Positions 1 to 64,000 of a stretch of DNA of 64,000 bases are shown here, piece after piece. The notes beneath the pieces were generated by a model that was given only the letters and a program-made list of their open reading frames with translations, was not told the DNA's origin and did no database searches. The translations under genes and the position numbers were made by a program. Source of the stretch: Burkholderia sp. BCC0506 (GTDB lineage: Bacteria > Pseudomonadota > Gammaproteobacteria > Burkholderiales > Burkholderiaceae); assembly GCF_902833145.1 (NCBI RefSeq), contig NZ_CADFEN010000005.1, forward strand, positions 372,001 to 436,000, given 5' to 3'. Numbering within the stretch: position 1 is the stretch's first letter; the number at the start of each line of letters is the position of its first letter.

Positions 1-2
1 GG

Positions 3-776
3 CGCGCGATGTTCGGCAAGACGGCGTTCCGGGCCGTGCACGACGTGAAGCTGAGCCTCAGGCGCGGCGAGACGCTCGGGATCGTCGGCGAGTCGGGGTC
101 GGGAAAATCGACGCTGGCGGCGGCCGTGCTGGGCCTGCAGCGACCGGCGTCGGGCGGCATCGAGATCGACGGCATGCCGCTGGCGTTGCTGCGCACGACG
201 CGCGGCCGGCGCGCGCTGTACGGCCGCATGCAGGTCGTGTTCCAGGATCCGTTCGGCTCGCTGTCGCCGCGCATGACGGTCGAGCAGATCGTCGGCGAGG
301 GGCTCGCCGTGCACCGGCCGACGGTGGCGGGCGCCGCGCGGCGCACGCGGATCGCCGCGCTGCTGCAGGAGGTCGGCCTGCCCGCCGAAGCGATGCTACG
401 GTATCCGCACGAATTTTCCGGCGGCCAGCGCCAGCGCATCGCGATCGCGCGCGCGCTGGCGGTGGAGCCGGAGCTGCTGGTGCTGGACGAGCCGACCAGC
501 GCGCTCGACGTGTCGATCCAGAAGCAGGTGCTGAATCTGCTGACGAATCTGCAAAAGAAGTACGCACTGAGCTACCTGTTCATCACGCACGATCTCGCGG
601 TGATGCGCGCGATGGCTCACCGGGTCATCGTGATGAAGGCAGGACGCGTGGTCGAGGAGGGCGATACGCTCGACGTGTTGCACGCCCCGTCCCACCCGTA
701 TACGCAGGCGCTGCTCGCGTCGTCGATGCTCGCACCGGAACCGGGGCCGCAGCAGACGGAAGGGAGACACGAATGA
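3..776 (+). CDS. ABC transporter ATP-binding protein, dipeptide/oligopeptide (DppF/OppF) type, 5' end cut by window
   Basis: Energises uptake of peptides or similar solutes at the inner membrane. Visible motifs are Walker A GESGSGKST, Q-loop VFQDPFGSLSPR, signature FSGGQRQR, Walker B LLVLDEPTSALD and switch His in FITHD, followed by the short C-terminal tail typical of DppF/OppF proteins. The frame is open to the window edge and the first visible residues (FRAVHDV) belong just before Walker A, so the real start lies upstream; the ATG at 9 is probably internal. It may be the second half of a fused two-ATPase protein (YejF-like), which cannot be decided here. The permeases and binding protein must lie left of the window. 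Confidence 0.9.
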   Translation, partial: RAMFGKTAFRAVHDVKLSLRRGETLGIVGESGSGKSTLAAAVLGLQRPASGGIEIDGMPLALLRTTRGRRALYGRMQVVFQDPFGSLSPRMTVEQIVGEGLAVHRPTVAGAARRTRIAALLQEVGLPAEAMLRYPHEFSGGQRQRIAIARALAVEPELLVLDEPTSALDVSIQKQVLNLLTNLQKKYALSYLFITHDLAVMRAMAHRVIVMKAGRVVEEGDTLDVLHAPSHPYTQALLASSMLAPEPGPQQTEGRHE

Positions 777-826
777 TCGACGTGAAGCGGGCGCGGGGCG
801 CCCGTGCCGTTCGCTGACGCACCGCG

Positions 827-3800
827 ATGCCGTCGTTCTTCATCGACCGCCCGGTGTTCGCGTGGATCGTCGCGCTCGCGATCGTCGTCGCGGGCGTGCT
901 TGCCATTCCGCAATTGCCGATCGCGCAGTATCCGCGCCTTGCGCCGCCGCGCGTCGTGATCACCGCGACGTATCCGGGCGCGTCGACCGAGACGGTCGAC
1001 GGCGACGTCGGCAGCATCATCGAGGAAAGCCTCGACGGCGCCGACGGGCTGCAGTACTACCAGACGAGCAGCGACGGTCACGGCAATCTCGAGATCGACG
1101 TGACGTTCGCACCCGGCACCGATCCGGACATCGCGCTCGTCGACGTCAACAACCGGCTCAAGCAGGTCGAGCCGCGATTGCCGCAGCAGGTCGTGCAGCA
1201 GGGCATCGGCGTGTTCAAGGCGGCCAACACGTTCCTGATGCTCGTCACGCTCACGTCGACGGACGGCACGCGCGACTCCGCGCAGCTCGGTGACTATCTG
1301 AACCGCTACGTGCTGCGCGAACTGAAGCGCGCGCCGGGCGTCGGCGCGGCCGAGCTGTGGGACGCCGACGAGGCGCTGCGGGTCTGGCTCGATCCGAACA
1401 AGTTGCGCGAATACGACCTCGGCGCCGACGACGTAATCGCGGCCATCGGCGTGCAGAACGCGACGGTGACGGCCGGCGCGATCGGCGATGCGCCGTTCGT
1501 GCGCGGCCAGCAGCTCACCGCGACGATCGTCGTCAAGGGGCAACTGACGTCGCCGGAGGAGTTCGGCCGGATCGTGCTGAAGTCGAAGCAGGACGGTTCG
1601 GTGGTGCGCGTCGCCGACGTCGCCCGCGTCGAAATCGGCCGCGACGACTACTCGTTCTATTCCCGGCTGAACGGCCGTCCGGCAGCCACCGTCGGCATCC
1701 AGCTCGGCCCGCGCGGCAACGCGCTCGAAACGTCGAACGCGATTCGCGCGCGGCTGGCCGAGCTGTCGAAGACGCTGCCGCCGGGCGTCGCGGTCGAGAT
1801 TCCGTTCGACGGCGCGCATTTCGTGAAGATCGCCATCCGGGAAGTCGTGCTGACGCTCGTCGAGGCCGTCGTGCTGGTGTTCTGCGTGATGTGGCTGTTC
1901 CTGCGCGAGCTGCGCTACACGCTCGTGCCGACCGTCGTGATTCCCGTCACGCTGATGGGCGCGTTCGCCGCGATGTGGGCGTTCGGGCTGTCGATCAACG
2001 TGTTCACGATGTTCGGTCTCGTGCTGGCGATCGGCATTCTCGTCGACGATGCGATCGTCGTCGTCGAGAGCGTGCACCGCGTGATGGAGGACGGCGTGTC
2101 GCCGCGCGATGCGACGCGTCAGGCGATGAAGCGGATCGGCGGGGCGATCGTCGGCGTGACGGCGGTACTGACGGCCGTGTTCGTGCCGATGGCGTTCTTC
2201 CCGGGCAGCGTCGGCGGCATTTACCGGCAGTTCGCGGTGTCGATGATCGCGTCGATGCTCGTGTCGTCGTTCATGGCGCTGTCGCTCACGCCCGCGCTGT
2301 GCGCGAATCTGCTGAAACCGGTCGGCCGCCATGAGGGTGGGGGCGTGCCGCGACGCAGCGTCGGCGCGCGCCTGGCCGACCGCTTCGGCGTCGCGTTCGC
2401 GCGCGCCGAGGCCGGCTATCGGCGCGTGACCGTGTCGGCGGTGCGCCGCACGGGCATGGTCGCGGGCATCTATGTCGTGCTCTTGGCCGTGTGCGGGCTG
2501 CTGTACTGGACGATGCCGGGCGGTTTCCTGCCGACCGAGGACCAGGGGCAACTGCAGGTGATGATCCAGTTGCCGGCCGGCGCCACGCAGGCGCGCACGT
2601 TCGCGGTCGTGCAGCGTGTCGAGGCGATCCTGCACGCGGAGCCGGCCATTGCGAACGTGACGAGCGTGATCGGCTGGAGTTTCGCTGGCAGCGGGCAGAA
2701 CGTCGGAATGGCATTCGTCGAGCTGCAGGACTGGGCGCAGCGCGACGTCGATGCGATGACGTTGCGCGATCGCCTCAACCGGCGTTTCGACGAGATTCTC
2801 GACGGCGACGTCCAGGCGACGCTACCGCCATCGGTGCCCGGCATCGGTCACGCGGACGGCTTCACGTTCCGTCTCGAGGATCGCGGCGGGGTCGGGCTCG
2901 ACGCGCTGAAGGCCGCTCGCGAACAGTTGGCCGCGCGCGCGAAGGCGGACCCGGTGCTCGCGTCCGTGCATTTCGAGGACTTGCCGGATGCACCGCGAAT
3001 CGAGCTCGACGTCGATCGCGCGAAGGCGTATGCGCTCGGCGTGCCGTTCGAGCGCATCGCGGGCCTGCTCGGCGGCACGTTCGGCTCGAACTACATCAAC
3101 GATTTCCCGGCGTCGGGCCGGATGCGCCGCGTGATCATCGAGGCGGATCCGACCGCGCGCGCGACCGACGCGCAGCTGATGGCGCTGACGGTGCCGAACC
3201 GCACGGGCGACATGGTGCCGCTGTCGGCCATTGCCGCGCCGCGGTGGACGGTCGGGCCCGTGATGCTGAATCGCTACGACGGCTATCCGTCGCTCGACAT
3301 CAGCGGCCGGGCGGCGACCCACGCGAGTTCGGGCGCGGCGATGGCGGAGATGGAGCGGCTTGCCGCCACGCTGCCGGCCGGGATCGGCTACGACTGGGTC
3401 GACGCGGCGCGCGAGGAGCGGATCGCCGAGCGGCAGACGCCGCTGCTGGTCGGGCTGTCGGTGCTCGCGGTGTTCATGGCGCTCGCCGCGCTGTATGAAA
3501 GCTGGACGATTCCGCTGTCGGTGCTGACGATCGTGCCGCTCGGTATCGTGGGCGCGTTTGCGGCGGCGCTCGCGCGCGGGATGCCGAACGACGTGTACTT
3601 CAAGGTCGGGATGATCACGGTGATCGGGTTGTCGGCGAAGAATGCGATTCTGATCGTGCAGTTCGCGCGCGAGCTCGTCGGGCGCGGTGTGCCGCTGCGA
3701 CAGGCGGTGGTGGAGGCGGCTGCCGTGCGGTTTCGGCCGATCGTGATGACGTCGATGGCGTTTCTGCTCGGCGTCGTGCCGCTGGTGCTGGCGACCGGCG

Positions 3801-3994
3801 CGGGCGCGGAAAGCCGGCGTTCGATCGGGACCGGCGCGTTCGGGGGCGTGCTGGCGGCGACGATGTTCGGGCTGGTGTTCGCACCGGTGGCGTTTCGGGT
3901 AGTCGTGTCCATAGGCCGGCGAGGGCGGCATGCGACGGTGACGAAGCGCGAGGCGCGGCGCGTGGAAACGGCCGGGAATCTGGAGACCGATTGA
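827..3994 (+). CDS. RND efflux pump, HAE1/AcrB-like inner-membrane subunit
   Basis: Proton-driven drug or solute efflux subunit of 1055 residues, the usual AcrB length. It starts with the conserved MPSFFIDRPVFAWIVA helix, has two large periplasmic loops, and carries the paired Asp of the proton relay in GILVDDAIVVVE in TM4. The TM10-12 region is recognisable near GLSAKNAILIVQFARE. It follows the ABC ATPase by 50 bp. No membrane-fusion protein or outer-membrane channel gene lies next to it in the window, so it either borrows partners encoded elsewhere or its partners are left of the window edge on the far side of the ABC genes. Substrate is not predictable. Confidence 0.9.
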   Translation: MPSFFIDRPVFAWIVALAIVVAGVLAIPQLPIAQYPRLAPPRVVITATYPGASTETVDGDVGSIIEESLDGADGLQYYQTSSDGHGNLEIDVTFAPGTDPDIALVDVNNRLKQVEPRLPQQVVQQGIGVFKAANTFLMLVTLTSTDGTRDSAQLGDYLNRYVLRELKRAPGVGAAELWDADEALRVWLDPNKLREYDLGADDVIAAIGVQNATVTAGAIGDAPFVRGQQLTATIVVKGQLTSPEEFGRIVLKSKQDGSVVRVADVARVEIGRDDYSFYSRLNGRPAATVGIQLGPRGNALETSNAIRARLAELSKTLPPGVAVEIPFDGAHFVKIAIREVVLTLVEAVVLVFCVMWLFLRELRYTLVPTVVIPVTLMGAFAAMWAFGLSINVFTMFGLVLAIGILVDDAIVVVESVHRVMEDGVSPRDATRQAMKRIGGAIVGVTAVLTAVFVPMAFFPGSVGGIYRQFAVSMIASMLVSSFMALSLTPALCANLLKPVGRHEGGGVPRRSVGARLADRFGVAFARAEAGYRRVTVSAVRRTGMVAGIYVVLLAVCGLLYWTMPGGFLPTEDQGQLQVMIQLPAGATQARTFAVVQRVEAILHAEPAIANVTSVIGWSFAGSGQNVGMAFVELQDWAQRDVDAMTLRDRLNRRFDEILDGDVQATLPPSVPGIGHADGFTFRLEDRGGVGLDALKAAREQLAARAKADPVLASVHFEDLPDAPRIELDVDRAKAYALGVPFERIAGLLGGTFGSNYINDFPASGRMRRVIIEADPTARATDAQLMALTVPNRTGDMVPLSAIAAPRWTVGPVMLNRYDGYPSLDISGRAATHASSGAAMAEMERLAATLPAGIGYDWVDAAREERIAERQTPLLVGLSVLAVFMALAALYESWTIPLSVLTIVPLGIVGAFAAALARGMPNDVYFKVGMITVIGLSAKNAILIVQFARELVGRGVPLRQAVVEAAAVRFRPIVMTSMAFLLGVVPLVLATGAGAESRRSIGTGAFGGVLAATMFGLVFAPVAFRVVVSIGRRGRHATVTKREARRVETAGNLETD

Positions 3995-4694
3995 TGATCG
4001 TGACGGGGTGTTCGGGCTGTTTCCATGCGAAGGATTCGTGTTGCCTCTCTGCTAAACAAAAAAGTTCGGGCTGGCGAGCAGCGGCCGCGTGCTCCATTGC
4101 GGCGCATGCGCGAGCGGGTGAAAAAAACAGCCGAACAAGGAAGACAAGACAACGGTAGCGGTGGATGAACCATATCGATTTTTATTCGGCACCAACCGAG
4201 TGCATCTATTGCACCTAAACAAAGTTTTGTGGCATCAAATATTTTTTGACGCATCGATTCTGTCCTGCTATGTTCGCGTCCAACGTAAAACTTTGGTAGT
4301 GAACGGTAATGAAGATTCCGTGCATTAAGAATTCCAAAGTGAAGGCGTAAAGCAGTCCTTCAACGGGCGACTGCCTTTCTTGGTAGCGCGTACGCTCCGG
4401 TTGATGAAGCGCCGTGGCGGGAATGTTCCGGGGTGCGGCGTGCAGGCAGCCGTTCGATGCGCGGAAAGATCGATCCACGTAATTAGGGTTCCTAACTCTA
4501 TGGGAATTCCGCTTGTCGTATTTCAAATTCATTCTGCTTGATAGTGGAAGAAATAACTTTGAAAGAAATAAGCAGGCGAGCGGAATGGTTGTGAGCACCA
4601 GATGACGAATCAGGAACGCGGGGCAACGCTATTTAAAGGCCGGCGAATCTCCGTGCATACAAAAATTCAGGCCTTGCGACGACAAAGGGGTGTT
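3995..4694 (+). other. Long AT-rich leader between the RND gene and the TonB receptor
   Basis: Seven hundred bases with no convincing gene, clearly richer in A/T than its neighbours. It holds a good sigma-70 promoter (4246-4274) more than 400 bases before the likely receptor start. It also holds a 13-codon open frame from ATG 4309 with no good ribosome site, a GCAGTC/GACTGC stem near 4352-4374 and a small dyad TTAGG-GTT-CCTAA at 4483-4495. An opposite-strand frame (4215-4598) has no recognisable protein features. Confidence 0.5.
4246..4274 (+). promoter_or_regulatory. Sigma-70 promoter candidate for the TonB receptor
   Basis: TTGACG (4246-4251) and TATGTT (4269-4274) are separated by exactly 17 bp. 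Predicted transcription starts near 4281, leaving an untranslated leader of about 410 bases before the ATG at 4695. Confidence 0.5.
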
Positions 4695-7415
4695 ATGAAA
4701 CCAACGGCTTTGGGATCGGCAATACGCAGCATCGCATGGGCTGAAGTCGCGTTGACCGCGGCTTTGGGTACCTCCGCTTACGCGCAGACAACGCCCGTCG
4801 ACGGAAGCGTCGCCGCCGAGCAAACCGGAAGCGCTGCCGCCACCGCGCCCGCGCCGGCATCCGGCGCCGCCGCGGGCGGGCAGAGCGTGAAAAAGCTCGA
4901 CAAGTTCGAAGTGACGGGCTCGTTGATCCGCACCTCCGACAAGGTCGGCCACACCGAAGTGCAGGTCATCACCGCGAAGGAGATCCAGCAAAGCGGATAC
5001 ACGACGGTCGCCGATTTCCTGCGTTCGACCTCGGTCAATTCCGCAAGCAGCTGGGGCCAGACGACGATGAACAGCTCGGCCCCCGGCGGCGCCGGCATGG
5101 CGTTGCGCGGGCTCAGCGAGAAATACACGCTCGTGCTGGTCGATGGCCAGCGCGTCGCGAACTATGCGCAGTCGGTGAACTTCACCGACACGTTCTTCGA
5201 TGTCAACGCGATCCCGCTGAACATGGTGGAGCGCGTCGAGATCGTCAAGACCGGCGCGGTATCCGTCTACGGCTCGGACGCGATCGCGGGCGTCGTCAAC
5301 ATCATTACGAAGAAGAACTTCCAGGGCCTGCAGATCGACGGCCAGCTCGGCAAGGCGCAGCATCCGGGCGACGGGCAGGGCAACTTCAGCGTACTGGCCG
5401 GCTTCGGCGACCTGAATTCGGATCGCTTCAACGTCACCGCGGCCGCCAGCTACTACCGCGATTCGGGCTCGACGCTCGGCGATCGCGACATGACGTCGGC
5501 GCAAGACTTCACGCAATATCCCGGCGGGCTGGCAGCGCCGCTCGGGCCGAACCAGCAATCGTACTGGTCGGTGGCGGACGGCTCCAGGGTGCCGCTTTCG
5601 CCGTGCCCGCCGGGCAGCAAGACGAGCGCGACCAATTGCACGTACAACCCGGCCTCGTCGACATCGCTCGTTCCGTCCACGACGCGCCTGAACGCGAAGG
5701 TGCGCGCCACCTTCAAGATCGACGACAACACGCAGGCCTATGCGGGCTTCTGGGTGAGCCGCGATGAAACCGTCCAGTTGCAGGGGCCGGCGTCGATCTC
5801 GAGCACGACGAACGTCTACAACCCTGCGACCGGGTCCGTTTCGCCGCTGCCGCGCACCGTACCGGTGAGCAACCCCTATAACCCGTTCGGCGTGCCGACG
5901 GCGATCAACCTGACCTTCCCGGACAACGTCGTGAGGGCGGACACGGTATCGACGTTCTGGATGGCGAACACGGGCGTCAAAGGCTCGTTCGACACGGGCA
6001 GATTCGGCGCGTGGGACTGGTCGGCCGATTACGGCCACTCGCAGAGCACCGTCGATACGACGTATCGCAACCGGATCAACGCCGCGGGCCTCGAGAACAT
6101 GCTCGCGAACGGCACCTACAACTTCTCGAATCCGGCCTCCACGCCAAACGGCCTGAACGGCGTTTTCACGGACGACGATCAGCAGGCCATCTCGAAGATC
6201 GACAGCGTGACGGCCAAGGCCTCGACGTCGAATCTCTTCACGCTGCCCGGGGGGGCGGTCGGCCTGGGCCTGGGCACCGAGTTCCGTCACGAATCGTCGA
6301 CGATCAACCCGCAGACGCTCGCGTCGCAGGGCGTATCCGCGCCTGCGAACGTGCAGACGGTGGAGGGGTCGCGCAACGTCGCCGCCGCGTTCTACCAGGT
6401 CGACATTCCGATCCTGCGCAATCTGACGTTTACGCAGGCGGGCCGCTACGATCACTACAGCGACTTCGGCGGGGCGTTTTCGCCAAGCTTTGCGCTGCGC
6501 TTCCAGCCGGTGCAAATGCTGACGACGTATGCATCGTACAGTCGCGGTTTCCGCGCGCCGACCCTCGTCGAAAACTCGCAGGCCGTCTATCTGTCTCACC
6601 AGAACCTCGTCGATCCGAACGATCCGAGCGGTGTGCCGACCAAGCACTTCACGACGGAGCAAGTCGCGGGCAATCCGAATCTTCAGCCCGAGCACACGAA
6701 GAACTACAACATCGGCTTCCAGCTTTCGCCCGATGCGATGACCGATGTCGGCGCGGCGTTCTACAAGGTCCGCATCGACGGCGTCATCGGCACCGACGAC
6801 CCGAACGCGGTGCTCGTCGCCAACGATCCCTCCCGCGTCGTGCGCAACGCCGACGGGTCGGTGCGTTACCTCGTTCAGCATTTCGTGAACCTCGGCGCGC
6901 TCGATACCGATGGCTTCGATCTGAACTTCCGCAAAGCGATGCGCACCAAGTACGGCACGTTCACGCTCGCAGGCGACTGGACTTACGTGTGGCACTTCAA
7001 GCTGCACAGCCCCGGAACCGCACCGCAGGACTTCGCCGGCAACAACCTGGCGCTGCTGCAGCCGTTCGGCGCGAGCAACCCGCGCTGGAAGGGCAATACG
7101 AGCTTGAGCTGGGACTACCGGCAGTTGACCACCACGCTGACCTGGCAATACACGGGGCCCTATACGAACGCCGTGGCCGCGGAATTCGGCGACGGCGGTA
7201 CGGGATCGGTGGCGTCGTACAGCCAGTTCAACCTGATGTTCAACTACCGCGGCTTCAAGCATTGGACGATTTACGGCGGCATCACGAACCTCTTCGACAA
7301 GAAGCCGCCGTTCGACGTCGAGTGGCAAGCCGTGCCCGACATCACTGGCTATGACCAGTCGCTCTACACGGATCTCGGCCGTTTCTTCCAGATCGGGGCG
7401 ACGTACCGGTTCTGA
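4695..7415 (+). CDS. TonB-dependent outer-membrane receptor
   Basis: Energised outer-membrane importer of about 906 residues. A signal peptide (MKPTALGSAIRS... ending SAYAQ) is followed by an Ala/Pro-rich linker, a plug domain (VITAKEIQQSGYTTVADFLR, then LVLVDGQRV and YGSDAIAGVVNIITKK) and a long beta-barrel ending in the aromatic C-terminus GATYRF. A more upstream ATG at 4602 is in frame, but 4695 is preferred because it follows GGGG at the right distance and directly opens the signal peptide. Plug and barrel resemble the broad 'iron-complex/other' receptor class; ligand cannot be named. Its position beside a peptide-type ABC ATPase suggests, but does not prove, a peptide or siderophore substrate. 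Confidence 0.9.
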   Translation: MKPTALGSAIRSIAWAEVALTAALGTSAYAQTTPVDGSVAAEQTGSAAATAPAPASGAAAGGQSVKKLDKFEVTGSLIRTSDKVGHTEVQVITAKEIQQSGYTTVADFLRSTSVNSASSWGQTTMNSSAPGGAGMALRGLSEKYTLVLVDGQRVANYAQSVNFTDTFFDVNAIPLNMVERVEIVKTGAVSVYGSDAIAGVVNIITKKNFQGLQIDGQLGKAQHPGDGQGNFSVLAGFGDLNSDRFNVTAAASYYRDSGSTLGDRDMTSAQDFTQYPGGLAAPLGPNQQSYWSVADGSRVPLSPCPPGSKTSATNCTYNPASSTSLVPSTTRLNAKVRATFKIDDNTQAYAGFWVSRDETVQLQGPASISSTTNVYNPATGSVSPLPRTVPVSNPYNPFGVPTAINLTFPDNVVRADTVSTFWMANTGVKGSFDTGRFGAWDWSADYGHSQSTVDTTYRNRINAAGLENMLANGTYNFSNPASTPNGLNGVFTDDDQQAISKIDSVTAKASTSNLFTLPGGAVGLGLGTEFRHESSTINPQTLASQGVSAPANVQTVEGSRNVAAAFYQVDIPILRNLTFTQAGRYDHYSDFGGAFSPSFALRFQPVQMLTTYASYSRGFRAPTLVENSQAVYLSHQNLVDPNDPSGVPTKHFTTEQVAGNPNLQPEHTKNYNIGFQLSPDAMTDVGAAFYKVRIDGVIGTDDPNAVLVANDPSRVVRNADGSVRYLVQHFVNLGALDTDGFDLNFRKAMRTKYGTFTLAGDWTYVWHFKLHSPGTAPQDFAGNNLALLQPFGASNPRWKGNTSLSWDYRQLTTTLTWQYTGPYTNAVAAEFGDGGTGSVASYSQFNLMFNYRGFKHWTIYGGITNLFDKKPPFDVEWQAVPDITGYDQSLYTDLGRFFQIGATYRF

Positions 7416-7579
7416 CACCGAGGAGGCCGCCACGCGGCAACCGGTCCCGGCGCGTGGCCCGCGCCGGGACGACGAAGCATGAGCACATCGGTTCCTGCGA
7501 GGATCAGACCGAAGAAGTACAGCGGTGCAAGGTTTGAACGCGAGGACGCTTGGCCGGCAACACCTCGTGCAGTCGATTT

Positions 7580-8365
7580 TTATGATTTGACATAATCATA
7601 ATTATCGAACTTCGAACTGTAAGAGCAAAGTTGTAATCTATGGCCAGCCCGAATTTTGCAACCCTTGGTTTTGAGATTCTCGGACGCCAGCAGGCTCGCC
7701 GTGATGACGCCAATCCCGGGAATCGACAGCAGCCGTATTGCGTTCTCGTCTTCGCGCAGTTGGGCAGTCAATTCCTTGTCGAGCCCCGCGATCTGCTCAT
7801 CGAGGTATCGGTAATGGGCGTGTAACCGGTAAATGACCTGCAGCAGTCGCGGCGGCAGATCATGGAGAGCGGTTGCGTCGGGCAAACAGCGCAAGGCGGC
7901 CTTGGACAGCGGTATAACGACGCCAAACTCGAGCAGAAGTCCATGAATCCGGTTGATGGTGGCTGTGCGTTCAGTCACGAGGCCCTCGCGCGCTCGATGC
8001 AAGGCTGCCAGTATCTGCTGGGCTTCGTTCCGCGGCTCGACGAAGCGCATGGCGGGTCGCGACGCCGCTTCGCAGATCGCTTCGGCGTCGATGTAGTCGT
8101 TCTTGTTGGTCTTCACAAAAGGCCGAACGTATTGAGCTGAAATCAGCTTTGCCTCGTGTCCCATTGCATTGAGCTTGCGTGCGAGCCAGTGCGAACCCGC
8201 GCAAGCCTCCATGACGACGGTCACCGCCTTGAGATTGCTGAAGAACGGCAGCAACTGCGCGCGAGAGAGCTTCTTGCGAAACACTTCGCGTCCCTTCGCA
8301 TCTTGCGCATGCAGATGAAAGACATGCTTGCCCAGATCGATACCGATCAGCGTGACCTCGTTCAT
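7580..8365 (-). pseudogene. IS110-family transposase, C-terminal part lost
   Basis: The N-terminal DEDD recombinase domain is intact (LIGIDLGKHVFH, VVMEACAGSHW, TNKNDYIDAEAI), as is the start of the transposase_20 domain (LLSIPGIGVITASLLASE). Family similarity stops at about residue 229 (near 7678). The normal continuation with the catalytic Ser region and the rest of roughly 340 residues is replaced by unrelated, AT-rich sequence ending at the stop at 7580. The element is therefore dead. It sits at the left edge of the biosynthetic cluster. Confidence 0.85.
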
Positions 8366-8497
8366 GGCGCTCTCCTCTACTCCGGACCGAACGTCCTATC
8401 CTAGAACGGTCGTAGGGATCGGGCTGGCCATTTCATTATGTCGTAGCTCGAGGGTTTCGGCGCATGCTGGCGACGGTTCGAACTACCGGAGCGCATC

Positions 8498-8749
8498 GTG
8501 GGCCAACCTGGACTGATCACCGTGAGCATGCGGGAGCTGGATCGTCTGAAGGTCGTGGAAGCCGTGATCGAGCAGCGTCTGATGCCTTGGCGAGCCGCGG
8601 AGCGGCTCGGGATCAGTCGACGGCAGATTGAACGGCTGGCCGCCCGGTATCGGGCTGCTGGCCCGGCCGGGCTGGTTTCGCAGCGTCGTGGCCAGGCGAG
8701 CAACCATCAACTGCCCAAGGATTTGGCACATCGTGCCTTGAGCCTGCTT
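8498..8749 (+). pseudogene. ISNCY-type transposase, N-terminal fragment
   Basis: Encodes the helix-turn-helix start of an ISNCY-family transposase (MRELDRLKVVEAVIEQ, then AAERLGISRRQIERLAARY and GPAGLVSQRRG). Recognisable similarity ends at residue 84, base 8749. The stop codon of the opposing LuxR gene begins at 8751, so the junction between mobile-element debris and the cluster is exactly here. The catalytic DDE part is missing. The frame continues to 8815 only as antisense of the LuxR gene. Confidence 0.75.
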
Positions 8750-8750
8750 G

Positions 8751-9467
8751 TCAGACGCACAGCAGCCCGAGGGAGATGGCCTTCGTCACCGCATGACGAC
8801 GGCCCTTGGCATTGAGCTTCCGAACGACATTGCCGATATGAAAATTCACGGTTCGCTCGGTGATGCCGAGAATCTCGCCGATCTCCCAGCTCGTCTTGCC
8901 GGCGGAACACCATTGCAGGCATTGCCGTTCGCGCGAACTCATGCCCGACATCCGCGTGGTGCCCTGCCCTTTGGTTTCCCGCGCGATCATGGTGACCTTT
9001 TCCTCGATGTACGCGCAAAGCAGACTGAGTTTCGCGGTCTGGCCGAGGTCGTGCGCCGGGATGCCTTCAGAGCCGTCGGAGGCAACGCTCAGCACGCCGA
9101 TGTCGCCGCGATGGCCGCGCACCGGCAAGCTCAGGCCGTGAACGAGACCGAAGCGACGCGCATCCGCTTCGAGGCACCGCTGCTCGCCGGAGCTGTACAT
9201 CGCGCGCTCCCATCGCAGCGGCAGCGAGGACGTGCGTGCGTGGGCGAGTATCGGGTCGATGTTCGCGTAGCGGCGCTCGGCGTAGACATCCTGCCAGGCC
9301 GGGCAGTTCGAGATGATGTGACTGAAGGCCGTCTCGCCGGCGGACCCGGACGAGACAACCGAATACATATAAGTTTGGTATCCGGCCTCGCGGCAGAAAC
9401 TTCCCACGTGGGCCCCGAGCTCCTCCATCGTCTGCGATTGAAGGATAGGCATGAATTCGTCTACCAA
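8751..9467 (-). CDS. LuxR-family quorum-sensing regulator (solo)
   Basis: Transcription factor of 238 residues with an N-terminal autoinducer-binding domain and a C-terminal HTH (MSSRERQCLQWCSAGKTSWEIGEILGITERTVNFHIGNVVRKL). The acyl-homoserine-lactone pocket positions known from TraR look preserved: W and Y in PAWQDVYAERRY, D-P in ANIDPI, W in PLRWE and the later G. The start is a TTG preceded by GGAG at good distance; the first ATG (9452) lacks a ribosome site. No luxI gene is in the window. It is the last gene of the leftward string and probably the activator acting on the lux-box-like dyads at 27.4 kb. Confidence 0.88.
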   Translation of the reverse strand: MVDEFMPILQSQTMEELGAHVGSFCREAGYQTYMYSVVSSGSAGETAFSHIISNCPAWQDVYAERRYANIDPILAHARTSSLPLRWERAMYSSGEQRCLEADARRFGLVHGLSLPVRGHRGDIGVLSVASDGSEGIPAHDLGQTAKLSLLCAYIEEKVTMIARETKGQGTTRMSGMSSRERQCLQWCSAGKTSWEIGEILGITERTVNFHIGNVVRKLNAKGRRHAVTKAISLGLLCV

Positions 9468-9633
9468 TTCAAACTCCGTATTGACTCTTCACTGATCTCG
9501 AACGTAAGCACGCATCAACACCATCGGAAACGCCGCACTCGCCCGCCGACAAGCGGCGCCCGCGCGGGTCGATCCGGTATTTCACGGCCGGTACTCGGGG
9601 CGAGTCCGGCTGGTTCCGACGGTACGGGAGCGG

Positions 9634-10143
9634 TTAGCTGCCCGACGCACTTTCGCGCAGCTCGCGCACCTGCTCGACACGTTCATGCACGGCGGCCGAC
9701 GCGACCGGCCCTGCCTTGAGCAAGACGCGATCCACGGTAATCGGCTGCAGGTCATTCCTGTCGACGACCACGGACTCCAACACCCGACCGCTCTCCCGAT
9801 CGATCTGCTGAACCGCGACACCGTCGTTGACGAGGTACTTGCTCCCCCAATCGAACAGCACGACCAGCAGCGGGAACAGGTCGATGCCCATCTGCGTCAG
9901 CACGTACTCGTAACGCGCGGGCCGCGTCATGTAGCGCCGGCGTTCCAGCAGGCCCTGATCGACCAGGCGTTTCAATCTGCGCGTCAGCGTATTGGTTGCA
10001 ATCCCGACACTGCGCTGGAATTCGTCGAAGCGTGTGCACCCCTGCAACGCATCCCGCAGGATCAGGAGCGTCCACGATTCGCCGATGCAGTCGAGTGCGC
10101 GCGCGGTCGGGCACTCCATCGATTTAAAGCTGGTCGTTCTCAT
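9634..10143 (-). CDS. HxlR-family winged-helix regulator
   Basis: A 169-residue DNA-binding protein with the DUF24/HxlR fold: CPTARALDCIGESWTLLILRDAL, then FDEFQRSVGIATNTLTRRLKRL and LTQMGIDLFPLLVVLFDWG. The ATG at 10143 is chosen because the family similarity starts just after it. Two Cys (residues 11 and 17) lie in the N-terminal helix where redox- or electrophile-sensing HxlR proteins carry their sensor Cys; this is suggestive only. A GTTACTT/AAGTAAC dyad lies directly upstream, consistent with autoregulation. It is separated from fabF by 106 bp containing a strong hairpin, so it may have its own promoter. Confidence 0.88.
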   Translation of the reverse strand: MRTTSFKSMECPTARALDCIGESWTLLILRDALQGCTRFDEFQRSVGIATNTLTRRLKRLVDQGLLERRRYMTRPARYEYVLTQMGIDLFPLLVVLFDWGSKYLVNDGVAVQQIDRESGRVLESVVVDRNDLQPITVDRVLLKAGPVASAAVHERVEQVRELRESASGS

Positions 10144-10161
10144 GGCGTGAAGGCTAACATC

Positions 10162-10184
10162 GTTACTTCTAATATGCAAGTAAC
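10162..10184 (-). promoter_or_regulatory. Operator-like dyad upstream of the HxlR gene
   Basis: GTTACTT (10162-10168) and AAGTAAC (10178-10184) form perfect 7-bp arms with a 9-bp spacer, ending 18 bp before the ATG at 10143. Size and position fit an autoregulatory HxlR site; that it binds this HxlR is inference. Confidence 0.5.
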
Positions 10185-10209
10185 TATCTGGACGGATGCC
10201 CTGTGGCGT

Positions 10210-10247
10210 CAAGGGCATGCCGGACGGGCGTGTCCGGCACGCCCTTG
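10210..10247 (-). terminator. Strong hairpin just after fabF
   Basis: Arms CAAGGGC-a-TGCCGGAC and GTCCGGCA-c-GCCCTTG pair over 15 bp with one mismatch and a 6-base loop. It starts 3 bases after the fabF stop in the direction of transcription. There is no U-run, so it may be a factor-dependent terminator or an RNA-stabilising stem. Confidence 0.5.
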
Positions 10248-10249
10248 GA

Positions 10250-11566
10250 TCAGGCGTCTGCCGGCGGAGGGCCGAATATCAGCGCGGCGTTCGTTCCGCC
10301 GAAGCCGAAGGAATTCGACAGCGTGTAACGCACCGGCCGCGACTTGCTGCGGTTCGGCACCAGATCGAGGCCGTCGCATTCGGGGGCCGGGCGATCGAGG
10401 TTGATCGTCGGCGGTGCGACCTGGTCGCGGAGCGCCAGCAGCGCGAACACCGCTTCGACGCTGCCGGCGGCGCCGAGCAGGTGCCCGGTCGACGCCTTCG
10501 TGGCGGACACCGACGCACCACCGAACAGATGCTCGCCAAACACGCGTTTCAGCGCGGCGATCTCGGCCAGATCGCCGGCGGGCGTCGACGTCGAATGCGC
10601 ATTGATGTAGTCGATGGCGTCCGGCTCGATGCGCGCACGCTTGAGGGCGGCAAGCATCGCGCGGGCCGCGCCGTCGCCATCGTCCGGCGGAGCGACGATG
10701 TGATAAGCGTCGCCCGACATGCCGTAACCGATCACTTCCGCGTAGATCCGGGCGCCGCGCGCCAGCGCATGCCCGTATTCCTCGAGGACGACCATGCCGC
10801 TGCCCTCACCCATCACGAAGCCGTCGCGGTCGGTATCCCACGGCCGCGACGCACGCTCCGGCGTGTCGTTGAAGCCCGTGGACAGCGCTTTCGCAGCGGC
10901 AAAACCGGCGATCCCGACCTCGCACACGGCGGCCTCCGCGCCCCCCGCGATCATCACGTCCGCGTCGTCGAGCGCGATCAGGCGCGCCGCATCGCCGATC
11001 GCATGGGCACCGGATGCGCATGCCGTGACCGTTGCGTGCGTCGGGCCGCGAAAGCCGTACTTGATCGAAATCTGGCCGGCGGCCAGGTTGATCAGGTTCG
11101 ACGGAATGAAGAACGGCGACAGCCGCTTGCCGGGCGCGCGCTCGATTTGTCGCGATCCAGCCTCGATGCCCGGCAGGCCGCCGATACCGGCACCGACCAT
11201 GACACCGGTGCGATTCTGCAGCGCCCGGTCGTCCGGATGCCATTGTGCGTCGTCGAGCGCTTCCGTGGCGGCCGCGATCGCATAGACGATGAACGGATCC
11301 ATTTTCTTGCCTTCCTTCGCCTCGACCCATTCGGTCGCATCGAAGCCGCCGTCGCGCGCATTGCCGGCGGGAATCAGCCCGGCGATCTTGCAAGGCAGAT
11401 TCGACGTGTCGAAGCGATCGATGGTCGTGATGCCGCTTCGACCGGCGAGCAGGTTCCGCCACGAGTGTTCGACACCGACGCCGAGCGGAGTCACGAGGCC
11501 GAGCCCCGTCACGACGACGCGCCGCAATCCCAGCGGATGAGGCAGTTGGGGAGTGATGGCATTCAT
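10250..11566 (-). CDS. FabF-type beta-ketoacyl-ACP synthase II inside the cluster
   Basis: Condensing enzyme of 438 residues that extends acyl-ACP with malonyl-ACP in type II fatty-acid synthesis. The triad is complete: Cys183 (TACASGAHA), His324 (NAHSTSTPAGD) and His362 (KASTGHLLGAAG), with Lys357. The usual Gly after the first active His (NAHGT) is Ser325 here. The start at 11566 follows GGAG. It lies between the exporter and the regulators, away from any acp, fabG or fabD gene, so it is a cluster-borne extra copy rather than the housekeeping fab operon gene. It could prime or extend the polyketide, or act as a resistant target copy. Confidence 0.92.
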   Translation of the reverse strand: MNAITPQLPHPLGLRRVVVTGLGLVTPLGVGVEHSWRNLLAGRSGITTIDRFDTSNLPCKIAGLIPAGNARDGGFDATEWVEAKEGKKMDPFIVYAIAAATEALDDAQWHPDDRALQNRTGVMVGAGIGGLPGIEAGSRQIERAPGKRLSPFFIPSNLINLAAGQISIKYGFRGPTHATVTACASGAHAIGDAARLIALDDADVMIAGGAEAAVCEVGIAGFAAAKALSTGFNDTPERASRPWDTDRDGFVMGEGSGMVVLEEYGHALARGARIYAEVIGYGMSGDAYHIVAPPDDGDGAARAMLAALKRARIEPDAIDYINAHSTSTPAGDLAEIAALKRVFGEHLFGGASVSATKASTGHLLGAAGSVEAVFALLALRDQVAPPTINLDRPAPECDGLDLVPNRSKSRPVRYTLSNSFGFGGTNAALIFGPPPADA

Positions 11567-11609
11567 TGAATTCTCCAGTTGGTTCGCGGTGAATAACCTT
11601 GGCGCGGGC

Positions 11610-12848
11610 TCATCGGCTAACCTCAAGTTCGACCGCCTGGTTGCAGAAGCGACCGCCCAGCACACACGCCGACACGAGCACCAGCGCGGACGTTGCGACC
11701 GGGAGGACGATCGAGTGCGGCTGCAACAACGAGGTCACGATCGGGGCCACGCCCCAGGCAAGCGCATTGATCGACGATACGACGCCCAGCACCTGCCCCT
11801 GGTCGTCGGCAGTCGCGCGGTTCGACGCGATGCTGAGCAGCGTGACATAGCAGTTGGATACGGCGAGCGCGAGCAGCGGCACGGCCGCCCAGAGGCTGAC
11901 GGGGGCGTCGACCATCATCACCAGTGCGATCAGGACCGGTTGCGCGATCAGGCTGCCCATGAGGTTCTGTCGCGGTGAAAACGCCTTCGCCAGTGCGGGA
12001 ATGATGAACAGCAGCGACACGGCGAAGCAGGCCGAGTAAAACGACAGCAACATCGCTTCCCAGAACGCGTCGAATCCATACCGCAACAGGGAAAAGGCCG
12101 ACATGTAGTTGAAGAAGATGTAGTAGCCGGTCAGGAACACCGCGAGGATGATGAGCGGCGTACGGAGTACCGGCGAGGCCGCATTCGCGACGATGCGCCG
12201 CCATGCGCCGGTGCGTCGCGCAGGCGTGGTGCCGTCGTGTGCGCGACGATCGGAGAAGAACGCGATCACGAACGCAAGCGTGAGCGCCGCCAGGGCAGCA
12301 CCGATGACGAACGGCAGCGCGACGCCGAACGCACCGCCGCCCGTGCCGGAAAACACCCCACCGATGACCGGCCCGATCGCGAATCCCACGCCGTTCGCCG
12401 CAGTGATCATGCTGAGGTTGCCGGCTTTCGTGTCGGGCGTGCTGATGTCGATGACGGCCGCCTGCGCAACCGGCAGGCTCGCGGCGGTCAGGCCGCAGAT
12501 CGCGCGGCCGACGAGCACCCCCCACAGACTGCCGGCGTACACGCCGGCAGCGGTGCCGAGCATGCCGAGCGCGTTGCCGCCCAGGCACAGCAGCAACACC
12601 CGTTTGCGGCCGTACCGATCGGACATGTCGCCGAGCAGCGGCGACGCGGCGAACATGGCCAGCGGATAGAGCGCCAGCACGATGCCGTAGATCTGATAGC
12701 GCGTAGCCTCGCTCACCGACGCTGCAAACAGGCCGGTTTCGTTGTTGAGCAGCATCGGCGTCAGCGCGGGAAACACGATGCCGATGCCGGCGGCATCGAC
12801 AAAGATGGTCAGGAACAGCGAGGCAATGGCAAGTTTGGATGTCTTCAT
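11610..12848 (-). CDS. MFS drug-efflux-type transporter
   Basis: A 412-residue inner-membrane antiporter with about 12 hydrophobic segments. It shows TetA-like motif A between TM2 and TM3 (GDMSDRYGRKRVLL), an Asp in TM1 (FVDAAGIGIVFPAL) and motif-C-like glycines in TM5 (GVGFAIGPVIGGVFSG). It starts 52 bp after the PKS-NRPS gene and 43 bp before fabF in the same direction, so it is probably the exporter or self-protection pump for the cluster product. Confidence 0.9.
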   Translation of the reverse strand: MKTSKLAIASLFLTIFVDAAGIGIVFPALTPMLLNNETGLFAASVSEATRYQIYGIVLALYPLAMFAASPLLGDMSDRYGRKRVLLLCLGGNALGMLGTAAGVYAGSLWGVLVGRAICGLTAASLPVAQAAVIDISTPDTKAGNLSMITAANGVGFAIGPVIGGVFSGTGGGAFGVALPFVIGAALAALTLAFVIAFFSDRRAHDGTTPARRTGAWRRIVANAASPVLRTPLIILAVFLTGYYIFFNYMSAFSLLRYGFDAFWEAMLLSFYSACFAVSLLFIIPALAKAFSPRQNLMGSLIAQPVLIALVMMVDAPVSLWAAVPLLALAVSNCYVTLLSIASNRATADDQGQVLGVVSSINALAWGVAPIVTSLLQPHSIVLPVATSALVLVSACVLGGRFCNQAVELEVSR

Positions 12849-12900
12849 GGTCAGCGTGCGGACGGACGGGCAACCGTCCGTCCGGGTTCAGGGAAAGGGA

Positions 12901-15900
12901 TCAAAGCGCCGCGAGCCGGTCCAGGCAAGCTGCGGTCGTGGCGAGCAGCCAGTTGCCCGAGTCGTCGGCGGCCGGCATTTCCAGCCGGCCGAGTTCGTCG
13001 AGATACGCGGCATGTTCGACGGGTCGCCCGCTACCCACGCCGTCGCCGAGCGCGCTGTACAGCGGCAACATCCTGAAGAACGGATCGGATTCGGGCGTTT
13101 CGTCGCGGGCGCGGGCCACCCATTCGGCGGCCGGTATCCCGCGCAGCGTCGACCCGTTGCGCAGCCGCGCCACGATCGCGCGAAAATCCAGATCGTCGAT
13201 ATGGACATTGCGCACGGCCGACATCATGGTGACCTTGCTGCGACGGACGATGTAGCGCGCCACGTGTTCCGTCGGCATGACCGGCACCGCAACGGGAAGA
13301 TCCGGGTAAGCGCCCATCGCCACGCACTTATTGCTGAACGCGACGAAATGGTTCTGCCGTTTCAGGTTCGGATCGCGGTCGTCGATCAGCAACGGCAGCC
13401 GATAGATCGACGTGGGATAGCCGTGCAGTACCGATTGCGCGAAGCAGGCTTCCGCCACGAACTTCGAGCGTTCGTAACCCGACGACAACGCGCGGATCGC
13501 CGCGTGGTCGAGCCATTGTTCCGGCAGCGATCCCAGCTCCGTGTACTGCGTCGAAATGTAGTGCACGTGGGCGACTTTCGCGGCCGACGCAAACGCCAGG
13601 ACGTGCCGGCTCGCGCCGACGTTGCCCTCGCGCATGAATGCGTAGTCGGCCGCGTGATTGACGTGCGCCGCGCAATGCATGACCTGCGTGACATGGGTCA
13701 GCAACTGCGCATGGCTGTCGTCGTCCATGCCGAACCGCGGCAAGGTTGCGTCGCCGCGGCAGATCCGGACACGCGCGACGGGCAGCGCGCCGCCGAACAT
13801 GGCACGGTAGCGGGCGTCGAGACGCGCGCGCGCGTCGGCGTCGTCGTTGCCGCGCACCAGCACGTAGACGTCCGCGTGCGTTTCCTCGAGCAGCATCCGC
13901 AGGAGCCAGGCGCCGAGGTGCCCGGTCGCGCCGGTCAGCAGATAGGCGTCCGTCGCCTTCGCCGCCGTCCCCGTGAATGCCGGCAGCGTCGCGGCGGCCG
14001 CCAGATCCGACGCATACGGCGCATCCTCCTGCCGGTTGACGGCGTCGTTCGTCGTCGTCGCCCCGTCGGGCCGGTGCGCACATGCGGCAAGGAAACCGTC
14101 GATCGTCGGGTTGGTCAGGAAGCGGCTGAAGTCGACCTTCAGCGCGAGCTCGCGTTCGGCGGCGAGGACCATGCGCGTCAACGACAGCGAATCGCCGCCG
14201 AGCTGGAAGAAGTTCTCGCGGGTCCCGATCGAGGCCAGGTCGAGCTGCGTCTTCCATAGCGTGCACAAGGCCGCCTGTTCCGGCGACAACGCCTCCGCCG
14301 CGTCGGCGGGACGCCGTGCATCGGCGTCCTGCTCGATCCGGGCCAGTACGCGCTCCGTGAGCGCCTTCCGGTCGACCTTGCCGCTGCTGTTCGACGGAAA
14401 TGCGTCGAACTGCATCAGGCGCCACGGCACCATGTAATCCGGCAACCGCGCTTTCGCACCGGCCAACACGGCAGGCTCGTCGAACCCGTCCGCAATGACG
14501 CAGCCGACGATCTGCCGTCCGACTGACGAGGCGGCGCCGACATCGACCACGAGTGCGCTCGCGTGACGGACGCCCGGGTGCGACATCAGCACGTGTTCGA
14601 TCTCGCCCAGCTCGATCAGCAGCCCGCGCAGCTTCACGCGGAAATCGTTGCGACCGATGTAGTCGAGTTCGCCGTCGCGCCGCCATTTGACGATGTCGCC
14701 GGTGCGGTACATGCGCGTCGCATCGTCCTGATACGGATTGGCGGAGAACGCGTCGGGCGCCTTGAGCGTGCCGATGTAGCCGCGCGCCACGCCGCTGCCG
14801 CCGAGGTACAACTCGCCGGGCACGCCAGGCGGCACCGGGCGGCCGCGTGCGTCCAGCACCCAGCAGTGCACGCCGTCGCATGCGAGGCCGATCGATGCGC
14901 CCGGCCCGTCGGGTACCCGGGTGCATGCATGATGCGTCGCATAGATCGTCACTTCCGTCGGCCCGTACAGGTTGTTGAGCGTCGTGGTCGTGCCCGATTC
15001 GAGCCACGCGCGCACCACGGGCTGCATCAAGGCCTCTCCGACCGAAATCACGTGGCGCAGCGCCGGGCATCGGGTGAGCGGCTCGAGCAGCAGGTTCAGC
15101 AGCGACGGCACGGTGCTCATCATGGTCACGTCGTGGCGTACGCACACGGCGGCGTGGCCGGCCGGCCCGTCCGTTTCGTCCATCAGCACGACGACCCCGC
15201 CCGTCATCAGCGGCAGGCAGAATTCGGGCACCGAGATATCGAACGTCAGAACCGTCCCTTGCAGGAACCGGTCGCTCGCCGAGAAGCCGAAATGGCGCTC
15301 CATCCAGCGCAGGCGCTGGGTCAGGCCCAGATGCTCGACCAGCACGCCCTTCGGATTGCCGGTGCTGCCGGAAGTGAACAGCACGTAAGCGAGCTTGCCG
15401 CCGCGATCGGCGTAGTCGCCGTTCGGTTCCAGTCGAGCGTGATGCTGCACGCGGCCGGCTTGCACGACGTCGCAGTCGATCGCGGTGTGGTCCGCGCGAA
15501 GCACGACGTCGCACAGCCCCAGCGCGTCGCGCTCGGCGAGCGCCTGCCGCACGTCGTCGGACAGCCGGTGCCGTTGCGTCAACACCATTGCGCAGCGGGC
15601 CGTGTCGATCATGTAGCCCGTGCGCGCCGCCGGATGCTTCAGGTCGAGTGCGACGTACGCGGCAGCGCATTTCCAGATCGCGAGGATCGCGATGATGGAT
15701 TCCGGGCACCCGAAACGCGGCATCAGGATGCCGACGGTCGTCTCGCTGCCGACGCCCTGGCGGTGCAGCGTATCGGCCACCGTATCGGCCAGCGCGTTCA
15801 ATTCACGATAGGTCAGCCGTCGTTCGCCCCATTCGATGGCGACCGCGTCCGGCGTCTCTTGCGCGCGCCGTGCGAACTGCTCGTGCACGCATGCCGTGTC

Positions 15901-18900
15901 GCCCGGATCGACATCCCGCATGTCGCGCGGAACCGGGCCGCGCCCGGATGCCAGCAACTGCAGTTGGTCGGCCGGCAGCATCGTGATCGAGCCCACTTCG
16001 CGTTCGGCATGACCGGGGTCGGACAACGCAACCAGCAGCGTCGCGTAATGCTCCGCAATCTGTTCGACCGTCGCGTGGTCGAACACGGCATCGGCGTACT
16101 TGAGGTCGATCGCCCAATCGTGCTGACGTTGCGTCACCCACGCACTCAGGTCGAATTGCGCTTCCTGCTGCGTGATGTCGAGCGGTGTCGCGTCGCACTG
16201 GGCACCGACGTCAACCACCATCTCGGAGGCATCGAAGTAGTTGAAATACGTCTGGAACAGCCCGGCCGAACGGCTGGCGGAACGCAGGCGTTCGTCGCGC
16301 ATCAACAGCGCGAGCGGGACGTCCTGGTAATCGACCAACTCGAATAGTGCACGCCGGACCCGGTCGACCGCCGCCGTGACGGTCTGGTTTTCGTCGACTT
16401 CGCTGACGAGCGGCAGCACGTTGACGAAATGGCCAACCGTGTTGCGCCAGCGTTGTGCCGAACGACCGTTGAACGCGACGCCCGTGATCACGCGATTCTG
16501 GTTCGAGTATCGCGCGAGCAGCAACAGCCATGTGGCAAGGTGCACGGCCGCGCGCCGTCCGCCCGGCATCGCGTTGAGCTGATCGGCCAGGCGCCGCGAC
16601 ACCGGTACGCGCACCGTGCCGCCGGTCTTCACGCCCTGCTCCGTGCGCACCCGATCCACCGGCAGGTCGACGCTGACGGGTACGCCGTCGCCGTCGATGA
16701 TCCGCTCGACGAAGAATGCGCGTGCGGCCGTCAGGGTCGTCGCATCGAGTGCCCGTTGCGTGGCCACGAAGTCGCGATAGGGTGCATCGGAGTCGACCAG
16801 CGGTGCCGTGGTGCCGCACATCGCCTGAAGAAGCTGGACGCCCACGATGAAAATGGTCGCGGCATCCATCACGAGGTGATTCGACGTCACGACCAGATAC
16901 CATTCGCGCGGCGACACGCGCAGCACGTTCACGCGCGTCGCGAAGTCGGTCGCGAGGTCGGGCGACGCGGCCAGCAACGCCTGGATCCGGGCGTCGACGT
17001 CGACACCCGATGCGGCGTCCTCGGTCGCGATCGCACAACGCGAGAGCGTTTCGTCAAGCGAATGAATGACGTATCCCGGCTCGCGCTCGACTTCGTCGAA
17101 CGTCGCGCGCAGCAATTCGTGTTCGCCAAGCAGCTCGCGCCATCGCGCCGCCAGCCGATCCAGGTCGAGCCCCTCGCCGGCCACGCGCCAGCCGACTGCG
17201 CAGTTGTAGGCGCGGCTGTCGCGGTGGCGGATCTGCTCGTACCAGATCGCAAACTGATTGTACGAGAGCGGTACGCGGGCCGGTGCACCGCCCTCCTTCA
17301 CGGGCGCGGCCTCGGCGTGAGCCGTCGCCGTGGCCTGGCTCATCGACTCCACCAGCCGGTCATGGATATCCGCGACAGTCGCGCTGTCGAAGAACAGGCT
17401 CGCGGGCAGGCTCAGCCCGAGTCGCCCCTGCAGTTCGCTGCGAATCCGGATCGTGCCGACCGAATCGAGCCCGAGTTCGTCCAGCGTCGACGTCCTGGCA
17501 ATCTGGTGCGACGCATGGCCCGTTTCCGCGGCGATCAGCCCGGTCAGCAGCGCGAACGCGCCGTCGGCTGTCGTCGTGGCCGACGCCGGCCCGATCGCGG
17601 CCGCGGCTGCGTCGCGTGTCGCGACCGTGTCGCCCGCTCGTGCGGGCGCTTCCGGGACGACGCGATAAATCGCCAGATGCGCGCCGCGCCCGATGCGCGC
17701 CATCGCGGCGGTCAATGCCGCGCAGGCGGCTTGCGGGGCGAGCGGTTGCAGCCGTCGCAGCGAGCGCGACGGTGCGCGCGCCCCCACCCGCTTCAACATG
17801 CCGGTGTCCGCCCACGGCCCCCAGTCGACCACGATGGCCGGCAGGCCGAGCGAAGCACCGTGCGCGGCCAGCCGTTGCAGCCCCGCGTTCGCGATCGCAT
17901 ATGAAATCTGGCCCGGCGACTCGACCAACGACGCCAGCGACGAGAAATACACGATGAACCCGATCGAAGGCTGCCCGCACGCGTAGTCGTGGAGCACCGA
18001 CGCCCCGTGCAACTTGGCGCCGAGAACGGTGTCGAGCTGCGCCGCGTCGGTGTCCAGGATGTTCCGGTCGGCGGTCGCGCCGGCCAGGTGAAAAATGCCG
18101 TCCAGCGCGCCCGCATGGGCAGTCAGCCACGCACCGTCGACATCGGCGGCGGAGAGATCCGCGACGAGCAGTTGAATCGTCGCGCCGGACCGCTCGCGCA
18201 GGCCCGCAACCCATCGGTGATCCTCGTCGTCCGGCGTCAACGCGCGTCGGCGCATCAGGACGAGGTTCCGGCATCCGCAATCGTCGACAAGATGTTCGAC
18301 GAGATGTTTGCCCGCCCCGCCGAACGCGCCGGTCACGAGGTAGCGACCGTCGCTGCGCGGCTGCAGCGCGTTGTCGCCGTCGACTTCCGGCAGGCCGGCC
18401 ACGGTTTCGCGGCGCGCCAGCCCAGCGTCGTCGATACGCCATAGCGGTGTCGCGATGCGCCGCGACGTGATGCCCGGCTTGACGTCCCGTACCGCCAGGA
18501 TCGCGTCGACGACGCGATCGCCCGCGACGGCGACCTCGAGCTGTGCCGCGTCCAGCGCGGGCAGTTCGGCCTGCAAGTGAACCGCGAGCGCCTGCATCGT
18601 CGCCGCGCCCAGAACGTCCGGCGAGGCATGACCCGTCTCCGTCACGAGGCAGACCTGTAGCGGCTGTCCCGGCTGCCGGTCCGACACCGTCTCGATGCTG
18701 CGCCGCACGTCTCGAACGAAAGCGGCGACCGCGCCGTAGGACGCTGCACCGGACAGCCACGCGTGAGGCGCCCAGACGACGATCGTGCGTACTCGCGCGC
18801 CGTCCGCCTGCGGTGCGTCGATCAGCTTGCCGTCGCGATGCGACTCTCCCGGCAACGCGAGCAAGCGACTTGCCGCGCCGCGCGCGGCAAGGCCCTCGTG

Positions 18901-21900
18901 CCAGCGATCGGGCGCCGGTGCGTCCGCCGGTGCGAGCAACAGCCACGTTTCGCCGGCCAGCGATGCGCCGGCCGACAGTGCCGGGGCACCGTCGCGCACC
19001 CATTCGACCCGGAAGTGCACGTCATGGCGCTCGGCGGCGCTTGCCGACAGGCTCACGCAGGTCACGCCATGCAGTGTTGCAACGTCCCGGCCGGATTCGT
19101 CCTGGACGAGCACGTCGCCGACCAGCATCGTGTCGCTCGACTCCCGAAGCACGGCCCGGCAAGTCAGCGCCGACGACCAGCGCGCGTCCGGATCGATCCG
19201 GATCGACTCGAGCGCGACGGGGGCATAGGCGCTCTCCGGACGGCCTCGGCATACACCGAGCGACTGGAAGCACGTGTCGATGAACGCACTGTGACTGAGC
19301 GGCAGGGTCGGCTGCGCGTCCGGCGGTGCGATGCGGCAGCGTACCTCGGTGTCGCTGACGCGCTGGTAGGCGGCGATCCGCTGGAACAGCGGGCCGTACT
19401 GGACGCCCCGACGCGCATATTCGTCAAAGAACGCGTCCGGGCGCGCCCATTCGCCTGGCTGCTCGTCGAACCGGCCGCTCGACGGCGGCAGCGGCGCGTG
19501 ATCCGATACGACGTGCACGCGCGCCAGTTCGGCGTCGCCATCGTCCGGCAGTCGATAGACGATCGTGTAGCGGCCATCGTGCGCGGGACCGGTCACCTGG
19601 CAGGCCACCTCGTGCGTCGCCGCCGGATCGTCGAATGCGAGCGGCCGGCTGACCGTCAGATCGTCGAGCTGAATCATCGCGCCGGCAGGACCTTGGCGGG
19701 GCGCTCGCGCGATAGCCTGCATCGCGAGCGCGACACCTGTCGACAGGTAGAACGCGCCGGGCACGATCGCCCGGCCGTGAATCCGGTGCTGATTGATCCA
19801 GTCCAGCGCGGGCGTGCCGAGGTCGACCTGCAAGGTCGCGCGAAAGTCGATGCCCGACCAGACCGGCGCATCGCGCAGCGGCTGTGGCGGCGCGGCGCGG
19901 GTGCTCGCGCGGGAGACAGTGTGCGGCCACGAAGCCGGTTGCAGCAGCGTGTGGTCGAAACGATATTTCGGCAGGTCGACGAACGGCTCGGCGGCCCGCG
20001 CATCGTCGAATGCCTGCATGGCCTTCCGGATGTCCAGTGCGCCGCCTTCCGCGAGGCGTCCTGCAGCACGCAGGAACGTTTCGTCGTCGGCTCCGCGCCG
20101 GTCGATGCTGGGCAGGCACGCCAACCCGCGCTGTGCCGCCCGCGCGGTGGCCGCGACGAGGCCGCAGAGCACCGGACGCGGCCCGATTTCGAGCACCGCG
20201 TCGACGTCGTCGCCGACGAGCCCGGCGGCGGCTGCCGCGAAATCGACGGGCCGCACGATCTGTTCGGCCCAGTAGGCCGGCGAACCCGGCGCCGCTGCCA
20301 TTTGCACGGACCCGACCCACCCTTCGACGGAACTCACGAAGCGGACGGACGGTCGCGTCACCGCGACGTCGCTGGCCAGGAGACGCGCCGCATGCGCGGC
20401 GAATTCGTCTGCCGCGGATTGCATCAGCGGCGTATGAAATGCGCCCTGCGTGTCGAGCGGCAGGGTCGTCAGGCCTTGCCGCCGGGCATGCTCCGCGGCG
20501 GCCAGCACGGCCGCCTCGGACCCGGCGACCACGGTCGATTCCGGTGCGTTCAGCGCCGACAGCCACAGCGCGGCCGACGGCAGGCCCTGATTGACCTCGT
20601 CGATCAGCGCCTCGACGATCTGCCGCGGCGCAGCGATCGACAGCATCTTTCCGGGGCTGACCGTACACGCCCGCTCCATGGCATCGGCGCGCGCCAGCAC
20701 CAGGCGGGCCGCCGTGTCGAAGCCGAATGCGCCGGCGAACCACGCCGCCGCATATTCACCGACACTGTGCCCGAGCACGGCGTAGGGCCGGCACCCGAGT
20801 TCCTGCCAGAACCGCGCGAGTGCGCATTGCAGGACGAGCAGCGAGAGCTGGGACGTCCGCTGTTCGCGCACGAGCGGCTGCGCCGCGCCCGCAGCCTGCT
20901 CGGTGGCCAGCATGCGCGGCAGCAACGGCGTGCTCCAGCCGACGATGCTGTCGACGTGACCCGCGAATTCCGTGAGTAACGCGCGGAATCGCCGGTTGGC
21001 GTCGAACAGGCTTCGAGACATGCCGGCGTACTGGCTGCCTTGCCCGGTGAAGACCATCGCGACGCGCTGCAGCCGCGTCGTCGGGGCCGGTGCGGCGCAA
21101 CGCTCGCGCAACCGTTCGACCAGTTCGGTCGGGCTGCCGGCCGCGACCGCGATCGACGCATGCGGCCACACCTGGCGGTTCGCCAGCGCCGCGTCGCACA
21201 GTGCATGCAGGTCGATATCGGGCGATGCCTCGATCGCGTCCGCATAGGCGTCAGCCAGCGCCTGAACCGAGGCCGGCGTGCGGGCCGACAGGAACAGCAG
21301 GCTCGCGCCGCTCCGGCGCTCCGCCGCCGGCGTGGCCGCACGATGGGCGCGCGACTCGCCCAGCACGACGTGCGCGTTGGTGCCGCTCATGCCGAACGAG
21401 CTGACACCCGCGATCAGCCGCCCGTCCGGATCGCCTGGCTGCCAGCGCGTGGCGGTCGCAGGGATCACACCCTGGAAGCGTGCAAGCGGCAGATCCTCGC
21501 TGATATCGTCCGCCATGCAATGCGGCGCGAGTTGCCGCGCGGACACGCACAGAGCCGCCTTGATCAGGCTCGCGATCCCGGCGCTCCCCTCGCAATGGCC
21601 GATATTGGCCTTGACTGCCCCGAGATACAGCGGATGCATGCGCTTGCCGAACACGTCGGCGAGCGCCGACAGCTCGATTCGATCGCCGAGATCGGTACCG
21701 GTCCCGTGTGTTTCGACATAGGAGACGTCGGCCGGCGTCAGCGCGGCGCTCGACAGCGCGTCTTCGATCACGCGCCGCTGGGCGGCCTGCGAAGGCGCGG
21801 TGATTCCGTTGCTGCGGCCGTCGCTGTTCACGGCGCTGCCGAGCAGGTTCGCGTAAATCCGCTTGCCGGTGCGCACGGCGTCCGATTGGCGCATCAACAC

Positions 21901-22629
21901 GACGGCGCCGATGCCTTCGCCGCGCGCGAAGCCGTCGGCGTGTCGCGTGAAGGTCTTGCAGCGACCGTCGGCGGCCAGCATGCCGGCCTGCGCCAGATCC
22001 ACGCTGTAATCGTGCGTCAGCATGAGCGACGCGCCGGCCACGATCGCCGCGTCGCATTCGCCCGCGGCCAGCGCGCCGAGCGCCTGGTGAACCGCCACCA
22101 GCGACGACGAGCATGCGGTATCGACGACGAGTGCCGGGCCTTCGAGGCCGAGGTGATAGGCGATCCGACCCGCAGCCATGCTGCCGAGCGCGCCGCGGCT
22201 CAGGAAGCCGTTGTAGTCGTCGCTGCTCGCCATTCGGCGTGCATAGTCGAGCGTGCTCAGACCGACGAACACGCCCCAGCGCTGCTTCCTCAGCGACGAC
22301 GGGTCGATGCCCGCGTCCTCGATGGCGTGATAGCTCGTTTCCAGCAGCAATCGATGCTGCGGATCCATGTAGATTGCCTCTTTCGGCGCGATCGAGAACA
22401 CCGCCGGATCGAATGCCCACGGCGAGCGTGCAAGGAAGCCTCCGTGCAGCGCTTGCGGCGGCGTCGCGGCGCCGTCCGCGCCGAAACGGCCGGCCGGCAT
22501 CGGTCCGGTGGCTTCCCGCCCGTCCAGCACCACGGCACGGAAAGCGTCGAGCGAATGGGCGGTTCCGGGCAACTCGCACGCCATGCCGACAATGGAGATT
22601 TCCTCCGGTACCCGTTCACGCTGCTTCAT
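12901..22629 (-). CDS. Hybrid iterative-type PKS-NRPS, KS-AT-DH-KR-ACP-C-A-T-R
   Basis: One 3242-residue protein. KS at about 10-425 (Cys173, His308, His345). AT at about 520-840 (GHSVGE Ser622; GAFH at 729-732 indicates malonyl-CoA). DH at about 920-1195 (HRIHGRAIVP with His948, second motif Asp1118). KR near 1428-1612 (TGAFGGAG at 1433-1440, Lys1539, Tyr1577). ACP Ser1723. Condensation domain about 1785-2215 with NHLVMDA (His1918, Asp1922). Adenylation about 2245-2760 (TSGSTGNPKG, Lys2751). PCP Ser2814. Terminal SDR-type reductase from 2895 with TGATGHLG, Tyr3052 and Lys3056. There is no ER or methyltransferase. Architecture resembles fungal PKS-NRPSs: a reduced polyketide is joined to one amino acid and released, most likely reductively. 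The start follows GGAG and overlaps the oxidase gene by 14 bp. Confidence 0.95.
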   Translation of the reverse strand: MKQRERVPEEISIVGMACELPGTAHSLDAFRAVVLDGREATGPMPAGRFGADGAATPPQALHGGFLARSPWAFDPAVFSIAPKEAIYMDPQHRLLLETSYHAIEDAGIDPSSLRKQRWGVFVGLSTLDYARRMASSDDYNGFLSRGALGSMAAGRIAYHLGLEGPALVVDTACSSSLVAVHQALGALAAGECDAAIVAGASLMLTHDYSVDLAQAGMLAADGRCKTFTRHADGFARGEGIGAVVLMRQSDAVRTGKRIYANLLGSAVNSDGRSNGITAPSQAAQRRVIEDALSSAALTPADVSYVETHGTGTDLGDRIELSALADVFGKRMHPLYLGAVKANIGHCEGSAGIASLIKAALCVSARQLAPHCMADDISEDLPLARFQGVIPATATRWQPGDPDGRLIAGVSSFGMSGTNAHVVLGESRAHRAATPAAERRSGASLLFLSARTPASVQALADAYADAIEASPDIDLHALCDAALANRQVWPHASIAVAAGSPTELVERLRERCAAPAPTTRLQRVAMVFTGQGSQYAGMSRSLFDANRRFRALLTEFAGHVDSIVGWSTPLLPRMLATEQAAGAAQPLVREQRTSQLSLLVLQCALARFWQELGCRPYAVLGHSVGEYAAAWFAGAFGFDTAARLVLARADAMERACTVSPGKMLSIAAPRQIVEALIDEVNQGLPSAALWLSALNAPESTVVAGSEAAVLAAAEHARRQGLTTLPLDTQGAFHTPLMQSAADEFAAHAARLLASDVAVTRPSVRFVSSVEGWVGSVQMAAAPGSPAYWAEQIVRPVDFAAAAAGLVGDDVDAVLEIGPRPVLCGLVAATARAAQRGLACLPSIDRRGADDETFLRAAGRLAEGGALDIRKAMQAFDDARAAEPFVDLPKYRFDHTLLQPASWPHTVSRASTRAAPPQPLRDAPVWSGIDFRATLQVDLGTPALDWINQHRIHGRAIVPGAFYLSTGVALAMQAIARAPRQGPAGAMIQLDDLTVSRPLAFDDPAATHEVACQVTGPAHDGRYTIVYRLPDDGDAELARVHVVSDHAPLPPSSGRFDEQPGEWARPDAFFDEYARRGVQYGPLFQRIAAYQRVSDTEVRCRIAPPDAQPTLPLSHSAFIDTCFQSLGVCRGRPESAYAPVALESIRIDPDARWSSALTCRAVLRESSDTMLVGDVLVQDESGRDVATLHGVTCVSLSASAAERHDVHFRVEWVRDGAPALSAGASLAGETWLLLAPADAPAPDRWHEGLAARGAASRLLALPGESHRDGKLIDAPQADGARVRTIVVWAPHAWLSGAASYGAVAAFVRDVRRSIETVSDRQPGQPLQVCLVTETGHASPDVLGAATMQALAVHLQAELPALDAAQLEVAVAGDRVVDAILAVRDVKPGITSRRIATPLWRIDDAGLARRETVAGLPEVDGDNALQPRSDGRYLVTGAFGGAGKHLVEHLVDDCGCRNLVLMRRRALTPDDEDHRWVAGLRERSGATIQLLVADLSAADVDGAWLTAHAGALDGIFHLAGATADRNILDTDAAQLDTVLGAKLHGASVLHDYACGQPSIGFIVYFSSLASLVESPGQISYAIANAGLQRLAAHGASLGLPAIVVDWGPWADTGMLKRVGARAPSRSLRRLQPLAPQAACAALTAAMARIGRGAHLAIYRVVPEAPARAGDTVATRDAAAAAIGPASATTTADGAFALLTGLIAAETGHASHQIARTSTLDELGLDSVGTIRIRSELQGRLGLSLPASLFFDSATVADIHDRLVESMSQATATAHAEAAPVKEGGAPARVPLSYNQFAIWYEQIRHRDSRAYNCAVGWRVAGEGLDLDRLAARWRELLGEHELLRATFDEVEREPGYVIHSLDETLSRCAIATEDAASGVDVDARIQALLAASPDLATDFATRVNVLRVSPREWYLVVTSNHLVMDAATIFIVGVQLLQAMCGTTAPLVDSDAPYRDFVATQRALDATTLTAARAFFVERIIDGDGVPVSVDLPVDRVRTEQGVKTGGTVRVPVSRRLADQLNAMPGGRRAAVHLATWLLLLARYSNQNRVITGVAFNGRSAQRWRNTVGHFVNVLPLVSEVDENQTVTAAVDRVRRALFELVDYQDVPLALLMRDERLRSASRSAGLFQTYFNYFDASEMVVDVGAQCDATPLDITQQEAQFDLSAWVTQRQHDWAIDLKYADAVFDHATVEQIAEHYATLLVALSDPGHAEREVGSITMLPADQLQLLASGRGPVPRDMRDVDPGDTACVHEQFARRAQETPDAVAIEWGERRLTYRELNALADTVADTLHRQGVGSETTVGILMPRFGCPESIIAILAIWKCAAAYVALDLKHPAARTGYMIDTARCAMVLTQRHRLSDDVRQALAERDALGLCDVVLRADHTAIDCDVVQAGRVQHHARLEPNGDYADRGGKLAYVLFTSGSTGNPKGVLVEHLGLTQRLRWMERHFGFSASDRFLQGTVLTFDISVPEFCLPLMTGGVVVLMDETDGPAGHAAVCVRHDVTMMSTVPSLLNLLLEPLTRCPALRHVISVGEALMQPVVRAWLESGTTTTLNNLYGPTEVTIYATHHACTRVPDGPGASIGLACDGVHCWVLDARGRPVPPGVPGELYLGGSGVARGYIGTLKAPDAFSANPYQDDATRMYRTGDIVKWRRDGELDYIGRNDFRVKLRGLLIELGEIEHVLMSHPGVRHASALVVDVGAASSVGRQIVGCVIADGFDEPAVLAGAKARLPDYMVPWRLMQFDAFPSNSSGKVDRKALTERVLARIEQDADARRPADAAEALSPEQAALCTLWKTQLDLASIGTRENFFQLGGDSLSLTRMVLAAERELALKVDFSRFLTNPTIDGFLAACAHRPDGATTTNDAVNRQEDAPYASDLAAAATLPAFTGTAAKATDAYLLTGATGHLGAWLLRMLLEETHADVYVLVRGNDDADARARLDARYRAMFGGALPVARVRICRGDATLPRFGMDDDSHAQLLTHVTQVMHCAAHVNHAADYAFMREGNVGASRHVLAFASAAKVAHVHYISTQYTELGSLPEQWLDHAAIRALSSGYERSKFVAEACFAQSVLHGYPTSIYRLPLLIDDRDPNLKRQNHFVAFSNKCVAMGAYPDLPVAVPVMPTEHVARYIVRRSKVTMMSAVRNVHIDDLDFRAIVARLRNGSTLRGIPAAEWVARARDETPESDPFFRMLPLYSALGDGVGSGRPVEHAAYLDELGRLEMPAADDSGNWLLATTAACLDRLAAL

Positions 22630-24214
22630 TGCTCGACTCCGTCGTTGCGTTGTGTTTTTCCGTTCCGTTCTGCGTGTCGATCTGTTGCAGCATGCATTGC
22701 ACCGAACGACAGGCGCCTTCGAAAAAGCCCTGCAGGTCCGAATAGGCCTCGCCGCAGATATGCACGCGCCGGTTGGCCGGATCGGCGCCGATGCCGAAGG
22801 CGGCCAGTTGCCGAATCACGTCCGCCGAGCGGTAGCCGGGACGCCAGAAATGCACGCCGGCGCCGAACGGCGCCATGCTCCAGTCGCGGATGCCCCATTC
22901 GAGGATGCGCGGCGTGTCGTCGCGCGAGAACGTCTGCTGCAGCGTCCGGACGAGCGCCGCCTTCAGGCGCTCGCCCCGGTTGCGATACGGGGCCGACTGC
23001 CAGCCGCGGCGCCCTTCTTCCGTGTCGATCAGGTTGGCCCAGTACTGATGCCACGGTTCATCGCTGTAGAACATCGCCATGCCGTACCGTTCAGGCTGGC
23101 TGGGGTGGACCTCGAAATGAGCGGCCCGGATCGTCGCGCCTTCGCCGCTGCCTGGCGGCGTGTCGGCGTTCCACCACGGATCCTCGACCACGCAGCATGC
23201 CCACGTGATCGGGAACGGGACGACGGCGTCGAGGCTGGCGGTCACGGCCGGCGGCAGGCAGCGGGCAAGCGCCCGGAGCGGGCGCTGCGGCAGCGCGAGC
23301 ACGACGCGCCCGCACCGGATGACGACGCGGCGCCGCTCCGCGGTCGACACGTCTTCGATCGTCGCGGCGATGGCGCCGTCGGGCTGCTCCGACAAGTCGA
23401 CGAGCGCATGATCCACGACCACGTCGACGCCCAGTGCGCGCACGGCGCGCCCTGCGTAGTCGATCAGCGTCTGCATGCCGCCGACCGGCAGGTAGGACGG
23501 ACGCTCGAGCAGGCGCAGGTCGAGCAGCGTCGCGATCCATTCCGCGGCATTCGGATTCGCGTTCTTGAAGTTGTAGAACGCCCCCTTCTCGCGCGTGAAC
23601 TCGACCGCTTCATGGCTCAGTACGTTCGACAGCACGTTCCAGATACCCTGCTGGTAAAGCGGCATGCCCCCGAACCGGGCGTCCGTCCGGAATCTCGCCA
23701 GTGCCTCGGCCCGGCCGGGCCGGTCGAAGCGGTCGCCGTCGAGGTCCCACTGGTCCGCGACGATCACGCGCACCGCATGCATCAGCAGCGCCCAGGGCGG
23801 ATCGTGCGCGCGCGGATCCGCCAGCAGCGCGCGCTCGTCCTCGGTCAGCTTCGCCGCACACGGACGGATCGACGAACCTGCCTCGTGCGACGAAATGGGT
23901 TGCACGGGTACGCCCAGCGCCTGCACGAATGCGTCGACGAGCGGCTGAAGATCAGGCTCGATTCGCACGGCGCCGTATTCCGTACGGAATGCGCCGGCGA
24001 GCATCTCGTCGGTCTGCACCCGGCCGCCGATGCGAGACAGCATCTCGACCAGGCGAACCCGCAGTCCGGGGTGACGCTTCTTCAGTTCATAGGCGGCATA
24101 CAGGCCAGCCAGACCGCCACCGGCGATCAGTACATCGGTATCCAAATGAATTCTCCGTCTGGAAGACCCGGTGCCGCGCGCGCCATTGCGCACGGCGACC
24201 GGTGTCGTTCTCAT
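22616..24214 (-). CDS. Flavin amine oxidase, VioA-like L-amino-acid oxidase
   Basis: FAD enzyme of 532 residues of the monoamine-oxidase fold. The dinucleotide motif is VLIAGGGLAGLYAAYELKKR with the following GGRVQTD, and the C-terminal FAD-contact segment is CGEAYSDLQGFFEGA. Several blocks resemble the tryptophan oxidase VioA from the violacein pathway: DPWWN, FYSDEPWHQYW, the GAGVHFW block and the EAYSD...EG ending. Expected chemistry is oxidation of an amino-acid alpha-amine to an imine/keto acid, on the free or PCP-bound substrate. The ATG overlaps the stop of the A-PCP gene (ATGA), so the two are translationally coupled. Substrate is not proven; tryptophan is suggested by VioA likeness plus the dioxygenase across the divergent promoter. 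Confidence 0.85.
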   Translation of the reverse strand: MRTTPVAVRNGARGTGSSRRRIHLDTDVLIAGGGLAGLYAAYELKKRHPGLRVRLVEMLSRIGGRVQTDEMLAGAFRTEYGAVRIEPDLQPLVDAFVQALGVPVQPISSHEAGSSIRPCAAKLTEDERALLADPRAHDPPWALLMHAVRVIVADQWDLDGDRFDRPGRAEALARFRTDARFGGMPLYQQGIWNVLSNVLSHEAVEFTREKGAFYNFKNANPNAAEWIATLLDLRLLERPSYLPVGGMQTLIDYAGRAVRALGVDVVVDHALVDLSEQPDGAIAATIEDVSTAERRRVVIRCGRVVLALPQRPLRALARCLPPAVTASLDAVVPFPITWACCVVEDPWWNADTPPGSGEGATIRAAHFEVHPSQPERYGMAMFYSDEPWHQYWANLIDTEEGRRGWQSAPYRNRGERLKAALVRTLQQTFSRDDTPRILEWGIRDWSMAPFGAGVHFWRPGYRSADVIRQLAAFGIGADPANRRVHICGEAYSDLQGFFEGACRSVQCMLQQIDTQNGTEKHNATTESSNEAA

Positions 24215-26040
24215 GCCGTTGCAAGCCGCGAGTGGATTTCCCGCGAAAGAAGGTCGATCGTGTAGTACTCGAACATGTCTTCGGCACGGAGGGACACCCC
24301 GAAGGTGGCGCTGAGCCGCAGCGACAGCGCCTGTACGCCCAGCGAATCGAGCCCGATATCCGCGAACGGTTCGTCCCGGTCGATCAACGCATCACTGCCC
24401 AGGCCGATCAACTGGGCCAGCGCGCGGCCGATTTCGGACTCGACGTCGTTGGCCGGCACGTCATCCGCCCGGGTGCGCTCGCTGGCCTGGCGGCAAAGGT
24501 CGACGAGCGAGCGCCGGTCTGCCTTGCCGCTCGTCGCCTGGCGCGGGATCTCCGCGACCGCGACCCAATCCTTCGGCAGCCAGGCGGCCGGCAGCGCGTG
24601 GGCAGCGGTTTCGCTCAGCGTTCGCATCCACGCGGTGTCATGGCCGTCGGCCAGAACCACAATGGCGGTCAGCCGGTCGCCGACGACGAGCGCGGTGGCA
24701 TCGCGAACCATCGGCGAGCGCAGCACCGCGGATTCGATCTCCGCCAGTTCGACGCGCTGGCCGTTGATCTTCACCTGGTCGTCCACGCGCCCCACGCAGT
24801 GAACGAGGCCGTCTGCATCGACCCGGCAGATGTCGCCCGTCAGGTAGATGCGCGAGTACACCGGCAGGTCACCGGTCTCGAACAGCGGATTCGCGATGAA
24901 GCGCCGCGCCGTTTCCGCGGCGTCGTTCACGTAGCCGTTGGCCAGTGCCGCGCCGCTGATGCAGAGCTCGCCCTCCTCCCCCGGCGTCGTGGGCACGATC
25001 GCGTCGGTCACGCCGTCCGCCGCGGTTCGACGCAGGTAGAAGCGCGTGTGCGAAACCGGTGCACCGATCGGCAGCGAATCCCGCGGCGCGTCGTCAAACG
25101 GCCATGCGCTCGCCATGATCGTCGCCTCCGTCGGCCCGTACACGTTGTGGACGACCGTGTTGGGCAACAGGCGCCGGGCACGTTCCGCGAGCGACGGACG
25201 GAAGACCTCGCCGCCGACGCAGATCGCCTTCAGGCTCGTGCATTGTTCGAAGCCCGGCGTTTGCGTGATGAGGTTGAACATCGTCGGCACGGTCGTGATG
25301 TGCGTGGCCGCATGCCGCCGGATCGCGGACACGATCTCGACGCTGTCGATACGGTGCGTGCCGCCGAGAAAGCACACCGTCGCGCCGATTGTCAGCGGCG
25401 CGAGCAGCTCGTGCATGGATGGGTCGAAACACGGGTTGATGCTTTGCAGCCAGCGATCGTCCTCGCGGAAACCGAGGTAGTCGATGATCCAGCTGAAGTG
25501 ATTCCACGCCGCGGCATGCGAGACGGCAACGCCCTTCGGCAGCCCGGTGGAACCGGACGTGAAGATGATGTAGAGCGGATCGTGCAGCTCGGCATCCAGC
25601 CCGAGATTGTCGGACGACAACTGGCTTGCCCGATTCAACGCCGCATAGACGTCGCTTTGCGGCACGTCGCCGAGCTGCGTCATCGCGCGACCTTCCAGGG
25701 CCGTCAGCACGAACGCGATGCGCGCGCGCTGGACCATGTGACGCATCCGGTCCTCGGGACACGCTGCGTCGACCGGCACGTAGACGGCCCCGCACTTCAG
25801 GATGGCCAGCAACGCGACGAGCCTGACAGGATCGTGATCCGTGCACACGCCGACGGCCTCGCCGGCGCGGATGCCGACTTCATCGCGCAGGAGACGCGCC
25901 AGCCGGTTCGCGCGCGCGTTCATCTCACCGTAGGTCACGCTTTCGCGATCCGAGATGGCCGCGATTCGATCGGGTGCCGCTGCGGCGCGCTGCTCGAAGG
26001 CCAGATGCGGGATGTGGGGTGAATAGATGGGTTCAGTCAT
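24211..26040 (-). CDS. Stand-alone NRPS adenylation-PCP didomain protein
   Basis: 609 residues: adenylation domain (about 15-510) with TSGSTGLPKG at 161-170, VYGPTE at 300-305, YLTGD, GRVDDQVKINGQRVELAEIE and Lys506, then one carrier domain with phosphopantetheine Ser566 (GLDSLG). No condensation domain. Residues lining the binding pocket, aligned by eye to PheA, read D-P-H-T-I-V-V-I-M-K, which I cannot match to a known specificity. The architecture equals NovH-type proteins that load an amino acid onto a PCP for oxidation before use. Start ATG overlaps the thioesterase stop by 8 bp; its end overlaps the oxidase start. A longer in-frame start exists upstream but lies inside the thioesterase gene. 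Confidence 0.9.
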   Translation of the reverse strand: MTEPIYSPHIPHLAFEQRAAAAPDRIAAISDRESVTYGEMNARANRLARLLRDEVGIRAGEAVGVCTDHDPVRLVALLAILKCGAVYVPVDAACPEDRMRHMVQRARIAFVLTALEGRAMTQLGDVPQSDVYAALNRASQLSSDNLGLDAELHDPLYIIFTSGSTGLPKGVAVSHAAAWNHFSWIIDYLGFREDDRWLQSINPCFDPSMHELLAPLTIGATVCFLGGTHRIDSVEIVSAIRRHAATHITTVPTMFNLITQTPGFEQCTSLKAICVGGEVFRPSLAERARRLLPNTVVHNVYGPTEATIMASAWPFDDAPRDSLPIGAPVSHTRFYLRRTAADGVTDAIVPTTPGEEGELCISGAALANGYVNDAAETARRFIANPLFETGDLPVYSRIYLTGDICRVDADGLVHCVGRVDDQVKINGQRVELAEIESAVLRSPMVRDATALVVGDRLTAIVVLADGHDTAWMRTLSETAAHALPAAWLPKDWVAVAEIPRQATSGKADRRSLVDLCRQASERTRADDVPANDVESEIGRALAQLIGLGSDALIDRDEPFADIGLDSLGVQALSLRLSATFGVSLRAEDMFEYYTIDLLSREIHSRLATA

Positions 26041-27271
26041 CGCAGGATTCAGGACGAAGGGATTGAACGATCGAAGCGACACAGGCGACGTGCGGCTCCG
26101 AGAGCATTGAAAAGTGATTACCGGGTACTTCGATGCCCTGCACGCGATGCTGCAGCGCGTGCGCATGCCAGTCGGGCAGCAGCGGCTCGCGCGCGTGCAG
26201 GCATGCCACGCGCGCGGCCGTGGCCGCGGCGGTGCGGTGGGACTTCAGCAATGCCAGGCACGTGCGGCGCATGTCGAGCACCTCGCGCAGGCGGGCGGGG
26301 GGCATGCGCCGACGCAGGCAGGCGTCGATTTCGCTGTCGCTGGGCGATTCGGCGAGGACGCGATCGGCTTCCGCCGGCGGAAACATTGCCTTGAGCAGCG
26401 TGACGCGCTCCGTGCGGTCGTCGCTCACACGCTCGCGTGCCGCAAGGGCCAGCGACGGATCGAGACTGACCACGACGCCGAGGCGCTTGCCGCGCTGCTC
26501 CAGCAGGGCGGCCATTTCGCGCGCCACCACCGCACCGAACGAGTGACCGCCGATCCAGTGGAAAGGCCGGTCGTCGATCTCGCACAGTGCATCGACATAG
26601 CGGTGCGCGAGGTCCTTCAGGTCGGCGGCCTGCGCGAGTTGCGCCGGCACCCCGCGAAACGCCCTGACGACGAACGGCAGCCGCGCGGCGAGCGGCGCGA
26701 ACGGCACGACGCTGCCGTCGGCGCCGTGAATCAGGGTCAGCACGGCATCGGTTGCGTCGCGCGCCGGGCGTCCGGCGAGCACGCGTGTGATGTCGACGAT
26801 CGGATCGACGGCCAGCTGATCGGCGAGCTCGGATGCGGTGTGACGCCACCTGTCGCCGATGGCGGCCGCGAGCGCCGGCGCGCCGGCAACGCTCACCTGC
26901 CATGCGTTCGCATGCGTCGGGTCGTGCGGCCGAAGCACGATGGGGCCGGGCGCGCCGCCGCGGACCTCGAGCTCCCATTGATCGATGGCGGCGCCGGCGT
27001 CCGCGCCCCCCGCCGCGTCGAGACGATCGGCGACCCGTCGGACCAGCGTGCGGAAAGCCCCGGCGATCTCGGGCGATCCGATCGTGATCGCCGGGGGCGC
27101 AGCGCCGACGGCCGAGCGTCTGCGGATCGTGATGGTCGCGTCGTTGCCGCCATCGATGCCCTGCACCCCGGCGCGGCACAACGCCGCGAGAAAACCGTAA
27201 TGGAGCGGCGCTCCGAGAACCTGGGCCATGCTGGCCCGCAGGCGCGGGGCGATATCGTCCGTCCGCATCAT
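26033..27271 (-). CDS. Thioesterase with unrecognised N-terminal region
   Basis: 412 residues. The C-terminal two-thirds (from about 175) is an alpha/beta-hydrolase thioesterase of the NRPS/PKS type: TLIHGADGSVVPFAPLAARL, nucleophile Ser244 in GGHSFG, Asp271 (SLDPS) and His386 (GNHFSML), a complete triad. The first about 175 residues match no domain I know and hold no transmembrane segment; they could be a degenerate carrier or docking region. As the PKS-NRPS ends in a reductase, this enzyme probably releases the substrate from the A-PCP protein or edits stalled chains. It is the first gene of the leftward string; two ATGs (27271, 27268) are equally possible and neither has a clear ribosome site. 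Confidence 0.85.
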   Translation of the reverse strand: MMRTDDIAPRLRASMAQVLGAPLHYGFLAALCRAGVQGIDGGNDATITIRRRSAVGAAPPAITIGSPEIAGAFRTLVRRVADRLDAAGGADAGAAIDQWELEVRGGAPGPIVLRPHDPTHANAWQVSVAGAPALAAAIGDRWRHTASELADQLAVDPIVDITRVLAGRPARDATDAVLTLIHGADGSVVPFAPLAARLPFVVRAFRGVPAQLAQAADLKDLAHRYVDALCEIDDRPFHWIGGHSFGAVVAREMAALLEQRGKRLGVVVSLDPSLALAARERVSDDRTERVTLLKAMFPPAEADRVLAESPSDSEIDACLRRRMPPARLREVLDMRRTCLALLKSHRTAAATAARVACLHAREPLLPDWHAHALQHRVQGIEVPGNHFSMLSEPHVACVASIVQSLRPESCDD

Positions 27272-27356
27272 TCTGTATTTACCCGATTTGCAAACCGCAC
27301 GTTTCTTTGAACATGCTAAAAATATATTAAATATCAAATCACTGTTGCGGAATGTG

Positions 27357-27362
27357 ATTAGA
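27357..27362 (-). promoter_or_regulatory. -10 element of the leftward cluster promoter
   Basis: Read leftward, TCTAAT matches TATAAT at 5 of 6 positions. The predicted start near 27350 is 44.5 bp from the centre of the lux-box-like dyad at 27385-27404, the spacing typical of LuxR class II activation with no good -35. Confidence 0.45.
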
Positions 27363-27384
27363 CAATCAAAATCCGTTGTCGTGA

Positions 27385-27404
27385 ACCTGCAATATCTGAC
27401 AGAT
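27385..27404. promoter_or_regulatory. lux-box-like site 1
   Basis: ACCTGCAATATCTGACAGAT carries the CT-N12-AG core (27387-27402) of lux/las/cep boxes with partly symmetric arms. It serves the leftward promoter by position. A 15-bp palindrome ATATCTG-A-CAGATAT (27392-27406) overlaps it. Confidence 0.5.
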
Positions 27405-27444
27405 ATCCCTGACACAAACATCAGGTGTCATCGACGTGAATAAA

Positions 27445-27462
27445 GCTGTCTGTTCTGACAGC
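27445..27462. promoter_or_regulatory. lux-box-like site 2
   Basis: GCTGTCTGTTCTGACAGC has perfect 6-bp arms and the CT-N12-AG core (27446-27461). It abuts the -35 position of the rightward promoter and is centred 59 bp from site 1. Confidence 0.6.
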
Positions 27463-27485
27463 GATCATTTCGAGAAAATAGTCGA

Positions 27486-27491
27486 TACAAT
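27486..27491 (+). promoter_or_regulatory. -10 element of the rightward cluster promoter
   Basis: TACAAT matches TATAAT at 5 of 6 positions. The 17-bp upstream hexamer (27463-27468) does not resemble TTGACA, and the lux-box-like site 2 ends one base before it, as in activator-dependent promoters. Predicted start is near 27498, about 64 bases before the ATG at 27562. Confidence 0.5.
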
Positions 27492-27561
27492 CCTCCCCCG
27501 CTCCACCCTGATACGTCTTGAAAATCAATTAAATCAACATCGGACCATCGAGAGGTTTTAA

Positions 27562-29157
27562 ATGGAAGTGAAAGCACCTGAGAGCGAATCGGCCCGGTCG
27601 ATTCGGCAAGAAATCGCGTCGTTCCTGCGCAGCAAAAGCAATCTCCCCGTCACCGCGGAACACGCGACGGAGAAGCTTCTCGCCAAATCGCTGGACCTCG
27701 ACGAAATCTCGCGCCGTCGCGAGGCGTTCTCGACGCATGCGGAGATCGACAGCACCGCGGTGCTTGCGAACTACGAACTTCTGCATGGCGTGAAATACCT
27801 GGATCGACTCGTAAACTGCGAAAAGCAGCAAATCGATGCGAAATGTATTGTCGCCATCTTCAGAGGGACGGAAATCTGCCTGAATAACATTTCCGTCCTC
27901 GCCGATCGGATCATCGACGACATCGGCCATTCCCGCTTCGGCGACGTGTCGGTCAAGATTTCGTGGATGAATCATTTCAACGATTCCCTGTACCGCTTTT
28001 CGCAGTTGCTGGTGCAAACGGATCTCGGTCGCAATAGCGGGGACTTTCTGTCGATCGAGGATTCGTCCACCTATCAGGCTGCCGCGAAAAAAACCGAAGC
28101 GATGTACGAAGCGCTGAAATCGGCGCCGGAAGCGGTCGGCGACGTATCGGAGAAGGACCTCGACGATCCGCAGCGCTTCACGTTCTTTCACACCTTCGTC
28201 AATACCAATTACGAAACGATCTGGCTGGCCGTGCTGCGCCACGTTCGCGTGCCGGGCGTGTTTCGCCTCGAGGGCGAGAGCGCCGAGCAGTTCTATCAGC
28301 GGGTCGTGCAGAACGACGAGGTGCGCGATGCGGTCACCTGCGTCGACCTCAAGGATCCGACGTACCTGATGCAGTTCCGTGCGTACCACCAGATCAGCGA
28401 AGTCCTCGTGGGCCTCGTCAACGACGTGATCGCGGATTCGATTCTGGCGCTCGTGAACGAAGCGAACGAGTCGTTCGAGCATGAGGCGACGTCGCTGGCG
28501 CTGTGCAACAAGTTGCTGCAGATCGTCACCGACAACATCAAGCCGATCGTGCGTACGCTGAGTCCGAAGGCTTACTTCGCGATCCGGCCGGCGCTTGGCA
28601 TCACGAGCGGTTCTCACTCGCACAATCTTCGCAAGGGGCTGTTCCTGACGATCTACCCGCTGCTGGTACGTTCGCTCCGCCTGCGGCTGATGGAATTCAA
28701 CGACACTGCCGCGCGCGACGACGACGCCGTGCTCGAGCAGGCGCAACAGGTGCTGCGCCTGAACACGCAACCGGCGCTCGCCGCGATGATTCGTCAGACG
28801 GTCTACGTGTACCAGTACGTGCGGACATGGCGCGACGAGCACATTCAGTTCGTCAAGACGCAGATCGGCGTGAGTCCTGAAGACAACACGCCGACGGCCT
28901 CGATTTCGGGCGCCGAAAACGCGGCCCAGACCGCGCACAACTTCCGCAGCTCGCACATGAACGATCCGATCGGCCCGCTTTACGAGGCTACGCTCGGCAA
29001 ACGACCGCCCGCCCCGTTCGCGATCGTCCATCCGGGACGTTTTGACGAGCACATGGCGTTCTTCACGGCGAATGCGGTCAAGGCGATGTATGCCGACGTG
29101 CAGCAACGCGCGCAGCGCAAGCGCGACCGCGGGGTCCGCACGGGAGGCGCGTCGTGA
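27562..29157 (+). CDS. Tryptophan/indoleamine 2,3-dioxygenase-superfamily heme protein
   Basis: 531 residues. Three motifs occur in the order and form of tryptophan 2,3-dioxygenase: distal YHQISEVL (His276), TSGSHSHNLR (348-357, cf. SSGFQSxxFR), and the proximal heme-ligand block WRDEHIQFVKTQIG (His427, cf. WRxxHxxxVxxxIG). The usual TGGS after the proximal block is replaced by TASISG. The protein is much longer than TDO (about 280-400), with about 200 extra N-terminal residues. Members of this superfamily open indole rings (TDO, IDO) or do other heme chemistry (PrnB, MarE, SfmD), so ring cleavage is likely but not certain. AGAGG precedes the ATG. The SDR gene overlaps its stop codon. Confidence 0.75.
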   Translation: MEVKAPESESARSIRQEIASFLRSKSNLPVTAEHATEKLLAKSLDLDEISRRREAFSTHAEIDSTAVLANYELLHGVKYLDRLVNCEKQQIDAKCIVAIFRGTEICLNNISVLADRIIDDIGHSRFGDVSVKISWMNHFNDSLYRFSQLLVQTDLGRNSGDFLSIEDSSTYQAAAKKTEAMYEALKSAPEAVGDVSEKDLDDPQRFTFFHTFVNTNYETIWLAVLRHVRVPGVFRLEGESAEQFYQRVVQNDEVRDAVTCVDLKDPTYLMQFRAYHQISEVLVGLVNDVIADSILALVNEANESFEHEATSLALCNKLLQIVTDNIKPIVRTLSPKAYFAIRPALGITSGSHSHNLRKGLFLTIYPLLVRSLRLRLMEFNDTAARDDDAVLEQAQQVLRLNTQPALAAMIRQTVYVYQYVRTWRDEHIQFVKTQIGVSPEDNTPTASISGAENAAQTAHNFRSSHMNDPIGPLYEATLGKRPPAPFAIVHPGRFDEHMAFFTANAVKAMYADVQQRAQRKRDRGVRTGGAS

Positions 29158-29879
29158 CGACTTTGCCGCTGGTGATGGTGACGGGCGCGAGTTCCGGCAT
29201 TGGCGCGGCGGTCGCGCGTGCGTTTGCCGCGCTCGGGCATCCGCTGCTGCTGGTGTCGCGGCGGTTGGCCGAGCTGCAGGCGCTCGATTTGCCCAACGCC
29301 GCATGCGTCGCGGCGGACGTGACCGACGAGCGTGCGGTGCGGGCCGCGGTGCAGGCCGCGCAGGCGCAGTTCGGCAGCGTCGACTGCCTCGTGAACAGCG
29401 CTGGAACGATGCTGCTCGGCGAGCCGCTCGAACAATCGGCCGACGAACTGCGGACCATGCTGGACGTGAACGTCGTCGGGACGATGAACGCGATTCAGAG
29501 CGTACTGCCCGGCATGATCGAGCAGCGGCGAGGCAGCATTTTCAACGTCAGCTCGATCACCGGCCGCCAAGCCTTTCCATTTCATTCGGCGTATTGCGCA
29601 TCGAAATTCGCGGTGCACGGCATGTCGGCCGCGCTGGGCGCCGATCTCGGCCAGCACAATATCCGCGTGTCGACCATCGCGCCGGGCGTGGTTGACACGC
29701 CCCTGCTCGACGCCACCACGTCGGAGTCCGCCAAGACGATGTTTCGCGAGTGGATGAGTTCGCTGGCTTCGGTTCTGCATCCCGACGACGTCGCACGCGC
29801 GGTGTGCTTCGCCTATGCGCAACCGCAGCACGTCTGCATGAGGGAGATCTTCCTGACGTCCACCGCGCAAACATCCTGA
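29154..29879 (+). CDS. Short-chain dehydrogenase/reductase
   Basis: 241-residue classical SDR with NAD(P)-binding TGASSGIG near the N-terminus, the NSAG motif, catalytic Ser in NVSSITG and Tyr-x-x-x-Lys in YCASK. Start is GTG at 29154, supported by GGAGG seven bases upstream and by overlap with the dioxygenase stop (GTGA), which couples the two. It probably reduces or oxidises a carbonyl/alcohol on the cluster product or on the dioxygenase product. Confidence 0.9.
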   Translation: MTTLPLVMVTGASSGIGAAVARAFAALGHPLLLVSRRLAELQALDLPNAACVAADVTDERAVRAAVQAAQAQFGSVDCLVNSAGTMLLGEPLEQSADELRTMLDVNVVGTMNAIQSVLPGMIEQRRGSIFNVSSITGRQAFPFHSAYCASKFAVHGMSAALGADLGQHNIRVSTIAPGVVDTPLLDATTSESAKTMFREWMSSLASVLHPDDVARAVCFAYAQPQHVCMREIFLTSTAQTS

Positions 29880-30609
29880 AGCCAACCCGCTCGCGATTCG
29901 TCGTGAGGCGTCGGGCAGGCGGATCGGGTGTCAGCTGCCTGCTGCCGCAATCGTGAGGGAACTGCCGGCGGAGATTGCCGGCTGGTCCGATCCGGCTAGT
30001 CGATAACCATCGAAACCCGACTCGATGGACTGCGCCCCAAAGGCCGGATAGCGAGCCGGTTTTTGGGGCGCTTTTCGTGGAGCGCTGTCCGCCGGTTGCG
30101 AACAGGTGCCCCGCTCGCCTGCCTGCCGCCTCGCGAAGACTGTCCATTCGTATCCGGCGGGCGATGCTGACCACGGCATGCTCGGCTACCGAGACTGACG
30201 CGTTTGCCGACTGGTCAGTTTTGAAATGAAATCACGCTATTGTGATAAGAAAGATTATCCGGATAGATGGACCTTTTTGTCCAACTGCAGGTTTTGCGAG
30301 AGAAGATTCGGCTCGTCGAACCATCGCAAAATCGGCTCCCTCGGTGCGATCGCGTCACGCTCCGACATTCGCGCGCGGCATGCCACGGCAGTTGGGCGCA
30401 ACGTCGGGCGCAGATGTGCCGGGCAACAGACGCAACGACGTATCCGGCTTCACCGCGGCGATCACGGCGCCGATTCACCCGAAGCCGGAATCCGCAGTGG
30501 CGGGACTGCGCCGTCCGCCTGGCGGCCGCGCGTTCGATCAGGGGCGGGATCGCCCGAAAGCCTTGTCCGGCTTGGCGTTACACGATCCAGATACATTGAA
30601 ATACAAAAT
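29880..30609. other. Gene-poor right border of the cluster
   Basis: About 730 bases with no convincing gene; open frames here have no recognisable features. It contains the terminator-like stem at 30032-30071, a dyad ATCAC-GCTATT-GTGAT at 30231-30246, and weak promoter elements (TTGAAA at 30221, GATAAG at 30244). Confidence 0.5.
30032..30071 (+). terminator. Terminator for the dioxygenase-SDR operon
   Basis: Perfect 10-bp arms GCGCCCCAAA (30032-30041) and TTTGGGGCGC (30062-30071), followed by TTTT. It lies 150 bases after the SDR stop. Confidence 0.65.
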
Positions 30610-30678
30610 ATCGTATGCGATTTAATCGAATCCGCTTGACTCGGGAAGCCATCAAGCGGAAACTGCATCGCATGCGAT
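30610..30678 (+). promoter_or_regulatory. Two OhrR-type operator palindromes upstream of ohr
   Basis: ATCGTATGCGAT (30610-30621, one mismatch) and ATCGCATGCGAT (30667-30678, perfect 12-bp palindrome). A possible -10 TACAAA at 30602-30607 directly precedes the first. The same motif recurs before ohrR and before the GNAT gene. Confidence 0.6.
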
Positions 30679-30719
30679 CGAATCGCCTCTGAAACAAACC
30701 TCAACTGACGGAGTAAATG

Positions 30720-31139
30720 ATGAGCAAGATCGACAAAGTGCTGTACACGGGCAAGACGCACACGACTTCCGGCGGCCGCGACGGCACGGCGCGCAGTTCC
30801 GACGGCCGCCTCGACATTCAGTTGTCGTCGCCGGGCAGCGCCGGCACCGGCACCAATCCGGAACAACTGTTTGCAGCCGGCTGGTCGGCCTGCTTTATCG
30901 GCGCGATGCAGCTTGCAGCGCGCGCGGCGAAGGTGACGCTGCCGGCCGACCTCGCGGTGGATGCCGAAGTGGATCTCGGTACGGCGGACAACGCGTACTT
31001 CCTGCAAGCCCGGTTGAACGTGAGCGTGCCGGGGCTCGAGCGCGACGTCGCGCAACGCATCGTCGACGCCGCTCATCAGACCTGCCCGTATTCGAAGGCG
31101 ACGCGCGGCAACATCGACGTCGACATCCGGATTGTCTGA
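30720..31139 (+). CDS. ohr: Organic hydroperoxide resistance protein Ohr
   Basis: Thiol peroxidase of the OsmC/Ohr fold, 139 residues, that reduces fatty-acid and other organic hydroperoxides using lipoylated partners. It carries the two catalytic Cys (Cys58 in GWSACF and Cys122 in TCPYSKATRGN) and the N-terminal VLYTGKTHTTSGGRDG block. The second of two adjacent ATGs (30720) is preferred because it sits six bases after GGAG. Two operator palindromes upstream and the OhrR gene 2 kb away indicate peroxide-induced expression. Confidence 0.95.
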   Translation: MSKIDKVLYTGKTHTTSGGRDGTARSSDGRLDIQLSSPGSAGTGTNPEQLFAAGWSACFIGAMQLAARAAKVTLPADLAVDAEVDLGTADNAYFLQARLNVSVPGLERDVAQRIVDAAHQTCPYSKATRGNIDVDIRIV

Positions 31140-31205
31140 ACGTCGAACCGGGTGGCCAGCGCCGCCCTCCCCCAATTACCGATTCCTGTTCTATCGAGGT
31201 GAAAC

Positions 31206-31532
31206 ATGAAAACCCAATTGATCGCTGCGCTGTTCGTCGCTGTTTCGGCTGCCGTTGCCGCTCCGGCGTTTGCCAATGAAGCCACCGTGACGCGTGCGCA
31301 GGTACGCGCCGAACTCGCGCAGCTTCAACACGTCGGCTATCCGCTGAACCGTGCGACCGACGCCACCTACCCGAACGATCTGCAGGCCGCGCTGTCGCAG
31401 ATCCACGCCGACGACGCCGTCGCGGCCAACGCATCGACTGCGGGCTACGGCAGCAACGGCGACACCGCGGCGCAATCCGGCCGCCGGTATGTCGCAAGCG
31501 TGGCCGAGCGCTCGGTGTACTTCGGTCACTGA
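31206..31532 (+). CDS. Exported DUF4148 protein, copy 1
   Basis: 108-residue small exported protein: signal peptide MKTQLIAALFVAVSAAVA with cleavage after APAFA, then TRAQVRAELAQLQHVGYPLN, the hallmark of the DUF4148 family common in Burkholderia. Function unknown. GAGG stands six bases before the ATG. A second copy follows 63 bp downstream; the two are clearly a tandem duplication (same length, same ends, SVYFGH against SIYFGH). Confidence 0.85.
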   Translation: MKTQLIAALFVAVSAAVAAPAFANEATVTRAQVRAELAQLQHVGYPLNRATDATYPNDLQAALSQIHADDAVAANASTAGYGSNGDTAAQSGRRYVASVAERSVYFGH

Positions 31533-31598
31533 GCGTCACGCCCGGTACGTGAACCCTGCTTCCCGTCCATTCCTGATTCCATTTTGTCGAGGTGAATG

Positions 31599-31925
31599 AT
31601 GAAGACCCAACTGATTGCCGCCCTTCTCGTTGCCGTGTCGGCCGCCGTCGCCGCACCGGCTTTTGCCGGCGAAAGCACCGTCACGCGTGCGCAGGTCCGT
31701 GCGGAACTGGCCGCGTTGCAGCAAGCCGGCTACCAGCCGAATCGTCCGAACGATCCGCACTATCCGGACAATATCCAGGCAGCGCTGACAAGGATTCGCG
31801 ACGACGGTGCCGTCGCGGCCGATACGCAGGCAGCCGGTTACGGCAGCGATGCCAGCGCCGCCACGCAGTCCGGCAGCCGAAACACGATGCGCACCGCCGA
31901 GCGCTCGATCTATTTCGGGCATTGA
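31599..31925 (+). CDS. Exported DUF4148 protein, copy 2
   Basis: 108 residues, paralogous to the preceding gene over its full length, including signal peptide, TRAQVRAELAALQQAGYQPN and the ERSIYFGH end. The second of two ATGs (31599) is chosen because it gives the same six-base distance to GAGG as in copy 1. Differences are concentrated in the middle (residues 45-85), as expected for exported repeats under weak constraint. Function unknown; likely cotranscribed with copy 1. Confidence 0.85.
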   Translation: MKTQLIAALLVAVSAAVAAPAFAGESTVTRAQVRAELAALQQAGYQPNRPNDPHYPDNIQAALTRIRDDGAVAADTQAAGYGSDASAATQSGSRNTMRTAERSIYFGH

Positions 31926-31961
31926 GCACGGGACGGCGAATTCGGTCGCTGAAGTCCGGCA

Positions 31962-31993
31962 TATAAAGCGCATGCGATGTAATCGTATGCGAT
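31962..31993 (+). promoter_or_regulatory. -10 element and two OhrR-type operators before the GNAT gene
   Basis: TATAAA (31962-31967) is followed at once by AGCGCATGCGAT (31967-31978) and ATCGTATGCGAT (31982-31993), both one or two bases from the perfect palindrome found before ohrR and ohr. Half-sites repeat every 15 bp. Confidence 0.55.
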
Positions 31994-32093
31994 TTTTTAA
32001 TTGGAATGGCTCGGGTCGGCATCGTCGACGCTAGCTGCCCTGCCCGTCCGGGATTATGCTGTACGGCACTCAACTTCCATCGAGGAGACGCCG

Positions 32094-32807
32094 ATGCCGG
32101 ACGCCATGACTGCAAACGCAGGCGATGCGCACGTGCTCGACCGGGTCGTCTGGAATGCGCTCACGGGCAGGCAGCGCCGCTTTGCGCTCGAAGCGGGTCG
32201 CGCACGGCGGTTCCCGACGGCCATCGCGCCGTTTGCCGCGCTCGACGACACGCGCCCGGCGTCGTTCGACGCACTGTGCGGACTGATCGCCGCACACGGG
32301 CCCGCGGCGCTCGTCACGCCGGACGAGATCGCGCCGCCGGCAAGCTTGTCGGTGATCCGGCGCGCGACGTTGCTTCAAATGACCTGGCAGCGGACGTCCG
32401 ATCCGGCAGACGAATCGGAGCATGTTGCGCTCGGCGAAGCCGATGTGCCGGACATGCTCGCGCTGACCGCCGCCGCGCAGCCGGGCCCGTTCGGCCCGCG
32501 CACGTTCGAGCTCGGCCACTACATCGGGGTACGCATTGAAGGCCGGCTGGCCGCGATGGCCGGCCAGCGGATGCAGGTGGACGGATATACCGAGATCAGC
32601 GCCGTCTGCGTGGACGCCGCGTTTCGGCGGCAAGGGCTGGCGACGCGGCTGATCCGGTCGTTGATCGCGACGATCGATGCACGTGATGAAACGCCGTTCC
32701 TGCACGTCCTCACGACGAACCGGGTGGCGATCGAGCGCTATCTCGCGCTCGGTTTCGCCGTCCGTCGCGAGATGCACCTGCTGGTGCTGGGCGATGCGCA
32801 CGCATGA
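32094..32807 (+). CDS. GNAT-family acetyltransferase (FR47-like)
   Basis: 237-residue N-acetyltransferase. The C-terminal half holds the fold's acetyl-CoA motif A (ISAVCVDAAFRRQGLATRLI, with R-x-x-G-L-A) and the motif-B ending HVLTTNRVAIERYLALGF. The N-terminal half is divergent, as in FR47-type proteins. The ATG at 32094 follows GAGGAG at the right distance; longer frames upstream run through the operators. Operators like those of ohr precede it, suggesting it belongs to the peroxide response. Substrate unknown. Confidence 0.85.
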   Translation: MPDAMTANAGDAHVLDRVVWNALTGRQRRFALEAGRARRFPTAIAPFAALDDTRPASFDALCGLIAAHGPAALVTPDEIAPPASLSVIRRATLLQMTWQRTSDPADESEHVALGEADVPDMLALTAAAQPGPFGPRTFELGHYIGVRIEGRLAAMAGQRMQVDGYTEISAVCVDAAFRRQGLATRLIRSLIATIDARDETPFLHVLTTNRVAIERYLALGFAVRREMHLLVLGDAHA

Positions 32808-32811
32808 CGAC

Positions 32812-32840
32812 GCGGCCGGCGCGATTCACGCGTCGGCCGC
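32812..32840. terminator. Bidirectional hairpin between GNAT and ohrR
   Basis: Arms GCGGCCG-g-CGCG and CGCG-t-CGGCCGC with an ATTCA loop, placed between two convergent genes. No U-run. Confidence 0.5.
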
Positions 32841-32859
32841 TTGTCGCGCCTGAGTACTT

Positions 32860-33315
32860 TCAGGCTTCGGTCGACCGGATCAGGTTGCCGCGCAGCGTGA
32901 CGATCGCCTTCTGCACCTTCGCGAACTCGTCCGGCTTCAGCCCGGTAGCTTCGACCAGGTTCATGTCGAGCCCCTTCTCGCGCACGCGGCGGCCGCTTTT
33001 CGTCAGGCTGACGAGCACCTGGCGTTCGTCGGACGGATCGCGGTGCCGCTCCAGGTAGCCCATTGCCTCGAGCTTCTTCAGGATCGGCGTCAGCGTATTG
33101 GATTCGAGGAACAGCTTCTCGCCGAGCTGGCCGACGGTCTGGTTGTCCTGCTCCCACAGCGCGATGATCGTGATGTACTGCGTATACGTGAGGCCGAGCT
33201 CGTCGAGGATCGGCTTGTACGCCTTGCCGAACGCGAGGTTCGCCGAGTAGATCGCAAAGCACAGGAACTCGGACAGCTTCGGCGCGGCGGGCGACGGGGT
33301 TTCGGTCGGTTTCAT
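32860..33315 (-). CDS. ohrR: OhrR, peroxide-sensing MarR-family repressor
   Basis: 151-residue winged-helix repressor. The sensor Cys (Cys19) sits in FLCFAIYSANLAF, the exact OhrR signature, followed by KPILDELGLTYTQYI and the recognition helix SNTLTPILKKLEAMGYLERHRDPSDERQ. Oxidation of this Cys by organic peroxides releases DNA in known OhrR proteins. Start at 33315 follows GGAGG. A perfect operator ATCGCATGCGAT and a perfect TATAAT lie upstream, indicating autorepression. Unusually, three other genes separate it from ohr. Confidence 0.93.
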   Translation of the reverse strand: MKPTETPSPAAPKLSEFLCFAIYSANLAFGKAYKPILDELGLTYTQYITIIALWEQDNQTVGQLGEKLFLESNTLTPILKKLEAMGYLERHRDPSDERQVLVSLTKSGRRVREKGLDMNLVEATGLKPDEFAKVQKAIVTLRGNLIRSTEA

Positions 33316-33354
33316 GAACTTCCTCCAGCGACGCGAACGGTCGCAGACAGTCGC

Positions 33355-33373
33355 ATTATATATCGCATGCGAT
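33355..33373 (-). promoter_or_regulatory. ohrR promoter and operator
   Basis: Read leftward, TATAAT (33360-33355) is preceded one base upstream by the perfect palindrome ATCGCATGCGAT (33362-33373), i.e. the operator lies between -35 and -10. Confidence 0.65.
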
Positions 33374-34137
33374 CTTATCGGAAGCATGATAATCGGTCTC
33401 GATCGGCTGGTGCGACGTGTGCTCAGCCCGGCCTGCGGCGCTTGTCCGTTTGCTGACGGCTGACCGACAGCAACGTGCACTGCACCGGATGCGCGATTTC
33501 GGTCGCGAGCCCGCCCGCGGCAAACAGCAGGATCATGAGCCAGCGTGTGGTGCGTGCGCCTCGACCGAGAGGGTTGCATCCATCGGCGACGGCCCCGCGA
33601 TGGCAGGCCCCTTTGAACCAGGTAGCAGACATGATCGACTCCGAAGCGGTCATGCCTGCTTTATAGCGAACCCGCGCGCGGCCGGTGTATCGCACTGTAT
33701 CGGCAGTCGGCGCAGATACAGTGCATTGCAAATCTACCGCTCGCGGAGACATGTTCCCGGCGCAGCCTTGCCTCGAGCGCGCGGTTCGTCGGCGGCCACT
33801 CGACCGGCGTCATGGTTTTCCCGGCCCGTCGGATGGCGCGGGTGCGCGTCGGTTTCGATACGCGCCCGCCCGCCACGCTGGCTGCAACGGCCTGCCGCGC
33901 GAATCCGGGCCACTGCGCGTGCCCGACCCTTTCTGCTCAGGAAAGGATGCTTGAGACATCCTCAATTATCACGTGCCGCCGATTTGCCCACCATGTGCCT
34001 GACGGTCGGCACAGCCCGCATGGGCGGCGCTTTCGCGAGCCCGGCGATGCCTGTCGGCGCATCGCGCGGCCGACGCGTTACGCCGGTCGCGAATGGCCGG
34101 ACCCCGCACCACCGCATATCGATAATCAGGAGACACG
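33374..34137. other. Gene-free stretch with an isolated large dyad
   Basis: About 760 bases without a convincing gene; a leftward frame at 33423-33752 has one hydrophobic stretch but no family features or ribosome site. The notable content is the dyad at 33692-33724. Confidence 0.45.
33692..33724. repeat. Inverted repeat, operator-like
   Basis: Perfect 10-bp arms GCACTGTATC (33692-33701) and GATACAGTGC (33715-33724) with a 13-bp spacer; a further TGTATC half-site lies just left (33686-33691). The form resembles sites of MocR/GntR-type regulators, but no such gene is adjacent. Confidence 0.55.
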
Positions 34138-35601
34138 ATGAACAGCCAATCCCTCGACCTCGACGGCCACGCGGGCGGCCCCCCGTCCGCCCGCCCGCCG
34201 GCCGCCTCCGCAGGCGCCGGCGTCGACGCAGCGGCCTTCCCGGGCCGCCGCGTCACGCTCGGCGATTTCATGGACGATCTGCCGGTCGGTGCGTTGCATC
34301 GATTCGTCGTCTGGGTGATCGGCATCGGGTTGTTCTTCGACATGTACGAGATTTTCCTCGTCAGTACGATCGGCTCAGCGTTGCAGCACGAATACGGGCT
34401 GAGCCGGCAAAGCGCCGATTTCAAGCTGCTGCTGGCGTCCGCGTTCATCGGCATGTTCGTCGGCGCGATGTGCCTCGGCAGCCTGGCCGACCGTATCGGC
34501 CGGCGCAAGGCGTTTCTGCTCACGCTCGGGTGGTACAGCGCGTTCTCGCTGGTCGGTGCGTTTTCGGTGAATGCCGACATGCTCGTGGCATGCCGGTTCC
34601 TGACCGGCATCGGCGTCGGCGCGATCTATCCGGTCGCCGACAGCTTCCTGTCCGAAATCCTGCCGAAGGACAAGCGCGGGCGGCTCGCCGCGTGGGCCTA
34701 TACGACTTCGTATGTCGCGGTGCCGCTCGTCGGCTTTCTCGCGCTGTGGCTGAACCCGCTGCATGTGGCGGGCATAGCCGGCTGGCGCATCATCCTCGCG
34801 ATCGGCAGCCTCGGCGCCGTGTACGTGCTGTTCGTCCAGCACCGGCTGCCGGAAAGCCCGCGCTGGCTGCTCGCGCAAGGCCGCACGGCCGACGCGCATG
34901 CGGCGCTGCGACGCTTCGCGGCAAGCGCCGGCGTGCGCGTGCCCGAGCACTTCGCGGAACCGGTCGAGCCGCAGCGACCGCTCGGGCTGGGCGAGCGCCT
35001 CGCGCTGCTGCGCCGCCAACCGTATGGCGCGCGCTACCTGATGCTGGCGATCTTCCACCTGTTCCAGGGTTTCGGCTATTACGGGTTCGGCACGCTGGCC
35101 GGCACGGTCGTGAAGAGCCGCGGCTTCGACGTGACGGACAGCACGCTGTTCATCGCGCTGTCGTTCATCGGCTATCCGATCGGTTCGCTGCTGTCGATTC
35201 CGCTGCTCAACTGGATCGAGCGCCGCACGCTCGTGATCGTGTCGATCCTGTCGATCGCGGTGTTCGGGCTGTGCTTCGCGTATTCGGGCAATACCGTGCT
35301 GATCGTCGGCTTCGGATTCCTGACGACGTGCGCGTCGAACGTGTTCAGCAACGCGTATCACGTGTACCAGGCCGAGATCTTCCCGGCACGCGTACGCTCG
35401 ACGGCGATCGGCAGCACCTATGCGCTGTCGCGCATCGTCAGCGGCGCGCTGCCGTTCGTGTTGCTGCCGGTGCTCGGCAATTACGGCGCGGGCGCGATGT
35501 TCGCCGTGATCTCGGCCGCGCTCGGCGTCGTCGCCGTCACGCTGCGCGTGCTGGGGCCGCTGACCACGCGGCGCAGCCAGGATGAGATCAATCCGGTTTG
35601 A
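34138..35601 (+). CDS. MFS transporter, sugar/organic-acid porter type
   Basis: 487 residues with about 12 transmembrane segments after a 45-residue Ala/Pro-rich cytoplasmic start. Motifs: GLFFDMYEIFLVSTIGSAL in TM1, the D-R-x-G-R-[RK] loop (GSLADRIGRRKAFLL), PESPRWLL at the centre and RVRSTAIGSTYALSRI in the second half. This is the pattern of the metabolite-porter branch that imports aromatic acids, dicarboxylates or sugars. AGGAG precedes the ATG. It points towards the LysR gene and may feed the nearby CoA-thioester catabolic genes; substrate unknown. Confidence 0.9.
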   Translation: MNSQSLDLDGHAGGPPSARPPAASAGAGVDAAAFPGRRVTLGDFMDDLPVGALHRFVVWVIGIGLFFDMYEIFLVSTIGSALQHEYGLSRQSADFKLLLASAFIGMFVGAMCLGSLADRIGRRKAFLLTLGWYSAFSLVGAFSVNADMLVACRFLTGIGVGAIYPVADSFLSEILPKDKRGRLAAWAYTTSYVAVPLVGFLALWLNPLHVAGIAGWRIILAIGSLGAVYVLFVQHRLPESPRWLLAQGRTADAHAALRRFAASAGVRVPEHFAEPVEPQRPLGLGERLALLRRQPYGARYLMLAIFHLFQGFGYYGFGTLAGTVVKSRGFDVTDSTLFIALSFIGYPIGSLLSIPLLNWIERRTLVIVSILSIAVFGLCFAYSGNTVLIVGFGFLTTCASNVFSNAYHVYQAEIFPARVRSTAIGSTYALSRIVSGALPFVLLPVLGNYGAGAMFAVISAALGVVAVTLRVLGPLTTRRSQDEINPV

Positions 35602-35614
35602 CGGGGCGATCGGC

Positions 35615-35640
35615 ACGGGGCACACGCACGCGTGCCCCGT
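35615..35640. terminator. Hairpin between convergent MFS and LysR genes
   Basis: 9-bp arms ACGGGGCAC (35615-35623) and GTGCCCCGT (35632-35640), 14 bases after the MFS stop. Confidence 0.55.
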
Positions 35641-35668
35641 ACGTCGTCGTTTCATCGCATCATTGCAT

Positions 35669-36562
35669 TCACCGCGCGGACATGAAATCGAACAGCTTCG
35701 CGATATCGCTGGTCAGCACGCTGCCCGCCTTCACGCCGACCCACAGCGTGCGCGTCGCCCACGCGTCGTCCAGCGTCACGACACCGAGCCGAGCCGCGCG
35801 CTCGCCGGTCACCGCGTCGCGCGGCAGCACGCCGATGCCGAGGCCGGCCTCGATCATCCGGCTCACGCCGTCGAAATTCGATACCTGGATTCGCAGCTTC
35901 AGCGAGCGCTCGGCCGCGAACGCGGCGTCGGTCATCCGCGCGAGCAGCGAGCTGCCGTCGCTCAAGCCCACGTAGTCCTCGTCGAGCGTATCCGCGAAGC
36001 GGATGCTGTCGCGCGCGGCGAACCGGTGCGTGCGCGGCACGAGCAGCACGAGCTCGTCGCGTCGGTACAACCGCCGTTCGATGCCGGGCGCCGGCACGTT
36101 GTCGGCGAACACGCCAAGATCGGCCTTGCCCGACGCGAGCGCATCGACGATCTCGTGGCTCAGCCGCTCCTCGAGACTGACCTTGATGCCGGGGTTGTCG
36201 GTGAGGAATGCGGAGAGATCGGCGGGCAGGAACTGCACGATCGCGGACGTGTTGGTCCACACGTGGATATGGCCGCGCACGCCGGCGACGTAATCGCTCA
36301 TCTCGTGCGCCATCCGGTTCACCTGCTCGATCACCTTCGCCGCATGATCGAGCAGCGCGCGGCCCGCGGGCGTCAGCTCGACGCCGCGCGCATGCCGGAC
36401 GAACAGCGCGCTGCCGGTCACGCTTTCGAGTTCGGCGATGCGCTTGCTGACCGCGGACAACGTGAGCTGGCCGTGTTCGGCCGCCTTCGTCAGGCTGCCG
36501 TGCTCGGCGACGAGCGCGAACACGCGCAGCGACTGCAGATCGAAATGAAGCGGGTTCACCAT
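35669..36562 (-). CDS. LysR-family transcriptional regulator
   Basis: 297 residues: N-terminal winged helix (LQSLRVFALVAEHGSLTKAAEHGQLTLSAVSKRI) and a periplasmic-binding-like effector domain (residues about 95-295). It lies upstream of, and in the same direction as, nothing immediately adjacent; the VOC, lyase and CoA-transferase genes are transcribed the same way further right, so it ends that leftward group. It may control those genes or the convergent MFS transporter. No effector can be predicted. Confidence 0.9.
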   Translation of the reverse strand: MVNPLHFDLQSLRVFALVAEHGSLTKAAEHGQLTLSAVSKRIAELESVTGSALFVRHARGVELTPAGRALLDHAAKVIEQVNRMAHEMSDYVAGVRGHIHVWTNTSAIVQFLPADLSAFLTDNPGIKVSLEERLSHEIVDALASGKADLGVFADNVPAPGIERRLYRRDELVLLVPRTHRFAARDSIRFADTLDEDYVGLSDGSSLLARMTDAAFAAERSLKLRIQVSNFDGVSRMIEAGLGIGVLPRDAVTGERAARLGVVTLDDAWATRTLWVGVKAGSVLTSDIAKLFDFMSAR

Positions 36563-36714
36563 GTCGGGATCCTGGAGGGTCGTGCTGGTATGCGGTCAGC
36601 GCGCCGACCTGACGCCGATCATACGCCGGGCCTTGCGCGTGCGATACGGCGCGATATGGCGCGGCCAGCGCGGCGCGATGGCGTGCGATGCAGCGAGCAT
36701 CGCGCCGTCCGGCG

Positions 36715-36892
36715 TCGCGTATTCGTCTGCCTGCCGGACGAGTTCGGCCAGCTCGGCGTTGCCCACCGCCACGACGGTCGGGGCGCCGGGCCCGATGCGA
36801 CGCAGCGGACTGCATGCGTCGACTTCGTGCGCGGTGAGCTGCAGTTTGTCGTTCAGGCAGCACAGCGCGATGGGTTCGAGATCGACGAGCGG
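36715..36892 (-). pseudogene. Alpha/beta-hydrolase fragment
   Basis: About 58 codons ([20 protein letters not shown] through [11 protein letters not shown]) match the C-terminal third of kynurenine-formamidase/esterase-like alpha/beta hydrolases, where a D-L-E-P...LND...SP...VVAVG block precedes the catalytic His. Neither the nucleophile region nor the terminal His segment is present, there is no start codon, and the reading frame runs into unrelated sequence on both sides. A decayed gene remnant. Confidence 0.5.
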
Positions 36893-36936
36893 GACCGTGG
36901 CGGCGTGCGCGCAGCGTGCGGATGCTCGCGCGGCCG

Positions 36937-37320
36937 TCAGATCGGCTCGGAGATTTCGATCAGGTTCAGGTCGGGATCGCGCACGTAGACCGAGCGGATT
37001 TTCTGTGTCGCACCCGTGCGTTCGACGGGCCCTTCGACGATCGGCCAGTCGACGCGCCGCAGGTGCGCGATCACGTCGTCGAGCGGGACCGACGCGATGA
37101 AGCACAGATCGAGCGCGCCCGGCACCGGCACATGGGCTTTCGGCTCGAATTCCGCGCCACGCACGTGCAGGTTGATCTTCTGGTTGCCGAAACGGAACGC
37201 GAGCCGGCCCGCGCCAAAGGTTTCGAGCTGCATCTGCAGCACCTCGGTGTAGAAATGCTTCGTCCGCTCCGGGTCGACGCAGGTCAGCACGAGATGATCG
37301 AGGTGGTCGATCAGCGCCAT
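36937..37320 (-). CDS. VOC (glyoxalase/dioxygenase) superfamily protein
   Basis: 127-residue single-domain protein with two beta-alpha-beta-beta-beta halves: [22 protein letters not shown] and the closing [17 protein letters not shown], with metal-ligand candidates His8 and Glu124. The family covers glyoxalase I, extradiol dioxygenases and fosfomycin/bleomycin resistance proteins; this short form is usually annotated only as VOC. It is 27 bp downstream of the lyase gene in the same direction, so it is probably part of that catabolic operon. Confidence 0.85.
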
Positions 37321-37347
37321 GGAATTCGCTCCTGTTTCTGTTGACGT

Positions 37348-38310
37348 TCACGAGAAAGCGCGTTGCGCGGGCATGTCGCCGGCGTCGGCGCGCGGCGGCG
37401 GATGAAGGTCCGAACGGCGCCCGGCCTTCAGGAGCTGGCTCGGCACGTCATGCCCGATCAGCGCGGGCAGCCGTGCCGACGCGGCGAGCACGGCCGCGAG
37501 GTCGATGCCCGTATCGTAGCCGTCGAGTTCGAGCATGTGCACGAGTTCCTCGGTGCACGCGTTGCCGGTCGCGCCCGGCGCATACGGGCAGCCGCCGAGC
37601 CCGCCGAGCGACGCATCGAAGCGGTCGATGCCGGCGTCGAGCGCCGCGAGCGTGTTCGCGAGCGCCATCCCGCGCGTATTGTGGAAGTGCAGCGTGAGCT
37701 GCAACGCGTGGAAGCGCTCGCGTGCGCGGCGGGACACATCGCGCACCTGCGACGGAAACGCCATGCCGGTCGTGTCGCACAGCGTGAAGCCGTGCACGCC
37801 GAGATCCGCGAAGCGCTGCATCCATGCGAGCACAGTTTCGGCCGGCACATCGCCTTCCATCGGGCAGCCCATCGCGGTCGACAGCGACACGTTGATCGCG
37901 ACACCCGTGCCGCGCACCGCGTCGATCACGTCGCGCAACTGCGCGAACGACTGCTCGCGCGTCATCCGCAGGTTCGCGCGGTTGTGGCTCTCGCTCATCG
38001 ACATCACGAGGTTGACCTCGTCGACGCCGCACGACAGCGCGCGCTCGGCGCCGCGCACGTTCGGCACGAGCACCGTATAGACGACGCCCGGCGCGCGCGC
38101 GATGCCGTGCATCACGGCCTCCGCGTCGCGCAGCGCGGGAATCGCCTTCGGCGACGTGAACGACGTGACCTCGATCTTCGCGTAGCCGCAGGCGCTCAGC
38201 GCGTCGACGAGCGCGATCTTGTCGTCGGTGTCGACGAACGCCGCCTCGTTCTGGAAACCGTCGCGGGTCGCGACTTCGTGGATGTGGAGGCGTTGCGGAT
38301 GGTCGGTCAT
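37348..38310 (-). CDS. HMG-CoA-lyase-family enzyme
   Basis: 320 residues of the DRE-TIM metallolyase family. Key elements: [10 protein letters not shown] (catalytic Arg-Asp), [11 protein letters not shown], the metal-binding HFHNTRG and the cysteine loop [18 protein letters not shown]. It splits a 3-hydroxyacyl-CoA to acetyl-CoA plus an oxoacid. It follows the CaiB/BaiF CoA-transferase by 21 bp; such pairs activate an acid to its CoA thioester and cleave it (as in citramalate or HMG degradation), so the substrate may be a branched dicarboxylate rather than HMG from leucine. Confidence 0.92.
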
Positions 38311-38331
38311 GTCTTCGTCCCGGTGGCTGTT

Positions 38332-39522
38332 TCAGATCACGCCGCGCGTGCGCCAGTCGTCGCGGGTCGCCGCATCGATGCCGAGCGATTCGAGCACCGC
38401 ATCGGTATCCGCGCCGAGCGCGGGCGCCGGCCGCTCGATGCGGCCGGGCGTGGCGTCGAGTTTCGGCACGATGCCCGGCACGAGCACGGGCGTGCCGTCG
38501 GGCAGCGCGGCGTCGACGATCATGTCGCGCGCACGGTAGTGCGGATCGGCCGCGATGTCGGCCACGTCGTAGATGCGCCCGGACGGAATGCGCGCGTCGT
38601 TCAGCGCGGCGAGCACGTCGTCGAGGTCGTGGCGCGCGCTCCATTCGCCGATCGCCGCATCGATGCGCGCGACCTGCGCGACGCGCCCGTCGTTGTGCGC
38701 GAGCGCCGGATCGTTGCCGAGATCGGGCCGGCCGATCAGTTCCATCAGGCGCCGGAAGATGCTGTCGCCGTTGCCGGCGATCAGCGCGTACTTGCCGTCG
38801 CGGCAACGGTACGCGTTGGTCGGCGCGATGCCCGGCAGGCTGCTGCCGGCCGGCTCGCGCACCGCGCCGAACGCCGCATATTCGGGCAGCAGGCTTTCCA
38901 TCATATTGAACACCGATTCGTACAGCGCGACGTCGACGACCTGTCCGTTGCCGCCCTGCCGTTCGCGATGCCGCAACGCGAGCAGCACGCCGATCACGCC
39001 GTGCAGCGCCGACAGCGAATCGCCGAGCGAGACGCCGACGCGTACCGGCGTGCGGCCCGGCTCGCCGGTCAGGTGGCGCAGGCCGCCCATCGCCTCGGCG
39101 ATCACGCCGAAGCCGGGGCGGTCGCGATACGGGCCCGTCTGCCCGAAGCCCGACACGCGCAGCATCACGAGCCCCGGGTTGATCGCGGACAGCGCGTCCC
39201 AGCCAAGCCCCCAGCCTTCGAGCGTGCCGGGCCGGAAGTTTTCGATCAGTACGTCGGTGTCGGCGACGAGGCGGCGCACGACCTCCTGCCCTTCGGGCGT
39301 GCGCAGGTCGAGCGTGAGCGAGGTCTTGTTGCGCGACTGCGCGGCCCACCAGACCGACGTGCCGTCGTGCAGCAGCCGCCATTTGCGCAGCGGATCGCCG
39401 ATGCCGGGCGGCTCGACCTTGATGACCTCCGCGCCGAATTCGGCGAGCATCCGGCCCGCGAACGGCCCGGCGATCAGTTGGCCGAGTTCCAGCACGCGGA
39501 TGCCGTCCAGGGGGCGTGTCAT
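38332..39522 (-). CDS. CaiB/BaiF family (type III) CoA-transferase
   Basis: 396 residues. N-terminal DGIRVLELGQLIAGPFAGRMLAEFGAEVIKVE and the NKTSLTLDLRTPEGQEVVRRL block are hallmarks; the catalytic Asp is in the VSLGDSLSALHG segment. It transfers CoA from a donor such as succinyl-CoA to an organic acid. Start at 39522 is set by family similarity (MTRPLDGIRV). It heads the leftward operon with the lyase and VOC genes. The gap to the divergent dehydrogenase carries paired operators. Confidence 0.92.
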   Translation of the reverse strand: MTRPLDGIRVLELGQLIAGPFAGRMLAEFGAEVIKVEPPGIGDPLRKWRLLHDGTSVWWAAQSRNKTSLTLDLRTPEGQEVVRRLVADTDVLIENFRPGTLEGWGLGWDALSAINPGLVMLRVSGFGQTGPYRDRPGFGVIAEAMGGLRHLTGEPGRTPVRVGVSLGDSLSALHGVIGVLLALRHRERQGGNGQVVDVALYESVFNMMESLLPEYAAFGAVREPAGSSLPGIAPTNAYRCRDGKYALIAGNGDSIFRRLMELIGRPDLGNDPALAHNDGRVAQVARIDAAIGEWSARHDLDDVLAALNDARIPSGRIYDVADIAADPHYRARDMIVDAALPDGTPVLVPGIVPKLDATPGRIERPAPALGADTDAVLESLGIDAATRDDWRTRGVI

Positions 39523-39609
39523 GACTGTCTCCGATGAAATCGTGTTGTCGATGACGGCGATCATGACGGCGTTCGCGCCCGGCGAAAATCGCTCGATGGT
39601 CAACCTGCC

Positions 39610-39688
39610 TTTCCGAAACGGAAAGGCGTGCGACGCTGCGAGCGCGATATCGGCCCTGGGTGGCGCGTGAGCCTTTCCATACGGGAAA
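39610..39688. promoter_or_regulatory. Paired TTTCC-N5-GGAAA operators
   Basis: Site 1 TTTCCGAAACGGAAA (39610-39624), within a 21-bp dyad with 9-bp perfect arms (39607-39627), and site 2 TTTCCATACGGGAAA (39674-39688). Centres are 64 bp apart, about six helical turns, in the gap between two divergent genes. Confidence 0.6.
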
Positions 39689-39781
39689 GCGCGCTCGCGC
39701 AACGCTCAAACGACGGCGCGCGCGCCGCCGGCAGAATCGGAGCCGTTCCGCGCCACCGGGCGCCTGTCAGCGAGACCCGTC

Positions 39782-40747
39782 ATGTTTTCCGTTTCCTCTC
39801 CCGCGAAGATCGTGTTGCTCGACCGCGCGACGCTGTCGCCGCAGACCGTGCTGAAGCCGTTTCCGTTTCCGCACGTGATGCAGGCGTTCGACCGGACGGC
39901 CGCGCACGAAGTCGCGGCGCGCATCCGCGATGCGGACATCGTCGTGACCAACAAGGTACGGCTCGACGCGATAGCCCTCGCCGACGCGCGGTCGTTGCGG
40001 ATGATCGCGATCGCCGCGACCGGCACCGATATCGTCGATCTCGATGCATGTGCGGCACGCGGAATCGTCGTGAGCAATATTCGCGGCTATGCGGTGCGTA
40101 CGGTGCCCGAGCACACGTTCGCGCTGATCTTCGCGCTGGGTCGCAGCCTCGTCGCGTACCGCGACGCGGTACGCGACGGGCGCTGGCTCGACAGCGGGCA
40201 GTTCTGCTTCTTCGATCATCCGATTCGCGACCTGGCCGGTTCGACGCTCGGGATCGTCGGCGACGGCGTGCTCGGGCGCGCGGTGGCCGCCATCGCGCGG
40301 GCGCTCGACATGCGTGTGCTGTTCGCGGCATACGGCGACGCAGCGGGCGACGGTTATGCGCCGCTCGACACGCTGCTGCGCGTCAGCGACGTGATCACGC
40401 TGCACTGCCCGCTCACGCCCGCGACGCGGCACCTGATCGACGCAGACGCGTTCGCGCGGATGGCACGCCGGCCGCTGCTGATCAATACCGCGCGTGGCGG
40501 GCTCGTCGACGAAAGCGCGCTCGTCGATGCATTGCAATCGGGGCAGATCGCGGGCGCGGGGTTCGACGTGGTCACGCAGGAGCCGCTGCCGGCCGCGCAC
40601 CCGTTTCACGCGGTCCTGTCGCATCCGGCGTTCATCCTGACGCCGCATGTCGCATGGGCCAGTGCCGAGGCAATGCAGGCGCTGGCCGATCAGCTCGTGG
40701 ATAACGTCGCTGCATTCGTCGGCGGCGATCCGCGGCATGTCGTCTGA
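39782..40747 (+). CDS. D-2-hydroxyacid dehydrogenase
   Basis: 321-residue NAD(P)-dependent dehydrogenase of the glycerate/phosphoglycerate type. Rossmann motif GIVGDGVLGRAVA, catalytic Arg in NTARGGLVDE, Glu in DVVTQEPL and His in LTPHVAWAS. It oxidises or reduces a D-2-hydroxy acid/2-oxo acid pair (glycerate/hydroxypyruvate is common). Transcribed away from the CoA-transferase; shared operators suggest joint control of the two units. Confidence 0.93.
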   Translation: MFSVSSPAKIVLLDRATLSPQTVLKPFPFPHVMQAFDRTAAHEVAARIRDADIVVTNKVRLDAIALADARSLRMIAIAATGTDIVDLDACAARGIVVSNIRGYAVRTVPEHTFALIFALGRSLVAYRDAVRDGRWLDSGQFCFFDHPIRDLAGSTLGIVGDGVLGRAVAAIARALDMRVLFAAYGDAAGDGYAPLDTLLRVSDVITLHCPLTPATRHLIDADAFARMARRPLLINTARGGLVDESALVDALQSGQIAGAGFDVVTQEPLPAAHPFHAVLSHPAFILTPHVAWASAEAMQALADQLVDNVAAFVGGDPRHVV

Positions 40748-40762
40748 CACGCCCAAACAGAA

Positions 40763-40793
40763 CGGCCCCGCTCGATTGCTCGAAGCGGGGCCG
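40763..40793 (+). terminator. Hairpin after the dehydrogenase
   Basis: 10-bp arms CGGCCCCGCT (40763-40772) and AGCGGGGCCG (40784-40793), 15 bases after the stop; no U-run. Confidence 0.5.
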
Positions 40794-40949
40794 ACCGGAT
40801 GCGGGGCTGCTTGCGCCAGCGACTCGGCACGTCAGGGGTTCGTGCATCCGCCCTGTCTTGCGGCCGGTTTCCGGCTACCTGATGGACGCGACTTCAAGGA
40901 ATTCAGACGGGCAGCGACGCAGGGCCAGCCCGAAAAGCGGAAAAACCGC

Positions 40950-41162
40950 TTAGTAAGCGGACATCTCGACGCAAGGATCAACCTTGGACGGCGAGCAGAC
41001 GACCGAGTACTTGGCGCTCTCGCGCATCAGCGCTTCGCCTTCGTGCAGCGCGATCTTGATCTCGGGATGACGCTCGTACGCGAGGAAGGCCGAGCATACG
41101 ACGGCGGACATCACGACGAGGGAAAACACAAATTTTTCAAGGGTTTGGAAACGTTCAGGCAT
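40950..41162 (-). CDS. Small single-pass membrane protein, unknown
   Basis: 70 residues: short basic start MPERFQTLEK, one hydrophobic segment FVFSLVVMSAVVCSAFLAY, then a soluble tail with two Cys (residues 55 and 63). AAAGG precedes the ATG by 8 bases and, read leftward, a perfect TATAAT (41194-41189) lies 26 bases further up. These make a real gene likely. No family recognised; the tail would face the periplasm by the positive-inside rule. Confidence 0.6.
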   Translation of the reverse strand: MPERFQTLEKFVFSLVVMSAVVCSAFLAYERHPEIKIALHEGEALMRESAKYSVVCSPSKVDPCVEMSAY

Positions 41163-41360
41163 GGTTCGGACCTTTCTCTCAGGCCGGAATTATACCTTGA
41201 GATAAGGGTTTTCCCTATAACCCTGCCCGCATACCGAGGATGGGCTCGAACGAGATAGGCCGAACGATCGCGCCCTTTCATTCGCAGAAATGCGGCGATT
41301 CGCCTCCGCAAAGGCGAGCCCGGATGGACGAGGAGTCGAAAGCGGCTTGCGGCCGGCGCG

Positions 41361-41798
41361 TCAGTCCGGCGCCGACGCACCGCTCGCCGCACTGCCCGGC
41401 CACGCCTTGCCGATCCGGTCGATCAGCGACTTCGCGGTGCCCGTCACCAGCGCCGCGTCGACGCCCGACGTCTGCCACGCGCCGTCGGCCGCCTTCACGA
41501 AGGTCAGGTTCGCGCGCGACGGCGAGTAATCGGCGTTGCGCCACGTGACCACGACGTCGCACGAGTACGTGCGATCGCCGAGCTTCTTGCAGTCGCCGTC
41601 GGGTTTCGCCGACACGACGTCGGCCGACACGGGCAGCGGCTGGCCGAACAGCGCGTTCAGGCCGCCGTGGTTTTCCGCTTCGAGCGCGCGGCGCACGGCG
41701 GCGTCGACGTCGCTCGATCCGGGACCGTCGTGAAACAGGTTGCAGGCGGCCAGCAGCGTCGAGGCGCCCGCGAGTGTCAGCAGCGTTTGAAACTTCAT
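41361..41798 (-). CDS. Predicted lipoprotein, unknown function
   Basis: 145 residues starting MKFQTLLTLAGASTLLAACN, a clear type II signal peptide with lipobox LLAAC, so the mature protein is lipidated at Cys20. The mature part has two further Cys (CKKLGDRTYSC, likely a disulphide) and a compact domain ending in GKAWPGSAASG. Start at 41798 gives the signal peptide at the N-terminus; the longer frame would bury it. Not part of the ABC operon: 121 bp separate it from the permease end. Confidence 0.8.
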   Translation of the reverse strand: MKFQTLLTLAGASTLLAACNLFHDGPGSSDVDAAVRRALEAENHGGLNALFGQPLPVSADVVSAKPDGDCKKLGDRTYSCDVVVTWRNADYSPSRANLTFVKAADGAWQTSGVDAALVTGTAKSLIDRIGKAWPGSAASGASAPD

Positions 41799-41919
41799 GG
41801 ATATCTGTCGATCGGGTGAACGCCGCGTAGTCTGCAACGTCCGCGTGTCGTGCGCGGTATCCATTTGTAACCAATTGCACGCTGCCCGACAGGCCGGCGC
41901 GATCGGGCGACGCCCCCGC

Positions 41920-42843
41920 CTACTGCCGTTCCTGCTTCACGCGGCTCACCAACTGCGTCGGGCTCACGAACTGCAGCGCGATCACGACCCACACGAGCGT
42001 GATGGCCATGTAGATCATCGCCATCGCGTCGATCGACTGCGGCGCGCGCACGCCGGTCGAGAACACCGCGTAATACAACGCGACGACGAGCGTCTGCGTG
42101 CTCGGGCCCGCGGTGAAGAACGTCAGCTCGAACATCCCGATCGTGCGCACCAGCACGAGCAACCCGGCCGCGAGCATGCCGGGCACCAGCAGCGGCAGCA
42201 GCACGTAGCGGAAATAGCGCCACGTGTTCGCGCCGAAGATGCGCGCGGCCGCTTCGAGGTTCGGATCGATCTGCTCGATGAACGGCGTCATCACGAGGAT
42301 CACAAACGGCAGCGCCGGCACGAGGTTCGCGAGGATCACGCCCGGCAGCGTGCCCGCGAGCCCGATCTTGTACATCACGGTCGCCATCGGGATCCCGTAC
42401 GTGACGGGCGGCACCATCAGCGGCAGCAGGAACACCAGCAGCGCGAAGCGCTTGCCGCGAAACTGCACGCGCGCGAGCGCATACGCGGCCGGTACGCCGA
42501 GCGCGATCGACAGCAGCACGACCGCGCCGACGACCTCGACGGTCACCCACAGCACGCTCGCGAGCTGGAAATCCTCCCATGCCTTCGCGTACCAGTGCAG
42601 CGTGAAGCCCTGCGGCAGCGGCGTGCCGAACCAGCGCGTCGCGATCGAGTTCACCGCGACGGTCGCGATCAGCAGCATCACGTTCAGCAGGAAGAACGCC
42701 ATCAGCCCCCAGACGAGCGCCTTCCATGCGCGGCCGGCGAGATTGCTTTTCATCCGGTGCGGTGTCCCTGCGTCGACGGGCCGCGCCTCGGGCGCGTCGT
42801 GCTTCGGCGGCCACGTGCGAGCGGCATGATTGTCGGTCGCCAT
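41920..42843 (-). CDS. ABC transporter permease 2, PotC/AfuB-like
   Basis: 307-residue inner-membrane permease with about six transmembrane segments and the EAA loop EAAARIFGANTWRYFRYVLLPLL that docks on the ATPase. A 35-residue hydrophilic N-terminal extension precedes the first segment. ATG overlaps the stop of permease 1 by one base (TGATG). Last gene of the importer operon for spermidine/putrescine, iron(III) or a phosphonate-like solute. Confidence 0.93.
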   Translation of the reverse strand: MATDNHAARTWPPKHDAPEARPVDAGTPHRMKSNLAGRAWKALVWGLMAFFLLNVMLLIATVAVNSIATRWFGTPLPQGFTLHWYAKAWEDFQLASVLWVTVEVVGAVVLLSIALGVPAAYALARVQFRGKRFALLVFLLPLMVPPVTYGIPMATVMYKIGLAGTLPGVILANLVPALPFVILVMTPFIEQIDPNLEAAARIFGANTWRYFRYVLLPLLVPGMLAAGLLVLVRTIGMFELTFFTAGPSTQTLVVALYYAVFSTGVRAPQSIDAMAMIYMAITLVWVVIALQFVSPTQLVSRVKQERQ

Positions 42844-43715
42844 CAGCCCTTGCCTCCCGTCACCGCGCCCGTATAGAAGAAGCGGCGCGCGCCGAGCATC
42901 GCCGCGACCACCAGCAACTGAACGAAGCCCATCACGATCGCGATCGCCGACGCGAGCGAATAGTCGTAGCTTTCGAACGCGGCTTCGGCCGCCGCGATCG
43001 AGATCACGCGCGTCGGCCCGGCCGGCGCGCCGAGCAGCACGGCCGACGGAAATACCGAGAACGCCTGCACGAACGACAGGCACGCGGCCATCGTGAGCCC
43101 CGGCACGAGCAGCGGCAGGTAGATCTGCCGGAACTGCTGCCACGGGTTCGCGCCGAGCGTGGCGGCCGCGCGCGCGAGCGTCGGGTCGATGCCGCTGATG
43201 TACGACAGCATCAGCAGGAACGCGAACGGAAAACCCGACACGATCAGCGACAGCAGCACGCCCCAGTAGTTGTGCGTGAGGCGCACTTCGTCCGTGTACA
43301 GGTGCAGCCCCTGCAGCGCCTGCGGGAACCAGCCGTTCGGCCCGAAATACGTGAGCATCCCGTCGGCGACGAGCACCGTACCGAGCGTGACGGGAATCAC
43401 GAGCAGCGTCGTGACGAACTTCTGGTACGGCGAATTGCGGCGCAGCGCGAACGCGACGGGCACCGCGATGCCGACGTTGAGCAGCGTCGCCGGCACCGCG
43501 AGCTTCAGCGTGACGAGCACGGTCGGCCACATCGCGGTGTCGGTGAAGAACTGCACGTAGTTCGCGAGCGCGCCGCCGCCGTTCATCGGCTGGAACGACA
43601 GCACGAGGCCGTACGCGAACGGATAGACGAACAGCGCGGCGATGAACGCGAGCGCCGGCGTGACGAGCCAGGCTTTCGCGTCGCGCGGCGCGCGGCCGGT
43701 CGCGAGCGTGCTCAT
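42843..43715 (-). CDS. ABC transporter permease 1, PotB-like
   Basis: 290 residues, six membrane segments, EAA loop ARAAATLGANPWQQFRQIYLPLL. The start at 43715 (MSTLATGRAPRD) is chosen because GGAGG stands five bases before it; a longer frame from 43784 would overlap the ATPase gene. Forms the membrane pore with permease 2. Confidence 0.92.
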   Translation of the reverse strand: MSTLATGRAPRDAKAWLVTPALAFIAALFVYPFAYGLVLSFQPMNGGGALANYVQFFTDTAMWPTVLVTLKLAVPATLLNVGIAVPVAFALRRNSPYQKFVTTLLVIPVTLGTVLVADGMLTYFGPNGWFPQALQGLHLYTDEVRLTHNYWGVLLSLIVSGFPFAFLLMLSYISGIDPTLARAAATLGANPWQQFRQIYLPLLVPGLTMAACLSFVQAFSVFPSAVLLGAPAGPTRVISIAAAEAAFESYDYSLASAIAIVMGFVQLLVVAAMLGARRFFYTGAVTGGKG

Positions 43716-43764
43716 GCGGCCTCCGGGGCGCACGCGGCGGCGCACGCTGAAAGGTGCAGGCCGT

Positions 43765-44844
43765 TCATTGCCCGTCTCCCGCATAGACCAGCGTACGCGC
43801 CGGCGCCACGCGCAGCCGCAGCGGTTCACCCTCCGTGAACTCGCCGGCCACGCGGGCCCAGATCGAACCGAACGGCGTGATCGCGCGGATCAACGAGTCG
43901 CGGCCGCCGTATTCGACCGTCTCGACGGTCGCGTCGAACGCATTGTCGGCCCCCGCTTGCGCGCGTTCGATGTCGTCGGGGCGCAGCGCGATCACGACTT
44001 CCTTCGCGTCGAAGCCGGCCATCGGCACGCCGATGAGGCGCACGCCAGCGGCCGTGACTCGAACGCCCTCGCCGGCCATCCCTTCGAGCGTAAACGGCAG
44101 CACGTTGCGATAGCCCATGAAACGCGCGACGTGCAGGTTGTGCGGGCGCGTGTAGACGTCCTTCGGCGAGGCGACCTGCTGCACGACGCCCTCCTTCATC
44201 ACGACGATGCGGTCGGCCATCGACAATGCTTCGTCCTGGTCGTGCGTCACGTAGATCGTCGCGCGCTCGAGCTGCGTGTGGATGCGGCGGATCTCCGCAC
44301 GCATCTCGATGCGCAGTTTCGTATCGAGGTTCGACAGCGGCTCGTCCATCAGCACGAGCGGCGGCTCGATCACGATCGCCCGCGCGATCGCGACGCGCTG
44401 CTGCTGCCCGCCCGACAGTTGCCCGGGCAGCTTGCCTTCGTGGCCGACGAGCTGCACGAGCTCGAGCGCCTGCTGCGCGCGCCGCCGCGTTTCCTGCTTC
44501 GGCACGCCGCGCATCTTGAGGCCGAAGCCGACGTTGTCGAGCACCGACATGTGCGGAAACAGCGCGTAGTTCTGGAACACCATCCCGAAGCCGCGACGCT
44601 CGGGCGGCAGCACGTCGATGCGCGTGTCGTCGAGCCAGATGCCGCCGCGCGTGAGCGGCTGCAACCCGGCGATGCAGTTCAGCGCGGTCGATTTGCCGCA
44701 GCCCGACGGGCCGAGCAGCGCGATGAACTCGCCGCGCCGGATCTCGAGGTCGAGCCCGTTCAGCGCGGCGACCTGCGCGCCTTGCGCATTGGTGAAACTG
44801 CGGCACACACCGTCCAGCCGCAACCGTTCGAAACTGTGCTTCAT
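43765..44844 (-). CDS. ABC transporter ATPase, PotA/FbpC-like
   Basis: 359 residues: nucleotide-binding domain with GPSGCGKST, FQNYALFPHMSV, LSGGQQQRVAIARA, LMDEPLSNLD and THD, then a C-terminal TOBE domain (from about 280) typical of spermidine, iron and maltose importers. Lies 50 bp after the binding-protein gene and 49 bp before permease 1. TOBE sequence does not settle the substrate. Confidence 0.94.
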   Translation of the reverse strand: MKHSFERLRLDGVCRSFTNAQGAQVAALNGLDLEIRRGEFIALLGPSGCGKSTALNCIAGLQPLTRGGIWLDDTRIDVLPPERRGFGMVFQNYALFPHMSVLDNVGFGLKMRGVPKQETRRRAQQALELVQLVGHEGKLPGQLSGGQQQRVAIARAIVIEPPLVLMDEPLSNLDTKLRIEMRAEIRRIHTQLERATIYVTHDQDEALSMADRIVVMKEGVVQQVASPKDVYTRPHNLHVARFMGYRNVLPFTLEGMAGEGVRVTAAGVRLIGVPMAGFDAKEVVIALRPDDIERAQAGADNAFDATVETVEYGGRDSLIRAITPFGSIWARVAGEFTEGEPLRLRVAPARTLVYAGDGQ

Positions 44845-44893
44845 TGCACGAACTCCATCGACGCGGGCGCCGCAACGCCCGCCGGTTCAGCCG

Positions 44894-46060
44894 TCACTTC
44901 GATTTCTGCGAACCGATTTCGCGATCCCATTTCTGGAACGCGGCGACCATCGCCTGTGCGTTGAGCGGCTGCACGTGCGGGCGATCGGCGAGCAGCTTCG
45001 CGTATTCGGGGCGGCCGAATTTCTTGATCACGTCCTGGCTGTGCGCGGGCGCCATCTCGAGCGTCACGCCCTTCACCGCCGGGCCCGGATAGAAGTAGCC
45101 GTCGTCGTAGGTCATCGCCTGCTGCGCCGGTTCGAGCAGGAAGTTCATCAGCTTGAACAGCACGTCGAGCTTGTCCTTCGGCACGCCCTTCGGGATCACC
45201 ATGTAGTGCGCGTCGTTCACCCACGTCATGTTGTCGAACGCCTGGACCCTGAATTCGGCCGGCACGATGCCGAGCGCGCGCGGGTTGAGGTCCCAGCCGG
45301 TGACGGTCACGGTCATGTCGCGCGTGCCTTCGCCAAGCTCCTTCATCACCGCCGACGTGCCGCCCGGGTAGTACGGCACGCACTCGTTCAGCTGTTTCAG
45401 GAACGCCCAGGTCTTGTCCCAGCCGTTGATCGGATCCTGCGGATTCTTGTCGCCGAGCACGTACGGCAGCCCCATCAGGAACGTGCGGCCGGGGCCCGAG
45501 TTCGCCGGGCGCGCATAGATCAGCTTGTTCGGGTGCGCCTTGCACCATGCGAGCAACTGGTCGGGCGTCTTCGGCGGGTCGCTGACCTTCGCCGGGTTGT
45601 ATTCGAGCAGCGGGCCAGCCGGCATGTAGGTGACTTCGAGGCCGTAGCCTTGCGCGAGATCCTGCATCTTGCGCGGCCCGGGCGCGTATTTGTCGAGCAC
45701 GCCGGGGAACGCGGCCACGTTGTCGGGCAGGAGCTTCTGCCACAGGTTCTGTTCGATGCCGGCGGCCAGCGCGTCGGTGCCCGTCAGCACGAGATCGATG
45801 TCGGCGCGCCCCGCCGCCTGCATCGCCTTGATCTTGCCCGGCAGCTGCGGCGCGGGCGCGTTCGTGAACGTGACGTTCGCGACGAGCCCCGGATTCTTCT
45901 CCTTGAATGCCTCGATGGCCTTCTGCGTGAGCTGCAGATTGCCTGCGACGTCGACGATGTTCAGCGATACGGGGGCCGCGACGGCCGCGGCGGCCGACAG
46001 CGCGAAGCCCAGTGCGAGAGCGACCCGGCGGACCCGGCGAGCGATCGGGGTGGTGTTCAT
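44894..46060 (-). CDS. ABC transporter periplasmic substrate-binding protein
   Basis: 388 residues with signal peptide MNTTPIARRVRRVALALGFA...AVAAP and an extracellular solute-binding fold of family 1/8 (LNIVDVAGNLQLTQKAIEAFKEKNPG; WVNDAHYMVIPKGVPKDKLD). First gene of the importer operon, with GAGGAG before the ATG. Family members bind polyamines, iron(III), thiamine or 2-aminoethylphosphonate; the ligand here is not clear. Confidence 0.92.
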   Translation of the reverse strand: MNTTPIARRVRRVALALGFALSAAAAVAAPVSLNIVDVAGNLQLTQKAIEAFKEKNPGLVANVTFTNAPAPQLPGKIKAMQAAGRADIDLVLTGTDALAAGIEQNLWQKLLPDNVAAFPGVLDKYAPGPRKMQDLAQGYGLEVTYMPAGPLLEYNPAKVSDPPKTPDQLLAWCKAHPNKLIYARPANSGPGRTFLMGLPYVLGDKNPQDPINGWDKTWAFLKQLNECVPYYPGGTSAVMKELGEGTRDMTVTVTGWDLNPRALGIVPAEFRVQAFDNMTWVNDAHYMVIPKGVPKDKLDVLFKLMNFLLEPAQQAMTYDDGYFYPGPAVKGVTLEMAPAHSQDVIKKFGRPEYAKLLADRPHVQPLNAQAMVAAFQKWDREIGSQKSK

Positions 46061-46524
46061 GTCTCCTCACTTCGGTCGGTGGATGGGACCTTTCTTGTCA
46101 GGAAATCATGACGGCGTTATACGATGTCGGTCAACAAAAAACCACGACATGCGGGGCGGGACTTTCCCTGACAAAACGCTTCCGTTTGTTGAGGAATTAC
46201 GTGCCGATCGGTTTTGTCGGCGGGGGCGGCCTCGCTTGGTGCGTCGTGTTAGGACGTCGTATCTCGCAGCGGGGCGAGCCCGTCGCGCCGCGTGCCGTGC
46301 GGCGGCCGGCGCAGGCGCGTGGCTCGCCGCGTCCTGCCGCAGTGTGACCGACGCCGAGCCCGGCCGGCGCGCCGAACCGCCGCCGGGCGGTCGTCCCCTG
46401 CATCGATTCCGCGGATCGGCTACAGTGGGCGCTTTCGGCGCGTTGCGCCCTGCCGCCGCGCGCCGTGCGCGGGCGCGGCGGCACGGGCGCAGCGCGGATC
46501 ATTCACTTCGACGAGCGAACCTTC
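46061..46524. other. Divergent promoter region, ABC importer / GST
   Basis: 464 bases, no convincing gene. The left 120 bases hold A/T-rich patches (GTTATACGATG near 46113, CAACAAAAAACC near 46134) suited to the leftward promoter; the right part is very G/C-rich and shows nothing recognisable. Confidence 0.4.
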
Positions 46525-47229
46525 ATGCCCGATCTGTCCGCCTTCCCGATCACGAAAAAATGGCCGGCCCAGCATCCCGACCGACTCCAGCTCTACTCGC
46601 TGCCGACGCCGAACGGCGTCAAGGTGTCGATCATGCTCGAGGAAACCGGCCTGCCGTACGAGCCGCACCTCGTGCGCTTCGACACGAACGACCAGTTTTC
46701 GCCCGAATTCCTGTCGCTGAACCCGAACAACAAGATCCCCGCGATCATCGATCCGAACGGCCCCGACGGCAAGCCGCTGCCGCTGTTCGAATCGGGTGCG
46801 ATCCTGATCTATCTCGCGGACAAGACGGGCCAGTTGATCCCGAAGGACCTCGCCGGTCGCTACGAGACGATCCAGTGGGTGATGTTCCAGATGGGCGGCA
46901 TCGGGCCGATGTTCGGCCAGGTCGGCTTCTTCCACAAGTTCGCCGGCCGCGATTATGAGGACAAGCGCCCGCGCCAGCGTTACGTCGACGAGTCGAAGCG
47001 CCTGCTCGGCGTGCTCGACGCGCATCTCGCGAACCGCCAGTGGGTGATGGGCGATACCTACACGATCGCCGACATCGCGATCTTCCCGTGGGTGCGCAAC
47101 CTGGTCGGCTTCTACGAAGCGGGCGACCTGGTCGGGTTCAGCGAATTCCGGAACGTCAAGCGGGTGCTCGACGCGTTCGTTGCGCGGCCGGCTGTTGCGC
47201 GCGGGCTCAATATTCCGGCACGCGACTGA
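46525..47229 (+). CDS. Glutathione S-transferase, Ure2p/YghU-like
   Basis: 234 residues. Thioredoxin-like N-domain (LQLYSLPTPNGVKVSIMLEETGLPYE, cis-Pro in NNKIPAI, ESGAILIYLADK) and all-helical C-domain (MGDTYTIADIAIFPWVRNL, the N-capping motif). TPNG at the active site is the Ure2p/YghU form, which often acts as a glutathione disulphide-bond oxidoreductase. Monocistronic, with a classical terminator. Start fixed by family similarity (MPDLSAFPI); the ribosome site is weak. Confidence 0.92.
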   Translation: MPDLSAFPITKKWPAQHPDRLQLYSLPTPNGVKVSIMLEETGLPYEPHLVRFDTNDQFSPEFLSLNPNNKIPAIIDPNGPDGKPLPLFESGAILIYLADKTGQLIPKDLAGRYETIQWVMFQMGGIGPMFGQVGFFHKFAGRDYEDKRPRQRYVDESKRLLGVLDAHLANRQWVMGDTYTIADIAIFPWVRNLVGFYEAGDLVGFSEFRNVKRVLDAFVARPAVARGLNIPARD

Positions 47230-47271
47230 CCGGTTACGCGGGTGCGCCGCGTGCGGCCCGCGACTGTGACG

Positions 47272-47297
47272 CCCGCCGCATGGTGCGGCGGGTTTTT
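47272..47297 (+). terminator. Rho-independent terminator after GST
   Basis: CCCGCCGC-ATGGT-GCGGCGGG followed by TTTTT (47293-47297), 43 bases after the stop. Confidence 0.9.
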
Positions 47298-47462
47298 GGG
47301 GCATCGCGAATTTTTGCGGAGCGTCGGGAAGATTGTCGATGTTCGGCCAAAAACGGTCGTGGACCAACAACGGCAACAAGACATCCGGTAGGCAGGTCGA
47401 GTTCCGACAACGGACACGCACGCTTTCATGGCGATCCATGCTTCCCATCTGGCCGGTGTTTG

Positions 47463-47906
47463 TTACGACCGCCCCCTCAATTTCCTGAAGATGAGCGGCA
47501 TTGCGTCAGCATCCAGCCCATCCATGTCAACCAGTCGCAGGGACTTCACCATGTCCAGCGTCGAACGCTTGTACTTCTTGAAATGCGGCGACTGGATATG
47601 TGCGTCGTACGCATCGTGGCTCGCATAAATTTCCACAATCTTGATGTGCGTCGGGCTGTCCTTTTGAGCCATCGGGAAAATGCACACTACCCCCGGCTCG
47701 ACGCGCATCGACGCCTCGGCCTCCTCGTTCAAGATGCGCCGATATGCTTCGAGATGCTGATTGAATATCTCGATTTCGGAGATACGGACTAACATTTTCG
47801 GCTCCTGCGCATGGACGTTACCGTGCTGCCCCAACGGCAGTACCGCACACATCACGACGAGCGCGAAGAGGATAAGACGTCGGCACTCGATGAACGGGTC
47901 CTTCAT
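47463..47906 (-). CDS. Exported ABM-domain protein
   Basis: 147 residues. Start at 47906 gives a signal peptide (MKDPFIECRRLILFALVVMCAVLPL, ending NVHAQ). The mature part is one antibiotic-biosynthesis-monooxygenase/ferredoxin-like domain: LVRISEIEIFNQHLEAYRRIL, then IFPMAQKDSPTHIKIVEIYASHDAYDAHIQSPHFKKYK, with the His of the HxxxPHF block conserved. Most ABM proteins are cytoplasmic, so export is unusual. Function unknown; perhaps quinone or heme-related chemistry, fitting the redox genes to its right. Confidence 0.8.
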   Translation of the reverse strand: MKDPFIECRRLILFALVVMCAVLPLGQHGNVHAQEPKMLVRISEIEIFNQHLEAYRRILNEEAEASMRVEPGVVCIFPMAQKDSPTHIKIVEIYASHDAYDAHIQSPHFKKYKRSTLDMVKSLRLVDMDGLDADAMPLIFRKLRGRS

Positions 47907-47933
47907 ATCTATTTTCGCGTTCGATGTTCGTCC

Positions 47934-47997
47934 AGCGGCGGTACGTTCAACCGCGGCGGCGAGTTCGCAAGCTACCGCCATTGAACGTACCGCCGCT
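47934..47997. repeat. Long perfect inverted repeat
   Basis: Arms AGCGGCGGTACGTTCAA (47934-47950) and TTGAACGTACCGCCGCT (47981-47997), 17 bp each without mismatch, loop 30 bases. It fills the gap between the aldo/keto reductase stop and the ABM gene. Confidence 0.7.
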
Positions 47998-48005
47998 CGC
48001 GACAT

Positions 48006-49031
48006 TCAGTTCCGCGGCACTGAAATCGTCGGCGGATGTTCCGGAAGCGGTGGCACGATGCCATCCACCGGATGGGGGACATACGGCGCTTCGAGCGCGG
48101 CGATTTCGTCCTGCGTCAGCGAGAAGTCGAGCGCGCCGATGGCGGTTGCCAGATGCTCGGGCTTCGTTGCCCCGACGATCGGCGCGGTGATCGCCGGCTT
48201 CGTCAACAGCCACGCCAGTGCGACGTGCGCGCGCGGCACATGGTGCGCCTCGGCGATACGCGCGACGACGTCAACCACCTTCTGGTCCTGGATTTCAGCG
48301 TTCCGATACATTTGCAGCGCAAAGGCATCGTTCTGCGTGCGGCGCGTGGTTTCGCTCCAGTCGCGCGTCAGCCTGCCGCGCGCCATCGGGCTCCATGGAA
48401 TGACCCCGACGCCCTGGTCGGCGCAAAGAGGCAACATTTCGCGTTCCTCCTCCCGATAGAGCAGGTTGTACTGCGGTTGCATGGAGATGAAGCGTGTCCA
48501 GCCGTTGCGTTCCGCGACGTGCTGCATTTTCGCGAAGCGCCATGCCTCCATCGACGATGCACCGACGTAGCGGGCTTTGCCTGACTTCACTATGTCGTGC
48601 AGCGCCTCCATCGTTTCCTCCACAGGCGTGCCGTGGTCGAAACGGTGGATCTGGTAGAGGTCGACGTAATCCATGCCGAGGCGGGTCAGACTGTCGTCGA
48701 TCGACTGAAGCAGCGCTTTCCGCGAGAGAAACCCGGTATTGGGTGAATTGCGCCACGGAAAGAACGCCTTGGTGGCGACGACGACCTCTTCGCGCCGCGC
48801 CATGTCGTTGAGCGCTCGGCCCGTGATCTCCTCGGAGCTTCCGCCCGAATAGATATTGGCAGTGTCGAAGAAGTTGATGCCCGCCTCGAGCGCTTGCCGA
48901 AAAAACGGGCGGGAGGCTGCTTCATCGAGGGACCACGGCTGGGGCAGGCGGGCAGGCTCCCCATAGCTCATGCATCCCAGGCAAAGACGAGATACTTTCA
49001 GGCCCGTTCGGCCCAGATTGACATATTCCAT
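48006..49031 (-). CDS. Aldo/keto reductase
   Basis: 341-residue (alpha/beta)8 NADPH oxidoreductase. Tetrad: Asp in INFFDTANIYSGG with the following Tyr, Lys in VVVATKAF and His in VDLYQIHRFD. The start MEYVNLGRTGLKVSRL is the classical AKR N-terminus, placing the ATG at 49031. Close in form to YajO-like enzymes. Reduces aldehydes or ketones; probably part of an electrophile-detoxifying group with the YciI-like and flavodoxin-like genes, though 133 bp separate them. Confidence 0.93.
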   Translation of the reverse strand: MEYVNLGRTGLKVSRLCLGCMSYGEPARLPQPWSLDEAASRPFFRQALEAGINFFDTANIYSGGSSEEITGRALNDMARREEVVVATKAFFPWRNSPNTGFLSRKALLQSIDDSLTRLGMDYVDLYQIHRFDHGTPVEETMEALHDIVKSGKARYVGASSMEAWRFAKMQHVAERNGWTRFISMQPQYNLLYREEEREMLPLCADQGVGVIPWSPMARGRLTRDWSETTRRTQNDAFALQMYRNAEIQDQKVVDVVARIAEAHHVPRAHVALAWLLTKPAITAPIVGATKPEHLATAIGALDFSLTQDEIAALEAPYVPHPVDGIVPPLPEHPPTISVPRN

Positions 49032-49164
49032 GTTCACCTTCAAAGGTCTATGGTCACACAACGCCGATAGGCAGACTGCGGCAGGCCCGTGGTTGACGAT
49101 TTATCCGGCGTCACCGCTACACGACAACCACGGACCGACACCGCGATAGACGCTGCCGAAGCAG

Positions 49165-49464
49165 TCAAGCGTCGCGCGACGCGAACAGCGACTCCCAGCC
49201 GACGAACGGGCCGAGCGGAATGATCTCCCAGTCGATCAGGCCGACCTTGGCCAGCGGAAACTCGGCGAGCGCCTGTCTCGCGGCATCGACCGAATCGCTT
49301 TCGGCAATGATGGCGACGCCCGGGCGGTCCTGACGGAACGAGATTTCGCGCACGAAGCCCGTTTTATACAGATGCCACGCATGGCGCACTTCTTCGAGAA
49401 GATGGGGCTGATAGGCGTCCGGGCTGGCCCCCGGCAGCGGGACGTCGAGACAAAGCAATTTCAT
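49165..49464 (-). CDS. YciI/muconolactone-isomerase-like small protein
   Basis: 99-residue ferredoxin-like dimeric alpha/beta protein (MKLLCLDVPLPGASPDAYQPHLLEEVRHAWHLYKTGFVREI... FPLAKVGLIDWEIIPLGPF). Similar proteins are annotated as YCII-related or muconolactone-isomerase-like without known substrate. Its ATG overlaps the stop of the flavodoxin-like gene (ATGA), so both are made together. Confidence 0.75.
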   Translation of the reverse strand: MKLLCLDVPLPGASPDAYQPHLLEEVRHAWHLYKTGFVREISFRQDRPGVAIIAESDSVDAARQALAEFPLAKVGLIDWEIIPLGPFVGWESLFASRDA

Positions 49465-50021
49465 CGTGCGGCTCCTGACATGAACTGGCTGGTCACGTGA
49501 GCGACGCGCTCGCCCAGATACGCAGCGGTATCGATATCGCTCTCGATGGGGGTGATGTCCGGTGATGCATCATCCGATTGCGCCATCGCGCCCAGCCATC
49601 CGCCGACACGATTCTTCTCCTGCGGCGACTTGCCCGGGAAGATATCGAGTCCGACCCAGATCATCCCGTGCTGGGCGGCAAACAGCGCCATCGTGACGAG
49701 GGAATTCAGCTTGTCGCCGTGCATGGCGCCCGAATTCGTGAAGCCTGCGGCAATCTTGTTCCGCCACGACTGGGGAATCCATGCGGGCCGCGTCGAGTCC
49801 TCCATCACCTTTTTGAGCCTCGCGCTGACGGTGCCGTTGTAGGTCGGCGAACCGAAGATGATCGCGTCGCTCGCGGCAAGTTTTTCCCAGGGCGTATCGC
49901 CATCTGCAACGGCGATCAACTGCGCTTCGGCACCCGGCACGCGGCGAACGCCGTCTGCAACGGCTTGGGCCTGTTTCGCGGTATGGCCATAGCCACTGTC
50001 ATAGAGGATCGTGATGAGCAT
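49461..50021 (-). CDS. Flavodoxin-fold NAD(P)H:quinone oxidoreductase-like protein
   Basis: 186 residues with the FMN-binding P-loop ILYDSGYGHTAKQAQAVADG, SPTYNGTVSARLKKVMED and FTNSGAMHGDK, the WrbA/NADPH-dependent FMN reductase pattern. Two-electron quinone reduction is the likely role. Divergent from a LysR gene 159 bp away, the usual layout for LysR-controlled quinone reductases. Start at 50021 gives the beta-1 strand directly; ribosome site weak. Confidence 0.9.
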   Translation of the reverse strand: MLITILYDSGYGHTAKQAQAVADGVRRVPGAEAQLIAVADGDTPWEKLAASDAIIFGSPTYNGTVSARLKKVMEDSTRPAWIPQSWRNKIAAGFTNSGAMHGDKLNSLVTMALFAAQHGMIWVGLDIFPGKSPQEKNRVGGWLGAMAQSDDASPDITPIESDIDTAAYLGERVAHVTSQFMSGAAR

Positions 50022-50179
50022 TGAAGACTCGCAAGCTTCGGACGGAGGGGCGATGTCCGCCATTGTCACCAGCGTCACTCATTACGAGAAGTTCTGGCAG
50101 GGTTGAACCACCCTCAACTGCAAGTTTAGAATCCGGCTGCGCGACGACAGGTCGGCGCGATGTCAGTCATGGAGGAAAT

Positions 50180-51136
50180 GTGGATTCTTCGCAGCGTGTT
50201 CGAGCCATCATTTCTCTCGTCCAGGCCGTGGATGCGGGAAGTTTTGCGGCAGCGGCCCGACAATTGGGCGTCACGTCGGCTGCCGTGAGCAAGAACGTGG
50301 CGGGCCTCGAAAAAGCATTGGGTGTGCGGCTGATGAACCGGACGACCCGCACACTCAAACTCACAGAGGAAGGCGAGGCGTTTTTGCGCCACGCGCGCAT
50401 CGCACTTGAAACACTGGATGCCGCGATCGATACGGTTTCCGCCCAGCGGGCCGTGCCGGCCGGGCGCGTGCGGATTTCGACGAGTGCCGCCTTCGGACAT
50501 AACCACGTGCTTCCGGCGCTGCCCGCGCTGCTCGCTCGCTACCCGGCGCTGTCGGTCGAGGTCGATTTCGACGATCGGGTCATCGATATTGTCCGGGACG
50601 GCTACGACATTGCGGTAAGAGGCGGCAACATCCCCGATTCCGCGCTCGTGACTCGCCCCATTTGTCGCTTGAATACGGTACTGGTAGCGTCTCCCGACTA
50701 TCTGGCGAACCATGGCGTGCCCGAGACGCCGGATGCGTTGCACGCGCACCGGCTCATTGCACGGCGATTCCTGAGCGGCCAGGTCGCGCCATGGAACTTC
50801 ACGGGCGACGACAAAAGCATCACGACGATCGACCCCTCCGGCAAGGCAATGCTGACACTATCCGCACCGGAATCGCTGGTGCAAGCGGCGTGCGATAGCG
50901 TTGGCATCGCGGAGGTCGGGGTGCATCTTGCGTGGGATCGGTTGCGTTCCGGTGCGCTGAAGGTCATTCTCCACAGGTTTCACCATCCCGGAAGCTATGA
51001 GATGGTGATGCAGTATCCACACCGGGCGCTTGTCGCGCCACGAGTGCAAGTTACCGTGAAACATCTGCTGGAAGCGCTAACGGCGGATAGCAAATTGCAT
51101 GTGCCTACGGATGCCTTGGATATCTATAGCGTGTAG
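50180..51136 (+). CDS. LysR-family regulator divergent to the quinone-reductase operon
   Basis: 318 residues: DNA-binding helix block IISLVQAVDAGSFAAAARQLGVTSAAVSKNVAGLE and CrgA-type effector domain (VRGGNIPDSALVTRPI, LVASPDYLANHG). The start is a GTG at 50180 with an excellent GGAGGA upstream; the in-frame ATG at 50021 would run back into the divergent gene. Probably activates the leftward flavodoxin/YciI genes in response to quinones or electrophiles. Confidence 0.9.
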   Translation: MDSSQRVRAIISLVQAVDAGSFAAAARQLGVTSAAVSKNVAGLEKALGVRLMNRTTRTLKLTEEGEAFLRHARIALETLDAAIDTVSAQRAVPAGRVRISTSAAFGHNHVLPALPALLARYPALSVEVDFDDRVIDIVRDGYDIAVRGGNIPDSALVTRPICRLNTVLVASPDYLANHGVPETPDALHAHRLIARRFLSGQVAPWNFTGDDKSITTIDPSGKAMLTLSAPESLVQAACDSVGIAEVGVHLAWDRLRSGALKVILHRFHHPGSYEMVMQYPHRALVAPRVQVTVKHLLEALTADSKLHVPTDALDIYSV

Positions 51137-51354
51137 CAGTTAGCCATCGTTCACGTCACCTCAGTGGTGCCGCGTGGAAACTGCGTGCGCAGCATCGCGA
51201 CGACCGGAAGTATTCATCGGGCGACCGCTGAAGATCTACAAACCGACGTTGCACGTCCGATGCGGTGAAAGGCGACTCCGGGTCGGCCAGCGACGCCCAC
51301 GAAAATTAACGAAGAACTCTTTTGCCTGCCGCGTACGTTTCCATCACGCATTCT

Positions 51355-51876
51355 TCAACGCGAGTTCCCTCCGCCCCCTTCCGGCGTCGCACCTTCCAGC
51401 CCCGCCAACAACTTCCCCAGCAGCTGCGACAACTGCGCCTGTTCCGCGGCCGACAACACGGCCAGCAACTCACGCTGGTTGTCGATGTGCGCGACAACCG
51501 CTTCGTCGATCAGCGTGCGCCCGGCATCCGTCAGCGCGACGAGCGTGCCGCGCCCGTCGGCCGGGTTTGGCCGGCGCTCGACCCACCCCGCCTTCTGCAG
51601 CCGATCGATGCGCGCGGTCATCCCGCCCGACGACATCATCAGTGCGTCGTACAGCGCGGTCGGCGTCAGCGCGTACGGCGCACCGCTGCGCCGCAGCGTC
51701 GCGAGCACGTCGAACTCGCCCGGCTGCATGCCGTAGCGCGCGAACAACGGATTGAGACGATCGCGCGCGATCACGAGCGCGGCTTCCTGCAGCCGCCCCA
51801 TCACCACCATCGACGTTGCGTCGAGATCCGGACGCTCGGCGCGCCATTGCGCGAGCGCGTGCTCGGCTCGATCCAT
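51355..51876 (-). CDS. MarR-family repressor
   Basis: 173 residues. Winged helix with LRRSGAPYALTPTALYDALMMSSGGMTARIDRLQKAGWVERRPNPADGR, the wing ending in DGRGTLVALTDAG. GGAGGG precedes the ATG. Two copies of a 20-bp palindrome sit between it and the divergent transporter gene, so it most likely represses both itself and the transporter. Confidence 0.93.
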   Translation of the reverse strand: MDRAEHALAQWRAERPDLDATSMVVMGRLQEAALVIARDRLNPLFARYGMQPGEFDVLATLRRSGAPYALTPTALYDALMMSSGGMTARIDRLQKAGWVERRPNPADGRGTLVALTDAGRTLIDEAVVAHIDNQRELLAVLSAAEQAQLSQLLGKLLAGLEGATPEGGGGNSR

Positions 51877-51897
51877 TAACCCTCCTCGGCTTGCCAG

Positions 51898-51944
51898 TTA
51901 TCTTGACGTCGAGATAAATCAGCATTTATCTTGATGTCGAGATA
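51898..51944. promoter_or_regulatory. Duplicated MarR operator
   Basis: TTATCTTGACGTCGAGATAA (51898-51917) and TTATCTTGATGTCGAGATA (51926-51944), direct copies 28 bp apart, each nearly a perfect palindrome. The form TATCTTGA-type is shared by many MarR-family operators. A/T-rich promoter sequence surrounds them. Confidence 0.75.
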
Positions 51945-52006
51945 CTTTACCTGAAAAACGCGCGGCGCATCGCTGGCAGCCGCGCACCGATATCGAGGGC
52001 CTTGCG

Positions 52007-53185
52007 ATGAAGCGCTTCACTTCCCCCGGATGGCGGCTCGCCGCGATCGTGCTCGTCGGGCTGAACCTGCGGCCGGCGCTCGCCGCGGTCGGCCCGCTGC
52101 TCGACATGATCCAGAGCGCGACCGGGATCGGCGACGGCGCGGCCAGCCTGCTGACGACGATCCCGATCCTGCTGATGGGGCTCGGCGCGCTAAGCGCGCG
52201 GCGCCTGCAGCGCATCACCGGGATCGCGGGCGGCGTGTGGCTCGGCGTCGCGTTGATCGGGTTGGCCTGCGCGTCGCGCGTCGGGGCGCAGCACGCATGG
52301 CTGCTGCTCGCGAGCGCGTGCTGCGCGGGCGTCGGGATCGCGATGGTGCAGGCGCTGTTGCCCGGCTTCGTGAAGGCGCATTTCGCGACGCGCATCGGCG
52401 GCGCGATGGGCGTCTATTCGACGTCGATCATGGGCGGCGCGGTGCTCGCGAGCGTCGTCGCGCCGTTCGCCGCGGCGCGCTGGGGCTGGCTTGCCGCGCT
52501 GGCGGGCTGGGCGTTGCCGGCGGCAGTCGCGGCACTGACCTGGCCGCTGGCGAGCCGCGGTGGCGACGCGCTTGCCGCCGGGCCGGCGTCGGTATCGAAT
52601 GCACGGCCGTCGGGTTCGCCGCGCGCATGGCGGCTCGCGCTGTTCTTCGGCATCGCGACGGGCGCATACACGCTCGTGCTCGCATGGCTGCCGCCGTACT
52701 ACATGCGGCTCGGCTGGTCGCCGACCGCGGCCGGCAGCCTGCTCGGCGGCGTGACGCTCGCGGAAGTCGTCGCGGGGCTGACGATTTCCGCGACGATCGA
52801 CCGCGTGCCCGATCGCCGGCCGGCGCTCCATGCGGCGATCGCGTCGCTGTTCGTCGGGTTGCTGGCGATGCTGGCCGCGCCGGACGCGCTCGCGTTGCCG
52901 GCCGCCCTGCTGCTCGGCGCGGGAATCGGCGCGCTGTTTCCGCTGTCGCTGATCGTCACCGTCGACCATGCGACGACGCCGGCCGACGCCGCATCGCTGA
53001 CGGGGTTCGTGCAAGGTGTTGGCTACCTGATCGCCGGCTTGTTTCCGTTCGCGGCCGGCATCGTGCGCCAGCGTCTCGCGGACCTGACGTCCGCGTGGAT
53101 CGCGATGGCGTGCCTCTGTGCCGTGCTGTTCGCGCTCGCGGCCGGGTTTGCGCCGAAGCTGGCGCGGCACATGGCGCAAGCCTGA
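52007..53185 (+). CDS. MFS transporter, CynX/NimT type
   Basis: 392 residues, about 12 membrane segments. The N-terminal GLNLRPALAAVGPLLDMIQ and the TTIPILLMGLGAL segment are hallmarks of the cyanate/nitroimidazole (CynX/NimT) branch. Controlled by the divergent MarR repressor. GAGGG precedes the ATG. No cyanase gene is near, so cyanate is not implied; drug or anion efflux is possible. Confidence 0.9.
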   Translation: MKRFTSPGWRLAAIVLVGLNLRPALAAVGPLLDMIQSATGIGDGAASLLTTIPILLMGLGALSARRLQRITGIAGGVWLGVALIGLACASRVGAQHAWLLLASACCAGVGIAMVQALLPGFVKAHFATRIGGAMGVYSTSIMGGAVLASVVAPFAAARWGWLAALAGWALPAAVAALTWPLASRGGDALAAGPASVSNARPSGSPRAWRLALFFGIATGAYTLVLAWLPPYYMRLGWSPTAAGSLLGGVTLAEVVAGLTISATIDRVPDRRPALHAAIASLFVGLLAMLAAPDALALPAALLLGAGIGALFPLSLIVTVDHATTPADAASLTGFVQGVGYLIAGLFPFAAGIVRQRLADLTSAWIAMACLCAVLFALAAGFAPKLARHMAQA

Positions 53186-53222
53186 GCGACGCCGCGGGCC
53201 TGCGGCGCGAGCGCCGGTGCGC

Positions 53223-53951
53223 TCAGCCCGCGCTCGCGTAAAGCGTCGAATCCGCGAACCCTTCGGCGTCGAGCACGCGTCCGATCAGGATCAGCGCGGT
53301 GCGCTCGATCTGCGTACCCTGCACCTTGCCGACGATGTCGGCCAGCGTGCCCGTCACGCGTTCCTCGTCGGGCCAGCTCGCGCGATAGACCACCGCCACC
53401 GGGCAATCGGCACCGTAATGCGGCAACACTTCGTCGACGATGCGCGCGAGATGGCGCACGCCGAGATGGATCGCGAGCGTCGCGCGATGCGCGGCGAGCG
53501 CGCCGAGCGCCTCGCCTTCGGGCATCGTCGTCTTGCCCGCGAAGCGCGTGAGGATCACGGTCTGCGCGACGCCGGGCAGTGTCAGTTCGACGCCGAGCGT
53601 CGCCGCGCACGCGGCCGTGGCCGTCACGCCCGGCACGATTTCGTACGGAATCCCGAGTGCTTTCAGGCGGCGGATCTGCTCGCCGATCGCGCCGTACAGC
53701 GACGGGTCGCCAGAATGCACGCGCGCGACGTCCTGCCCTTTCGCGTGCGCGGCGGCAAGCAGCGCGACGATCGCATCGAGGTCGAGTTCGGCCGTGTTGA
53801 CGACCTGCTCCGCGCGATGACCGTCGAGCACGGCGGCCGGCACGAGCGAGCCCGCGTACAGGATCACCGGGCACGTGCGCACGAGACGCTGCCCCTTCAC
53901 CGTGATCAGCTCCGGGTCGCCGGGGCCCGCGCCGATGAAATACACCGTCAT
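53223..53951 (-). CDS. cobM: Precorrin-4 C11-methyltransferase
   Basis: 242 residues of the SAM-dependent tetrapyrrole methylase family: VYFIGAGPGDPELITVKGQRL, DVARVHSGDPSLYG, YEIVPGVTATAA. Adds the C-11 methyl group during corrin formation. Last gene of the leftward cob operon; GGAG stands before the ATG. Confidence 0.93.
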   Translation of the reverse strand: MTVYFIGAGPGDPELITVKGQRLVRTCPVILYAGSLVPAAVLDGHRAEQVVNTAELDLDAIVALLAAAHAKGQDVARVHSGDPSLYGAIGEQIRRLKALGIPYEIVPGVTATAACAATLGVELTLPGVAQTVILTRFAGKTTMPEGEALGALAAHRATLAIHLGVRHLARIVDEVLPHYGADCPVAVVYRASWPDEERVTGTLADIVGKVQGTQIERTALILIGRVLDAEGFADSTLYASAG

Positions 53952-53993
53952 CGAAATTTCTCCGTCAATTCGTTGGATGATCGCTGCATCGCG

Positions 53994-54725
53994 TCAAGCG
54001 CGCGCGGCCGGATCGAGTGCATCGATGAGCGCCGCGACCGAGTCGAACGCGCGGTCGGCATCCGGCAGCGGCGGCCGGCGCAGCATCACGACCGGCAGCC
54101 TGCGTTCGCGTGCGACGTCGAGCTTGGCTTCGGTGGCGCCGCCGCCGCTGTTCTTGCTGACGACGACGTCGATGCCCGCCAGCGCGAACAGCGCGCGCTC
54201 GCCGTCGGGCGTGAACGGCCCGCGCGCGGCGACGACCTGCGCACGGGCGTTGCCGGGATGCGCATCGAGGCAGCGCACGAGCCAGAACTGGTGCGGCGGG
54301 ATCGCATCGAGATGCGCGAGCGGTTCGCGGCCGAGCGTGAACAGCGGCCGCCGGAACGGCGCAAGCGCGGCCTCGATGCCCGCCCAGTCGTCGACCATCC
54401 GCCAGTCGTCGCCCGGTTGCGGCGTCCACGGCGCGCGGCGCAGCGCCCACAGCGGCACGCCCGCGTCGCGCGTTGCCGCCGCGGCATTCGCGCTGATTTG
54501 CGCGGCATACGGATGCGTTGCGTCGATCACGAGCCCGATGCGGGCGTCTCGAAGATAGGTTGTGAGCCCGGCTGCGCCGCCGAAACCGCCGACGCGCACG
54601 TCGCAGCGCAAGTCGTCAGGCGTCTTGCCGAGCCCGGCGAGGCTATAGACGTGGCGGGGGCCGAGCGCGCGCGCGATCTTCAGCGCATCGCCGGTGCCGC
54701 CGAGCAGCAGGATCCGCGGGCTCAT
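53994..54725 (-). CDS. cobK: Precorrin-6A reductase
   Basis: 243 residues: [40 protein letters not shown] and [19 protein letters not shown] are standard CobK/CbiJ blocks. NADPH-dependent reduction of the macrocycle. The ATG overlaps the cbiD stop by 4 bp (ATGA), so the genes are coupled. Confidence 0.94.
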
Positions 54726-55810
54726 CGCGCCTCCCCGACAAAGCGGCCCTGCCGGTCGATCGCGAACATCTCGACGGCGACCGACGGCGGCACGATGTCG
54801 CGCGCCACCCGCAGCGCGTGCGTGCAGACGAGATCGCCGAGCGGCACGCCGTCGGCCTGCGCGAGCTTCAACGCTTCCTGGCTCGTGTTCGCGGCGCGCA
54901 TCGCGGCCTGCAACGCATCGCTCGCACCGGCCTCGGCCGCCCACTGCGCGAGCAGCGGCAGGTCGATGCTCGAATGGCGGCTGTGCAGGTCGAGATGGCC
55001 GGCCGCGAGCTTGCTCAGCTTGCCGAAGCCGCCGCACATCGACAGGCGGGCGACCGGCGCGCGCCGCAGGTGCTTGAGCACCGCGCCCGCGAAATCGCCC
55101 ATCTCGATCAGCGCCATGTCGGGCAGATGGTAGTGCGCGCGCATCGCGTCCTCGCTCGCGTTGCCGGTGCAGGCGGCGATATGCGCGATGCCGTTCGCCC
55201 GCGCGACGTCGATGCCCTGATGAATCGACGCGATATAGGCCGAACACGAGAACGGCCGCACGATGCCGGTCGTGCCGAGGATCGACAGCCCGCCGACGAT
55301 GCCCAGGCGCGGGTTCATCGTCTTCAGCGCGAGCGCCTCGCCGCCGTCGACGCCGATCGTCACGTCGAAGCCGCCCGCGTAGCCTTGTTCGGCGGCGAGC
55401 GCTTCCAGGTGGGTGGTCATCATCTGGCGCGGCACCGGGTTGATCGCCGGTTCGCCGACCGGCAGCGTCAGCCCCGCGCGCGTGACCGTGCCGACGCCCG
55501 GCCCGGCATGAAAGCGCACGCCGGGCGTCGCCGCGAGCGCGACGCGCGCGAAGATCAGCGCGCCGTGCGTGACGTCCGGATCGTCGCCGGCATCCTTGAT
55601 CGTGCCGGCTTCGGCGCCGTCGGCGGTAGTTCGGCAGAATTCGAGCCGCATCATCACGCGCTGCCCCTTCGGCAGCACGATCTCGACCGCGTCGTCGGCC
55701 TGGCCCGCGAGCAGCAGCCGCGCGGCCGCGAGCGACGTCGCGGTCGCGCAGCTGCCGGTCGTGTAGCCGAAGCGCAGCGGCGCGGGCTGTTCGGGGGTTT
55801 CGTCGCGCAT
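54722..55810 (-). CDS. cbiD: Cobalt-precorrin-5B C1-methyltransferase
   Basis: 362 residues: [68 protein letters not shown] and [20 protein letters not shown]. This is the anaerobic-type C-1 methylase, used here instead of CobF although the pathway has the oxygen-dependent CobG. Start ATG overlaps the cobL stop by one base. Confidence 0.95.
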
Positions 55811-57072
55811 CACGCGTCCGTTGCGTTCGACGGATTCGACACGCCGGCCGCGTCCGCGGCGTCTGCCATGTCGGGCTTGCGCACGTCGTACAGCGTGACC
55901 GGCAGCGGCTGCCGCCACGTGTCGAAGCGGCCGAGCGGCTCCGCGTGCGCGAGCGATACGCGCGTGAGCGTGCCGCCATGCGCATCGCGCCACGCGGCCA
56001 GCGCCATCTCGCCTTGCAGCGTGACCGCGTTCGCGACCAGCCGGCCGCCGGGTTTCAGCGACGCCCAGCATGCGTCGAGCACGCCGGATGCCGTCGCGCC
56101 GCCGCCGACGAAGATCGCGTCGGGCGCGGCAAGCCCCGCAAGCGCATCCGGCGCACGGCCCGCGACGAGCTGCAGGCCCGGCACGCCGAGCGTATCGCGG
56201 TTGTGTTCGATGAAGCGCTGCCGTTCCGCATGCGCCTCGATCGCGATCGCCTGGCAGGATGGATGCGCGCGCATCCATTCGATGCCGATCGAGCCGCTGC
56301 CGGCGCCGACGTCCCACAGCAGTTCGCCGGGTGCGGGCGCGAGGCGCCCGAGCGTCATCGCGCGCAGGTCGCGCTTGGTGAGCTGGCCGTCGTGGCGGTA
56401 CGCATCGTCGGGCAAACCGGGCGTGAGCGCGCGGCGCGGCGCGTCGGGGCCTGCGCGGCAGTCGAGCGCGACGAGATTGAGCGCGGCGGTTTCGCCGACG
56501 TTCCAGTCTTGCGCGAGGCCGTCGATACGCCGCTCGAGCGGGCCGCCGAGGTGCTCGAACACGCTGACGCGTGTCGGCCCGAAGCCGCGAGCGGCGAGTT
56601 CGGCCGCGACGGCGGCCGGCGTGCGGCCGTCGGCGCTCAGCACGAACAGGCGCCGGCCCGGCAGCAGGTGGCGGGCCAGCGTCGCGAGCGGACGCCCGAC
56701 GAGCGACACCGCGCCGACGTCCTGCAGCGCCCAGCCGAGGCGGGCGGCCGCGAGCGACAGCGACGACGGCGCGGGCAGCACGCGCCATTCGTCGGGAGAA
56801 AGCTGGCGCGCGAGCGTCGCGCCGACGCCGAACAGCATCGGGTCGCCGCTCGCGAGCACGCACACGGGCGCGCCGCGGCGCGCGAGCAGCCCCGACAGGT
56901 CGAACGGCGACGGCCATGCTTCGCGCGTCGCGCGCAGCCGCGCGGGCAGCATGTCGAGATGCCTCGGCGCGCCGACCACGTGCGTCGCATCGAGCAGCGC
57001 GCGCCGCGCGGGGCGCCCGAGCCCCGCGTAACCGTCGTCGCCGATGCCCACTACCGTCAGCCACGCCGTCAT
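55810..57072 (-). CDS. cobL: Precorrin-6Y C5,15-methyltransferase (decarboxylating)
   Basis: 420 residues with two fused domains: CbiE-like methylase ([38 protein letters not shown]) and CbiT-like Rossmann methylase ([38 protein letters not shown]). Methylates C-5 and C-15 and decarboxylates the C-12 acetate. First gene of the leftward operon; GAAGGG precedes the ATG. Its promoter must lie in 57073-57270; no riboswitch is seen on that strand. Confidence 0.94.
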
Positions 57073-57278
57073 GCACCCTTCCCCATCGTTCGATTTCATC
57101 GTGTCGCCGCGCGGCCGTGAAAGCAGCCGGCGCCGCCGTCCGCATTGCAAAAAACGGCATGGTACCGTGTTCCACCCCGGGTTTCATCTGCCGGCCCGCC
57201 CACGCCCGACCGTAGCCCGTTGCGCGCGCCGCGAACGGCCAACCGGTCGCGAATCGCGGCAGAAATCGGGTATCCTAC

Positions 57279-57452
57279 GGCCGTTCGTTCGCCGGTGCCC
57301 TTCGGGGCCGAAGAGGGAACACAGGGCGCGCCGCGCGCCGCTGTGGCTGCCCCCGCAACTGTAGACAGCGAGCCGATCTCCTCCTCATGCCACTGGTTTC
57401 ACCGGGAAGGCCGGGAGCCGGCGCCGACCTGTCAGCCAGGAGACCTGCCGGC
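57279..57452 (+). ncRNA. Cobalamin riboswitch
   Basis: Contains in order the CGGTGCC...AAGAGGGAA segment (57293-57319), the conserved GCCCCCGCAACTGTA core (57349-57363), CACTGG and GGGAAGG stems, and the B12 box AGCCAGGAGACCTGCC (57433-57448). Orientation and position place it in the leader of cobG, giving feedback control of the rightward operon by adenosylcobalamin. Confidence 0.93.
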
Positions 57453-57534
57453 CAGAAAGTGCGTGTGTGCCAGTCGGCGTCGGGCGGGGTGTACCGATGC
57501 GTTGGCCGCGGCGCCACACTGTTCCGGTATCCCG

Positions 57535-58935
57535 TTGAATTCCGCCCCCGATTCGATTCCAGCGTCGCCCGTCGTGCGCCCATCGGCCTGCCCGGGGCTC
57601 GTGCGCGTGGTCGCGGCCGCCGACGGCGGACTGTGCCGGATCAAGCTGCCGGGCGGCCGCCTCGACGCGCGCCAGGCGCGCGCGATCGCGGCCGCCGCGC
57701 GCCTGTACGGGTCCGGCGCGATCGATGCGACCAATCGCGCGAATCTTCAACTGCGCGGCATTCGCGACGGCGCGACCGATGCGCTGACGCACGCGTTGCT
57801 CGACGCGCGGCTCGGCCCGCGCGCAAACGCGGGCAATACTGCTGCCGATGCGGCTGCACTCGCGGCGAGCGACGACGTCCGCAACGTGATGCTGAGCCCG
57901 CTCGCCGGACACGACCCTACCGCGCTCGTCGACAGCCACGCACTCGCCGTGCCGCTGCTCGACATGCTGGCGAGCGAGCCGCGCCGCGGCGAACTGTCGC
58001 CGAAATTCTCGATCCTGCTCGACGGCGGCGAAGCGGTCGCGGCGCTCGATCATCCGCACGACATCTGGCTCGCCGCATGGCGCCGTGGCGACGGTGCGGT
58101 ACGTCTGGCGGCGGGGCTGGCCGGCTGCCCGCCGGTTGCGTCCGGCGACCGGCCCGCGTCGGTCGACGTGTCGCCCGATCAGGGTGTCGCAGTGGTTCGC
58201 GCGCTGCTGCTCGCGTTCCTCGATCTCGCGCCGACCGACGTCACGCGCATGCGTGCGTTGCTCGCCACGTGCGACGAACGCACGCTGCTCGAGCGCGCCG
58301 GGCACTACCTGCCCTTCCCGCTCGCGGCCGATCCTGCGCTTGCCGACTGGCGGCGCAGGCGAACCGATCCCGTCTTGCGTTTCGGCGCGGTACCGTCGCG
58401 CGACCCGGCGCGCTGCAGCGTCGGCGCGCAATTCGCGCTCGGGCGGCTCGGCGCGGCGCAACTGGAGCGGCTCGCCGCGCTGGCCGACGCCGACGGCGAC
58501 GGCACGCTGTCGATGACGCCGTGGCAAGGCGTGTTCATGCACGGCGTGCCGAACGAGCGCGCGGCTGCGATGCGCAACGCGCTCGCGTCGCTCGGCCTCG
58601 TGTGCGCGGCGTCCGACCCGCTGGCGACGCTCGTTGCCTGCACCGGCAGCACGGGCTGCGCGAAAGCGCACGCCGACACGAAACACGACGCGCGCGCGCT
58701 CGCCGCGTGCCTCGGCCATCCGCTCGACGTACATCTGACCGGATGCGCGCGCCACTGCGCGCTGCCGCACCCCGCGGCGCATACGCTCGTCGCGGTGGCG
58801 CCCGCGCATTACGACCTTTACCGGCGCGACGCGGCCGCGGGCCTCGGCGCCCCGCTCGCGCGCCATCTGACGATTGACCAGGCCGCGCTCCGACTCATGG
58901 GCACGCGGCACAGCCAGGACACCACCGATGCTTGA
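57535..58935 (+). CDS. cobG: Precorrin-3B synthase
   Basis: 466 residues, sulfite/nitrite-reductase-like oxygen-dependent enzyme that makes precorrin-3B. Siroheme/[4Fe-4S] cysteines are in ACTGSTGCAKA and TGCARHC. The family N-terminus is PSACPGLVRVVAAADGGLCRIKLPGG. No ATG is available after the riboswitch; TTG at 57535 is the most likely start because similarity begins just after it, but no strong ribosome site is visible. An in-frame extension upstream would run through the riboswitch and is rejected. Confidence 0.85.
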   Translation: MNSAPDSIPASPVVRPSACPGLVRVVAAADGGLCRIKLPGGRLDARQARAIAAAARLYGSGAIDATNRANLQLRGIRDGATDALTHALLDARLGPRANAGNTAADAAALAASDDVRNVMLSPLAGHDPTALVDSHALAVPLLDMLASEPRRGELSPKFSILLDGGEAVAALDHPHDIWLAAWRRGDGAVRLAAGLAGCPPVASGDRPASVDVSPDQGVAVVRALLLAFLDLAPTDVTRMRALLATCDERTLLERAGHYLPFPLAADPALADWRRRRTDPVLRFGAVPSRDPARCSVGAQFALGRLGAAQLERLAALADADGDGTLSMTPWQGVFMHGVPNERAAAMRNALASLGLVCAASDPLATLVACTGSTGCAKAHADTKHDARALAACLGHPLDVHLTGCARHCALPHPAAHTLVAVAPAHYDLYRRDAAAGLGAPLARHLTIDQAALRLMGTRHSQDTTDA

Positions 58936-59554
58936 CTACATCCGCGACGGGCAGGAAATCTACCGCCAGTCGTTCGCGACGATCCGCACCGAGGCCGACC
59001 TGTCGCAGATCCCGCCCGATCTCGAGAAACTCGCGGTGCGCGTGATCCACGCGTGCGGGATGGTCGACGTCGTGTACGACCTGCGCTTCTCGCCCGGCGC
59101 CGGCACGGCCGGCCGCACGGCGCTCGCGGCCGGCGCGCCGATCCTGTGCGACGCGAGGATGGTCGCCGAAGGCATCACGCGCGCGCGGCTGCCCGCGGCC
59201 AACCGCGTGATCTGCACGCTCGGCGAGCCGGAAGTGCCCGACATCGCGCGACAGCTCGGCAACACGCGTTCGGCCGCCGCGCTCGAACTGTGGCGCCCGC
59301 ATCTCGCGGGCAGCGTGGTCGTGATCGGCAATGCGCCGACCGCGCTGTTCCACCTGCTCGACATGATCGACGCCGGCGCGCCGCGCCCCGCGCTGATCCT
59401 CGGGTTCCCGGTCGGCTTCATCGGCGCGGCCGAATCGAAAGCGATGCTCGATGCCGACAGCCGCGGCGTGCCGTACGTCGCGCTGCTCGGCCGGCGCGGC
59501 GGCAGCGCGATGGCCGCCGCCGCGGTCAATGCGCTTGCATCGGAGGTCGAATGA
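58928..59554 (+). CDS. cobH: Precorrin-8X methylmutase
   Basis: 208 residues: [34 protein letters not shown] (catalytic His), [12 protein letters not shown] and [14 protein letters not shown]. Moves the C-11 methyl to C-12, forming hydrogenobyrinate. Start overlaps the cobG end by 8 bp. Confidence 0.95.
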
Positions 59555-60285
59555 CGAGCGTGCGCGGACGGCTGTTCGGTGTCGGCGTCGGCCCGGGCGA
59601 CCCCGAACTGATGACGATCAAGGCGCTGCGCGTGCTGCAGGCGGCGCCCGTGGTCGCGTATTTCGTCGCGAAGGGCAAGAAAGGCAACGCGTACGGCATC
59701 GTCGAAGCGCACCTGCTCGACGGGCAGACGCAACTGCCGCTCGTCTACCCGGTGACGACCGAGGCGTTGCCGCCGCCGCTCTGCTACGAGACGGTGATCG
59801 CCGATTTCTACGACACCGCGGCCGAGATCGTCGCGGCGCACCTCGATGCGGGCCGCGACGTCGCGGTGATCTGCGAAGGCGATCCGTTCTTCTACGGCTC
59901 GTACATGTACCTGCACGACCGCCTCGCGCCGCGTTACGACACCGAGGTGATCCCCGGCGTGTGCGCGATGCTCGGCGGCACGGCCGTGCTCGGCCAGCCG
60001 CTCGTCTATCGCAACCAGAGCCTGTCGGTGCTGTCGGGCGTGCTGCCCGAGCACGAACTGCGCGAACGGCTCGCGCGGGCCGACGCGGCCGTCGTGATGA
60101 AGCTCGGCCGCAATTTCGACAAGGTGCGACGCGTGCTCGGCTCACTTGGGCTCGCGAAGCGCGCGCGGTACGTCGAGCGCGCGACGATGGCGAACCAGCG
60201 CATCGTGCCGCTCGACGAGGTCGATCCGATGGCGTCGCCGTATTTCTCGCTGCTCGTCGTGCCGGGGGAAAAATGGCAAGGATGA
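59551..60285 (+). CDS. cobI: Precorrin-2 C20-methyltransferase
   Basis: 244 residues of the tetrapyrrole methylase family: [48 protein letters not shown]. First C-methylation specific to the cobalamin branch. ATG overlaps the cobH stop (ATGA) behind GGAGG. Confidence 0.95.
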
Positions 60286-62003
60286 CGACTGCGCCCGCGA
60301 TCGTGATCCTCGGCGCGGGCGCGCTCGATACCGCGCGGCGCATCCAGGCGCGTTACCCGGGCGCGCGCGTGCACGGTCTTGCGTCGCGCGTCGACGCCGA
60401 CGTGCCGTTCGACGAACTCGGCGCGCACCTGGGCGAGCTCTATGCGCGCGGCTCGCCGATCGTCGCGCTGTGCGCGGCCGGCATCGTGATCCGCTGCCTC
60501 GCGCCCGCGCTCGCCGACAAGGGCGTCGAGCCGCCGGTGCTCGCGGTCGCGGAAGACGGCTCGGCCGTCGTGCCGCTGCTCGGCGGGCTGACCGGCGTCA
60601 ACGCGATCGCGCGCGAAATCGCCGAATGCGTCGGCGTCGCGCCGGCGATCACGACGAGCGGCGAGCTGCGCTTCGGCGCGTGCGTGCTCAATCCGCCGGA
60701 AGGCTATGCGCTCGCCGATCTCGCGCAGGGCAAGCGCTTCGTGTCCGACCTGCTCGCGGGCGCGTCGACGCGTATCGACGGCGCCGCGCCGTGGCTCGAC
60801 GAGGTCGCGCTACCGCGCGACGCCGCGGCAGCGCACGCGATTCGCGTGACACCCGATGCGTGGCGCGGCGCGCGCGACGAACTCGTGATCCATCCGCGCA
60901 GCGTCGTGGTCGGCGTCGCCGCGGATGCCGTGCATGCCGACGAAGCGCTCGACGAGCGCATCGCAGCCGCGCTCGACGTCCAGGGCCTCGCGCGGCTGGC
61001 GCTCGCGGCCATCGTTGCGCCGGCATCGGCGATCGGCGAAGCCGCGCTGGAACAGGCGGCGAGCACGCTCGACGTGCCGCTGCGTTTCGTCGATGACGAT
61101 GACGATGGCGACCACGACGCGCCCGTCGACGCCGCCACGCTGCTCGACCGCGCATTGCGCGTTACCCACACGATCCGTGCGGCCTCGCACGGTCTCGCAT
61201 GCGCAGTGGCATCGCATCCGGTCGACCCGGCCACGCTCGGCCGCGCACGCGGCCGCCTGACGGTACTCGGGCTCGGCCCGGGCGGCGCTGCCTGGCTCAC
61301 GCCGGCCGCGCGCGCGGCACTCGCGGACGCGACCGACATCCTCGGCTATACGACCTACGTGAACATGGCCGGCCCGTTTCGGGCGGACCAGCGCGTGCAC
61401 GGCACCGACAATCGAGAGGAAATGCAGCGCGCGCGCCATGCGTTCGAACTGGCGGCGGAGGGCCGGCGCGTCGCGGTCGTGTCGTCGGGCGACCCCGGCG
61501 TGTTCGCGATGGCTGCCGCCGTGCTCGAAGCGCTCGATGAAGCCCGCGACCCGCAATGGGCCGCGGTCGACCTGCGCGTGGAGCCCGGCATCTCGGCATC
61601 GCTCGCCACGGCCGCGCAGGCCGGCGCGCCGCTCGGCCACGATTTCTGCGCGATCTCGCTGTCGGACAACCTGAAGCCGTGGGACGTGATCGAGACGCGT
61701 CTGCAACACGCGGCGCAAGCCGATCTCGTGATGGCGTTCTACAACCCGATTTCGCGCGCGCGGCCGTGGCAGCTCGACCGCGCGCTCGACATCGTGCGCG
61801 CGCATCGCGCGGCCGACACGGTGGTCGTGCTCGGCCGCGACATCGGCCGGCCGGGCGCGACGCTCGCGACGACGACGCTCGGCGCGCTGCGCAGCGACCA
61901 GGTCGACATGCGCACGATGGTGATCGTCGGCTCGTCGACGACGCGGCGCTTCGCGATCGGCAACGCTCGCGAATGGGTCTATACGCCGCGCTGGTATCGC
62001 TGA
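60282..62003 (+). CDS. cobJ: Fused CbiG-like / precorrin-3B C17-methyltransferase
   Basis: 573 residues. The N-terminal part (1-about 310) is CbiG-like: [39 protein letters not shown], and a C-terminal CbiG/CobE subdomain ([17 protein letters not shown]). The C-terminal part (about 320-573) is CobJ/Cbi[52 protein letters not shown]. An acidic Asp-rich linker (DDDDDGDHD) lies between. Two starts, 60273 and 60282, are possible; the second gives an ATGA overlap with cobI, the first a better ribosome spacing. Confidence 0.93.
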
Positions 62004-62342
62004 ACGCCGCGGCGCGCTTGCCGAATCCGGCTGCGCTCGCGTGAATGCCGATGCGCGCGGGCCGGCATTCGGCAGGCCCGCGCGTCGCCGGTTCGCTGGA
62101 ACCGGTTCATGCGCAGGTCGTTGCGCACGCAACCGGAAAAAATGCCCGCCTCGCGTTTCGAAACGCGACCGAATCGGCAAGATCGTTACGTATCGGGAAT
62201 CGAATAATAAAAAGAAGAACACCTAAATTCCCTATTCGACGCGAATCCTCCAAGATAGGCACGCCGCAGACGGGGCGCGTGCCTGCCCGATCGGTGGCGA
62301 TACGCCGGCCAGCGTATCCCTCTTCCACTTGGAGAACACAGA
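62004..62342 (+). promoter_or_regulatory. Leader of the chitinase gene with hairpin and palindrome
   Basis: Contains a terminator-like stem for the cob operon (CGCGCGGGCC 62054-62063 / GGCCCGCGCG 62075-62084), then an 18-bp perfect palindrome TCGCGTTTCGAAACGCGA (62151-62168) and an A/T-rich stretch (62205-62235) that probably holds the promoter. No gene. Confidence 0.5.
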
Positions 62343-63698
62343 ATGAACAACAATGTGTTGCCGCGTTTCGTTCCGCGTACGTTCGCCGCGGGTTGTCTGC
62401 TCGCGATGGCGAGCGTGTCGCACGGTGCCGGCGTCTATGCACCCTATGTCGACGTGACGCTCTATCCGACGCCGCTGGTCGACCAGATCGGCGTGCGCCA
62501 GGGTATCCAGCAGTTCACGCTCGCGTTCGTGGTCGCGGGCAACGGCTGCGTGCCGTCGTGGGGCGGCGTGCAGCCGATCGGCAACGGCGCGAGCGGCGGC
62601 TTGCTGACCGCGCTGTCCACGTCGATCGCGAGCTACCGCGCGAAAGGCGGCGAAGTCGCCGTGTCGTTCGGCGGCGCGAACGGCACGCCGCTGATGCAGG
62701 CGTGCTCGACGGTCCCCGCGCTGAAGACCGCGTACCAGACGGTGATCGACACGTACGGCCTCACGCATATCGACTTCGACATCGAAGGCGCATCGCAGAC
62801 GGACACCGCGGCGGTCGCGCGCAACTTCCAGGCGGTCGCGCAACTGCAGGCCGACTACGCGGCGAAGGGCAAGCCGCTGCACGTGACGCTGACGCTGCCG
62901 ACGATGCCGACCGGGCTCACGCAGGACGGCGTGAACGTCGTCAACGCGGCGATCGCGAACAAGACCGCGTTCGACGCGGTGAACGTGATGGCGATGGATT
63001 ACGGCCCGGCGAACCTCGACATGGGCGCCGCCGCGATCAGCGCCGCGCAGGCGCTCTACTCGCAGCTCGACACGGCGTTCAAGTCGGCCGGCCAGCCGAA
63101 GACCCACGCGCAGCTGTGGCAGATGGTCGGCGTCACGCCGATGATCGGCGTCAATGACGTGCAGGGCGAAACGTTCACGCTCGCGAATGCGCAGGCCGTG
63201 CTGAACGCGGCAGTCGCGAACGGCTACGGTTTCTTCGGCAACTGGTCGGTCGGCCGCGATCAGGCGTGCCCGTCCGGCGGCACGTACGCGTCGCCGACCT
63301 GCTCGGGCGTCGCGCAGCAGCCGTACGCGTTCGCGTCGATCTTCAGGAAGCTCGACGGCAAGTGGGGCGCGGGCGTCACGCAGGACCCGAACTACGGCGG
63401 CGGCTCGGGCGGCGGCACGCCGCAGCCGGGCGCGCCGTGGGCGGCCGGCCAGGTCTATACGGCCGGCGCGACGGTCACCTACCAGGGCACGACGTATCAG
63501 GCGCAATGGTGGACGCAGGGCGACGTGCCCGGCCAGGCGGCCGTGTGGAAGCCGATCGGCGGCGGCACGCCCGCGTGGTCGGCGACGACGGCCTACCAGG
63601 GCGGCACGTGCGTGACGTACCAGGGCGCGAAGTATTGCGCGAAATGGTGGACACAGGGCGACAACCCGAGCGCGGGCGGCGTGTGGGTGAAGTCGTGA
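62343..63698 (+). CDS. Secreted GH18 chitinase with two chitin-binding modules
   Basis: 451 residues. Signal peptide to about residue 29 (...SVSHGAG). GH18 TIM barrel with the catalytic line HIDFDIEG (Asp144, Asp146, acid Glu148) and substrate-side AMDYGPANLD. A Gly-rich linker (GGGSGGGTPQPG) leads to two carbohydrate-binding modules of CBM5/12 type (about 362-400 and 406-451), both with WWTQGD and a final VW. Hydrolyses chitin of fungi or arthropods outside the cell. Monocistronic. Confidence 0.93.
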   Translation: MNNNVLPRFVPRTFAAGCLLAMASVSHGAGVYAPYVDVTLYPTPLVDQIGVRQGIQQFTLAFVVAGNGCVPSWGGVQPIGNGASGGLLTALSTSIASYRAKGGEVAVSFGGANGTPLMQACSTVPALKTAYQTVIDTYGLTHIDFDIEGASQTDTAAVARNFQAVAQLQADYAAKGKPLHVTLTLPTMPTGLTQDGVNVVNAAIANKTAFDAVNVMAMDYGPANLDMGAAAISAAQALYSQLDTAFKSAGQPKTHAQLWQMVGVTPMIGVNDVQGETFTLANAQAVLNAAVANGYGFFGNWSVGRDQACPSGGTYASPTCSGVAQQPYAFASIFRKLDGKWGAGVTQDPNYGGGSGGGTPQPGAPWAAGQVYTAGATVTYQGTTYQAQWWTQGDVPGQAAVWKPIGGGTPAWSATTAYQGGTCVTYQGAKYCAKWWTQGDNPSAGGVWVKS

Positions 63699-63792
63699 TG
63701 CCGTAATGCCGTAATGCGCGGCGGGTCGTCTCCGGCCTGAAGAACCGAACGCCGGCGACGCCCCGCTTCCGATGCCGGCGCGCGCCGCCGCC

Positions 63793-64000
63793 CTACCCGC
63801 GCGCGTGCTCGGCCAGCAGCCGCGCCTTCGCGTCGACGAGCAGCGCCGCATGCGTGTCGCGATGCTGGCGAATCCGCTCGGTCGGCCCGACCACCGACAG
63901 CCCGTACCAGTCGCCGTCGAGCGTCAGCGCAACCGCGATCGCCGACAGCTCGGGCGCGCTTTCGCCGAAGTTCTCCGCCCAACCGAGTTCGCGAAACCGC
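63793..64000 (-). CDS. IclR-family regulator, C-terminal end only
   Basis: The last 68 codons of a leftward gene that enters from beyond the window. The text ELGWAENFGESAPELSAIAV, DGDWYGLSVVGPTERI is the end of an IclR effector-binding domain (normally ...GYA...E...G...AIA...). The stop TAG is at 63793-63795. Convergent with the chitinase gene. The regulated genes are not in view. Confidence 0.8.
   Translation of the reverse strand, partial: RFRELGWAENFGESAPELSAIAVALTLDGDWYGLSVVGPTERIRQHRDTHAALLVDAKARLLAEHARG

Follow-up and report, generated by a model that had tools for sequence, protein, structure and literature searches.

A conserved hybrid PKS-NRPS gene cluster of Burkholderia with a long tryptophan 2,3-dioxygenase-like protein

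Introduction

Polycyclic tetramate macrolactam (PTM) PKS-NRPS synthases have the domain order KS-AT-DH-KR-ACP-C-A-T with a C-terminal TE, and the thiotetronic acid and platensimycin clusters provide examples of target-copy self-resistance by an extra FabB/FabF. In echinomycin biosynthesis, according to the published account (PMC3578932), Qui18 (611 aa) loads L-Trp and the P450 Qui15 hydroxylates the loaded Trp, with a thioesterase (Qui14), a tryptophan 2,3-dioxygenase (TDO; Qui17) and an FAD-dependent oxidoreductase (Qui12) encoded in the same cluster.

The cluster described here lies in a 64,000-nucleotide stretch of DNA from Burkholderia sp. BCC0506, which we refer to as the window. Like the quinoxaline-2-carboxylic acid cassette of echinomycin (quinomycin), it brings together a stand-alone NRPS protein (Trp-loading in echinomycin), a thioesterase, a TDO-family enzyme and an FAD oxidoreductase, but it differs in the size of its TDO-like protein (Qui17 has 275 aa, the window protein 531 aa), in having a PKS-NRPS with a reductase, and in its Gram-negative host. 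Its synthase follows the PTM order through KS-AT-DH-KR-ACP-C-A-T, but ends in R rather than TE. The cluster also contains an extra FabF of its own lineage, a sequence-level likeness to the thiotetronic acid and platensimycin cases.

Results

The initial annotation had proposed a hybrid PKS-NRPS cluster, which domain and family matches bear out, in a Burkholderia host, which is also correct. Each component of its parts list is present with a strong family match (Table 1), except that the TDO and VioA labels need the qualifications given below.

Table 1. Features of the cluster, which spans positions 8751-29879 of the window
Feature	Position	Strand	Match or remark
LuxR-type regulator	8751..9467	-	Autoinducer-binding domain PF03472, 7.2e-31, plus GerE
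HxlR-type regulator	9634..10218	-	Family match, 4.9e-22
FabF-type beta-ketoacyl-ACP synthase II	10250..11665 (longest ORF; likelier ATG near 11566)	-	1e-61
MFS exporter	11610..12848	-	1.8e-39; of the Tet-like branch, with scores under the cut-offs of all Tet models listed
Hybrid PKS-NRPS (P0001), 3242 aa	12901..22629	-	KS-AT-DH-KR-ACP-C-A-T-R
FAD-dependent L-amino-acid-oxidase-type enzyme	22616..24214	-	FAD amine oxidoreductase PF01593, 4.6e-18
Stand-alone A-PCP	24211..26166 (longest ORF; likelier start the internal ATG at 26040)	-	AMP-binding 1.1e-80, PP-binding 2.2e-9
Thioesterase	26033..27421 (longest ORF; likelier start near 27271)	-	Pfam match, PF00975, 4.6e-15
Three CTG-N10-CAG lux-box-like dyads (27387, 27409, 27446)	27387..27461	.	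Divergent TE/TDO promoter
TDO-like protein, 531 aa	27562..29157	+	Homology to tryptophan 2,3-dioxygenase in the C-terminal half
SDR oxidoreductase	29154..29879	+	9.3e-53; 4-base overlap with the end of the TDO-like gene

Eight genes, from fabF to the SDR gene, are collinear in five genomes: the window, two other Burkholderia (one of them B. arboris LMG 24066), Rugamonas sp. CCM 8940 and genome G972; a further genome, G897, has six of the cluster genes, as many as fit on its contig. Rugamonas belongs to the Oxalobacteraceae, so that a second bacterial family carries the cluster (36-73% protein identity), and the same gene order in that family shows that the set is more than a chance neighbourhood. 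On sequence comparison the gene set is genuine and conserved, both within Burkholderia and in a small number of remoter relatives. The regulators vary: HxlR was matched in genomes G044 and G005 but not seen in the Rugamonas or G972 stretches, and the LuxR proteins of the Rugamonas and G972 copies are 33-34% identical to that of the window and encoded on the opposite strand. In a plasmid collection the PKS half used as query matched 695 records, all below 60% identity and at most 37.3% among the 12 matches listed; the oxidase had no match there at 1e-20.

The set as a whole had initially been matched to no named Burkholderia product, and we likewise found no published description of it in the literature searched. 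The cluster table for B. arboris DHR18 (PMC11433949) contains a single region typed 'NRPS-like, NRPS, T1PKS', for which it gives no similar known cluster; this region could be the window cluster or a different one. A term search of a Burkholderia cluster survey (PMC10826400) found no oxidase or TDO passage, and the sole dioxygenase passage that such a search found in a Janthinobacterium/Duganella paper (PMC5080296) concerns an ordinary kynA.

The PKS half of the synthase matches ketoacyl-synt (1.3e-72), Acyl_transf_1 (9.5e-38), PS-DH (8.1e-19) and KR (7.5e-42), and the NRPS half matches Condensation (7.1e-51), AMP-binding (6.7e-74) and NAD_binding_4 (6.8e-43), with two PP-binding stretches. 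In the synthases of the window, B. arboris and G972 the catalytic motifs are kept, including the KS Cys/His/His, the AT GHSVGE and GAFH, the DH HxxxGxxxxP and DxxxQ/H, the KR Tyr, the ACP/T Ser and the R YxxxK; the C-domain motif retains its second His and has Asn in place of the first in all three. The AT GAFH of the window synthase is presumably of the malonyl type. The C-terminal R domain claimed earlier is confirmed as NAD_binding_4 with YxxxK, and this is in keeping with a predicted reductive release that gives an aldehyde or alcohol; the product may be an N-acyl amino aldehyde. The G972 synthase is one continuous ORF. In its Rugamonas counterpart the break at the ACP/C junction consists of a stretch of N in the assembly, so that a split into separate PKS and NRPS genes is no more than possible there.

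The A domains of the A-PCP and of the synthase have pocket codes identical between window and Rugamonas at the presumed pocket positions, and neither gives a confident match to a named A-domain code. Both have the same LgrA domain as their best match, which therefore does not discriminate between them. The N-terminal approximately 175 residues of the thioesterase have no Pfam match.

The oxidase had been labelled VioA-like, which is too narrow: it scores 43.6 bits against the cut-off of 600 for the VioA model NF053546, with a single matched stretch at residues 27-103, and the G972 oxidase, at 82.2 bits, also lies below that cut-off. Its closest solved chains by phmmer are 8zf8 (4.7e-57) and 8zb2, both named 'FAD-binding protein', and the ancestral L-amino acid oxidase 8jhe (4e-28). 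Residue R84, within a GAVRIE stretch, is kept in all three aligned copies; it presumably corresponds to the arginine with which L-amino acid oxidases bind the substrate carboxylate, and its retention argues for a free amino acid as substrate. By its sequence the protein is an L-amino-acid-oxidase-type flavoenzyme. Its AlphaFold model is poor (mean pLDDT 43.4), as is that of the TDO-like protein (50.2).

Placement of the 531-residue protein in the TDO superfamily stands in profile-profile comparison with true TDOs and is weak in direct matching. It scores 29.6 bits against the cut-off of 390.7 for TIGR03036, and so falls far short of the equivalog model for true tryptophan 2,3-dioxygenase; the window protein has no Pfam match, and PF03301 gave at most 19.2 against 34.9 bits among the three proteins scanned. 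In hhalign, query columns 271-440 align to true TDOs with 94.8% probability (E 5.4e-8 for a single comparison). Residues F272, H276, R357 and H427 fall on columns that presumably correspond to the substrate and haem positions F51, H55, R117 and H240 of the Xanthomonas TDO, and they are kept in the 7 long homologues listed; the region that we take to hold the substrate Thr254 and the GTGG loop lies beyond the end of the alignment (query column 440). Unlike tryptophan 2,3-dioxygenase, the protein has about 250 extra N-terminal residues. A tandem duplication, with the N-terminal half resembling the C-terminal half, looked plausible by eye but found no support when the profiles were compared (0.9% probability). 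The alignment to true TDOs supports the view of the protein as a predicted offshoot of tryptophan 2,3-dioxygenase that is long, at approximately 530 aa. Among the hits of the profile search across 392 genomes were also 7 ORFs that appear to be ordinary TDOs.

In the plasmid collection the TDO-like protein matched one record, from Mycetohabitans, where the homologue adjoins a different NRPS and no oxidase, TE or SDR matches occur in the 41.6 kb examined. The TDO-like protein therefore need not be tied to the product of the window cluster. Among the endopyrrole papers listed, no link to the TDO-like gene emerged.

The quorum-related hint of the initial annotation is strengthened by an AHL-type LuxR and by the divergent TE/TDO promoter, which holds three lux-box-like dyads; the one at 27446 reads CTGTC-N6-GACAG. 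The dyads are kept in all three Burkholderia copies, and three CTG-N10-CAG in 290 bp was reached in none of 5000 dinucleotide shuffles, for a pattern picked after viewing the region. A looser lux-box scan with 3 mismatches returned 278 sites against 147 expected, too many to be useful, and the exact count was used instead. The LuxR is a solo, the sole AHL synthase above cut-off in the genome being on another contig. An autoinducer-binding LuxR and a putative lux box at a cluster promoter, the elements of an AHL LuxR circuit, are thus both present at the sequence level, and we infer that this is probably a quorum-regulated natural-product cluster.

Discussion

The product is very likely a small molecule built from amino acids and polyketide. 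The reading that we prefer, at a probability of roughly 0.4, is an aminoacyl-polyketide that is primed by the A-PCP, coupled to a further amino acid and freed by reduction. The A-PCP would load an L-amino acid and prime the PKS-NRPS, a role suggested by the lack of a condensation domain in the A-PCP and by the continuation of the operon to a KS-first synthase without loading module. The synthase would then extend the starter with malonyl units, and its KR and DH domains would turn the chain into a beta-hydroxy or alpha,beta-unsaturated aminoacyl-polyketide. Once the C domain has coupled this to the second amino acid, the chain would leave from the R domain as an aldehyde or alcohol that may go on to cyclise. 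A free amino acid, probably tryptophan-derived, would be the substrate from which the oxidase and the TDO-like enzyme make or modify a building block, while the SDR would set the oxidation state, the thioesterase would edit or release, and the MFS protein would export. This reading draws on the domain order and families, the intact motifs, the five-genome collinearity, the pocket codes, the TDO alignment, R84, the lux-box-like sites and the FabF lineage. Weighing against it are the low TDO score of the window protein, the A-domain codes without a confident match, the Mycetohabitans homologue next to a different NRPS, and the divergent LuxR and unseen HxlR of the Rugamonas and G972 copies.

By analogy, the similar A-PCP, TE and TDO set of echinomycin has another role, which would speak against the A-PCP as starter and gives the preferred reading a close, though tentative, rival. 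Here the A-PCP would load tryptophan, and tailoring enzymes and the thioesterase would yield a modified free amino acid as in echinomycin or thiocoraline, the TDO-like enzyme opening the indole and the FAD oxidase leading to a kynurenine- or quinoline-type unit for the A domain of a PKS-NRPS that starts from malonyl or acetyl. The four genes concerned are adjacent in the window and recur together elsewhere, and presumed counterparts exist in echinomycin as Qui18, Qui14, Qui17 and Qui12; against this, a P450, an MbtH and a dedicated formamidase are absent among the ten cluster ORFs scanned, and the A-PCP code D-P-H-T-C-G-V-I-M, identical in window and Rugamonas, matches neither a Trp code nor any other named code with confidence. 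It is unlikely that the synthase instead works iteratively in the PTM or fungal manner, its single module being reused on malonyl-CoA to add a polyene or reduced chain to one amino acid, with the A-PCP, oxidase and TDO-like protein limited to decoration: a lone PKS module that carries KR and DH domains, but neither ER nor loading domain, is indeed fused to a single C-A-T, but a reductase with YxxxK stands where PTM synthases have the TE.

Within each of these models the role of FabF is a separate question. The protein scores 605.8 bits against TIGR03150 (cut-off 493.75), and its separate lineage suggests a pathway role or self-resistance, making it a candidate for either. As an immunity copy it would protect against a product that hits fatty acid synthesis. 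That it is rather an elongating biosynthetic enzyme is quite possible, if short of an even chance: the four aligned cluster copies all retain the catalytic Cys and the two His, but an immunity FabF would keep its active site too, so that this conservation does not decide, the PKS-NRPS already carries its own KS, and fabF lies between exporter and regulator genes. A long shot is a new antibiotic class in which an aminoacyl-primed, reductively released PKS-NRPS product, its indole-derived ring having been opened by a novel, long TDO subfamily, would target fatty acid synthesis under quorum control, FabF giving the producer tolerance.

Conserved across two bacterial families and with no published description found in the literature searched, the cluster is a promising place to look for a new metabolite, and its FabF points to a testable target. 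The long TDO-like enzyme of the window lacks a Pfam match, and the single annotated record examined labels it 'hypothetical protein'; it may therefore represent a broader group of enzymes, so far unrecognised, that modify indoles in natural-product clusters.

Organization of the cluster and its synthase

The cluster of Burkholderia sp. BCC0506 (7.29 Mb genome G000; window on contig C5), a congener of Burkholderia arboris LMG 24066 (G005), fits two divergent operons, since its open reading frames overlap by 14 bases (oxidase and PKS-NRPS), 4 bases (A-PCP, the stand-alone adenylation-carrier protein, and oxidase) and 4 bases (TDO-like gene and SDR). The hybrid PKS-NRPS proposed in the initial annotation is borne out, the order KS-AT-DH-KR-ACP-C-A-T-R being seen in the synthase. 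Its catalytic motifs are intact in three copies (window, B. arboris and G972, a genome of the Rugamonas family) apart from one C-domain histidine: the first His of HHxxxDG is Asn in all three, and the second is retained. The AT motif is GAFH, which we take to be of the malonyl type.

Features of the cluster, its surroundings and related loci
Feature	Position	Strand
LuxR, HxlR, FabF, MFS, PKS-NRPS, FAD oxidase, A-PCP and thioesterase genes	within 8751-29879	minus
TDO-like gene and SDR	within 8751-29879	plus
Cluster FabF	10250-11665	minus
CTG-N10-CAG sites, thioesterase/TDO region	27387, 27409, 27446	
TonB-dependent receptor gene and IS110-type transposase ORF	4602-8365	
Two overlapping ORFs	30895-31973	minus
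Ordinary tryptophan 2,3-dioxygenase	G000:C10:278068-278871	
Phosphopantetheinyl transferase-like gene (G972 stretch)	L055 11739-12563	
Mycetohabitans TDO-like homologue	L052 20001-21557 (NZ_CP062179.1)	

The TonB-dependent receptor gene and the transposase ORF lie between an RND gene and LuxR; in G044, another Burkholderia genome with the cluster, the RND gene comes after LuxR, and neither intervening gene has a match in the stretch fetched. The two overlapping ORFs have no Pfam match, each matches two or three adjacent stretches in G044 and B. arboris, and they may not be genes.

The cluster LuxR has an autoinducer-binding domain, and the genome holds one AHL synthase above cut-off, on contig C10. 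The region between the divergent thioesterase and TDO-like genes (290 bp, 40% GC) contains three CTG-N10-CAG sites, against ten in the whole 64-kb window; in 5000 dinucleotide shuffles the region never reached three, a count that is a guide only, because the pattern was picked after viewing both the region and the uninformative outcome of a looser scan. All three sites are retained in G044 and B. arboris. The promoters of Rugamonas, G897 (from the same family) and G972 each have a single site close to where the TDO-like gene starts, perhaps by chance.

Distribution of the cluster

With the TDO-like protein as probe, matches were found in three of 65 genomes of the genus (the BCC0506 genome, G044 and B. 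arboris), four of 349 of the family (the same three and G526) and one of 398 sampled from the phylum (BCC0506 only). A scan of genome contigs, which used only two short peptide patterns and which relatives can escape, gave three loci, in B. arboris LMG 24066, Rugamonas sp. CCM 8940 and Mycetohabitans endofungorum HKI456. Rugamonas belongs to the Oxalobacteraceae (NCBI taxonomy), where 12 of 392 genomes have a match at E <= 0.001: three are strong (Rugamonas itself, G897 and G972), two are distant long proteins (G1125 and G889), and seven are short and come from ORFs that read as ordinary TDOs.

G044 and B. arboris have matches to all ten cluster genes, at identities of 97-100% and 87-96%, respectively. 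Rugamonas has the SDR, TDO-like, thioesterase, A-PCP, oxidase, PKS-NRPS, MFS and FabF genes in conserved order (36-73% identity); its PKS-NRPS is broken by a run of N, and a LuxR (33%) lies on the opposite strand. The set recurs in G972, where the synthase is one continuous ORF (48.8% identity) and a LuxR (34%) is again on the opposite strand; HxlR had no match in the Rugamonas or G972 stretches. In G897 six cluster genes precede a contig end within the synthase. The phosphopantetheinyl transferase-like gene of G972 adjoins the SDR and scores 80.6 bits with the EntD model (cut-off 169). In Mycetohabitans the TDO-like gene adjoins a different NRPS, and no match to the oxidase, thioesterase or SDR was found in the 41.6 kb of the locus that the search covered. 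The homologue there, annotated 'hypothetical protein', adjoins a very large NRPS/PKS gene on a megaplasmid.

The TDO-like protein

A Pfam search with the window protein returned nothing at E <= 10, and TIGR03036 gives it 29.6 bits against a cut-off of 390.7. In a single hhalign comparison of seven long homologues (four left by the program's filter) with seven ordinary TDOs, the probability is 94.8% (E 5.4e-8), the alignment covering columns 271-440 and ending before the Thr254 region. Residues F272, H276, R357 and H427 align with the TDO positions that are F51, H55 and R117 in the Xanthomonas enzyme and with its haem ligand, H240, and are retained in all seven long homologues aligned; the N-terminal 250 residues are also conserved. 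A structure model was of too low a quality for use. Judged from its sequence, the protein is a member of the TDO superfamily by homology, as initially annotated, given the hhalign result and the aligned residues, yet it is no TDO by the curated cut-off. An ordinary TDO above the PF03301 cut-off is encoded on contig C10, and the cluster protein is therefore not the sole TDO-type enzyme of the genome.

A second group of long TDO-like proteins is shorter, at about 490 aa (L057, G1125:C45; L058, G889:C63). The L057 gene has as neighbours an AMP-binding protein, an HpaB-type hydroxylase, BtrH/DUF4872 proteins and a protein with a UvrA DNA-binding domain, and this locus is possibly another natural-product cluster.

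The cluster FabF

The cluster FabF is 95%, 72% and 70.5% identical to the copies of B. arboris, Rugamonas and G972, compared with 52-56% for five copies termed housekeeping-type from similarity alone. A 12-row tree splits the four cluster copies from these five with 99/98 support and in 100% of 200 bootstrap trees; three more divergent rows fall in neither group, own_C3b (a housekeeping-type copy of the BCC0506 genome) is placed on a long branch arising from an open fork, and the program warned of long branches meeting. Because the cluster copies form their own side of the tree, closer to one another, FabF travels with the cluster. Its active-site residues are retained, which is compatible with both self-resistance and a biosynthetic role, and either would fit. 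Following the first catalytic His, the four cluster copies have Ser or Ala instead of Gly; NAHGTST is present in four of the five housekeeping-type proteins, and own_C3b has Ala in place of Gly, like the cluster copies.

Proposed pathway

The flavoenzyme belongs to PF01593; among solved chains, 8zf8/8zb2, which carry no other name than FAD-binding protein, are nearest to it, followed by an ancestral L-amino acid oxidase. Its earlier description as VioA-like is not supported, the VioA model scoring 43.6 of 600 bits in the window oxidase (82.2 bits in the G972 copy). Residue R84, in the GAVRIE stretch, occupies what we take to be the place of the carboxylate arginine; its retention in all three copies aligned argues for a free rather than a carrier-bound amino acid as substrate. 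The pocket residues of the two A domains, read by motif, are D-I-P-S-I-V-L-I-Y (PKS-NRPS) and D-P-H-T-C-G-V-I-M (A-PCP), each identical in the window and Rugamonas. The second A domain of LgrA, presumably glycine-activating, is the best solved-chain match for both, and for that reason says little about substrate; the synthase A-domain core alone best matches 8xjz_C.

We favor, with a probability of roughly 0.4, a synthase primed by the A-PCP, with reductive release of the chain once a second amino acid has been added. The A-PCP lacks a C domain, and its operon continues into a synthase that begins with KS and has no loading module. The A-PCP would supply the amino acid that primes the synthase; the chain would be extended with malonate, then reduced and dehydrated, and after its coupling to a second amino acid the R domain would yield an aldehyde or alcohol. 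Somewhat less probable is an echinomycin-like building-block cassette made up of the A-PCP, thioesterase, TDO-like enzyme and FAD oxidase. In echinomycin, according to PMC3578932, tryptophan is loaded by Qui18, hydroxylated by the P450 Qui15 and released by a thioesterase, the ring is opened by the TDO Qui17, and a FAD-dependent oxidoreductase acts later. Against the cassette reading, neither a P450 nor an MbtH is present among the ten cluster ORFs scanned. The A-PCP-primed and cassette readings are close, and can be partially combined.

We found no description of the cluster in the open-licence literature searched. A table in PMC11433949 gives, for another B. arboris strain, an 'NRPS-like, NRPS, T1PKS' region with no similar known cluster, which may or may not represent this one. 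The parts of the cluster are of known kinds; the way they are combined is new to us, as is the long TDO-like subfamily.
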